A stretch of DNA of 42,316 bases from Chitinophaga pinensis (GTDB lineage Bacteria; Bacteroidota; Bacteroidia; SXHM01): contig CAMBRL010000014.1 in assembly GCA_945870105.1 (NCBI GenBank), forward strand, positions 1 to 42,316, written 5' to 3'. Position numbers and translations under genes: made by a program. Under the pieces are notes generated by a model, which worked only from the letters and a program-made list of their open reading frames with translations, had not been told where the DNA came from and did not search any database. This document shows positions 1-42,316 of the stretch, one piece after another (positions within the stretch are counted from its first letter, which is position 1; each line of letters opens with the position of its first letter).

Positions 1-776
1 AGAATAAGTATTCCGCCTAAACCACCAATACCTCCATAGAGTAAAAGGTATGGTGAACTTGCTACCTGATTTGCAGTGTCTTTATCAACTTTGTTTAAAA
101 AAGCTGTGAGGGCTGCTATTTCGGGTTCGGTTATGGTTTTGCCTTTATAGGCTTGTGTCATTGCAGGAAATGGTGGTGCTCCTAATATTCCTAATATTCC
201 GGCATCACCTCCTAATCTGCTATGGGCTGTTGTTAAATCTTTTGCCAGCAAACCTCCTGGAATAACTCCGGTGTAGTTTACATTGTGGCATGCTATGCAG
301 GCAACTCCTCCATTACTGAGGGCATTGCTGCCAATAAACAGATTTTTGCCGAGTTCAATAACTTCGGGTGTTGCATTTGCTGAAGCGCTTACAGGTGTTT
401 CTGCAACTGTAGGAGCGGCAACTGTTGCGGCTTCACTTTTTCCGGCAATGAATGTGTAGATTGCTTTTATGTCGCCATTGGGGATGGTTTGGTCGGGCAT
501 CATGATGCTGCTGTATTCTTCATAAATTGCTTTGGCATCAGCGTCTCCGCTTTTGATTAGTGCTTGCGAACTGCGTGTCCATTTCATCAGCCATTCTTCT
601 GTGCGTTTTGTGGTAACGCCTGCAAGGTCTGGCCCTACTAATCGTCCTCCTCCTACTTTGTGGCAGGCTGAGCAGTTTTGTTTAAAAATTGCTTCACCAT
701 CTTGTGCATGGGTTGCTGAAATTGAAAACAGGAAGAAACCTGTAATTGGCAAAAAGAAAAAAAATGTTTTTCTCAT
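1..776 (-). CDS. Di-haem c-type cytochrome, exported; C-terminus truncated by window edge
   Basis: Reverse-strand reading from ATG at 776 gives MRKTFFFFLPITGFFLFSISATHAQDGEAIFKQNCSACHKVGGG...GGVACIACHNVNYTG...; signal peptide and two CxxCH motifs; open to base 1. Not in the supplied ORF track, presumably because it has no stop in the window. Confidence 0.85.
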   Translation of the reverse strand, partial: MRKTFFFFLPITGFFLFSISATHAQDGEAIFKQNCSACHKVGGGRLVGPDLAGVTTKRTEEWLMKWTRSSQALIKSGDADAKAIYEEYSSIMMPDQTIPNGDIKAIYTFIAGKSEAATVAAPTVAETPVSASANATPEVIELGKNLFIGSNALSNGGVACIACHNVNYTGVIPGGLLAKDLTTAHSRLGGDAGILGILGAPPFPAMTQAYKGKTITEPEIAALTAFLNKVDKDTANQVASSPYLLLYGGIGGLGGILI

Positions 777-901
777 ATATTGTGGATTGGGTTTATTTAC
801 CTGTTTCATTGTTTCCCCTTTTAAAATATGATTAATGTTAATGTAAGGTTTTGTTGTGTGGTTATTTCCGGGGACAAAATTGTTTTTCTTGTAGTCTTAA
901 A

Positions 902-921
902 ACAATGATTTTGGTCATATA
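902..921. promoter_or_regulatory. Inverted-repeat operator ACAATGAT-TTTG-GTCATATA (Crp/Fnr-like)
   Basis: ATGAT-N4-GTCAT; 19 nt further on the minus strand is CAATTTTG (875-882), a 7/8 match to TAnnTTTG, upstream of the cytochrome starting at 776. Confidence 0.65.
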
Positions 922-1054
922 ATTTAATGTTCCTAGTCATGATTATAAATTTTAGCTAAGAGCCTGTTTAAGTTTTAACTAATAATGTTTTTATAAATAT
1001 CACTTTTTTACAAAAAAATAGCTCTACAAATTTTTTGAATTATCATTCGCTCAA

Positions 1055-1074
1055 ACAATGATTATCATCATAGT
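1055..1074. promoter_or_regulatory. Inverted-repeat operator ACAATGAT-TATC-ATCATAGT
   Basis: ATGAT-N4-ATCAT in the divergent cytochrome/narK intergenic region. Confidence 0.6.
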
Positions 1075-1122
1075 TTGCATTTTTATTTATCAACAATATA
1101 AACTGACATAAGTCATTTGTAA

Positions 1123-1142
1123 ACTATGATGGGAATCATTGT
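1123..1142 (+). promoter_or_regulatory. Inverted-repeat operator ACTATGAT-GGGA-ATCATTGT plus -7 element TACATTTG (1163-1170)
   Basis: Palindrome 20 nt upstream of a perfect TAnnTTTG element, upstream of narK. Confidence 0.7.
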
Positions 1143-1241
1143 ATCTGTCGATTCATCACCAATACATTTGTTGCGAAATTTTTAATCTTTTTCTTTTGAC
1201 AAAAAAATATAACAACCTTCATCTATAATATTATAATATAT

Positions 1242-2972
1242 ATGGGAAATTTTAAAACTTTTTTAAAAGCAGGGCACGCACCCACCCTTTTTGCGTCTTT
1301 CCTTTATTTTGATTTTTGTTTTGCTATTTGGGTTTTGAACGGAGCTATGGCTCCGTTCATCAGCGAAGAGTTCAATCTTACTCCTGGGCAAAAAGGGTTT
1401 ATGGTTTCTATTCCTATTCTGGCAGGGGCATTAATGCGATTCCCTCTTGGAGTATTAGCTCAATACATTGGTAGGAAATATGCATCTCTGGTAGAGATGG
1501 GATTAATCCTGATAGCATTGGTATACGGATATTTTATGGTTGATACCTATTCTGAAGTATTGAATATGGGCGTTCTGCTTGGCATTGCCGGGGCAAGTTT
1601 TGGGGTTGCGCTTTCTTTGGGCTCAGGATGGTATCCCCCAAAATACAAAGGACTGGCAATGGGAATTGCAGGAGCTGGAAACAGCGGCACTGTTCTGGCA
1701 ATGCTGTTTGCCCCCCCGCTTGCCACTGAATTCGGATGGCAGGCAGTATATGGAATGGGTGCCATCTTTATGTTGATACCAATGCTGGTGATGATAATCT
1801 TTGCCAAAGAACCTCCCGATGTACATAAGCAGAGTTTTCTGGAACATATCAAATGTCTGTTTGAAAAAGATGGGTGGGTTTTCAACCTAATTTATATCAT
1901 CACTTTTGGAGGGTTTATTGGATTATCCAGTTTCCTTCCCACTTATTTTCATGATCAGTTTGGAGTAACAAAAGTGGAAGCCGGGCAGCTCACTATGCTC
2001 GCAGCTCTCATGGGAAGTGCTGTTCGGGTGGTAGGCGGATGGATTTCTGACCGTTGGGGAGGAGTTAATTCTCTTAAACTGATGTTTGTAATTATTATCA
2101 TCTGCATGTTTATTGCATCTTTCCAACTCGATCTGGTAAGTACCACCATCCTATTCATGGTTACATTCGCAGCTTTGGGAGCAGGTAATGGGTCGCTGTT
2201 TCAGCTAGTGCCATTGCGCTGGCCCCTTACCACAGCAGTGGCTGGCAGTATGATTGGCGAGATTGGCGCATTGGGAGGCAGCATCATTCCCAATGCAATG
2301 GGTCAATCAAAACAACTGACTGGCTCCTTCCAATATGGCTTCCTCATATTTTTAGGTGTCGCAGTTCTTGCTTTGGTTGTTCTTCAGGTAGCCCAGTACA
2401 AATGGACCAAAACCTGGGCAGAAAAAGGCGGCAGGGCTCGTATCCGCAAAGAAGAAATCGGACTTAAAATTCAAGAACACATTCCGGGATTACAAACTGT
2501 TTTGGCAAAGGCCGCAGTAAAAGGTGCAGAATTTTCTTACCAGACTATCATTTACCCAGTAGGGAATTCGGAACTGGCAGATAAAGCACGGGAACACGCT
2601 GCCTATCTGTCAAAAACCACTGGTTCTAAAATAGTTTTACTATATGTAAATGAAAAATTCCATAGCACAGGTGTTTTAGCCACTGATTCTCCTGAATGGG
2701 CTAAGATACGGGAAGGATGGATAAACGAAGGAAAACAAATTCTGATTGCCGAAGCCAAGAAGCTCAATGACCTGAATGTAACAAATATTGAAGCTGTGTT
2801 CGGTCAAGGTGATGTTGCCTCCGAGATTGTTGCTATTGCAAAAGAAAGAAGAGCTGAACTGATTTTGCTTGCAAGTCACTTAGCCTCACCATTAGGCAAA
2901 TTATTGATGGGGAGCAGGACTTTTGAGGTATTTAAAGAAGCACCGTGCCCGATATTAAGAATCGTAAGATAA
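1242..2972 (+). CDS. narK: NarK-type nitrate/nitrite MFS transporter with C-terminal universal stress protein (UspA) domain
   Basis: 12-TM MFS-like sequence (GNGSLFQLVPLRWP, GGWISDRWGG) followed by about 140 aa ending LILLASHLASPLGKLLMGSRTFEVFKEAPCPILRIVR, typical of USP. Confidence 0.85.
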   Translation: MGNFKTFLKAGHAPTLFASFLYFDFCFAIWVLNGAMAPFISEEFNLTPGQKGFMVSIPILAGALMRFPLGVLAQYIGRKYASLVEMGLILIALVYGYFMVDTYSEVLNMGVLLGIAGASFGVALSLGSGWYPPKYKGLAMGIAGAGNSGTVLAMLFAPPLATEFGWQAVYGMGAIFMLIPMLVMIIFAKEPPDVHKQSFLEHIKCLFEKDGWVFNLIYIITFGGFIGLSSFLPTYFHDQFGVTKVEAGQLTMLAALMGSAVRVVGGWISDRWGGVNSLKLMFVIIIICMFIASFQLDLVSTTILFMVTFAALGAGNGSLFQLVPLRWPLTTAVAGSMIGEIGALGGSIIPNAMGQSKQLTGSFQYGFLIFLGVAVLALVVLQVAQYKWTKTWAEKGGRARIRKEEIGLKIQEHIPGLQTVLAKAAVKGAEFSYQTIIYPVGNSELADKAREHAAYLSKTTGSKIVLLYVNEKFHSTGVLATDSPEWAKIREGWINEGKQILIAEAKKLNDLNVTNIEAVFGQGDVASEIVAIAKERRAELILLASHLASPLGKLLMGSRTFEVFKEAPCPILRIVR

Positions 2973-3021
2973 ATTCAATAATAATACAATCGCATTACAA
3001 ACAACTAAAACCAAAATCATT

Positions 3022-4365
3022 ATGGCAACATGGCTAACAAAATGGGAACCCGAAAACCCTGATTTTTGGGAAAGTACAGGTAAATCAATCGCCTGGAGAG
3101 TACTAACAATAACAACAATTTCACTTATCCTCTCTTTCGCTACCTGGTTTATGATGAGCGCCATTGTTACCAAACTACCGGGCATAGGATTTAAGTTTAC
3201 CAAAGACCAACTCTTCTGGTTAGCCGCCATACCTGGTCTGGCAGCGGGATTGCTCCGTTTAGTTCATACATTTTTATTGCCCATTTACGGTTCGCGCCAT
3301 GTTATCAGCATAGCAACCTTTATTAAAATAATACCAGCCATAGGGCTTGGTCTTGCTGTAATGAACCCCACAACACCCTTCTGGGTATTTATGGTGTTAG
3401 CTTTTACCTGCGGTTTCGGAGGAGGCGACTTCTCATCCTACATGCCAAGCACAAGTATGTTTTTTCCTAAAAGATTGCAGGGAACTGCATTAGGTATTCA
3501 GGCGGGTATCGGAAATTTTGGTGTGAGCGTTGCACAATTTATGACACCTGCCATGTTGGGCGTTGCCACTTACGGTGCAGCCGAAGTTTTTACCAAAGTT
3601 GATCCTAAAACAAAAGAAGTATTGGGCACCTCAGAAATATATTTGCAAAGCGCAGCTTTCTGGTATGTTCCTTTATTGGTAATACTTGCAATAGCTTCCT
3701 GGTTCCTGATAAAAAGCATACCGGTGAAAGCATCTTTTAAAGAACAGTTGGATATATTTAAAGATAAACACACCTGGTTTTGCACTATAACCTATGTAAT
3801 GACTTTTGGAGGATTTTCAGGGCTTGCAGCCATATTTCCCTTAATGATAAAAACTATTTACGGAGATTTTGCCGGAGCCCCCGATCCATTGAAATATGCG
3901 TTCTTAGGTCCCCTGATTGGAGCAGGCAGCCGCGTATTATTTGGCTTTATAGCCGATAAAGTAGGAGGTGCAGTTTTAACAACCCTCACAGGAATAGGCT
4001 TAATCATAGGTTGCGTAGCAATGGTTCAATTAGGGTTATTAACACCCACATCCGTTGAACAGTTTCCTATGTTTCTTTACCTGATGCTGTTCCTGTTTTT
4101 TATTACAGGAATGGGCAATGCCGCCACCTTCCGTCAATACCCTATTATATTTGGAAAAAATCCTCGCCAGGCAGCAGGTGTAATAGGTTTTACAGCAGCC
4201 ATTGCAGCTTTTGGTCCTTTCATTTTCGCAAAATCAGTAAGCGCGGTAATGAACAGCACGGGTAATGCAAACGGTTTCTTTTATGCCATAGCAGTTTTCT
4301 TTGCTTTTGCCACAGCAATCAACTGGTGGTATTATAACCGCAAAGACTGCGAAAGACCAAGTTGA
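3022..4365 (+). CDS. narK: NarK-type nitrate/nitrite MFS transporter
   Basis: MFS sequence with FGGGDFSSYMPSTSMFFPKRLQGTALGIQAGIGNFGVSVAQF and GMGNAATFRQYP, typical of NarK. Confidence 0.85.
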   Translation: MATWLTKWEPENPDFWESTGKSIAWRVLTITTISLILSFATWFMMSAIVTKLPGIGFKFTKDQLFWLAAIPGLAAGLLRLVHTFLLPIYGSRHVISIATFIKIIPAIGLGLAVMNPTTPFWVFMVLAFTCGFGGGDFSSYMPSTSMFFPKRLQGTALGIQAGIGNFGVSVAQFMTPAMLGVATYGAAEVFTKVDPKTKEVLGTSEIYLQSAAFWYVPLLVILAIASWFLIKSIPVKASFKEQLDIFKDKHTWFCTITYVMTFGGFSGLAAIFPLMIKTIYGDFAGAPDPLKYAFLGPLIGAGSRVLFGFIADKVGGAVLTTLTGIGLIIGCVAMVQLGLLTPTSVEQFPMFLYLMLFLFFITGMGNAATFRQYPIIFGKNPRQAAGVIGFTAAIAAFGPFIFAKSVSAVMNSTGNANGFFYAIAVFFAFATAINWWYYNRKDCERPS

Positions 4366-4524
4366 ATAATGAACCTGAATGGACTGAATGTGGACTTAAG
4401 TAAAGAAATACTTCTCCATAAACACGCTTAACAGAACCTAAATGTTTGATTTATCTACCTCTTCCGCATCTGTAAAGCCCCAAAAAGACCATTTGGCTCA
4501 TCTGTGCGCGTCAGGAAACAGGAA

Positions 4525-4818
4525 ATGGAGCTATTTTATATCGTGGTGGCTGAGGTATTGTATCCAATGGAGCTATCCTGTTCAATGTGGCGCGTGGCAT
4601 CAAACGAAATGGAGCTATCCTGTTCAATGTGGAGCGTGGCATCAAACAAAATGGAGCTATCCGGTTCAATGTGGCGCGCGGCATCAAGCAAAATGGAGCT
4701 ATCCCGTTCAATGTGGCGCGTGGCATCAAACAAAATGGAGCTATCCGGTTCAATACCTCAGCCACCACTATAGTAAATGGAGCTATTGGGTTCAATGTGC
4801 CGTCTACCACCCATTAAA
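4525..4818. repeat. Tandem array 1: seven 42-bp units (ATGGAGCTATCCgGTTCAATGTGGCGCGTGGCATCAAACAAA)
   Basis: ATGGAGCTAT recurs at 4525, 4567, 4609, 4651, 4693, 4735 and 4777, exactly 42 bp apart. Confidence 0.95.
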
Positions 4819-4892
4819 CAGTAACTAAAAGCCCGGTTTGTCGGTCAAAAACGGGATTAAACAGTAAGCAAAAAAACAAAAACAAAAAACAA

Positions 4893-6299
4893 ATGAAAAA
4901 CAACACTCCCCCCCTCATCCGCAGTATCACCCTTACCCTGTTCAGTGCTGTCGCCCTGTCATTGCTATGTATAATGTCTGCTAAGGCTCAAACCCCGGCA
5001 GCAACAACACCAACCGAAGCCAGCGGAACCATCAACATCCAATACATGGCACGGTCAGAATACCGCCACGGCTTTCAGGCATTGGCAGATACCAACCAAA
5101 AGGCGGGAATATTTACCTCGCAACGAGCACGACTGGGGTATCAATACAACGCAAAAAAATTTCGTTTAGCAGCAACCGTGCAAGATGTAAGAGTATGGGG
5201 TTCTACCAACAACCTGAGTGTTGACAGCACCGGAAAACTTTCATTGTTTGAAGGCTGGGGTGAATTATTATTCACCAATAAACTCAGCCTCAAAGTTGGA
5301 AGACAACAACTTTCTTATGATGACGACAGAATTTTAGGTTCATTAGATTGGGCAATGCAAGGAAGAAGACATGACCTTGCGCTGCTCAAATATGTCAATG
5401 ACAGCGTGCTTACTGTACATGCAGGATTTGCCTACAATCAGGACAAAGAACAAAGCAAATCAAACATCTATAACCAGAAAGCAAATTACAAATCCATGCA
5501 ATTTATCTGGCTATTCCGCCAGTTTAAGAAAGCAAATATCAGTGCATTATTTTTAAATAACGGACTGCAATACACCGAAACCGATACAGCCGGAAAAGTA
5601 ACCTACGGAGCACAGTATTTCAGCCAAACAGCTGGAGTGCGTACCTCACTTAACTTTGGAAAAATATCATCTATCATTTATGTTTATTATCAATTGGGTA
5701 AAAATGCAGCCGTACTAAAAGCTGATAAACGCCCCAAAGATTTAAGTGCTTATGATATTTCTGCTGAAATAACATACAAACCGATTACACAATTAGGTGT
5801 TACATTAGGTGCTGAACTATTATCAGGAACCAGTCAGGATGCCAGCACCTCACTAACAAAAAGCACATCGTTCTCCCCATTGTATGGAACCAATCACCGC
5901 TTCAACGGATACATGGATTACTTCTATGTGCTCAACCATGCCAACAGCGTAGGCTTAAATGATATCTACTTAAAAGTAAATACCAACTTCAAAAAAATTA
6001 CCGCCTCTCTGAATGGACATTATTTCATGGCAAATGCCGATATTAAAGATGTTGCAGCCACAACAAACACAGGTTCTTTTGTTGCCATGCCAAGCTACTT
6101 GGGCATTGAACTTGACTTAACGTTAACCTATAATTTTACGGAAGGAGTTGGAATACAAGGCGGGTACTCGCAAATGTTCGGAACCGAATCACTAAAAGCA
6201 ATAAGAGGCGGACAGGTAAATGCAACCAGCAACTGGGCATACCTCATGGTGCTTATCCGTCCCAACATAAAATGGCCAAAAACAGGATTGAAATTATAG
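4893..6299 (+). CDS. Alginate-export-domain-like outer-membrane porin
   Basis: Signal peptide; GTINIQYMARSEYRHGFQALADTNQKAGIFTSQRARLGYQYNAKKFRLAATVQDVRVWG; aromatic-rich beta-barrel; resembles porins near narK in Bacteroidota. Confidence 0.7.
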   Translation: MKNNTPPLIRSITLTLFSAVALSLLCIMSAKAQTPAATTPTEASGTINIQYMARSEYRHGFQALADTNQKAGIFTSQRARLGYQYNAKKFRLAATVQDVRVWGSTNNLSVDSTGKLSLFEGWGELLFTNKLSLKVGRQQLSYDDDRILGSLDWAMQGRRHDLALLKYVNDSVLTVHAGFAYNQDKEQSKSNIYNQKANYKSMQFIWLFRQFKKANISALFLNNGLQYTETDTAGKVTYGAQYFSQTAGVRTSLNFGKISSIIYVYYQLGKNAAVLKADKRPKDLSAYDISAEITYKPITQLGVTLGAELLSGTSQDASTSLTKSTSFSPLYGTNHRFNGYMDYFYVLNHANSVGLNDIYLKVNTNFKKITASLNGHYFMANADIKDVAATTNTGSFVAMPSYLGIELDLTLTYNFTEGVGIQGGYSQMFGTESLKAIRGGQVNATSNWAYLMVLIRPNIKWPKTGLKL

Positions 6300-6309
6300 T
6301 TATTTAGAA

Positions 6310-6345
6310 TTAGTCTCAATACCATATTCATGGTATTGAGACTAA
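6310..6345. terminator. Perfect 16-bp stem, 4-nt loop hairpin
   Basis: TTAGTCTCAATACCAT-attc-ATGGTATTGAGACTAA directly after the porin stop; no U-tract, so the terminator role is tentative. Confidence 0.5.
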
Positions 6346-6399
6346 GAAAGTCTGCTCTCATCTTTGCGACAGTATATAAAATTGAAAAATAATGACAAG

Positions 6400-8850
6400 A
6401 TGAAAAGCAGATTTTTTCTAATACTATGTTTACTGACACCATTTCTTCTAAAAGCACAAAACGCATTAGTTGAAGGAGTGATAACTCAAAAGGGAACAGA
6501 AGTTACCCTTCCCGGGGTTTCGGTTTACCTTGAAAACACTAAGATAGGAGCAGCTACCAACGGTAAAGGGAACTATTTTATAAAGGAAGTTCCTCCGGGT
6601 CAATATACTCTTGTAGTTTCATGTATCGGCTATAACACAGAGAAGATAGCCATTGCAGTAAATGCAAAAGAAACTACAAAACAAGATATTAGTTTAACCG
6701 AAAATGTATTGGACTTGCCCGAAATGGTTGTTCAAAGTGTTACAATGACAGGTGGTTTGGCAGGTCTTAAAGAAATTCCCGGATCTGCATTTTATATCTC
6801 TCCAAAAGAAATAGCAAAGTTTAGTTATACCGATATAAACAGAATGCTTCGTTCTGTTCCCGGCATAAATCTGCAGGAAGAAGATGGCTTTGGACTTCGT
6901 CCCAACATAGGATTAAGAGGAACAGGTGTTGAACGTAGTTCAAAAATCACCATTATGGAGGATGGCGTGCTCATGGCTCCCGCACCATATGCGTCACCGG
7001 CTGCTTATTATTTCCCCACAATAGGCAGAATGCAGGCAGTGGAAATTCTTAAAGGCAGTAGCCAGATAAAATACGGACCGTTTACTACAGGTGGAGCTAT
7101 CAATCTTATCTCCACTCAAATTCCTGCAAATTTTTCAGGAAAAATTCACCTGATCGGAGGAAGCTTTGGAGGAAGAAATCTTCACGCAAACATTGGAAAC
7201 TCACATAAAAATTTTGGATACATGGTTGAAACATTTATGTATGGATCTGATGGTTTTAAAAAATTAGACGGAGGTGGAGATACAGGTTTTGATAAGAAAG
7301 ATTACCTCATAAAATTTCGGGTTAATACCAATCCGGATGCAAAAATCTACCAGTCGCTGAATTTTAAAGTAGGACAAACGGTTGAAGAATCAAATGAAAC
7401 CTATCTTGGTTTAACTGAAGATGACTACAGTGTTAATCCATTGCGGAGGTATTCGGCATCACAGAAAGATGTTATCAATACAAAACAAACACAGTTGTCT
7501 GTAACGCATTTAATACATCCTGCAAAATTTCTGGATATTACCACAACAGCTTACCGCACAGATTTTCACCGCAACTGGTATAAATTAGATGCAGTAAAAG
7601 ATACTGCCGGTACAAAATTTTCAATTGCTGATGTTTTGGAAAATCCTCAAGAGAATAGTTATGCCTACAGCATTATTACCGGAACATCAAGTATTAATGA
7701 TGATGCACTCTATGTAAAAGCAAATACCCGTACGTATTATTCTCAAGGAATTCAGACTATACTTGGATTTAATTTTAAAACAGCAGCCATAACCCACAAA
7801 ATTGATGCGGGCTTTCGTTACCATTATGATGAAATGGACCGTTTTCAGCATCAGGATGAATACCGGATAGAAAACAGTGTTATGCAGCTTACAAAATCAG
7901 GAATTGCCGGAACAGAAAGCAATCAAATTGTTTCTGCAACTGCTATGGCTGCCTATGTTCAATACAAACTTAACTGGAATAAATTGAGTGTAGTTCCCGG
8001 AATAAGATTTGAAAATGTGCAACTGGGTAAAAAAGATTACGGGAAAACAGATCCGGAACGTACAAGTGCATCATTAATAGCAACTAAAAATACCGTTTCC
8101 TCATTTATTCCTGGAATTGGTATTGATTATAAATTCAGCAAGAATTTAAGTGCTTTTGTAGGAGTTCATAAAGGTTTTGCTCCTCCCGGACCAACAGAAG
8201 ATGCAAAGCCCGAAGAAAGCTATAATTATGAATTGGGGTTAAGATATGCTTATAAGGGTTTATCAGGTCAGTTAGTTGGATTCTACAACAACTACAAAAA
8301 TCTTCTTGGAAGCGATCTTGCTGCATCGGGAGGAAGTGGAACAGGCGAACTTTTCAACGGTGGTAGAGCAGAATCAAAGGGTGTTGAATTTCAGGCTACC
8401 TATGACTTTCTTTCGTCTGCAAAAACAGCTTTCAGTCTTCCTTTAACAATAGTGTATTCCTATACCGATGCAATCTTTAAATCAAGTTTTAAAAGCGATT
8501 TTGAAGATTGGGGCACCGTAAATGATGGAGATCACTTGCCTTATCTTGCAAATAACCAGTTTAATTTTATTCTTGCGCTTGAACATAAATTGTTTAGCAT
8601 CAATGTGAGTGGAAAATATACTGATGTAATGCGAACCAAAGCAGGACAGGGGAATATTCCAGAACACGAAAAAACAGATGCTTTTTTTACACTTGATGCA
8701 AGCGCAAATTATGCGGTTCACAAAAATATCTCGCTTTTTGGAAATGTTACAAATATTACAAACGAAGTATATATTGTTGCCCGCAGGCCATCAGGCCTGC
8801 GACCAGGAATGCCAAGAGCATTTAATCTAGGCGTAAAAGCAAATTTTTAG
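6400..8850 (+). CDS. TonB-dependent outer-membrane receptor (FecA-like, with N-terminal carboxypeptidase-regulatory-like domain)
   Basis: Start at 6400 gives signal MKSRFFLILCLLTPFLLKAQ; VEGVITQKGTEVTLPGVSVYLENTKIGAATNGKGNYFIKEVPPG; plug domain; C-terminal beta strand ending in F. Confidence 0.85.
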   Translation: MKSRFFLILCLLTPFLLKAQNALVEGVITQKGTEVTLPGVSVYLENTKIGAATNGKGNYFIKEVPPGQYTLVVSCIGYNTEKIAIAVNAKETTKQDISLTENVLDLPEMVVQSVTMTGGLAGLKEIPGSAFYISPKEIAKFSYTDINRMLRSVPGINLQEEDGFGLRPNIGLRGTGVERSSKITIMEDGVLMAPAPYASPAAYYFPTIGRMQAVEILKGSSQIKYGPFTTGGAINLISTQIPANFSGKIHLIGGSFGGRNLHANIGNSHKNFGYMVETFMYGSDGFKKLDGGGDTGFDKKDYLIKFRVNTNPDAKIYQSLNFKVGQTVEESNETYLGLTEDDYSVNPLRRYSASQKDVINTKQTQLSVTHLIHPAKFLDITTTAYRTDFHRNWYKLDAVKDTAGTKFSIADVLENPQENSYAYSIITGTSSINDDALYVKANTRTYYSQGIQTILGFNFKTAAITHKIDAGFRYHYDEMDRFQHQDEYRIENSVMQLTKSGIAGTESNQIVSATAMAAYVQYKLNWNKLSVVPGIRFENVQLGKKDYGKTDPERTSASLIATKNTVSSFIPGIGIDYKFSKNLSAFVGVHKGFAPPGPTEDAKPEESYNYELGLRYAYKGLSGQLVGFYNNYKNLLGSDLAASGGSGTGELFNGGRAESKGVEFQATYDFLSSAKTAFSLPLTIVYSYTDAIFKSSFKSDFEDWGTVNDGDHLPYLANNQFNFILALEHKLFSINVSGKYTDVMRTKAGQGNIPEHEKTDAFFTLDASANYAVHKNISLFGNVTNITNEVYIVARRPSGLRPGMPRAFNLGVKANF

Positions 8851-8909
8851 AGAAATCTACTGCATAAAATTTCGATTTAAGTTGCTTTATTAAGCACTTA
8901 TCTTCTCAT

Positions 8910-8929
8910 TCTATGATGCAAATCATTTT
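8910..8929 (+). promoter_or_regulatory. Inverted-repeat operator TCTATGAT-GCAA-ATCATTTT
   Basis: ATGAT-N4-ATCAT; weak -7-like GTTATTTG (8949-8956) 19 nt downstream; upstream of the hemerythrin gene. Confidence 0.6.
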
Positions 8930-8975
8930 CCAATAGCTAAATCATGCCGTTATTTGCAAATAAACATAACGGTAT

Positions 8976-9692
8976 ATGAAAATAATAGATACAGCAACCG
9001 GCAAGCGAATTCTGCAACCCGGTGAAAAACTAAAATCTGCAGAAGTAAAAAATGAACTACTGAAACGTGATGTTGAAAAAGGATTGGAAGAAACCGAACA
9101 CTCGCCCATGGATCCGCCAAAAGCCTATGACCAGCCAGGAAAGCTGAAAGTCTCATTTGATGAAATGGAAAAACCATTAAAAGAATTTGTTGAAGAACAC
9201 AAAGAAGTTATTGAACAGGTTGACCTGTTTGAAAAAGCATTGGTTCAGTTTAAATTAAGCGGATATAAAGTTGACCATAAAATAAACGAATTATTCGGAA
9301 ATTTTTTCAAATACTTTGACAATCACATTCTCCCACACAACGAAAAAGAAGAAAAAACTTTATTCCCTGTTTTAAATAAAAAACTACTAGCAGCAGGTGA
9401 ACATAGCGTTGGCCAAGTGCCCGTTACAGCTATTGATGTAATGGAAGACGACCATGTTAAATTTATTCAGCTCGGTGCATTAACATTCAATTTCTTTGGA
9501 ATAGCAACCCGTATTCAAGATACTGCATCAAGAATTTTTATTCTTGATACTGCCTATGAAAATGCAAGGGAATTAATAGAACTACTGAAGTTGCACATCT
9601 ACCGTGAAGATTACACATTGTTTCCTTTAGCGCAAAAATATCTGAGCAAAGAAGAATTTGAGCAATTAGAGAAAGAAATGAATTTACTCTAA
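8976..9692 (+). CDS. Hemerythrin HHE-domain protein
   Basis: FFKYFDNHILPHNEKEEKTLFPVL, MEDDHVKFIQL, LHIYREDYTLFPLAQKYL. Confidence 0.8.
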   Translation: MKIIDTATGKRILQPGEKLKSAEVKNELLKRDVEKGLEETEHSPMDPPKAYDQPGKLKVSFDEMEKPLKEFVEEHKEVIEQVDLFEKALVQFKLSGYKVDHKINELFGNFFKYFDNHILPHNEKEEKTLFPVLNKKLLAAGEHSVGQVPVTAIDVMEDDHVKFIQLGALTFNFFGIATRIQDTASRIFILDTAYENARELIELLKLHIYREDYTLFPLAQKYLSKEEFEQLEKEMNLL

Positions 9693-10696
9693 TGGAAACA
9701 GCCGGGAAACAAATTATTGACCAATTCGGCAGAGTTCACGATTATCTGCGTATTTCACTTACCGAGCGGTGTAACCTGCGCTGTTTCTATTGCATGCCCG
9801 AGGAAGGAATTGCTCTGAGACCTCGCTCAGTATTCATGAATAAAAAAGAAATTGTTGAGGTTGCTAAAACTTTTGTTTCTCTAGGTGTAAATAAAATCAG
9901 GCTAACAGGGGGCGAACCATTAGTGAGAAGTGATGTAAGAGAAATTATTCAAGCGTTATCTCAATTGCCTGTTGATCTCGCAATAACAACAAATGGAGTG
10001 TTGGTAGATAATTTTATTGATACTTTTAAGTCAGTCGGTTTAAAATCCATCAATGTTAGTTTAGATTCACTGCAAAAAGAAAAATCAAACAGAATTACTC
10101 GCAGAGAATACTTTGACAAAATTATGTCAAACATCAACCTGCTTATTAAGAATAATTTTCACGTTAAATTGAATGCAGTAATTATAAGAGATGTTAATGA
10201 TGATGAACTGATTGACTTCATTGAATTTACTAAATACAACAATGTTCATTTTCGCTTCATTGAATTTATGCCCTTTGATGGAAATAAATGGGATTGGCAA
10301 AAAGGAGTATCGTTCAAGGAAATAATGAATACGATAGATTTAAAGTATAGCAATTCGGTGTTGCGCCTTGCAGACAGGAAGAACGATACAGCAAAAAATT
10401 TCATGATAAAAGATTATTTCGGGACATTTGCTGTTATCAGTTCAGTATCAAATCCTTTTTGCGATACATGCAACAGAATACGATTAACAGCAGATGGAAA
10501 AATAAAAAATTGTTTGTTTTCTAATTCCGAAACGGACATTCTTTCAGCACTCAGAAAAGGGAAAGATATACAACACCTAATTCTTGAAACAATAAATAAT
10601 AAAAAATCTTTCAGAGGAGGAATGAATACTTTTGAGCAATTATCTGATTCTGCGCAACGCAATAAAAATAGAACGATGGTTGCTATCGGGGGATAA
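9692..10696 (+). CDS. moaA: GTP 3',8-cyclase (molybdenum cofactor biosynthesis)
   Basis: Radical-SAM CNLRCFYCMP, TGGEPLVR, C-terminal CDTCNRIRLTADGKIKNCLF cluster site, terminal GG. Confidence 0.93.
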   Translation: METAGKQIIDQFGRVHDYLRISLTERCNLRCFYCMPEEGIALRPRSVFMNKKEIVEVAKTFVSLGVNKIRLTGGEPLVRSDVREIIQALSQLPVDLAITTNGVLVDNFIDTFKSVGLKSINVSLDSLQKEKSNRITRREYFDKIMSNINLLIKNNFHVKLNAVIIRDVNDDELIDFIEFTKYNNVHFRFIEFMPFDGNKWDWQKGVSFKEIMNTIDLKYSNSVLRLADRKNDTAKNFMIKDYFGTFAVISSVSNPFCDTCNRIRLTADGKIKNCLFSNSETDILSALRKGKDIQHLILETINNKKSFRGGMNTFEQLSDSAQRNKNRTMVAIGG

Positions 10697-10715
10697 ATAA
10701 AAATAATTGTTACTC

Positions 10716-11417
10716 ATGAAATCTAAAACCAAACAAAAAAACGTTATTGCTAAAAGTGAAAATATTCTTTATAAACATTGCTCAAAAGAATGGCATCTGA
10801 TTATTGATAATACTATTCAATTATTCAATTTTAAGAAGAACGAAACCATATTTTCTGAAGGAGCTCCAGTAAGAGGAATTTACATAATTAATAGTGGAAA
10901 AGTAAAAGTTTTTTCAAAATTCAGGAAAGATAAAATACGAATATTGCGCTTAGCCGGAGATGGTAAAATTCTTGGGCATCGCGGCTTCTCAACAACTAAT
11001 TACCCTGTTTCTGCTGTTGCACTTATTCCTACTACAGTTTCATTTATTTCAAATGAAATTTTTATTACTTTGGTAAAGGCTAATCCTGAATTCAGCATTT
11101 ATTTAATCAACTTTTTTGCAGAACAACTCAGACAATCTGAAGATCGAATGAAAAGTTTGATGCTTTCTGATGTAAAACACAAGATAGCTGAAATACTCTT
11201 CATCCTTATTGATTCTTTTGGTTTTGATGCCAAAGAACCTAATATGTTAAGCTATTGCCTATCGCGAAAAGATTTTGCAGCCATGGCATGAATAACTTAT
11301 GAGACAACTGTAAGAACACTTGCATATTTTCAAAGAAGAAAGCTAATTAAGATTGAAGGTAAATCAATAAGGATTATCAATACTGTAGGGCTAAAAAAAT
11401 ATACCATTCCATATTAA
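10716..11417 (+). pseudogene. Crp/Fnr-family regulator interrupted by in-frame TGA (11289-11291) within the HTH
   Basis: Cyclic-nucleotide-binding-like N-terminus; SRKDFAAMA-[TGA]-ITYETTVRTLAYFQRRKLIKIEGKSIRIINTVGLKKYTIPY-TAA in one frame. Confidence 0.85.
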
Positions 11418-11446
11418 GTAGCCCACTATTATGTTTGCAGATAGTA

Positions 11447-11629
11447 TTATCCACTAGTAATCACTATCCCAAGTAAAATAAATCCGCAGACAAATGAAAG
11501 GGCAATTAGAATAAATCCAATCCGCATCCCTGATTTTTTATCAAAGATGTCACTCTGAATGTAGAGTGATATGAGTGTTGCAATAACCAACCACAAAATT
11601 CCTATTAAAACCAAATTCATTTTACTCAA
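11447..11629 (-). CDS. Small 60-aa membrane protein, two predicted TM helices
   Basis: MSKMNLVLIGILWLVIATLISLYIQSDIFDKKSGMRIGFILIALSFVCGFILLGIVITSG; divergent from RIC with a shared intergenic palindrome. Confidence 0.5.
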   Translation of the reverse strand: MSKMNLVLIGILWLVIATLISLYIQSDIFDKKSGMRIGFILIALSFVCGFILLGIVITSG

Positions 11630-11699
11630 AAATATTCATTAAGAATTGATGTCATAATTTTAAATAAATTGTTAAAATAATGAAGAATTATTATTTAAT

Positions 11700-11719
11700 T
11701 ATATGATGAAAATCATATA
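11700..11719. promoter_or_regulatory. Inverted-repeat operator TATATGAT-GAAA-ATCATATA (10-bp arms when extended)
   Basis: Perfect inverted repeat; TACTTTTA (11739-11746), a 7/8 match to TAnnTTTG, 19 nt downstream; upstream of RIC. Confidence 0.75.
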
Positions 11720-11800
11720 ATATTTCATGTTACTGTAATACTTTTACGATAGCAAAAAAGACAGGCAGGTCTTTTATATTAATCTTAATCAACTAAAAAA

Positions 11801-12754
11801 ATGGAAACTATAGAAATACTTGATGTAACAGCAATTGAGCCCAGATTAAAACATCCAACAATTTTCGAAAAATATGATTCTCTTTTAGCGGGCGAATCAT
11901 TCGTTATTCATAACGACCATGACCCCAAACCGCTTTACTATCAATTGTTGGCAGAAAGAGGCAATTCTTTTACCTGGCACTATATTGAAGAAGGCCCTCA
12001 ATTCTGGAAAGTAAGTATTAAAAAAAATCAAACAGGTGAAACAGAGCCAACCATTGGTGATTTGGTTACAAAAGACTATCGCAAAGCTGAAGTGTTTAAA
12101 AAGTTTGGGTTGGACTTTTGTTGCGGTGGAAAAAAAACACTTACAAAAGCCTGCAGAGAAAAAGGTCTGGATGTTTTAAGAATAGAGAAAGAATTAAAGG
12201 CTATTGATGAACAACCGCTTATTCCTTCACAGGATTTCAACCAATGGAATCTTGATGTTCTTGCAGAATACATTATAAATACCCATCACAAATATGTCTT
12301 ACAGGCTATCCCTGTAATTTTTCAATACACACAAAAAGTAGCAAAAGTGCATGGCGAAAGGCATCCAGAAGCAGTTGAAATTGCTGCAAAATTTTTAATT
12401 GTAGTTGATGAATTAAATCGACACATGATGAAGGAGGAAAATATTCTTTTCCCGTACATTAAGAAATTAGCACTTGCAAAAAGAAATAATGAACAAGCTG
12501 AATCATCTCCCTTTGGTTCTATTGAAAATCCAATCAGAATGATGGAAGCGGAACATGATGAAGTGGGAGATGTAATGGATCAGATAAATAAACTTACCAA
12601 CAGCTACGCACCACCTGCCGATGCTTGTACTACTTTTCGTTTATCTTATGCAAAACTGAAAGAGTTTGAAGATGATTTACATCAACACATTCATTTAGAG
12701 AATAACATTCTTTTCCCGAAAGCTATAGCATTGGAAAAAGAATTGGCAGGGTAA
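11801..12754 (+). CDS. scdA: Iron-sulfur cluster repair protein RIC/ScdA/YtfE family with N-terminal DUF2249 domain
   Basis: DUF2249-like IEILDVTAIEPRLKHPTIFEKYDSL; ScdA_N TIGDLVTKDYRKAEVFKKFGLDFCCGGKKTL; di-iron HHE helices HHKYV, HMMKEENILFPY, EHDEVGD, HIHLENNILFPK. Confidence 0.92.
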   Translation: METIEILDVTAIEPRLKHPTIFEKYDSLLAGESFVIHNDHDPKPLYYQLLAERGNSFTWHYIEEGPQFWKVSIKKNQTGETEPTIGDLVTKDYRKAEVFKKFGLDFCCGGKKTLTKACREKGLDVLRIEKELKAIDEQPLIPSQDFNQWNLDVLAEYIINTHHKYVLQAIPVIFQYTQKVAKVHGERHPEAVEIAAKFLIVVDELNRHMMKEENILFPYIKKLALAKRNNEQAESSPFGSIENPIRMMEAEHDEVGDVMDQINKLTNSYAPPADACTTFRLSYAKLKEFEDDLHQHIHLENNILFPKAIALEKELAG

Positions 12755-12764
12755 AAATAATGTC

Positions 12765-13589
12765 ATGAAAATTTCGGAGCATACAAGAATTTCAGAATTG
12801 ATTAAAGCTAATCCGGCTTCCATTGATGCTATATCGTCCATAAATAAACATTTTGAAAAACTAAGAAATCCAATTCTAAGACGAGTGGTTGCCCCGAGGG
12901 TATGCATTGCTGATGCAGCTAAAATAGGAGGATGTAGCGTAGATTTGTTTTTCAAAAAACTGGAAGATCTTGGCTTTGAAGTTGACAATAAAGTAGCGGT
13001 GGCAAAGTCAACAGAATCTGCAATACAAACTATTCCGGACTTTGTGAAAAAAATTGACGCAGCAAAAATCACAGAATTGGATGTAAGAACCGATCTGGCT
13101 TCAGGCAATGACCCATTTCAAAAAATAATGGCTGTGTTAAAGCAAATGCCTGTGGAAAATACGCTTCTTATTATCAATACGTTTGAACCTGTGCCGCTGA
13201 TTAACATTCTGAATAAAAAAGGTTTTAAGCATTTTACCCAAATAAAACCCGATGGTATTGTATATACTTATTTGAAGCAGGCCAACAGTAAAAACGTAAA
13301 CAGCTTCGAGACATTTGAAAAACCTTCAAACTCTGACGTAATAATATTTGAACAACTTGTATAAAAATATGAAGGTAAAATTAATGAAGTAGATGTTCGT
13401 GATCTTGAAATGCCATTACCAATGGTTACTATTTTACAGGAATTGGAATCACTAGCTGCAGGTTGGGCATTATTTATTCACCATAAAAAAGTTCCTCAAT
13501 TTTTACTGCCCGAACTGAGTGAGAGGAACTTCACTTATCTTATTAAAGAAATTGCAGAAGGGGACGTAAAACTTCTGATATACCGATAG
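12765..13589 (+). pseudogene. DUF1858-DUF2249-DUF2249 protein interrupted by in-frame TAA (13362-13364)
   Basis: The frame continues after the stop as KYEGKINEVDVRDLEMPLPMVTILQELESLAAGWALFIHHKKVPQFLLPELSERNFTYLIKEIAEGDVKLLIYR-TAG, a recognisable second DUF2249-like domain. Confidence 0.8.
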
Positions 13590-13590
13590 T

Positions 13591-14865
13591 ATGCAGGGCT
13601 TAAGTACACAGAGAGCGCCTTCGGCAACTGTTGTACTTCCCCATTTTATTTTTGGGGCAATATCCTTTTTGATTGTAGCCGTATTAATTCTGTTTTCTGC
13701 AGAAGCATTTACGGGACACTACTTTCACCCAAAGCTTCTTGCAATTACCCATATTGCTGCATTAGGATGGGGAAGCATGATTATTTTCGGAGCACTGTAT
13801 CAACTTCTGCCCGTAATACTTGAAACGCCACTTTACAGTGAACTGATTGCAAAAATCACTTTTGTTGTATTTGCATCGGGAATTATTTTACTTGCTTTTT
13901 CATTTTGGAATTTTTATGTGAGCATTCACATCCAAATAGCTTCGTGCTTGTTGCTTCTTGCACTTACTCTTTTTTCAACTAACATTTTACTTACTTGTCG
14001 CAGCGCTTGCAACAGTTCTGTTGAGGCTGAATTTATCTCTACATCAGTGATATGGCTCTTGGCAACCGGCATAATAGGAACTTTAATGGCTTTAAATTTT
14101 CAATATGCTTTCCTTCCAAAAACGCACTTGATTTTCCTTAAAATTCATGCACACCTTGGCATAGCTGGCTGGTTTACCTTACTTATTATGGGGGTTGCAG
14201 CTAAATTAATTCCCATGTTTCTGCTTTCTCAAAACCTGAATAGAAAAAAACTCAGTTATGCATATTACCTTGTCAATGCTGGATTAATAGCATTTGGCGC
14301 AGATATGTTTTTTCTGGAAGGCAGCTTATTACTCCCGTTATTCTCGCTGATTGTTATTACCGGAATTTTGTTTTTTATTTCCTTCATTTTTGAAGCCTTC
14401 AGAAAAAGATTAAGAAAAGAATTAGACATCGGACTTAAACATTCGTTTGCAGCATTTGTATTGCTTCTACTCGCCTTGTTTTTAACCATTGTTATCAGTG
14501 TTGTATCAAAAGTTGATGATAAAATATACTTAGTCTATGGAAGTTCCATTTTTTTGGGATTTATTTCAGCACTAATTCTTGGACAAACATTTAAAACACT
14601 TCCATTCATTGTGTGGCTTCACAAATACAAAAGTTTAATAGGCAAAGAAAAAACTCCGCTTCCAAAAAATCTTTTTTCTGAAAAAATTGCGCGTTGGCAA
14701 TTCATAACCTACCTTATTTCTATCACAACACTAATTTCAGGAATGCTTGCCGGTTATAATATTCTTATTCGCTTTGGAGCGTTTATGCTTTTAGTTACTG
14801 CATTGCTTTATAACTTTAATGTTTTTAAGATAATTACTACGAAGGCAAAACTTAAGAAAAATTAA
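13591..14865 (+). CDS. Polytopic haem-copper-oxidase-subunit-I-like / NnrS-like membrane protein
   Basis: About 12 hydrophobic segments with His motifs FHPKLLAITHIAALGWGSMIIFGALYQLLPVI and LKIHAHLGIAGWFTLLIMGVAAKLIPMFLLS; NO-cluster context. Confidence 0.55.
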   Translation: MQGLSTQRAPSATVVLPHFIFGAISFLIVAVLILFSAEAFTGHYFHPKLLAITHIAALGWGSMIIFGALYQLLPVILETPLYSELIAKITFVVFASGIILLAFSFWNFYVSIHIQIASCLLLLALTLFSTNILLTCRSACNSSVEAEFISTSVIWLLATGIIGTLMALNFQYAFLPKTHLIFLKIHAHLGIAGWFTLLIMGVAAKLIPMFLLSQNLNRKKLSYAYYLVNAGLIAFGADMFFLEGSLLLPLFSLIVITGILFFISFIFEAFRKRLRKELDIGLKHSFAAFVLLLLALFLTIVISVVSKVDDKIYLVYGSSIFLGFISALILGQTFKTLPFIVWLHKYKSLIGKEKTPLPKNLFSEKIARWQFITYLISITTLISGMLAGYNILIRFGAFMLLVTALLYNFNVFKIITTKAKLKKN

Positions 14866-14869
14866 ACAC

Positions 14870-15196
14870 ATGGATTTTTTAAGCGATAACAACAAAATTG
14901 AAATGCAGGTATACAATGAACTCAAAACTGTTATTGACCCTGAGCTGAATATAAATATTGTTGACCTTGGCTTGATTTATAACATTCATTACTGTCACGA
15001 AAAAGGAATTGAAATTGAGATGACACTTTCTTCCAAAGGATGTCCGATGGGAGATGCTATTATCCAGGATATGGAAGGAACATTGAACAAAATTTTTCCA
15101 GAAATTAAACAGGCAATTAAACTTGTTTGGGAACCAAAATGGTCATCAGATTATATTACAGCTGAGGGAAGAAAAGCTTTAGGTATTAGCTATTAA
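14870..15196 (+). CDS. DUF59/MIP18-family metal-sulfur cluster assembly protein (SufT/PaaD-like)
   Basis: VYNELKTVIDPELNINIVDLGLIYNI, MTLSSKGCPMGDAI, LVWEPKWSSDYITAEGRKALGI. Confidence 0.85.
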   Translation: MDFLSDNNKIEMQVYNELKTVIDPELNINIVDLGLIYNIHYCHEKGIEIEMTLSSKGCPMGDAIIQDMEGTLNKIFPEIKQAIKLVWEPKWSSDYITAEGRKALGISY

Positions 15197-15231
15197 TCAT
15201 ACTTACAAAGAGTTTATTCCTATTTGGAAGA

Positions 15232-15251
15232 AGTATGATATTTATCATTAT
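15232..15251 (+). promoter_or_regulatory. Inverted-repeat operator AGTATGAT-ATTT-ATCATTAT plus -7 element TATTTTTG (15271-15278)
   Basis: Palindrome with a perfect TAnnTTTG 19 nt downstream. Confidence 0.75.
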
Positions 15252-15296
15252 TAAGAAGCTTTATTACCTGTATTTTTGTTACATAAAAAAAACAAG

Positions 15297-15782
15297 ATGA
15301 CATCCTTTGAAATAGAGTTAAAGCTAGCAAAACAAACCTATATAGAAGCACAAATGCTTGAATCTGCTTTTGATTTTTGGTTTAAAGATCATGAGCACAT
15401 ACGTTCTCCATTCCCTGATTATGTCCATGAGGATTTACAACAAAAAGCAGTTGATAAATTTTTAGACTGGAGCAGTCAGATCAGCGAAAAAGCAAAGAAG
15501 GATATTAACGATGAAATCTTAGCTGAAAAATTTGAAGAAATATTATTTGAACTTGGCGATGAATTGGTGAAATCTACTGATGAAAAACTAACTATCAAAT
15601 ATCCATTTATGCCACGGGTAAATGACATAATAAAAGTGAAAGACACGCCAGAAGATCAGGCTGAAAGCTGTGTAACAGCTCGCGAAATTTGCAAAAAGGG
15701 TGATGAATCATTTATGAAAATAAAGCTAAAAAATCTGGCTTCTGGAACAGAGTGGGAAACCGATTTTGAATTGCCAGAATAA
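15297..15782 (+). CDS. Uncharacterised soluble protein, about 161 aa
   Basis: Start MTSFEIELKLAKQTYIEAQML preferred over 15276, which lies inside the predicted -7 element; acidic C-terminus; no family recognised. Confidence 0.75.
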   Translation: MTSFEIELKLAKQTYIEAQMLESAFDFWFKDHEHIRSPFPDYVHEDLQQKAVDKFLDWSSQISEKAKKDINDEILAEKFEEILFELGDELVKSTDEKLTIKYPFMPRVNDIIKVKDTPEDQAESCVTAREICKKGDESFMKIKLKNLASGTEWETDFELPE

Positions 15783-15787
15783 GATAT

Positions 15788-16999
15788 TTATGTAGAAAGC
15801 AGTTGTATGAAACCTGCAATTGCACCCAATACACCGCCAAGGGCAATTAATTTCCATTCATCTTCCTGAAATATGGGGCGCAGTAAACCTGTAAACTCAA
15901 TAGGGGTGAGTTCCATTATCTTGGAGGTGAGGACTTGTTTAGTGTTTAGTTTTTCTTCGGCATATTTTACCACACCGGCAACCGATTGCGGAAGGTCTTC
16001 TAAAAATAACTGACATGCTATCGCTTTTATTTCAATAAATTTTTGGCGACCAGATATTAGGTGAATAACATTTTTTGATGCGCCAGCTCCTTGGTCAACT
16101 GCGCGACAAACGTATTTGATTATAAGTGAAACAAATTTTTCTGATGCAGGTCCGTTCATCATTTCCTGAAAAATTTTCTGCACGGAAACAACTTCAGTTG
16201 CCATTATTTCGGCATAGGCCTCCGATACTTCTTTCTGACGTTTTAAAAATAATCCTTGTATAGTATAAAACCCAATATTCACTGGTTTCTGTGGCTCAAA
16301 AATAAGTTTCATGGCTATCCAGTTTGTAAAATACCCATTAAGTAATCCAAAGAGCGGAAGTGTCCACCATATTGGGTAATAAACCCATAGTATGAGTTGT
16401 GGGATGCCTAATAAAAAACCTAAGTATAGGCCTGAACGTTCAATAAAAAGAAATTCTTTTTCTCCACATTTTTTAAATAACCTATTCAGTAGTTCTTTGT
16501 CACGCAGCAGTTCACGCAGGAGTAGTTGTTTAAAGTCAATATACGTATGTATATCCTCTTTTATTTCGTCCATCATTTGTTTAATGATGCCAGGAAGTTC
16601 AGCAGCTGCGCTGCGGTAAATATTTTCTTTAATGCCTTTAGGCAAGGTTAACCATATAAGTGGAATTTCTTTTGTTGCCACTTGATTTACTATTTTTCGG
16701 CTTAGCTGTTCAACACCCGGTTTCATTTCCTGAGCTATTTTGTTTGAATCGAGTTTGCCAAATTCTTGCTGAATATCCAGCAGTTTTGAAACAGTAAGCT
16801 GTACAACCCTTTCGCCCATAACATGTGAGCGTGCAGGAATAATACCTTGCCATCCGAACCAAGGTTTTATTCCTTTATATTCTAATGGGTAAAATGTAAG
16901 GTCAATAGCAACTTTATTGGTTCCCCAGCCAATAATTGCGCTCACAACCGGTATGGTTAGCAGTAATGGGTTTTCAATAACAGCATTTATCAGATGCAT
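15788..16999 (-). CDS. DUF445 family membrane protein
   Basis: PVVSAIIGWGTNKVAIDLTFYPLEYKGIKPWFGWQGIIPARSHVMGERVV, LLNGYFTNWIAMKLIFEP. Confidence 0.85.
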   Translation of the reverse strand: MHLINAVIENPLLLTIPVVSAIIGWGTNKVAIDLTFYPLEYKGIKPWFGWQGIIPARSHVMGERVVQLTVSKLLDIQQEFGKLDSNKIAQEMKPGVEQLSRKIVNQVATKEIPLIWLTLPKGIKENIYRSAAAELPGIIKQMMDEIKEDIHTYIDFKQLLLRELLRDKELLNRLFKKCGEKEFLFIERSGLYLGFLLGIPQLILWVYYPIWWTLPLFGLLNGYFTNWIAMKLIFEPQKPVNIGFYTIQGLFLKRQKEVSEAYAEIMATEVVSVQKIFQEMMNGPASEKFVSLIIKYVCRAVDQGAGASKNVIHLISGRQKFIEIKAIACQLFLEDLPQSVAGVVKYAEEKLNTKQVLTSKIMELTPIEFTGLLRPIFQEDEWKLIALGGVLGAIAGFIQLLST

Positions 17000-17017
17000 T
17001 TTTTTACCAGTACAATT

Positions 17018-17989
17018 TTATTGCTTTGAAATTTCTGTCATTCCCTTAATAGCAGTATCAAGTAAATTAGGATTAGAAACAAAGCCTTGTAAACAATTTT
17101 CAGGAAACACAAATGTAGTATTGCATTGAATAGCAAGAAATGAGGATAGTTTTAAACCCGATTCGCGGTTTGTAATTCTGAGAGATGATTCAAGTAGTTT
17201 CGCGAACGGTAATAGCAACCATTTCTTCAAGTGAATTATTCTTATTTTTTTTCCGCTGCGGAATTTGCATATCATTTCATCCCACGTTAAGTTTGCATCT
17301 GCAACGGGGTATGAGCCTGAAGGTATTGAATTTTGAATGCAGATTGAAACAGATTCTGCCACTTGCATCACACTGACTGCCGCAGTTCCTCCATTGGTAT
17401 AAAAAAGAAAAGGAAGAACGGTGTTGGTATAATTAATTAATGCAGTCCACATTGATTTCTTATATGGATAAACTCCGAACACATATGGTAACTCCAGTAT
17501 AATCACTCTTAATTTTTCATCTGCAAAACTCAATCCCTGTCTTATTTGCTCAGCTCTTGACCTTATATATGGATGCTGTTTCTCTAATTTCATTTCGGGT
17601 TTGTTTCTGCTAAGCCATGAAAAATAGGAACCAAGGATTATAAATTTTGTTATTCCATTTGCTTTCATAGCCTCACCTAATTTTTTTACAGGCACAACAT
17701 TTTTTTTGTAAAAAAAATCATACGCAGACCGTTTGGCTAATGTACGGTCATCTGCTCCTGCAGCAAATATAACCACATCAATGCCGGCAAGCAGCAGTTT
17801 TAGCTCCTGAAAAGTAATTGCATCTATATCAGCGATGTGGTAATGCAGGTTAGGATGCATTATACCTTTATTGTTTCTGTTCCGACTGATAACAGTAACA
17901 ACATGTCCCTGTTCAAGCAATAATTTTGAAATGTGATAACCGATAAAACCTGTACCACCTATTAGTAGAACCTGTTTCCTGTCTTCCAT
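17018..17989 (-). CDS. NAD(P)-dependent epimerase/dehydratase (extended SDR)
   Basis: MEDRKQVLLIGGTGFIGYHISKLLLEQGH Rossmann motif; start at 17989 better than 18031. Confidence 0.8.
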   Translation of the reverse strand: MEDRKQVLLIGGTGFIGYHISKLLLEQGHVVTVISRNRNNKGIMHPNLHYHIADIDAITFQELKLLLAGIDVVIFAAGADDRTLAKRSAYDFFYKKNVVPVKKLGEAMKANGITKFIILGSYFSWLSRNKPEMKLEKQHPYIRSRAEQIRQGLSFADEKLRVIILELPYVFGVYPYKKSMWTALINYTNTVLPFLFYTNGGTAAVSVMQVAESVSICIQNSIPSGSYPVADANLTWDEMICKFRSGKKIRIIHLKKWLLLPFAKLLESSLRITNRESGLKLSSFLAIQCNTTFVFPENCLQGFVSNPNLLDTAIKGMTEISKQ

Positions 17990-17993
17990 TCCC

Positions 17994-18980
17994 TTAAAAT
18001 TCAGAAACCTGATTTCCTCTGAACCAATCAATCGTATCTTTCAACGATTGTTCAAAGGAGCGTGGTTTATAATTCAAATCAACAGAAGATTTTTTCAAAT
18101 CAACATGACCATTGCTTCTTAAAACCCTGAGCGAATAAGGTGTAAAGTAGGGCTTTGAATTAGTTTTTAAAGAATAATATTCCACCATATAGGAACCGGG
18201 CATTGCAATCCAATATGGTAAACTAATCGTTGTATAATTTAATCCGGAAACCGATTTCAGCGTTTCAAAAAATCGGTCTAATGTTATGTGTTCTCCGGTC
18301 AGCAAATACCCTTCCGCTGTTTTTCCTTTTTCAGTTGCCATAATTAAACCTGCAGCAACATCTCTCACATCCACAAAATTGTACCCACCAGAGATATAAA
18401 ATCTTGAACGCCCTTTTATAAACGAGTTAATCATTTTACCAATGTTACTTGGATAAAAATCAAAAGGGCCAAAAACACCTCCCGGAAAAACAACAACTAC
18501 ATCCAATCCCTTATCTGCTGCACGCATAACTTCTTTTGTTGCTCTTATCTTTGAATGAGAATAAGTGCCGGCAATCACTCTTTCAGGATGTTCCAGAACT
18601 TCGGTAATTAATTGCCCTGATGGTGGTTCAACCAACGCATGAATAGTACTGGTGTAAACCAGACGTTTCACACCTTCATCCAAGCATGCCTGAATAACAT
18701 TTCGCGTTCCTTCTACATTTACCTTCTCAAGTATAGATCCCTCTTTACGGGTTATGGAAATATAGCCAGCAAGATGATAAACCGTATGAATACCTTCAAA
18801 TGCTTTTCGCAAAGAATTAATATCACACACATCTGCAACAACGGTTTCGGTGGCAATTCCTGAAATTGGCAAATCAAACCCATTGGGCGAAATCATAGCC
18901 TTGACCTTATGACCGCTTTTTACCAATTGCCTTACCAACGTATTCCCTATATGACCGGCACTTCCGGTAACTGCAATCAT
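17994..18980 (-). CDS. NAD-dependent epimerase/dehydratase (extended SDR)
   Basis: MIAVTGSAGHIGNTLVRQLVKSGHKV; YSHSKIRATKE catalytic-like motif. Confidence 0.85.
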   Translation of the reverse strand: MIAVTGSAGHIGNTLVRQLVKSGHKVKAMISPNGFDLPISGIATETVVADVCDINSLRKAFEGIHTVYHLAGYISITRKEGSILEKVNVEGTRNVIQACLDEGVKRLVYTSTIHALVEPPSGQLITEVLEHPERVIAGTYSHSKIRATKEVMRAADKGLDVVVVFPGGVFGPFDFYPSNIGKMINSFIKGRSRFYISGGYNFVDVRDVAAGLIMATEKGKTAEGYLLTGEHITLDRFFETLKSVSGLNYTTISLPYWIAMPGSYMVEYYSLKTNSKPYFTPYSLRVLRSNGHVDLKKSSVDLNYKPRSFEQSLKDTIDWFRGNQVSEF

Positions 18981-19045
18981 TTATTTTTTCAGAGAATTGG
19001 TTTGGATAAAAAAGCGGACAAATCTATGGTCGCTTAAAACGGAAT

Positions 19046-19065
19046 TGTATGACAGCTATCATAGA
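19046..19065 (+). promoter_or_regulatory. Inverted-repeat operator TGTATGAC-AGCT-ATCATAGA plus -7 element TACATTTC (19085-19092)
   Basis: ATGAC-N4-ATCAT with a 7/8 TAnnTTTG match 19 nt downstream; upstream of qNOR. Confidence 0.7.
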
Positions 19066-19112
19066 ATGGTGATATAATGTGTATTACATTTCTCACCGCA
19101 AATTTTCAGTTT

Positions 19113-21407
19113 ATGAAAAAGGAAAATGATTTTCTCTCATTTATGATGAACCCAAAGAATTGGTGGGTTCCACTTTCAGTAATTTTTGTAATAAGTTTTG
19201 GAGGTGTTTTTATGATAGGTTGGGAAACCTATAATGATGCACCACCCATCGGTGATTTTAAAAACAAAAATGGGGAGCTTATTTTTAGTAGTGAAGATAT
19301 TGTTGAAGGGCAGAAAGTATTTCAGCAATATGGTTTGATGGATTATGGAAGTATGTTTGGTGACGGTGGTCTTCGGGGTTCCGATTTTACAGCTGAAGCG
19401 CTGCATAACATTACCCTTTCCATGCGTTTATATTATGCAGATTCAATTGGCAATGATGCAGCAGAAGTACTAGTAAAAAAAGAACTAAAAGAAAATACAT
19501 ATATTAAAGAAAAAAACTCCGTAAAGCTTTCATCTGCGGGAATAAAGGGATATTCAGATTTAATAATTTATTATCAGGATTTTTTTTACACTAAACAGAT
19601 AAAATCGGAAGGTGCTATTACCCGCGTTTTTATTCCCGACACCAGTTCCATAAAAAATTTAGCAGCATTTTTTTATTGGGGAGCTTGGGTTTGCGCAGCC
19701 GAACGCCCGGGAGAAGATTACAGCTATACCCATAACTGGCCTTTTGACAAAGAAGCAGGAAATTATCCAAGCCACAGTGTTATCTTATGGAGTGTATTAG
19801 GATTATTTGGATTTATACTGGGGCTTTGTGCTGTTCTTTATTTCTATTCTCAATTTGAACAATTAAATATTGAAGCCTATACTAAAAATGCAGTGCCGCT
19901 TATTACCGCCAACACTATAATAGAATTTAAGCCATCACCCTCTCAAAAGGCTGCGTTTAAATTTTTGTTTGCAGGTGTATTACTGTTTTTTGTGCAGGTA
20001 GTTTGCGGGATATTAACAGTTCATGATTTCGTTGGCTTGTTTGATTTGTTTGGCATTAACTGGGCAACATTAATTCCCTTTGTTATTGCCCGTAGCTGGC
20101 ATGTTCAGTTATCAGTATTCTGGATTTCGGCATGTTGGATTGGAGCTTCTCTTTTTGTGCTTCCCTTAATTTCAAAGCAAGAGATTAAAGGGCAGAAACA
20201 GTGGGTGAATTTATTGTTCTGGTTAACACTTGCAGTTGTTCTGTTTTCGTTCATCGGCATATACCTCGGACCTTTGGGATTAGCCGGAAAAAACTGGCAC
20301 TGGCTTGGTCACCAGGGTTGGGAGTTTGTGGAGATGGGAAAGCTATACCAATACGGTTTGCTGCTGGTTTTTATGATTTGGGCATTTGTAATTTATCGCG
20401 GATTAAAACCTGCTTTGGTAAAAAATAAACCTTGGAGTTTGCCAAACTGGCTTATTTATACTGTGGTGTGTGTGTTATGTTTATTCTTTTCCGGTTTTGT
20501 AGCCAGTCCCGAAACAAATTTTGTAATTGCCGACTTTTGGCGTTGGTGTGTGGTACACATGTGGGTAGAGGCTTTTTTTGAAGTTTTTGCCACCGTCATA
20601 ATCGGATATTTTATGGTGCTCATGGGCTTGGTAAGCAAGCAAGCTACAGAGCGTGTAATTTACATTGCAGCTATTTTGTTCTTAGGATCTGGGTTGCTGG
20701 GTATTTCACATAACTTTTACTGGAATGCAAAGCCGGTTGCCACAATGGCATTAGGCAGTATCTTTTCTACCCTGCAGGTTGTTCCGCTTATTTTGCTATC
20801 TCTTGAAGCATGGCGTTTCAGAAGGCTGCCCGATTTTATTAATGGAAAGAATGGCGCAAAACAATTTGCCATGAATGATATCTTTCTTTTTTTGGTGGGT
20901 GTAAACTTCTGGAATTTTTTTGGTGCGGGAGTGTTTGGGTTGATTATCAATTTACCGGTTGTAAATTATTTTGAACATGGAACCTATCTCACCGTCAATC
21001 ATGGACATGCTGCATTGATGGGTGTTTACGGAAACCTTTCAATTGCAGTTGTTCTGTTTTGCTCAAAACTTTTAATTAATAACAACCAGTGGAATGAACA
21101 GTTGATGCGCATTGTTTTCTGGTCGCTGAATATTGGATTAGCATTGATGGTTTTACTTGATTTATTTCCTGCAGGTATTTACCAGTTAAATGCAGTTCTT
21201 AAAAATGGATTTTGGTATGGCAGATCACAAGAGTTCTTAAGCACAGAATTATTCCAGTCGCTCACTTGGCTAAGGATAATAGGTGGTTCTATTTTCTTTT
21301 TGTCAGGAGTATTGCCTTTAATCTATTTTATTGTTTCAAGAACAAACGATTTAAAAAATGCAACAACTGTATCGGATTTTAATGCAGAAAACTCTTTTGA
21401 AAAGTAA
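19113..21407 (+). CDS. norZ: Quinol-dependent nitric oxide reductase (qNOR)
   Basis: N-terminal NorC-like extension fused to NorB; RSWHVQLSVFWISACWIGASLFVLP, WRWCVVHMWVEAFFEVFATVIIGYF, GISHNFYWNAKP, LTVNHGHAALMGVYGN. Start at 19113 favoured because 19077 is upstream of the predicted -7 element. Confidence 0.95.
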   Translation: MKKENDFLSFMMNPKNWWVPLSVIFVISFGGVFMIGWETYNDAPPIGDFKNKNGELIFSSEDIVEGQKVFQQYGLMDYGSMFGDGGLRGSDFTAEALHNITLSMRLYYADSIGNDAAEVLVKKELKENTYIKEKNSVKLSSAGIKGYSDLIIYYQDFFYTKQIKSEGAITRVFIPDTSSIKNLAAFFYWGAWVCAAERPGEDYSYTHNWPFDKEAGNYPSHSVILWSVLGLFGFILGLCAVLYFYSQFEQLNIEAYTKNAVPLITANTIIEFKPSPSQKAAFKFLFAGVLLFFVQVVCGILTVHDFVGLFDLFGINWATLIPFVIARSWHVQLSVFWISACWIGASLFVLPLISKQEIKGQKQWVNLLFWLTLAVVLFSFIGIYLGPLGLAGKNWHWLGHQGWEFVEMGKLYQYGLLLVFMIWAFVIYRGLKPALVKNKPWSLPNWLIYTVVCVLCLFFSGFVASPETNFVIADFWRWCVVHMWVEAFFEVFATVIIGYFMVLMGLVSKQATERVIYIAAILFLGSGLLGISHNFYWNAKPVATMALGSIFSTLQVVPLILLSLEAWRFRRLPDFINGKNGAKQFAMNDIFLFLVGVNFWNFFGAGVFGLIINLPVVNYFEHGTYLTVNHGHAALMGVYGNLSIAVVLFCSKLLINNNQWNEQLMRIVFWSLNIGLALMVLLDLFPAGIYQLNAVLKNGFWYGRSQEFLSTELFQSLTWLRIIGGSIFFLSGVLPLIYFIVSRTNDLKNATTVSDFNAENSFEK

Positions 21408-21477
21408 TTTGAAATGAACTATTACATTTTGAAGTTGTTTAAACTTAATTGAATAAATTTGGTGAGAAAATAATTAC

Positions 21478-22923
21478 ATGAATGTATTACTGACAGGAGC
21501 AAATGGGTATATCGGCATGCGCCTTCTTCCGATATTAGTTGAGGCCGGACACAAAGTAACCTGTGTTGTAAGAGACTTGAATAGGTTTAATCCTATTGCA
21601 GGACTTAGAAATAAAGTAAATATAGTTGAATATGATTTTATAGGAAAGCAGGAGCCACAGGAAGTTTTTAATAACTTAAATATTGATGTTGCGTTCTTTC
21701 TTATTCACTCTCTGCGCGACAAGCATTCTTTATTAGAAGAATATGAACGAAAATCTGCTGTAAGGTTTGTTCAGGTTGCACGATATATTAACACTAAACA
21801 AATAATTTTTTTAGGCGGAATTACTAATCAGCCTAATCTTTCGCCACATCTCAAGGCAAGAAAATCAGTAAGAGAGATTCTCCAATTATCCGGTATTCCG
21901 TACACAATATTTGAAGCAGGTATTATTGTTGGTTCAGGTAGCGCATCATTTGAAATCATCCGCGATCTTGTTGAGAAACTCCCTTTATTGATTGTTCCAA
22001 GATGGATTAATTCAAAATGCCAGCCCATTGCTGTTCGCAATGTTATAAACTATCTGGTGGGTAGCATGCTGCTTGAAAAAACTTATAACAAAACCTTTGA
22101 AATTGGAGGCCCTGAGGTGCTTACCTACAAACAAATGCTGGAAGAGTTTGCAAGAGTTAGAGGAATTAAAGCACGTATTATTTATTTCCCTTTAATTACA
22201 ACACGTTTCTCAGCCTTATGGTTGTATTTTACTACTTCAGTTAATTACACCATTGCCCGTCATCTTACCGAGAGTTTAAAAAATGATGTAGTATGCAAAG
22301 ATTTCAGTATTCGCGAAATTATTCATCAGGAATTATTTACCTACCATGAAGCAATTAACCTTGCTATAACTATGATTGCACAAAACATGGTAATTTCTAG
22401 CTGGAGAGAAGCCGCCACTGCCAGTTTAAACAGATTAGATATTAATGATTATATCCATGTTCCTGCCTATGGATGTTTTTATGATCGCAAATGGATTGAA
22501 ATTGATAAAGATAAAGTAGAAGAAGTAGCATATCGTTTCTTTGAAATAGGAGGAAAGCATGGTTGGTATTATGCTGATACATTATGGCGGCTAAGAGGTT
22601 TAATCGATAAATTAGTTGGAGGTGTTGGAATCCAAAGAGGTAGAAGAAGTGATATTGATCTTAAAGCCGGTGATGTACTGGATTTATGGAGAGTATTATT
22701 GGTTGACAGAAAAAAGCACCGCTTATTATTGTTTGCAGAAATGAAACTGCCGGGTGATGCATGGCTGGAGTTTTCAATTGTTGAAAATAATAATCGTGCA
22801 ATTTTAAAACAAACAGCAACTTTTCGTCCTATAGGTATTTGGGGCAGGCTTTATTGGTATTCAATGCTTCCTTTTCATTTTTTTATTTTCAGGAATATGA
22901 TACGGCTGATTGCAGGAAAATAA
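21478..22923 (+). CDS. SDR/NmrA-like NAD(P)-binding protein with C-terminal DUF2867
   Basis: MNVLLTGANGYIGMRLLPILVEAGHKV; C-terminal GGVGIQRGRRSDIDLKAGDVLDLWRVLL...GDAWLEFSI. Confidence 0.85.
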   Translation: MNVLLTGANGYIGMRLLPILVEAGHKVTCVVRDLNRFNPIAGLRNKVNIVEYDFIGKQEPQEVFNNLNIDVAFFLIHSLRDKHSLLEEYERKSAVRFVQVARYINTKQIIFLGGITNQPNLSPHLKARKSVREILQLSGIPYTIFEAGIIVGSGSASFEIIRDLVEKLPLLIVPRWINSKCQPIAVRNVINYLVGSMLLEKTYNKTFEIGGPEVLTYKQMLEEFARVRGIKARIIYFPLITTRFSALWLYFTTSVNYTIARHLTESLKNDVVCKDFSIREIIHQELFTYHEAINLAITMIAQNMVISSWREAATASLNRLDINDYIHVPAYGCFYDRKWIEIDKDKVEEVAYRFFEIGGKHGWYYADTLWRLRGLIDKLVGGVGIQRGRRSDIDLKAGDVLDLWRVLLVDRKKHRLLLFAEMKLPGDAWLEFSIVENNNRAILKQTATFRPIGIWGRLYWYSMLPFHFFIFRNMIRLIAGK

Positions 22924-22944
22924 TAGTTTCACGAGACTAAACTT

Positions 22945-23067
22945 TTAATCGGGATCTGTAAAATCAGAATTTGTAATAAAGGTATTATCGGTGAGCGTTT
23001 TGAGAAAAGTCACCAAATCATCTTTTTCCTGTTGGGTTAATTGCAAATCTATTTTTTCCTCCGGTTT
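22945..23067 (-). pseudogene. Remnant of the C-terminus of a MauG/di-haem peroxidase gene
   Basis: Reverse strand KPEEKIDLQLTQQEKDDLVTFLKTLTDNTFITNSDFTDPD-stop, near-duplicate of the 3' end of the 23772-24845 gene. Confidence 0.8.
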
Positions 23068-23290
23068 GTTGCATGAAAATTTATTTTTCAAACTATAACG
23101 GCCTTTATAGTTTTTTGCTTTAAGAGTGTTTAAGATTTGCCAAATCTGAACAAAAGAATGACGAATATCAAGGAATGTTTTTTGAAAGACAAAGCTGTTT
23201 TGCGCATTATACTACCAGAATAATTGAGCTGCCTCACCCTGGCGTGTCAGGAAGTAACAACTCACGCCAATTACTATCCATTGAACTGCA

Positions 23291-23560
23291 AAGGTGCATC
23301 AGCTCAACTGAGCCGGTTCACCTTAACGCTTCAAGGTGCATCGGCTGGCTTCGGTTGGTTCACCTTAACGCTTCAAGGTGCATCGGCTGGCTTCGGTTGG
23401 TTCGCCTTAACGCTTTAAGGTGCATCGGCTGGCTTCGGTTAGTTCACCTTAACGCTTTAAGGTGCATCGGCTGGCTTCGGTTGCTTCACCTTAACGCTTT
23501 AGGGTACATCAGTTGGCTTCAGCCGCTTCACCTTGTCAGCCACAGGTGCATCAACTCAAA
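23291..23560. repeat. Tandem array 2: seven 42-bp-spaced units (AAGGTGCATCGGCTGGCTTCGGTTGGTTCACCTTAACGCTTC)
   Basis: AAGGTGCATC-like starts at 23291, 23333, 23375, 23417, 23459, 23501 and 23543, exactly 42 bp apart; AAGGTG...CACCTT inverted pair in most units; last unit partial. Confidence 0.95.
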
Positions 23561-23771
23561 AAAAGTGATAAACACCAAGCATGAAACACCTCACCACCCT
23601 GCAACTGCTGCTGCAACTGCCGCTTTTACTGCCGCTGCTGCTGCTGCCACTATTCTCTTTCTAACTTTCAACGCCTGCAACAAAGGAGTTTATTTGTTCC
23701 GTATTACAGGGGGAGGAAAAATAATATCGGCTGGTAAGTTTGTTAAGATGTAATAACTGGCGTAAACAAAC

Positions 23772-24845
23772 TCAGTTGGGGTTAGTAAATGCGGGGTTAG
23801 TGATGTAGGATGTATCGGTAAGTGTTTTGAGAAAAGCAACCAAATCATCTTTTTCCTGTTGGGTTAGTTGCAAACCGTATTCTTTTCCGGGCTTGGTCAT
23901 AATGGGGTCAACGGTGGGGGAGCGTTTTACGCCTGAGTTGTAAAACTCAACCACTTCTTCCAATGTGGCAAAGCGTGCATCGTGCATGTAGGGCGCGGTA
24001 AGTTCAATGTTACGTAAGGTGGAGGAGATAAATTTTCCCATGTCGTTTGAATCGTTGGTTACAATAAATCTACCCTGATTATTTCCTGTAAAAATGGAAT
24101 CGTTACCGTTGTTGCGGGGTTCATTGTCGGTAAATAATGCGCTGCCGTGGCAGTGGAAGCAATCGCCTTTTTCGGTGTTGAAAATGATGTAGCCGTTTAT
24201 TTCGCTGGGGCTTAATTGTATTTCGTGGCGGGTATATTGGTCAAAACGCGAGTTGGCTGATATGAGTGTGCGCAGAAACTGGGCAAGTGCATAACTGATA
24301 TAATGGTGGCGGTCTTGCATGGAAACTTCTGTTATATCAATGCCGAATGCATTTTCAAACAGTTCGGGGTATTGGGGATGGTTTTTCAGGCGTTCAAGCA
24401 GGGTGTCGTTGTTGGTGTTCAGAAATACATTTCCTTCTGCAAGGTCGGCAAGGGGAATGTGGTCGAGCTGATGTTCTCCTCCGAACCAGAGGTAATTGCT
24501 TTTCCAGCCCAGGTTAATATGGGGCAATACATTATTTCCGGTAGGTCCTATTATAGGAACTGAAAACGACAGTTCCTGAAAGTGGCATGATGAGCAGGAG
24601 CGTGCGTTCATGCTCAGGATGGGATCGTAATAGAGTTTGCGACCCAGTGCCACGCCTTCTACGCTGGTAGGATTATAAGCGGGGATTGGCATTGGGGGAA
24701 AGCCCTGCGGAATAATAAGGTTGTAAGGGGTTATAGTAAAATCGTTAACGGGCGTTTTATCTTTTGTGCAACCTTCCGCAAGTAACAGCGCCATAGCTAT
24801 AATGGAGCCTACTGTAATTATGTGTTTATTGAATAGAGAATACAT
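23772..24845 (-). CDS. Di-haem cytochrome c peroxidase / MauG-MbnH-like lipoprotein
   Basis: Lipobox LLAEGCTK; CSSCH and CFHCH; TLRNIELTAPYMHDARFATLEEVVEFYNSG. Confidence 0.88.
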   Translation of the reverse strand: MYSLFNKHIITVGSIIAMALLLAEGCTKDKTPVNDFTITPYNLIIPQGFPPMPIPAYNPTSVEGVALGRKLYYDPILSMNARSCSSCHFQELSFSVPIIGPTGNNVLPHINLGWKSNYLWFGGEHQLDHIPLADLAEGNVFLNTNNDTLLERLKNHPQYPELFENAFGIDITEVSMQDRHHYISYALAQFLRTLISANSRFDQYTRHEIQLSPSEINGYIIFNTEKGDCFHCHGSALFTDNEPRNNGNDSIFTGNNQGRFIVTNDSNDMGKFISSTLRNIELTAPYMHDARFATLEEVVEFYNSGVKRSPTVDPIMTKPGKEYGLQLTQQEKDDLVAFLKTLTDTSYITNPAFTNPN

Positions 24846-25542
24846 CGGCTCCGTTTGCGGCTACTAATGCCATACCTGTTGCATTTCCCATGGTATAACT
24901 TAAACTGTCGAGGTTAAGGGTAACCGGATTTCTGAACCATTCATTCAGATTCATGTTGAGGTTAAAAGAATTGTTATCTGCTTTGACCTCAAAAAGGTGG
25001 TCGAGTTCAATGTTAACGGATGAAATATTTGTTCCCCTGTGTATTGCAAATCCATCTTCCTGCCCTGTGTTGTTGGTAAAATGGCCTTCAAATTTCATGA
25101 AGTGATATCCGCCACCCATTTGGTCGGGCCAGGCCATGTTGTTATTAACTATTATGTTAGGTAAACCATTGGTAATATTTTGCGCAGGACTTAATCCGAC
25201 TACAAATGAAACACGATTATAATTACCCATTGGTAATTCTGGAATATGAATAGTATTGGTTAAAGCATCGTTGGCATCTATGTAATAAATGCCTTCATCG
25301 GTATAATCGCTGCCATCTGCGTTATAAAAAATAAAGTTGGAAAGGTAGTAACGCAACGTAGTAACCTCATAAGGATTTCCTGCTTCATTGGTATAACTAA
25401 ACATGTTGTATTGCAGTGCCTGCACATCAACCTGATGGGATATATTAACATTAAACATTGCGGTGTTGCATACATCTCCTTTTTCATTCATACATGAAGA
25501 AAGGAATACTAAAACTGAAAGAAAGAAGAAAGGTGTTTTCAT
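24826..25542 (-). CDS. MbnP-family copper-associated lipoprotein
   Basis: MKTPFFFLSVLVFLSSC lipobox; VTTLRYYLSNFIFYNADG; MAWPDQMGGGYHFMKFEGHF; overlaps the start of the di-haem peroxidase. Confidence 0.82.
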   Translation of the reverse strand: MKTPFFFLSVLVFLSSCMNEKGDVCNTAMFNVNISHQVDVQALQYNMFSYTNEAGNPYEVTTLRYYLSNFIFYNADGSDYTDEGIYYIDANDALTNTIHIPELPMGNYNRVSFVVGLSPAQNITNGLPNIIVNNNMAWPDQMGGGYHFMKFEGHFTNNTGQEDGFAIHRGTNISSVNIELDHLFEVKADNNSFNLNMNLNEWFRNPVTLNLDSLSYTMGNATGMALVAANGADVFSIQ

Positions 25543-25581
25543 TGTTTTTTTATGCAAAGTAATTCACTATACAGAGCACAA

Positions 25582-25601
25582 ACAATGACGATGGTCATGT
25601 T
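25582..25601 (-). promoter_or_regulatory. Inverted-repeat operator ACAATGAC-GATG-GTCATGTT plus -7 element TTACTTTG (minus strand, 25555-25562)
   Basis: ATGAC-N4-GTCAT with a 7/8 TAnnTTTG match 19 nt downstream on the minus strand. Confidence 0.7.
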
Positions 25602-25632
25602 AATAATGTAATTTGCTTCAGCTATTTCTGAT

Positions 25633-26952
25633 CTATTTTATGGTAATCAATTTTCTCAGAGCTGGTAAAACCACCATCAGCATTCCTACAAGAATTCCTA
25701 TGCCTGCAAAAACAAATATGGCAAGAACAGGTGCTATCTTTTGCATAATTTCCTGAAAGGATAATTTGTTTTCTGCTGTGTAATATCCTTTTGCTATCCC
25801 TGCTACAACAAGGCTAATGAAGAATATGAGCAAACCTATATTAACTATCCAAAAACCCCAACGGATTAGTTTGCCTGATTTATCATTGAAATTTTGATCA
25901 GACACCTGTTGAATAATCAGAAAGCAGGAACTAATCAGTATCATTGTGTTGATGCCTATTGTGCTGCCCATAGCGTGGGCAACGGTAATATGAGTGCCAT
26001 GTGTATAAATGTTTACAGCAGGTATTGAAATAAGCAAAGCCAGAATAAGGTTGATAAAAATCCACACATCTGCAGCTATCATAAAACGATAGGGAATGTT
26101 GCCGAAATTTATTTTTGCCTGTTGCATAGTGCTTTTGAAACTCCATATTATTTTAGCGAGTATGAGCAATTCGGTCATACTGATGAAATATGCAAAGTGC
26201 CGTATCCAGGGGGCTGAGGGAACAATGTAGATATGGTGTGCCCAGCCAAACATTAGGTTGGTAAGGCCAAGTAGATACATAAGAAATGACAAACGCGAAA
26301 GTGCTACTTTAGTATCGCCACTTAGTTTTTCCATTACAAAAATGGCTGTGCCGTAAACCAGCATATTCCATGAACCAACCAATGCGCCATATGATTTCCA
26401 CTGAACGGTTAATTCCCTAACCACATTATCGCGAAAATAAGGCAGCAGCCATAGATATGATTCTGAGAATGTGAAAAGGAAAAAGAAAATGCCCGTTGCC
26501 CACATCCACAGGTAAACCGGCCAGGGCTCTTTCTTTTTTACCACCGTTTTAAAATAGTTGAAGCCAAACAGTATCCATCCAATTATGATTGGTATTGCCA
26601 GCAGGGGCGGAAACTCCCAGTATTCTCTGCCACCGAACTTCCCCATTATATAGCTTGCTATAATAAGCAGCCCGGTTATAATAAAAAGAGCAAAGTGTAT
26701 CCGGGGCAATCGTTTTGAATATAAAGTAAGATTGCAGTGGTTAGGAAGGTAATAATAAATACCACCCACAGCAGCCGAAAATATCCATGCCACCACCAGC
26801 GACACATGCAGCGGCCGGCTTTTAAAAAAAGGCAGCACCTCAAAAAATCCAGGGAAAATAAATTGCAAGCCGCTGATAGTCCCGAAAAAAATACCCAGCA
26901 ACAACGCCAGTAAACCAGTAATGATAAAAAGTATGCCTGTAGATTTATTCAT
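25633..26952 (-). CDS. norB: NorB-like catalytic subunit of NO reductase, with variant ligand motifs
   Basis: RPLHVSLVVAWIFSAAVGGIYYYLP, GWAHHIYIVPSAPW, IYTHGTHITVAHAMGSTIGINTMIL; directly downstream of norC. Confidence 0.8.
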   Translation of the reverse strand: MNKSTGILFIITGLLALLLGIFFGTISGLQFIFPGFFEVLPFFKSRPLHVSLVVAWIFSAAVGGIYYYLPNHCNLTLYSKRLPRIHFALFIITGLLIIASYIMGKFGGREYWEFPPLLAIPIIIGWILFGFNYFKTVVKKKEPWPVYLWMWATGIFFFLFTFSESYLWLLPYFRDNVVRELTVQWKSYGALVGSWNMLVYGTAIFVMEKLSGDTKVALSRLSFLMYLLGLTNLMFGWAHHIYIVPSAPWIRHFAYFISMTELLILAKIIWSFKSTMQQAKINFGNIPYRFMIAADVWIFINLILALLISIPAVNIYTHGTHITVAHAMGSTIGINTMILISSCFLIIQQVSDQNFNDKSGKLIRWGFWIVNIGLLIFFISLVVAGIAKGYYTAENKLSFQEIMQKIAPVLAIFVFAGIGILVGMLMVVLPALRKLITIK

Positions 26953-26953
26953 T

Positions 26954-27376
26954 CTAATGTTTGATTAACTCCACCGTTCCGTCTGCATTAATACTAAAAT
27001 CACGCACAGGCGATATTCCTGTTTTGTCAACATAGGTAAGGTATGCAATAAGAGCGTTTATTTCTTCATCTGATAAATTAAAGTTGGGCATTTTTTGTGT
27101 TCCTGTTTTTAAAAAGGCACGGGCAAGCAGTTCTCCTTTCCCTTTTGTTGATATAACATTGGTAAGATCCGGCCCCATGTATCCGCCCAATCCATAAAGT
27201 TGATGACAGGCGGTGCAGTTGTATTTCTGGTAAAGTAGTTTACCTTGTTTGGCTTCTGCGGTAAGGTATGCTGTGCCTTTATCTTCATCAGTGGCATGGG
27301 TTAATACTATTGCTGTGTAGATGATAAAAGATGTAAATAAACTCCAGAATAATAAGCGCTTTTGTAACGGTTTCAT
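26954..27376 (-). CDS. norC: NorC-type membrane-anchored cytochrome c
   Basis: N-terminal TM anchor; GKLLYQKYNCTACHQLYGLGGYMGPDLTNV; KMPNFNLSDEEINALIAYL. Confidence 0.9.
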   Translation of the reverse strand: MKPLQKRLLFWSLFTSFIIYTAIVLTHATDEDKGTAYLTAEAKQGKLLYQKYNCTACHQLYGLGGYMGPDLTNVISTKGKGELLARAFLKTGTQKMPNFNLSDEEINALIAYLTYVDKTGISPVRDFSINADGTVELIKH

Positions 27377-27446
27377 AGTACTGTGTTTGTTGTAAAACTA
27401 TTGTTTTTGCAACAAAAAGTAAATAACCGCTCAATATTTTTTTTGA

Positions 27447-27466
27447 ACTATGAGCGTAATCATAGT
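27447..27466 (-). promoter_or_regulatory. Inverted-repeat operator ACTATGAG-CGTA-ATCATAGT
   Basis: One mismatch between arms; upstream of norCB; -7 element at the expected position is weak (GTTATTTA). Confidence 0.6.
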
Positions 27467-27580
27467 TTAAGGGGTTGAGGTCGCTTTTCTTTGACACCCA
27501 GAAAAATATGTTGATGGTTATTTTAGGAATAACTAAAAAAGGTAACACAGTAAAGGCGAGTAGTTTTTTGTGGTAAAAAA

Positions 27581-27642
27581 TGAGGCGGGAGGTTAAAGCA
27601 AACCAAAACTCTGGGTAGGGTAGTGATTGCTTTCCCGCCTCA
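27581..27642. repeat. Long imperfect inverted repeat / hairpin
   Basis: TGAGGCGGGA (27581-27590) / TCCCGCCTCA (27633-27642), plus inner AAGCAA/TTGCTT separated by a small bulge. Confidence 0.6.
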
Positions 27643-27777
27643 GCTCGCTAAAAGAAAACGATTTCAAACATTTTAGTTGTAGCCTAAACAGTTTCTAAAA
27701 ATAATGTATTTATCTTTTCTGTCATAGTTTTTTGCATTCAGATGATTTTTCTTTGTCCGCAAAAACAAACTTAAACC

Positions 27778-29169
27778 ATGATTTGTAATATTTATTCGTT
27801 TATTTCTGAAGCGGTGCAAAACCCCTTTGGCGATAATATTTCGTTTACAGATATAGACGACAACGGTATGTATCTGGAAGAGGTGCTTACCTGCAAACAG
27901 GAAAATGATTTTCTTGAAATGCCCCGTCTTATTTATAAAAACGACCCACATTGGATACCGCATATAAGGCAGGACATTCAAAAAATATTTGAATCCACCC
28001 GCAACAAACTATTTAAAAAGGGTGAGGCGATACGCTGGATATTAAAAAACAGAGAAGGTGTTACAATAGGTCGCGTTGCTGCTTTTCATACCGGAAAGGT
28101 GGCACAACCGGGCAAATTACTTACCGGTGGTTTTGGTTTTTTTGAGTGTATTGATGATGATGAAGCTGCCCGCATATTGCTTGACCAATGCGCCCGTTGG
28201 AATAAACAACACGGCATGCAGGCTATGGACGGACCTATTAACTTTGGCGAAAAAGACCAGTATTGGGGTTTGATGATTTCCAATTTTGATAATCCCGGAA
28301 CCTATGGAATGAACTATAATCCGGCCTACTACCGCAGGTTTTTTGACAACTACGGTTTTGGCACTTATTATGAGCAGTATGTAAATTACCGTCCGGTATA
28401 TTTGCCCGTGCAGGAGGTGTATGTGCGCAAGGCCGAGAGCCTGAAAGGGCAGGGCTACTCGGTGCGCTGCATTGACCCAACTAATACGGATAAGTTTGCC
28501 GAGGATTTCCGCACCATCTATAATGATGCCTGGCGGGTACACGATAATTTCAAGCCCATGGAAAAAGAGCAGGCGCAAAATATTATGCGCATGTTAAAGC
28601 CTATTATGGATCCGGATATTATTTATTTCGCTTACTATAATAATGAGCCGGTGGGCTTTTACATCAACTGCCCTGAGTTGAACACGCTGTTTAAATATGT
28701 TGACGGCAACCTAAACTGGTGGGGCAAGGTTAAGTTTATGTATCACAAACTCAAGGGCGATTGCCGCACCATGTTTGTTATTGTTTTTGGTGTAGTAAAG
28801 GCTCATCAGGGCAAAGGGGTTGAAGGTTTGATGATAAAATATTGTCAGGATCATCTGCTTCCGCTTAACCGATACGACCATGTTATACTTACCTGGGTGG
28901 GCGATTTTAACGCCAAATCGCTGAAGATGATAGAAAACTTAGAGGGTAAACTGTGGCGCACCTACATTACCTGCCGCGTTATGCTGGATAAGAATATACC
29001 CTTTGAGCGGTTTCCGATGATTGCCTATGAACCAATAAAAGAGATAGCAAAAGAGCAATACTCCAAGCTGGAGCCTGCTTATGATAATAGGGAAACATAT
29101 TTTAGGGTAAACAACACCATGGAAACAATCTGGCATTATCTGGCAATCCAATTTTCGAACTCTAAATAA
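27778..29169 (+). CDS. GNAT-superfamily-like acyltransferase (YghO-type)
   Basis: FLEMPRLIYKNDPHWIPHIRQDI, GRVAAFH, GGFGFFECIDDDEAARILLDQC, GMNYNPAYYRRFFDNYGF; start may be downstream. Confidence 0.65.
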   Translation: MICNIYSFISEAVQNPFGDNISFTDIDDNGMYLEEVLTCKQENDFLEMPRLIYKNDPHWIPHIRQDIQKIFESTRNKLFKKGEAIRWILKNREGVTIGRVAAFHTGKVAQPGKLLTGGFGFFECIDDDEAARILLDQCARWNKQHGMQAMDGPINFGEKDQYWGLMISNFDNPGTYGMNYNPAYYRRFFDNYGFGTYYEQYVNYRPVYLPVQEVYVRKAESLKGQGYSVRCIDPTNTDKFAEDFRTIYNDAWRVHDNFKPMEKEQAQNIMRMLKPIMDPDIIYFAYYNNEPVGFYINCPELNTLFKYVDGNLNWWGKVKFMYHKLKGDCRTMFVIVFGVVKAHQGKGVEGLMIKYCQDHLLPLNRYDHVILTWVGDFNAKSLKMIENLEGKLWRTYITCRVMLDKNIPFERFPMIAYEPIKEIAKEQYSKLEPAYDNRETYFRVNNTMETIWHYLAIQFSNSK

Positions 29170-29224
29170 AGTATATATGCAGAAGCAAATAACGATGAAC
29201 AAGAAGCAAATAACAATAAATCCA

Positions 29225-30871
29225 ATGAAAAACTTCCTGATCCTTACTGCTTGTTGCCTAGTGCTTACCACTTACTCTGTTAGCGCCCAAACCTACCAGC
29301 GCAACTATTCTACCCATACCGAATATGGAACTGTGCCCCAAACTACTGTTCCCTCGGCCAACAAGCCAAATTACCAGCCTACTTATGATTACAACAAACC
29401 AGAGAAATCAGAAAAGGAAATAACCACAGAAGCAGAAACTGCTGCATGGGGAGAAGTGATGAAGCAGATAAAATTTTATTATGAAAAAGAAGATTACAAG
29501 TCTGTGATTTCTACCTGTATTCAGTATGAAAAAAATCATGCAACTGCAATTAAATATTCTGATTTTGACATCTACTTTATTAGTTCCTGTATTAATTATA
29601 GCCCGGGTGATATAAGAGGTGCAACTTCTAAATTCAGAAATTTATATGGCAGACCTGATTTGAATGTGGCTGTAGCTAATATTTTACAACAACAGAGGCA
29701 ATATGCTGAAGCTTATAAATATTTTGAAGCTGCAAATAACAGCCCCGATTTAGATAATTATAAAAATCTTTTAGGATATTCCTTTACATGTTTAAAGGCG
29801 GGTGATTTTGTAAAATCACATACCGCTTTTTCCAGGCTGATGCTTCAAACCAAAAATGATCCTGTCAATTACTATAACCTTGCTGTGCTTTATCTCAACG
29901 AAGGTACTCCTGATGATACACTATTAGCATGGGGTCAGCTCAGTAAATTTATATCTGAATCAACTGACAAACGTGATGCCTACCTGCTTCGTGCTCATGT
30001 ATACTTATCTATAGGCGAATATGATAAAAGTATTAGCGATGTAAAAGAATACATGAAAACAAATGACTGTGCTAAGTGCCCAGCTCTGATTGCAAAAGCA
30101 GATCGTAAAGTATTAGAAAATAAAAAGAAAGAAGAAAACAAAATAGCCGCTCAAAAGAAATATGACCTTGAGAAGGCTGAAAAAACAAAGATTAAAGAGG
30201 CCGAAGAAAAGGGAAAACAAGTTGAACTGGATGTGAAAAATAAAATAGCATATGACAACTCAATACTCTACAAGAAGGCTGAAGAAGAATATTATTCATT
30301 TATTAAATTGAACAACATAGTAGAAACAATATATACCGGGAAGATTGAAAGCGGGAAATGTCCAACTTATGAAGCTGCAATGAGAAACAATGACTTCAAA
30401 TCAGTTTTCATTTTGATGAAATTGGGTAATGATATCAATAAACAATATCCCGAAGGGAAGGGTAATGCTTTTGCTGAAGCTTTGGGTTGGAGGCGATTTT
30501 TTATCGCAGAGTTTTTAATAAACTCAGGTTTTACTAACCGCTTTGATCCGAAAAAAAGGACACCATTACATATTGTTTGTGACCATGACCTTTGGGGTTC
30601 TAAACTTAAAGCATACTCCGCTGAACATTTAAAAATGGCAAGACTTATTATTGAAAAAGGTGCGGATGTTAATGCACAAGATTATCTTGGTTCAACTCCT
30701 TTTTACTTCGCTGCATCTCGTAGCGATTTTGAATTAGCAAAACTGCTTATTGAAAAAGGAGCCATTACTAATATACCGGGTGGCTACTATCATAAGACTG
30801 CATTGGAGGCTGCCAAGCTTGCTAATGATAAAAAACGGATTAAATTTTTAAAAAAGCATGAACCAAAATAA
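29225..30871 (+). CDS. Secreted ankyrin-repeat protein with TPR-like N-terminal half
   Basis: Signal MKNFLILTACCLVLTTYSVSAQ; KKRTPLHIVCDHDL, LIIEKGADVNAQDYLGSTPFYFAASRSDFELAKLLIEKGA. Confidence 0.8.
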   Translation: MKNFLILTACCLVLTTYSVSAQTYQRNYSTHTEYGTVPQTTVPSANKPNYQPTYDYNKPEKSEKEITTEAETAAWGEVMKQIKFYYEKEDYKSVISTCIQYEKNHATAIKYSDFDIYFISSCINYSPGDIRGATSKFRNLYGRPDLNVAVANILQQQRQYAEAYKYFEAANNSPDLDNYKNLLGYSFTCLKAGDFVKSHTAFSRLMLQTKNDPVNYYNLAVLYLNEGTPDDTLLAWGQLSKFISESTDKRDAYLLRAHVYLSIGEYDKSISDVKEYMKTNDCAKCPALIAKADRKVLENKKKEENKIAAQKKYDLEKAEKTKIKEAEEKGKQVELDVKNKIAYDNSILYKKAEEEYYSFIKLNNIVETIYTGKIESGKCPTYEAAMRNNDFKSVFILMKLGNDINKQYPEGKGNAFAEALGWRRFFIAEFLINSGFTNRFDPKKRTPLHIVCDHDLWGSKLKAYSAEHLKMARLIIEKGADVNAQDYLGSTPFYFAASRSDFELAKLLIEKGAITNIPGGYYHKTALEAAKLANDKKRIKFLKKHEPK

Positions 30872-30886
30872 CCTTCCTCTGCCGGC

Positions 30887-31510
30887 ATGATTAAACAGAT
30901 AGTTTTGTTATTAATTTCTTTCTTCAGCTCTGGCATAGCCTATGCCCAGTATATAACCGACACCATCAGGCTATTTCAGGACGAAAACAATGAATGGGTT
31001 TATAAAAGTGCATCCGGGCAAAACAGATTAGCACGCTATCTAACCAGTCCTCTGTTATTTAGTGAAGAACTCTCAGCCTGTTCAGACATAGTTGAACTGA
31101 TTGACAATAAAAACCAACCCTATCTTACATTCCGCAAGGGGTATGTAAACAGAGATAAACAAATAGTTATTCCTTGTCAGTTCACCGATGCAAAAGATTT
31201 CAGAGAGGGACTGGCAGAAGTAGCCATTGACGGTAAATATGGTTTTATAGATAAAAAAGGGAATGCCATAACCCCCTTTATTTATGATGATACAAGAGAC
31301 TTTTATGAGGGTCTGGCACCGGTAGGCAAAGGAGCTGATAAAGCAACAGGTGCTAAAAACAAGTATGGTGTTATAGACAAAACTGGAAAAGAAGTGATAC
31401 CTCTTATTTATGATTGGATAGGGTGGTATGATGATGGTAAGTTTAAAGTACAGGATACAAATGGCAAAATCTTTTTTATTGATAAAACAGGCAAGCAGGT
31501 TGGCGAATAA
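30887..31510 (+). CDS. Secreted WG-repeat protein
   Basis: Signal peptide; DGKYGFIDKKGNAITPFIYDD, NKYGVIDKTGKEVIPLIYD. Confidence 0.85.
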   Translation: MIKQIVLLLISFFSSGIAYAQYITDTIRLFQDENNEWVYKSASGQNRLARYLTSPLLFSEELSACSDIVELIDNKNQPYLTFRKGYVNRDKQIVIPCQFTDAKDFREGLAEVAIDGKYGFIDKKGNAITPFIYDDTRDFYEGLAPVGKGADKATGAKNKYGVIDKTGKEVIPLIYDWIGWYDDGKFKVQDTNGKIFFIDKTGKQVGE

Positions 31511-31534
31511 ATTTTAAGCAGTAAGTATAAAACA

Positions 31535-32497
31535 ATGAACAATTACCAAACCCATAAAAAAAACTACCTTACAATAGCTTTCTTTCTTTTTGCTAGTATA
31601 TGTCAGGCACAGTGGAAAGAAGAAACTTACCTTACTGACGATAGCGTACGCATCACCTATTATATAAAAGGAACAGGCGCACCCATGCTAATCATACCAG
31701 GCGGACCGGGATATGATGCCTCCTACCTTTTATCATTAGCCGATACATTGGCAAAAGAACTACCCTCATACCACAATAAAAGAGAACCACTGCAATTCAC
31801 CTATATTATTCCTGATCTGCGCGGCACAGGTAAATCAAAAATAGCTGCCGGAGATATTGAGCGAAAAGTGAATTTTAAAAACGTGATAACAGACCTGGAG
31901 CAACTGCGAAAAAAATTGGGATACCAACACTGGGCAGTAACCGGACATTCATTTGGCGGTTTGCTGGCACAATACTACTCCTGCCTTTTTCCCGAAGCTA
32001 TTGATCACATGGTGCTATTATCCACACCCGATCTTAACTGGAACTGGAACACAAATATCGGATTGCATAAAATTTCACTTCTTACACCCGTTGAGTTAGC
32101 CCTGTTAGACACGCTCCAGTCAAAAATGAGAAAAGGCGGAAACATAGATTCCCTGAAACTGGCTTATGACCGGGCAATGCTTCCTGTTTATATTTTTCAG
32201 CGTGCAGATACATTGAAAATAATGGAAATCTTAAAAGAGGTAACAATAAATATGGCGGTATTCAATAAAATGGTTGCTGAATTATATGGCAATTATAAAT
32301 TCATTACCGTAAACCTACCCGCTATTAAAATGCCGGTAATGATCTTGCACGGGCGCATGGACCCCATGGGCGAAGGAGTTGCCTATGAGAACCAGAAATT
32401 AATACCTCATGCCATCATCAGCTTTTCAAACAACGGACATTTTTTATGGGTAGAAAATTCTTATCAGGTCGGCAATGCTTTTAATGCGTTCTTTTGA
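31535..32497 (+). CDS. Secreted alpha/beta-hydrolase (prolyl-aminopeptidase-like)
   Basis: MLIIPGGPGYDASYL oxyanion region; VTGHSFGGLLAQYYSCLFPE nucleophile elbow; HGRMDPMG; NNGHFLW. Confidence 0.85.
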   Translation: MNNYQTHKKNYLTIAFFLFASICQAQWKEETYLTDDSVRITYYIKGTGAPMLIIPGGPGYDASYLLSLADTLAKELPSYHNKREPLQFTYIIPDLRGTGKSKIAAGDIERKVNFKNVITDLEQLRKKLGYQHWAVTGHSFGGLLAQYYSCLFPEAIDHMVLLSTPDLNWNWNTNIGLHKISLLTPVELALLDTLQSKMRKGGNIDSLKLAYDRAMLPVYIFQRADTLKIMEILKEVTINMAVFNKMVAELYGNYKFITVNLPAIKMPVMILHGRMDPMGEGVAYENQKLIPHAIISFSNNGHFLWVENSYQVGNAFNAFF

Positions 32498-32539
32498 TGT
32501 TGAAAGTAATTCAGTAAAAATCTCCGAATAATAAATTAA

Positions 32540-33265
32540 ATGAAATACTTCTTTCTATTATTACTCACTACAACTATTGTTTTTTCAGCCTTTGCCCAAA
32601 CCCTTTCACCTTTCAGAGACGAAGTCACTAAAAAATGGGGCTACAAAGATGCAGGCGGCAAAATAGTAGTGCCTGCTCAATTCTATTCAGCAAATGAATT
32701 TTCAGAAAACATGTCAAGAGTGGCGGTTAATGGATCCATTGATGTTCTTGGAACTGCGGTGCCCGCATTGCAATATGGCTACATAGATGCAAGTGGCAAT
32801 CAGGTTATTCCCACTAAATATAGTATTGCAGCAGATTTTTCTCAGGAACTTGCATGCGTAAGCATCTATTCAGGGAATGGATATGGTTTCATTGATAAGA
32901 AAGCAAATACGGTAATCCCTTTCAATTATACGTCTGCACAATCTTTTTCTGAAGGACTGGCCCCGGTAAGTATGTCAGGAAAATGGGGGTACATAGATAA
33001 AAAGGGGAACTTGATTATTTCATACAACTTTGATGATGCCTCCATATTTTCAGAGGGCTTGGCAGCTGTGAACATTGGCTATGATGAAAAATCAGAAGCA
33101 TCAGGATTATGGGGATATATTGATAAAACAGGAAAAATAGTTATACCCTGTATTTATTCGTCTGCTAATAATTTTATGAGCAATGGCTTTGCCTTGGTAG
33201 ATGATGAAAATGGGGAAACCATTCTGATTGACAAAACCGGAAAGCTTGATGAAGGGGAAGAGTAG
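32540..33265 (+). CDS. Secreted WG-repeat protein
   Basis: Signal peptide; KWGYKDAGGKIVVPAQF, YGYIDASGNQVIPTKY, GLWGYIDKTGKIVIPCIY. Confidence 0.88.
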   Translation: MKYFFLLLLTTTIVFSAFAQTLSPFRDEVTKKWGYKDAGGKIVVPAQFYSANEFSENMSRVAVNGSIDVLGTAVPALQYGYIDASGNQVIPTKYSIAADFSQELACVSIYSGNGYGFIDKKANTVIPFNYTSAQSFSEGLAPVSMSGKWGYIDKKGNLIISYNFDDASIFSEGLAAVNIGYDEKSEASGLWGYIDKTGKIVIPCIYSSANNFMSNGFALVDDENGETILIDKTGKLDEGEE

Positions 33266-33326
33266 CACACCATTTCTAAATAAAACCTTAACTATAAACG
33301 AAAGCCTTGAAATTAATACTAAAAAA

Positions 33327-33947
33327 ATGGCAAAAAACATCTCCCTGATATCGCTTATTATTACAGCCGCTGCATTCACCACCAGCGCCCAAACCCTTAA
33401 ACCATTTTCTGATATGGACGATAAATGGGGCTACCAGAATGAAAGCTATCAAACAGTCATCCCCTGCCAGTTTGAAGCAGCAAAAGAATTTTCAGAAGGA
33501 ATGGCAGCAGTTAGAAACAAAGTAAAAGTGCCTGATGGTAATGGATTATTCCAATTCGATTATCTCTGGGGATACATAAACCTGACCGGTAAAATAGTTA
33601 TACCGTGCCAGTATTCTGAAGCGCTGATTTTTTTAGGCGAATGTGCCGTAGTAGCCAAAGGCAATAAATATGCATTGATAGATAAAAAAGGAAAAGCAAT
33701 AACCCCTTTTAAATACGATGAAATAGCATACATGGCCGAAGAGCTTACAGCGGTAAACATTGGCAAAACCCAAGATGGAGATGAGCCGGGCTTATGGGGA
33801 TTTATAGACAAAACCGGCAAAGAAGTAATACCTCTCAATTATTACAAAGTAGAATCATTCTCAGAATATGATGCCACTGCTAAAGTAACAGACCAAAATT
33901 TCGAGACTTATTATATAGATACAAAAGGCATATGCGTAAAAAAATAA
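33327..33947 (+). CDS. Secreted WG-repeat protein
   Basis: MAKNISLISLIITAAAFTTSAQ signal; KWGYQNESYQTVIPCQF, LWGYINLTGKIVIPCQY, GLWGFIDKTGKEVIPLNY. Confidence 0.87.
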   Translation: MAKNISLISLIITAAAFTTSAQTLKPFSDMDDKWGYQNESYQTVIPCQFEAAKEFSEGMAAVRNKVKVPDGNGLFQFDYLWGYINLTGKIVIPCQYSEALIFLGECAVVAKGNKYALIDKKGKAITPFKYDEIAYMAEELTAVNIGKTQDGDEPGLWGFIDKTGKEVIPLNYYKVESFSEYDATAKVTDQNFETYYIDTKGICVKK

Positions 33948-33964
33948 GAAATAGTAACAAGCAA

Positions 33965-34642
33965 ATGAAAATTCACATTCTATTTCTAATAATACTTATT
34001 CTTTCAGCCATTACCTCCTGCAATAACACTACTAAACCTGAAACAGAAGACACAACCGATAAAGCACTTAAAGCCGATACCCAAAAAGGCAAACAACTTT
34101 TTGCAACCTGCATAGCCTGCCACGGAAATAATGGTCAGGGCATACAAAACATGAATGCACCCAACCTTGCAGCACAAGATGCATGGAACCTTAACCGTCA
34201 GCTAACTAATTTCAAAACAGGAATTCGCGGAACCCATGCCGATGATATTTATGGCGCACAAATGGCGCCCATGGCGCAAACCCTTGCTGATGAACAGGCA
34301 ATAGTTGATGTGGTTGCCTATATTAAAACACTTTCTGCCACAGCAAATGAACAAACAATAAAAGGCGATATAGTAAAAGGAGAAGACTATTACAACATGG
34401 CTTGCGGCTCATGTCACGGCACCAAAGGAGCAGGCAATGAAAGCCTTAATTCGCCTAAGCTGACAGGCGTAAACGACTGGTATCTTGAACGCCAGGTGCT
34501 GAATTTTAAAAAAGGAATTCGCGGCAGCCATGCCGATGATAAATTTGGCGCCCAGATGAAACAAATTGCAGGCACCACTGAAGAAGGGCAAATGTTGAAT
34601 GATATTATAGCATACATACACTCCGTTGAAGAACTACAGTAG
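33965..34642 (+). CDS. Di-haem cytochrome c lipoprotein
   Basis: Lipobox ITSCNN; two repeated domains with CIACHGNNGQG and CGSCHGTKGAG. Confidence 0.88.
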   Translation: MKIHILFLIILILSAITSCNNTTKPETEDTTDKALKADTQKGKQLFATCIACHGNNGQGIQNMNAPNLAAQDAWNLNRQLTNFKTGIRGTHADDIYGAQMAPMAQTLADEQAIVDVVAYIKTLSATANEQTIKGDIVKGEDYYNMACGSCHGTKGAGNESLNSPKLTGVNDWYLERQVLNFKKGIRGSHADDKFGAQMKQIAGTTEEGQMLNDIIAYIHSVEELQ

Positions 34643-35813
34643 CCTTATTTTTTTTCTTACTATTGTTTTTCTAACGGCTTGCAAAAAAGAAAACACCGGC
34701 AATATAAAACTCGCTCAAAACTGTCCGCCCGGATTTGAACTTACAGCCGATAACAAATGTCTTTGCCGTTCACTTTATCATCAATATAACTCACTCAACA
34801 ATGCCGGTGTAGGTGGTTTGCAAACAGGTTTGCCGCCAATGCGCGATGGCTTTTCACCGCAGCAAATTGATTTAGGACGCTATCTTTTTTTTGACCCGGT
34901 TTTATCGGGCAATCAAAAACTTTCCTGCGCAAGTTGCCATAACCCTGCATTAGGTTTTAGTGACGGGCAAGCACGTAGTACTGGGTTTAACGGACAAATG
35001 CTTAACCGCGCTGCACCTACGCTTTGGAATGTTGCTTTTCTTAAATCATTCTTCTGGGATGCCCGTGCATCAACACTTGAAGAGCAAATGCAGGGACCAC
35101 TGTATGCAGAAAATGAAATGAATAACACGGAAGAAAAATTGCTGGTTTCGCTCAATGGAATTCCGCAATACATAGAATTATTTATGCAGGCTTTCCCAGA
35201 GAAGCAATTTGAACAAATTCAAGCTGATGAAATTTATACCGCGCTTGCTGCATTCGAATCATCTTTGATTTCACTCAATAGCCGTTATGATTTATATGCA
35301 CATGGATACCACGAATCCTTAAAGCAAAACGAAATTGAAGGAATGAATGTGTTCCGTTCTTTTGTAGCACGTTGTGCCGAATGTCATACACCACCACTGT
35401 TTACCAATCAGCAAATTGCAGTATTGGGAACACCCGAACAGGATGATTTGCCTTTTGATCCGGGAGCAGAAAAAACCTTTAATGACCCCAGTATGCGAGG
35501 AGGATTTAAAGTGCCAACATTACGTAACATTGCACAAACAGCACCCTACATGCACTCCGGCAAATTTGCATCCTTGCAGGATGTTATCACTTTTTACAAC
35601 AGCGGGCGCGGACATGCAGTGCCAGAAAATGAAAAGCTTAGCCTTCACTGGCATATCTGGGAACCCAACCTCACCCCATACGAATTAGAACGGGTAGTTG
35701 ATTTTCTTAATACCCTCACAGACGAAAGCTTTAAACCCACAGCACCGGACCAACTGCCATCTGCATTGCAGACCGTGCACCTGAAAAAAAATAATACTTT
35801 ACAGCCAGAATAA
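34626..35813 (+). CDS. Di-haem cytochrome c peroxidase / MauG-family lipoprotein
   Basis: Lipobox LTACKK; CASCHNPALGFSDG, CAECHTPPLFTNQQ; TLRNIAQTAPYMHSGKFASLQDVITFYNSG. Confidence 0.9.
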   Translation: MKNYSSLIFFLTIVFLTACKKENTGNIKLAQNCPPGFELTADNKCLCRSLYHQYNSLNNAGVGGLQTGLPPMRDGFSPQQIDLGRYLFFDPVLSGNQKLSCASCHNPALGFSDGQARSTGFNGQMLNRAAPTLWNVAFLKSFFWDARASTLEEQMQGPLYAENEMNNTEEKLLVSLNGIPQYIELFMQAFPEKQFEQIQADEIYTALAAFESSLISLNSRYDLYAHGYHESLKQNEIEGMNVFRSFVARCAECHTPPLFTNQQIAVLGTPEQDDLPFDPGAEKTFNDPSMRGGFKVPTLRNIAQTAPYMHSGKFASLQDVITFYNSGRGHAVPENEKLSLHWHIWEPNLTPYELERVVDFLNTLTDESFKPTAPDQLPSALQTVHLKKNNTLQPE

Positions 35814-35837
35814 TTTTACACCCAAACAAAACCCTAC

Positions 35838-37331
35838 ATGAAAACAATCTTTAAATTCCTTGGTATGCTCCTCGCTGCAGCCATTCTTTTTGGTGCAGGA
35901 TACCTTGTCTCCAAAAAACAAAAAAGCAATGTTCCGCCTCCGCCAACCGTTAATTATTTCAGCGGTGCGGGAACAAAAAATGCTTCGAGATTGCAGCAAA
36001 CAGAAGAACGCAATGTGTTAGAAGTTAAACAAGGACAATCAATACAGGAAGCTGTAAACAAAGCAAAATCAGGCGACCTCATCCGTGTTTACCCGGGCAT
36101 CTACAAAGAAACTGTTTACATCGATAAAGACAATATCTATTTGCAAGGCCTTATCCGCGAAGGCGAATACCCTATTCTGGAAGGCGAAAAAACCCGCAAC
36201 GATGCCATTCTCTATTCGGGTAACAATATCGTGATTGAAAATTTCAAAATCATGAATTACAAAGGCAACGGCATTATGGGACAAGCCGGAAATAATTTTA
36301 TAATCCGCAATAATTACATCATTGACACCGGGGTTTACGGAATTTTTCCCGAGTTTGGCACAAACGGACTAATATCGCATAACATACTTTCAGGCATTGA
36401 AGATGCCGCCATTTATGTTGGCATGTGCGATAACATTGATGTGCTCTACAACGAAGTATTCAAAAGTGTTGCAGGTATTGAAATAGAAAACTCACGCCAT
36501 GCACTGGTAGAGGGTAATTATGTGCACGAAAATACCGGAGGCATTTTAGCGTTCATTACTCCGGGCTTACCTATAAAAACCTGTTTTGATGTTATCATCC
36601 GCAACAACTATATCATCAATAATAATCTTGAAAATTTTGGCGAACCGGGTTCCATTGTGGCAAGCTTGCCGCGGGGCACCGGTATTATTGTTATGGCTGC
36701 CGATGAGGTAACCATAGAAAACAACATCATAACCGGAAACGATAATGCAGGTATTGTAATGACCGACCTGAGTTTTATTGCACACATAACAAAAGACCCC
36801 GAATCAGAACCTAATCCCGACCGCATTGTTATTCTTGATAACATTATGAGCAATAACGGCAGTAATCCTATTGACGAACTAAAAGCCGCAAAAATTGCTT
36901 ACATGGTTACTGCTAAAGGAGTGGATATTGTTGCCGTAGGTGGCGGAACAGGAAGTTGCATCCGAAACAAAAGCAACTATGTAACCATAGGATTAGATAG
37001 CTATGCGCAATGTCAATCAACAGGAACAGCAAATGTGTTATCGTATATGCTTGCCGAACCTGCACCACCCCGTGATACTAAAACCGAAGACAGAGGGCGA
37101 TTAATTTATTATGGCATTTGCAGCGGTTGCCACTCTTATAACCTGCGCATGATTGGCCCCCCAACCATGACCATACAAGCCTTATATAAAGACAATCCGC
37201 AAGGTATTGCTGATTATATTGCCAAGCCCGTTCATAAGCGCACAGACTTTCCCGAAATGCCACCGCAGGATTATTTGTCAGCAGAAAAAAGATTAGAAGT
37301 AGCAAAGTATATGCTATCAATTGATAAGTAG
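35838..37331 (+). CDS. Parallel beta-helix protein fused to C-terminal cytochrome c domain
   Basis: Repeats NNIVIENFKIMNYKGNGIMGQAGNNFIIRNNYI...; C-terminal GRLIYYGICSGCHSYNLRMIGPPTMTIQALY...EMPPQDYLS. Confidence 0.85.
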   Translation: MKTIFKFLGMLLAAAILFGAGYLVSKKQKSNVPPPPTVNYFSGAGTKNASRLQQTEERNVLEVKQGQSIQEAVNKAKSGDLIRVYPGIYKETVYIDKDNIYLQGLIREGEYPILEGEKTRNDAILYSGNNIVIENFKIMNYKGNGIMGQAGNNFIIRNNYIIDTGVYGIFPEFGTNGLISHNILSGIEDAAIYVGMCDNIDVLYNEVFKSVAGIEIENSRHALVEGNYVHENTGGILAFITPGLPIKTCFDVIIRNNYIINNNLENFGEPGSIVASLPRGTGIIVMAADEVTIENNIITGNDNAGIVMTDLSFIAHITKDPESEPNPDRIVILDNIMSNNGSNPIDELKAAKIAYMVTAKGVDIVAVGGGTGSCIRNKSNYVTIGLDSYAQCQSTGTANVLSYMLAEPAPPRDTKTEDRGRLIYYGICSGCHSYNLRMIGPPTMTIQALYKDNPQGIADYIAKPVHKRTDFPEMPPQDYLSAEKRLEVAKYMLSIDK

Positions 37332-37370
37332 CACTTGTAATAAAAATATCTGCTTTTGGTAAACCCTGAA

Positions 37371-37390
37371 ACTATGATTGCAATCATAGT
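37371..37390 (+). promoter_or_regulatory. Fully palindromic operator ACTATGATTGCAATCATAGT plus -7 element TAATATTG (37410-37417)
   Basis: Perfect 20-bp palindrome, 7/8 TAnnTTTG match 19 nt downstream; upstream of the glycyl-radical activase. Confidence 0.78.
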
Positions 37391-37457
37391 AAATGAATAG
37401 CAACTGAACTAATATTGGCACATTGTAAATGCCCTGCCAATTATTAGTTCAGTTTAA

Positions 37458-38354
37458 ATGAATCCGCTCATTTTTGATATACAACGATTCTCCATTCACG
37501 ATGGTCCCGGTATCAGAACCGTTGTTTTTTTTAAAGGCTGCAACCTTGAATGTCCCTGGTGCCAGAACCCCGAGTCAATGGCATTTAAACCACAGATTGC
37601 CGTTTATGAAGATAAATGTATTGATAGCAGGGATTGCGCAAATGCTTGTCCGGTAAACGCCATCACATTTAATGATGGACTAAAAATAAACCGTCAACTC
37701 TGCAATGGATGCGGAAAATGTGTTGATGCCTGTGTATCCGGAGCGCTAAAAATAATTGGAAAAGAATATTCTGCCGATGAAGTAATGACAGAAATAATGC
37801 GTGATGTTGAATACTACAAAACATCAGGCGGTGGTGTTACCTTTTCGGGAGGGGAACCAACGCTGCACCATGATTTTTTACTGGAACTGCTGAAAAGATG
37901 CAAAGCAGAAGGCCTTCATACAACAATTGAAACCAACGGCTGCTTTTCATGGGAAAAATTTGAGATGCTGTTACCCTATCTTGATTTGATTTATTTTGAC
38001 GTAAAAATCATCAATCCTGAGACAAATAAAAAACTGATTTCGGGTAACAGCATACGCATAAGAAGCAATATGCTAAGACTTGCAATGCAGGGAGCACCGG
38101 TTGAATTCAGGGTGCCCTTAATTCCGGGCTTTACAGCAAACGATACTAACGTAAACGATATCATAAACATTTTAACCTCATGCGGGGCAGAATCGGTTCA
38201 TCTCTTGCCTTATCACAGTATGGGCGAATGTAAAGCCAGAAAGATTGACAGTCCTCTTTCACCACTTAATCTCACCCCTTATACAACCGAACAGTTAAAA
38301 CAATTTCAATCGCTGTTTGAACGGGAAAATATTGCAACCATCGTTTACAGATAA
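37458..38354 (+). CDS. Glycyl-radical enzyme activating enzyme (radical SAM, with two extra [4Fe-4S] clusters)
   Basis: IHDGPGIRTVVFFKGCNLECPWCQNPES; CIDSRDCANACP and CNGCGKCVDAC; TSGGGVTFSGGEPTL. Confidence 0.92.
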   Translation: MNPLIFDIQRFSIHDGPGIRTVVFFKGCNLECPWCQNPESMAFKPQIAVYEDKCIDSRDCANACPVNAITFNDGLKINRQLCNGCGKCVDACVSGALKIIGKEYSADEVMTEIMRDVEYYKTSGGGVTFSGGEPTLHHDFLLELLKRCKAEGLHTTIETNGCFSWEKFEMLLPYLDLIYFDVKIINPETNKKLISGNSIRIRSNMLRLAMQGAPVEFRVPLIPGFTANDTNVNDIINILTSCGAESVHLLPYHSMGECKARKIDSPLSPLNLTPYTTEQLKQFQSLFERENIATIVYR

Positions 38355-38384
38355 TAATCAGCAACTAATACTAAAATAAGTATC

Positions 38385-40772
38385 ATGAGCACATTAACAC
38401 AAAAAAACACGGATGCAAAATCCTTAAAAAGATTGTTGCAATTAAAACAGGAAGTTGAAACAGCACCACCTTCTATTTGTGCTGAACGTGCTTTACTGAT
38501 TACTGAATATTTCAAGAAAAAGGAAAATCAGAAAAAGCCGATAGTAATTCAAAAAGCCGAAGCACTGGCGTATGTATTAAAAAATAAGACTGTTAAAATT
38601 TACCCCGGTGAACTGATTGTTGGCAGCACTACATCCAAGCGTAAAGCCGGACCGATATATCCCGAATTGCACGGAGTTCCGGTGCTGGAAGACCTGTTTA
38701 GTTTTAAAAACCGAAAACTAAATCCTCTTGAAATTTCAGACAAAGAAAAAAGTGCCCTGCTGTTTGATGTGGTTCCTTTTTGGCTTACAAAGTTTATGGC
38801 CTACAAGGCACTGCCAACTATGGAGCTATTTTCTTTTGTAGCTGACCAACTTAAGCCCAAATTTTATCTGATTAATGAATCTGCAGGAATAGGTCACATA
38901 GTTCCCGGATATGAAATGCTTATCAATATTGGGATAGAAGGTATTCTGATACAAATTGCAGATAATAAAAAGTCGTTGGACAAATCAGATGAAAAGTATC
39001 ATTTGTATAATTCTATGGAGATTATTTGTAACGGAGTTATTGATATGGCTTCTCGTTATTCAGAAGAAGCATTAAGAATTTCTAAAGAAGAAAAAGATGA
39101 AGAAAGGAAGTACGAACTTGAACTTATTGCCCAAAACCTACAACATGTTCCAAGGCATCCTGCATGCACTTTTCATGAAGCCTTGCAGTCTATATGGATG
39201 CTGCATACGGCCATAACACTCGAAGGGCTTGATAATGGTATCAGTTTTGGACGCAGCGATCAATACCTTTATTCTTTTTATAAGCAGGATATTAAAAAAG
39301 GAATTCTTACTCCTGAAAGGGCAAAAGAACTGCTCGGGTGTTTTGGCATAAAAAGCGCAGAAATTATTCCGGTCTTTAGCAATGCAATTGGCGAATGTCA
39401 TGGCGGTTTTCTCAGCGGACAGGCTATGACAATTGGCGGTATTGATAAAAACGGGAACGATGTTACAAATGAACTTTCTTACATCATTCTTGAGCTGATG
39501 GATGAGGTAAAAATGCGCCAACCCAATTACCATGCACGCATACATCCCGGCTCACCCCAAAAATACATTGATAAAATAGTTTCCAATTTAGCCAAAGGCG
39601 TTAACTCACCTGCTATTTTTAATGACGAAGTGATTATTGAAAGCCTTAAAAAATGTGGTTTTTCTGATGACGATGCCAAAGAATATACCACCTTAGGTTG
39701 TGTTGAACTTGGCGTATCAGGAAAAACATTCGGATCAACCGATGCAGCTCTTTTTAATTTACCTGTTTGCCTTGAAATGGCACTGAACGATGGAAAACTT
39801 TTTGGTGGAATAAAACAATATGGCTATTCAACAGGCAATCCCGAAACATTCAAAACCATTGGTGATGTGAAAATAGCGTTTATCAGGCAAGTGAATTTTA
39901 TGATTGGCAAATTGGTGGAGGTGCTGGCTCCCATTGAAACGGGGAACCGCAAATTTCACCCCACCCCATTAACATCGGCATTTACTGAAGGGTGTATTGA
40001 AAGCGGAACAGATGTAACCGCAGGAGGAGCAATCTATAATTTCAGCGGGGTGCAGGGTGTTGGAGTTACCGATGTTGGCGACAGTTTATATGCCATTGAA
40101 CAATTGGTATTTGTGAAGAAAAAATATTCGCTGACAACACTTATTAAGGAACTGAAAAACAATTTTGAGGGCAATGAAAAAATGCGGCTTGAATTTTTAA
40201 ATATTGCAAAATTTGGAAACGATAATCCGGAGGTGGATGCCTACAGTGTTTGGGTTACTAATACTTTTTACAACGCTTTTGAAAACAAGAAAAACACACG
40301 GGGCGGGCAATTTGTTGCCGGCTATTATTCTACCACCACACACTATAGTTTTGGAAAACTAACCGGGGCACTTCCCAACGGACGAAAAAAGGGTTTGCCC
40401 TTTTCATCGGGTATTGCACCCATGAATGGTGCCGACAAAAAAGGTCCTACAGCTTTATTAAATTCTTTAACATCAATTGACTACCTGCGCGCTCATAACG
40501 GCACCAACGTGAATGCGAAATTTGATACCGCAACATTAAAGGGTGAACATGGCAAAGAAATTCTGAAAAGTCTATTGCTTACGTATTTCAAAAAAGGTGG
40601 AATGCAAATTCAGCTGAACGTATTGGATACCGAAATGCTGAAAGATGCCAAACTGCACCCCGAAAAATATCCATCATTGATTGTGCGTGTGTCGGGCTAT
40701 TCGGCTTATTTTAATGACCTTTCAGATGCAATGAAAGATGAGATTATTCAACGCAGCTGCTTACAATTCTAA
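38385..40772 (+). CDS. Glycyl-radical enzyme of the PFL-like/diol-dehydratase/decarboxylase superfamily, substrate unknown
   Basis: Active-site YTTLGCVELG (Cys-x-Glu); C-terminal glycyl loop IVRVSGYSAYFNDLSDAMKDEIIQRS. Confidence 0.9.
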   Translation: MSTLTQKNTDAKSLKRLLQLKQEVETAPPSICAERALLITEYFKKKENQKKPIVIQKAEALAYVLKNKTVKIYPGELIVGSTTSKRKAGPIYPELHGVPVLEDLFSFKNRKLNPLEISDKEKSALLFDVVPFWLTKFMAYKALPTMELFSFVADQLKPKFYLINESAGIGHIVPGYEMLINIGIEGILIQIADNKKSLDKSDEKYHLYNSMEIICNGVIDMASRYSEEALRISKEEKDEERKYELELIAQNLQHVPRHPACTFHEALQSIWMLHTAITLEGLDNGISFGRSDQYLYSFYKQDIKKGILTPERAKELLGCFGIKSAEIIPVFSNAIGECHGGFLSGQAMTIGGIDKNGNDVTNELSYIILELMDEVKMRQPNYHARIHPGSPQKYIDKIVSNLAKGVNSPAIFNDEVIIESLKKCGFSDDDAKEYTTLGCVELGVSGKTFGSTDAALFNLPVCLEMALNDGKLFGGIKQYGYSTGNPETFKTIGDVKIAFIRQVNFMIGKLVEVLAPIETGNRKFHPTPLTSAFTEGCIESGTDVTAGGAIYNFSGVQGVGVTDVGDSLYAIEQLVFVKKKYSLTTLIKELKNNFEGNEKMRLEFLNIAKFGNDNPEVDAYSVWVTNTFYNAFENKKNTRGGQFVAGYYSTTTHYSFGKLTGALPNGRKKGLPFSSGIAPMNGADKKGPTALLNSLTSIDYLRAHNGTNVNAKFDTATLKGEHGKEILKSLLLTYFKKGGMQIQLNVLDTEMLKDAKLHPEKYPSLIVRVSGYSAYFNDLSDAMKDEIIQRSCLQF

Positions 40773-40795
40773 AAAAACAACAAAACTATACTGCC

Positions 40796-42097
40796 ATGAA
40801 AGAACTCTACACCCTCACATTGCTATGCCTCTCTGTATTAACTGCAGCCGCACAAATTACTTCTGTAGCCAACGGCAATTTTTATTTCCCTACTACGTGG
40901 TCGTGTACTTGTGTGCCCACCAGCGGAACGGACGATATTATTATTAATCACACGGTAACGCTTAACAACGATTTGCAATTGCTCACTGGCGGCTCTATAA
41001 CAATAAATAGTTCAGGGTCGCTTTTACAGGATATTCCTTCACGCGATTTTTTGCTCAATGGAGGCACATTTATCAATAACGGTGATTTTTCCATTGACCG
41101 CCTGCTGGGACAGAGCGGCAGCTTTGGCAATACCGGAACAGCCGCTATCCGCACCTTTGCCAATTACCTGGATTTCGGCAATTCAGGAACTATTAACAAT
41201 GTGGACAGCCTTTATAATGATGGGTATATTAATAATAACGGAACCATTGATGCGGGCACTTTTTATAATGACAGCCTGTTGGACAACTACGGCAGCTTTC
41301 CTGCAGTTGATTCACTTACCAATGCCGGAACTATGAACAATTATGCAGGTGCTGTTATTGATGCCGACAGCATGACCAATACCGGAACGTTTACCAACAA
41401 CGGATTGCTGAACACAGGCGCATTGTATAACACAGGCAATTACACTAACACTAATTACCACAGTTTTTTCTGGCTTACAAACGGGGGTGTGCTGAATAAT
41501 GTTGATTCAATGGTGGGTGGTGCAAGTATGTGGAATATTGAAGATTTTACCAATCAGGCAACCGGAGTAATTACGCTTGGCGGAAATTTTTACAATGGAG
41601 ATACTGTGAATTTTGATGCCTCATTTGTAAATGATGGTGCGGTGGAAATAGCCATGAGCTGGTTTAATATTGATGCTGTTTCGGGCGATGCTCCGGGTTA
41701 CTTTATTACTCAGGATTCAACGGCCAATGTTGGTACTATGAGCGGCTCTTATGATTTCTGCGACCTTACGCAAACTGCTATTGTTGCCCCTTTTATTGAT
41801 TTTAACAGCGGAACGGTGGATAACAACATTACGTATTGCATTACCGTTTCAGAAAATGAACTTAACTCGGATGAGTTTTTGGTTTATCCTAACCCGGCAA
41901 GCAGCCTTATAACAATCAGTGGCAGTGGCAGTGCAACTGTTGGCATTTATGATGTTACTGGAAGGGAAGTGCTTACCATTTTGCTTAACAATGAGAAAAC
42001 GCTTGCTGATGTAAGTGCTTTGTCTGCCGGTGTATATGTGCTCCGGTTTGGGCAAAGCAATAGCAGCGCGGCAGGCAGGCTGCTTATTGTAAAATAA
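40796..42097 (+). CDS. Secreted T9SS cargo protein with degenerate N-G-T/N-N repeat region
   Basis: Signal peptide; repeats SGTINNVDSLYNDGYINNNGTIDAGTFYNDSLL; C-terminal YPNPASSLITISGSGSATVGIYDVTGREVLT...LSAGVYVLRF (type A sorting domain). Confidence 0.85.
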   Translation: MKELYTLTLLCLSVLTAAAQITSVANGNFYFPTTWSCTCVPTSGTDDIIINHTVTLNNDLQLLTGGSITINSSGSLLQDIPSRDFLLNGGTFINNGDFSIDRLLGQSGSFGNTGTAAIRTFANYLDFGNSGTINNVDSLYNDGYINNNGTIDAGTFYNDSLLDNYGSFPAVDSLTNAGTMNNYAGAVIDADSMTNTGTFTNNGLLNTGALYNTGNYTNTNYHSFFWLTNGGVLNNVDSMVGGASMWNIEDFTNQATGVITLGGNFYNGDTVNFDASFVNDGAVEIAMSWFNIDAVSGDAPGYFITQDSTANVGTMSGSYDFCDLTQTAIVAPFIDFNSGTVDNNITYCITVSENELNSDEFLVYPNPASSLITISGSGSATVGIYDVTGREVLTILLNNEKTLADVSALSAGVYVLRFGQSNSSAAGRLLIVK

Positions 42098-42316
42098 ACG
42101 CAGGTTTATATAGAAATAGAAGTGATTTGCTATACCTTGAAGCGTCCAAAAACGGATTCATTGGTTTGCTTGCACCACGGGTGCAACCGTTCTATCAAGT
42201 TGCAAATTTATCGTTCAGCAAAAAATAATATTGTCAAATATTCTAGTAATGATTTTTTCTTTTTTTTTAAATCTACTCCTACTATGCGAAGTGTATAATA
42301 AATGGAATTGTTTACC

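What the first reader, a model, noticed from the sequence alone, without database searches (positions are those of the whole stretch)
902..37390. A dispersed 20-bp operator with fixed spacing to the -7 element defines a Crp/Fnr-type NO/anaerobic regulon
Seen directly: inverted repeats of the form (a)C(t/a)ATGA(t/c)-N4-(a/g)TCAT(a)G occur at 902, 1055, 1123, 8910, 11700, 15232, 19046, 25582, 27447 and 37371, all intergenic and upstream of the di-haem cytochrome, narK, hemerythrin-moaA, RIC, an unknown gene, qNOR, mbnP, norCB and the glycyl-radical system. Measured from the downstream edge of each palindrome, a TAnnTTTG-like element follows after 19 nt (CAATTTTG, TACTTTTA, TATTTTTG, TACATTTC, TTACTTTG, TAATATTG) or 20 nt (TACATTTG). 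It is weak at 8910 (GTTATTTG) and 27447 (GTTATTTA). Established: the Bacteroidota primary sigma factor recognises a TAnnTTTG -7 box, and class II Crp/Fnr activation centres near -41.5. Inference: the spacing puts the operator centre near -41.5, so these genes form one regulon.
Basis: partly seen in the sequence, partly recalled or inferred. Interest (0 to 1): 0.85.

Follow-up and report, generated by a model that had tools for sequence, protein, structure and literature searches.

The report
Mobile island carrying its own anaerobic regulon
A repeated DNA switch, always sitting one fixed distance in front of the start signal of genes for breathing nitrate and detoxifying nitric oxide, proves to be real and conserved, and nearly all its copies, with the likely oxygen-sensing regulator and even genes for breaking down aromatic rings without oxygen, lie on one 115-kb block of DNA that has been inserted into a tRNA gene of this Bacteroidota bacterium.

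Summary
A weight matrix trained on other genomes recovers all ten sites: 11 window hits above 10 bits, against a mean of 1.1 in shuffles. Between two relatives whose promoters have otherwise diverged to about 50% identity, operator half-sites are 95% identical and the downstream TAnnTTTG-like box is 78/78 identical at its six informative positions, at exactly 19 nt (20 nt for narK in both). This is a class II-type Crp/Fnr promoter built on a Bacteroidota -7 element.

Thirteen of the 16 whole-genome sites lie on four contigs. In a close relative these form one stretch: a 115-kb island inserted in tRNA-Glu beside a tyrosine integrase. Three relatives show empty sites. The island also carries narGHJI, molybdenum-cofactor genes, a benzoyl-CoA reductase pathway, a four-cysteine FNR (FNR-A) with the operator upstream, and two more Crp/Fnr proteins.

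So the 'regulon' is a self-contained, island-borne module. FNR-A is the likeliest activator; the window's own Crp/Fnr protein (CrpW) is a serious alternative or co-regulator, with a strain-specific TGA in its DNA-binding helix here. The canonical FNR box is not enriched in this genus. Start sites, binding and signal are untested.

The parts
902..921 (-). operator ACAATGATTTTGGTCATATA, upstream of the cytochrome c gene that heads narGHJI
   Evidence: 18.6 bits; same site before cytc-narGHJI in G006
875..882 (-). -7-like box CAATTTTG, 19 nt from operator
   Evidence: 8.8 bits; read directly
3..809 (-). di-haem cytochrome c, first gene of the nar operon (contig ends here)
   Evidence: ORF with two CxxCH motifs; followed by narGHJI in G006
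1055..1074 (.). second operator, 68 bp from 1123, without a good box: probably accessory
   Evidence: 16.4 bits, no proper box
1123..1142 (+). operator for narK-like transporter
   Evidence: 16.8 bits; orthologous site in G002
1163..1170 (+). -7-like box TACATTTG, 20 nt from operator
   Evidence: 20-nt spacing also in G002
1242..2972 (+). MFS transporter (narK-like) with universal-stress-protein domain
   Evidence: Pfam
8910..8929 (+). operator for the hemerythrin-moaA-crpW operon
   Evidence: 18.2 bits; conserved in G002
8949..8956 (+). -7-like box GTTATTTG, 19 nt
   Evidence: identical in G002
8976..9692 (+). hemerythrin-domain protein
   Evidence: Pfam
9692..10696 (+). moaA (radical SAM)
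   Evidence: Pfam
10707..11417 (+). CrpW, Crp/Fnr regulator with E..R recognition helix; in-frame TGA at 11289-11291 where relatives have GGA (Gly)
11700..11719 (+). operator for RIC (ScdA/YtfE-type) gene
   Evidence: 18.4 bits; conserved in G002 and other RIC loci
11739..11746 (+). -7-like box TACTTTTA, 19 nt
   Evidence: identical in G002
11801..12754 (+). RIC-type di-iron repair protein (DUF2249-ScdA_N-hemerythrin)
   Evidence: Pfam
15232..15251 (+). operator for an unknown 161-168 aa protein
   Evidence: 18.8 bits; conserved in G002
15271..15278 (+). -7-like box TATTTTTG, 19 nt
   Evidence: identical in G002
19046..19065 (.). divergent operator: qNOR (+) and epimerase (-)
   Evidence: 16.3 bits; conserved in G002
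19085..19092 (+). box TACATTTC, 19 nt, toward qNOR
   Evidence: identical in G002
19019..19026 (-). box TAGATTTG, 19 nt, toward the epimerase
   Evidence: TAGCTTTG in G002
19077..21407 (+). qNOR-type nitric oxide reductase
   Evidence: Pfam COX1 and NorB cytochrome c-like domain
25582..25601 (-). operator for mbnP and CCP_MauG di-haem cytochrome
   Evidence: 12.1 bits; present in G006
25555..25562 (-). -7-like box TTACTTTG, 19 nt
   Evidence: 8.0 bits
27447..27466 (.). divergent operator: norCB (-) and the cluster starting at 27778 (+)
   Evidence: 10.1 bits; conserved in G002
27420..27427 (-). box GTTATTTA, 19 nt, toward norCB
   Evidence: identical in G002
27486..27493 (+). box TTTCTTTG, 19 nt, toward the 27778 gene cluster
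   Evidence: identical in G002
25633..27376 (-). norC-norB (cNOR-type)
   Evidence: Pfam cytochrome c and COX1
37371..37390 (+). operator for the glycyl-radical activase/enzyme pair
   Evidence: 17.0 bits; half-sites kept and centre changed in G006
37410..37417 (+). -7-like box TAATATTG, 19 nt
   Evidence: same box in G006
37458..40772 (+). glycyl-radical activating enzyme and PFL-like glycyl-radical enzyme
   Evidence: Pfam, NCBIfam

Best explanation
The palindrome ACWATGAY-N4-RTCATWGT is the operator of a Crp/Fnr-family activator. Its centre lies about 29.5 bp upstream of the first base of a Bacteroidota -7 box (TAnnTTTG), which would place the bound dimer against RNA polymerase in class II fashion, near -41.5. 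When oxygen is low (and possibly when NO is present), the activator turns on one coherent set: nitrate reductase and transport, two NO reductases, RIC and hemerythrin repair proteins, Moco synthesis, MbnP/CCP-type cytochromes, a glycyl-radical enzyme and a benzoyl-CoA reductase pathway. The most likely activator is FNR-A (G000 C31:24489-25247), a four-cysteine FNR with the operator upstream of it. CrpW in the window, itself behind operator 8910, may bind the same site as an NO- or haem-responsive partner. Almost the whole regulon, regulators included, sits on a 115-kb island integrated in tRNA-Glu. Shown here: the operator, the spacing, the conservation, the island. Inferred: which protein binds, the activating signal, activation itself.
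For: Enrichment and matrix recovery. In 80 related RIC loci there are 162 oriented palindromes, with 50 relaxed boxes at exactly 19 nt against about 2 at other distances; control palindromes give 0-8 sites and no peak. Footprint G006 vs G002: half-sites 95%, box 78/78, spacer 52% and flanks about 50% identical. Six independent own-genome sites outside the window show a box at 19-20 nt. FNR-A has the FNR cysteines and E209/R213 in alignment with solved FNR. Operators lie upstream of FNR genes in the own genome and in other Bacteroidota. In the genus, FNR-A and the strict motif occur together: G000, G002, G006 have 6, 6, 9 sites; G001, G003, G004, G005 have 1, 0, 0, 1. In 247 genomes the strict motif averages 6.5 vs 1.05 (control) where an FNR-A relative scores 1e-75 or better, and 1.4 vs 1.0 where none is found. 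Island: attL/attR repeat of the tRNA-Glu 3' end, tyrosine integrase, empty sites in G003, G005, G002.
Against: No start sites, expression or binding data. CrpW relatives correlate with the motif as well as FNR-A relatives do, and G211 (11 sites) and G202 (9 sites) have the motif without a close FNR-A. Some genomes with FNR-A-like proteins lack the motif. Phylogeny is not controlled in the 247-genome comparison, and within the genus island presence confounds regulator with motif. Site 1055 fits no class II promoter.
Confidence: 0.75

Rival explanations
1. CrpW (the window's own Crp/Fnr protein), an NO/haem-type sensor without the FNR cysteines, is the main activator, and FNR-A is secondary or acts upstream in a cascade, as FnrL and the Dnr regulators do in Dinoroseobacter (PMC5398030).
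For: CrpW lies in the operator-controlled hemerythrin-moaA operon beside NO genes and has the E..R recognition helix; its presence correlates with the motif (Spearman 0.39); G211 has 11 sites, a CrpW relative and no close FNR-A.
Against: In this strain CrpW has a TGA inside the DNA-binding helix while all sites are kept; 35 genomes with FNR-A but no close CrpW still carry excess motif (mean net 2.8); the operator lies upstream of FNR genes in several Bacteroidota.
Confidence: 0.2
2. The palindromes act as repressor sites: the bound dimer blocks RNA polymerase and leaves the DNA when NO or anoxia appears.
For: Crp/Fnr proteins can repress; sites 1055 and 1100 near 1123 are not at activator spacing.
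Against: A strictly conserved 19-nt gap placing the operator upstream of, not over, the -7 box is an activator geometry; repressor sites tolerate varied positions.
Confidence: 0.05
3. The repeats are chance or low-complexity palindromes in an AT-rich genome, or transcription terminators.
For: AT-rich sequence; the C35 palindrome extends to a long perfect hairpin.
Against: Shuffle and reversed-pattern controls; half-site and box conservation between diverged relatives.
Confidence: 0.01

Closest known systems
FNR class II regulons (E. coli FNR, TTGAT-N4-ATCAA at -41.5)
   Same: Four-cysteine regulator, TGA/TCA palindrome core, one fixed activator spacing, nitrate/anaerobic targets
   Different: The base before TGA's T-run differs: half-site TATGA here against TTGAT in FNR and TGTGA in CRP; canonical TTGAYN4RTCAA is not enriched in the genus (20/16, 23/25, 26/32); the promoter has a TAnnTTTG -7 box instead of TATAAT
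DNR/NnrR and HcpR2 regulons (PMC1274295)
   Same: Crp/Fnr control of nitrogen-oxide genes
   Different: HcpR2 motif is GTAACnnnnGTTAC and its regulons in most Bacteroides and P. gingivalis contain only hcp (PMC1274295); here the motif differs and the regulon is large
Thermus thermophilus nitrate conjugative element with DnrS/DnrT (PMC5748679, PMC6282519)
   Same: Mobile clusters of respiratory nitrate/NO genes carrying their own oxygen-responsive regulators
   Different: Here a tRNA-Glu integrated island in Bacteroidota, with an FNR-type operator repeated at each operon and anaerobic benzoyl-CoA genes on board
MalR/Crp regulons of Bacteroides
   Same: Crp-family regulator acting in Bacteroidota
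   Different: Carbon-related; a study of Flavobacteriales, Saprospiraceae and Ignavibacteria MAGs found no evidence of Crp/Fnr control of denitrification (PMC8510549)

Membership tests
Class II Crp/Fnr-dependent promoter | Operator at one fixed distance from the core promoter element | tested here: met
   19 nt (20 at narK), box 78/78 identical in footprint
Class II Crp/Fnr-dependent promoter | Operator centred at -41.5 from the start site | not testable with these tools
   No start-site data; spacing is compatible if the 8-bp box spans about -12 to -5
Class II Crp/Fnr-dependent promoter | Activation lost without the regulator | not testable with these tools
   Needs deletion and RNA-seq
FNR regulator (for FNR-A) | Four Fe-S cysteines: three N-terminal plus one at the C122 position | tested here: met
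   CDECPTAQSSIFC and DSLICYF align with solved FNR; the third cysteine is offset (C-x2-C-x8-C)
FNR regulator (for FNR-A) | E209/R213 in the recognition helix | tested here: met
   GTTTETAIR aligned with GLTVETISR
FNR regulator (for FNR-A) | NCBIfam Fnr (NF008365) curated cut-off | tested here: not met
   103.9 bits against 228: related, but outside that subfamily model
FNR regulator (for FNR-A) | Binds TTGAT-N4-ATCAA | tested here: inconclusive
   No binding test; that box is not enriched in this genus
DNR/HcpR NO sensor (for CrpW) | Haem binding and NO response | not testable with these tools
   Sequence only; best solved matches are generic Crp/Fnr proteins
Integrated genomic island | Integrase next to a tRNA, direct repeats at both ends, empty sites in relatives | tested here: met
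   Phage_integrase beside tRNA-Glu; repeat CCCCTACGGGCTAC at 63824 and 179203 of G006 C1; empty in G003, G005, G002
Integrative conjugative element | Conjugation genes (relaxase, coupling protein, T4SS) | not tested
   No obvious tra genes among the ORF starts read, but no dedicated search was made

The most novel reading that the evidence does not exclude
A 115-kb tRNA-integrated element moves a whole anaerobic lifestyle between Bacteroidota (nitrate respiration, NO handling, Moco synthesis and benzoyl-CoA degradation) together with its own FNR-type switch. The operator (TATGA-N6-TCATA) is distinct from the canonical FNR box and so largely insulated from other Crp/Fnr circuits, and each promoter is adapted to the Bacteroidota -7 element.
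Probability: 0.5. Interest if true: 0.8.

Novelty: new variant of a known kind. Interest (0 to 1): 0.7.

Why it matters
How Bacteroidota switch on denitrification genes is poorly known; the one community study found here saw no evidence of Crp/Fnr control in such MAGs (PMC8510549). This gives an explicit operator, a fixed promoter geometry for the unusual -7 element, a candidate FNR, and a mobile unit that carries all of them, so gene sets for nitrate/NO respiration can be predicted from sequence across the phylum. It also ties anaerobic aromatic degradation to the same switch.

Tried and rejected
The idea that one residue explains operator choice (GTTTET vs GTATET helices; TTGAT enrichment) was dropped as a claim: several GTATET genomes (G189, G174, G235) show no TTGAT excess and some GTTTET genomes do. 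A second distance peak at 41-42 nt comes largely from near-identical Pontibacter RIC promoters, with a few independent cases (L099, L100, L117, L118), so it is left as a lead for class I sites. The TGA in CrpW is not recoding: the 99%-identical G006/L051 has GGA there. A search for a matching direct repeat at the far end of the G002 set, from its tRNA-Met, found none.
Full report
What was checked. The boxes follow at 19 nt, or 20 nt at 1123. Site 1055 has no proper box; sites 19046 and 27447 have one in each direction.

Is it more than chance? In the whole 3.6-Mb genome WATGAYN4RTCATW occurs 16 times against 4 for the reversed pattern, and half of those are in this 42-kb window. A matrix trained only on other genomes (near-identical relatives left out) gives 11 window hits above 10 bits, including all ten sites, against a mean of 1.1 in shuffles.

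Is the spacing real? In 80 Bacteroidota loci around RIC genes there are 162 oriented palindromes, with a sharp peak of -7-like boxes at exactly 19 nt (50 relaxed matches against about 2 at other distances). Palindromes with altered inner spacing or scrambled halves are nearly absent and show no peak. Sites elsewhere in the own genome repeat the distance: moeA/FNR-B, FNR-A, bcrC, a C35 operon and a C53 lipoprotein.

The strongest test is a footprint. Thirteen promoters were aligned on the operator between G006 and G002. Half-sites are 95% identical, the six informative box positions are 78/78 identical, the spacer is 52% and the flanks about 50%. The spacer sequence has diverged while its length has not. 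The pairs were picked by matrix scan, and in three cases the same operator was read in both directions, so 13 promoters rest on 10 operators.

What it controls. From window and G006 annotation: cytochrome c-narGHJI (NarG, NarH above curated cut-offs), narK, hemerythrin-moaA-CrpW, RIC, an unknown gene, qNOR and a divergent epimerase, norCB, MbnP/CCP_MauG, glycyl-radical enzyme, moeA and the Moco operon, a modE-like gene, FNR-A, FNR-B-hemerythrin, and the benzoyl-CoA reductase operon (BcrC, BcrB and the ring hydrolase above curated cut-offs). Several gene names other than these family matches were read from ORF starts by eye and are provisional.

Where it lies. Of the 16 own-genome sites 13 are on contigs C40, C14 (window), C31 and C35. 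In relative G006 the corresponding genes and sites lie together on one contig between 74 and 178 kb. There the stretch is bounded by tRNA-Glu followed by a tyrosine integrase on one side and a repeat of the tRNA-Glu 3' end (CCCCTACGGGCTAC, 63824 and 179203) on the other. In G003, G005 and G002, proS, tRNA-Glu and aroA are direct neighbours: the empty site. The own genome has both occupied junctions, on C40 and C35. In G002 an equivalent set sits elsewhere, near a tRNA-Met and a serine recombinase. The placement of the window inside the island in G000 rests on synteny with G006, since contigs are not joined in this draft.

Which regulator. The genome has five Crp/Fnr helix-turn-helix matches. 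FNR-A aligns with solved FNR, with the cysteines and E209/R213, and an operator lies just upstream of it; its annotated ATG lies upstream of the predicted -7 box, so the true start is probably further down. In the genus, only the three genomes with FNR-A carry the strict motif in number, but they also carry the island and CrpW. Across 247 genomes both FNR-A and CrpW relatives correlate with the motif. FNR-A is therefore preferred, not proven. The canonical FNR box is not enriched in this genus.

Known or new. Class II Crp/Fnr control and mobile nitrate-respiration clusters with their own regulators are known (the Thermus NCE, PMC5748679, PMC6282519). HcpR2 in Bacteroides/Porphyromonas has another motif and a regulon of hcp alone (PMC1274295). 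No paper found in the held library describes this operator or such an island in Bacteroidota; subscription journals are largely missing from it.

Noticed in passing
window 11289-11291: In-frame TGA inside the DNA-binding helix of CrpW where 99%-identical G006/L051 and L047 have GGA (Gly): strain-specific nonsense or assembly error.
   Followed up: yes
G006 C1:68007-90904 (L147, L148); own contig C40: 4-hydroxybenzoyl-CoA reductase-like genes, benzoyl-CoA reductase BcrC/BcrB and 6-oxocyclohex-1-ene-1-carbonyl-CoA hydrolase in a Bacteroidota, on the same island and with the operator before bcrC.
   Followed up: partly
G002 C7:25290-26954 (L154): Equivalent gene set at another place, next to tRNA-Met and a serine recombinase: possibly a second mode of integration.
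   Followed up: partly
L099, L100, L117, L118: Operators with a -7-like box at 41-42 nt instead of 19, two helical turns further: candidate class I promoters.
   Followed up: no
G177 C62:23807-85113 and G148 C1:625991-664844: Clusters of the same strict palindrome in another family, with FNR-A and CrpW relatives nearby: possible further regulon islands.
   Followed up: no
L001 (G000 C73): Response-regulator receiver domain fused to a Crp/Fnr protein with an E..R helix, present also in relatives lacking the island.
   Followed up: no
own contig C53:10892 (L025:6891): Strong operator plus TAGCTTTG box at 19 nt before an unknown lipoprotein, outside the island: a possible target of the island's regulators in the host chromosome.
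   Followed up: no
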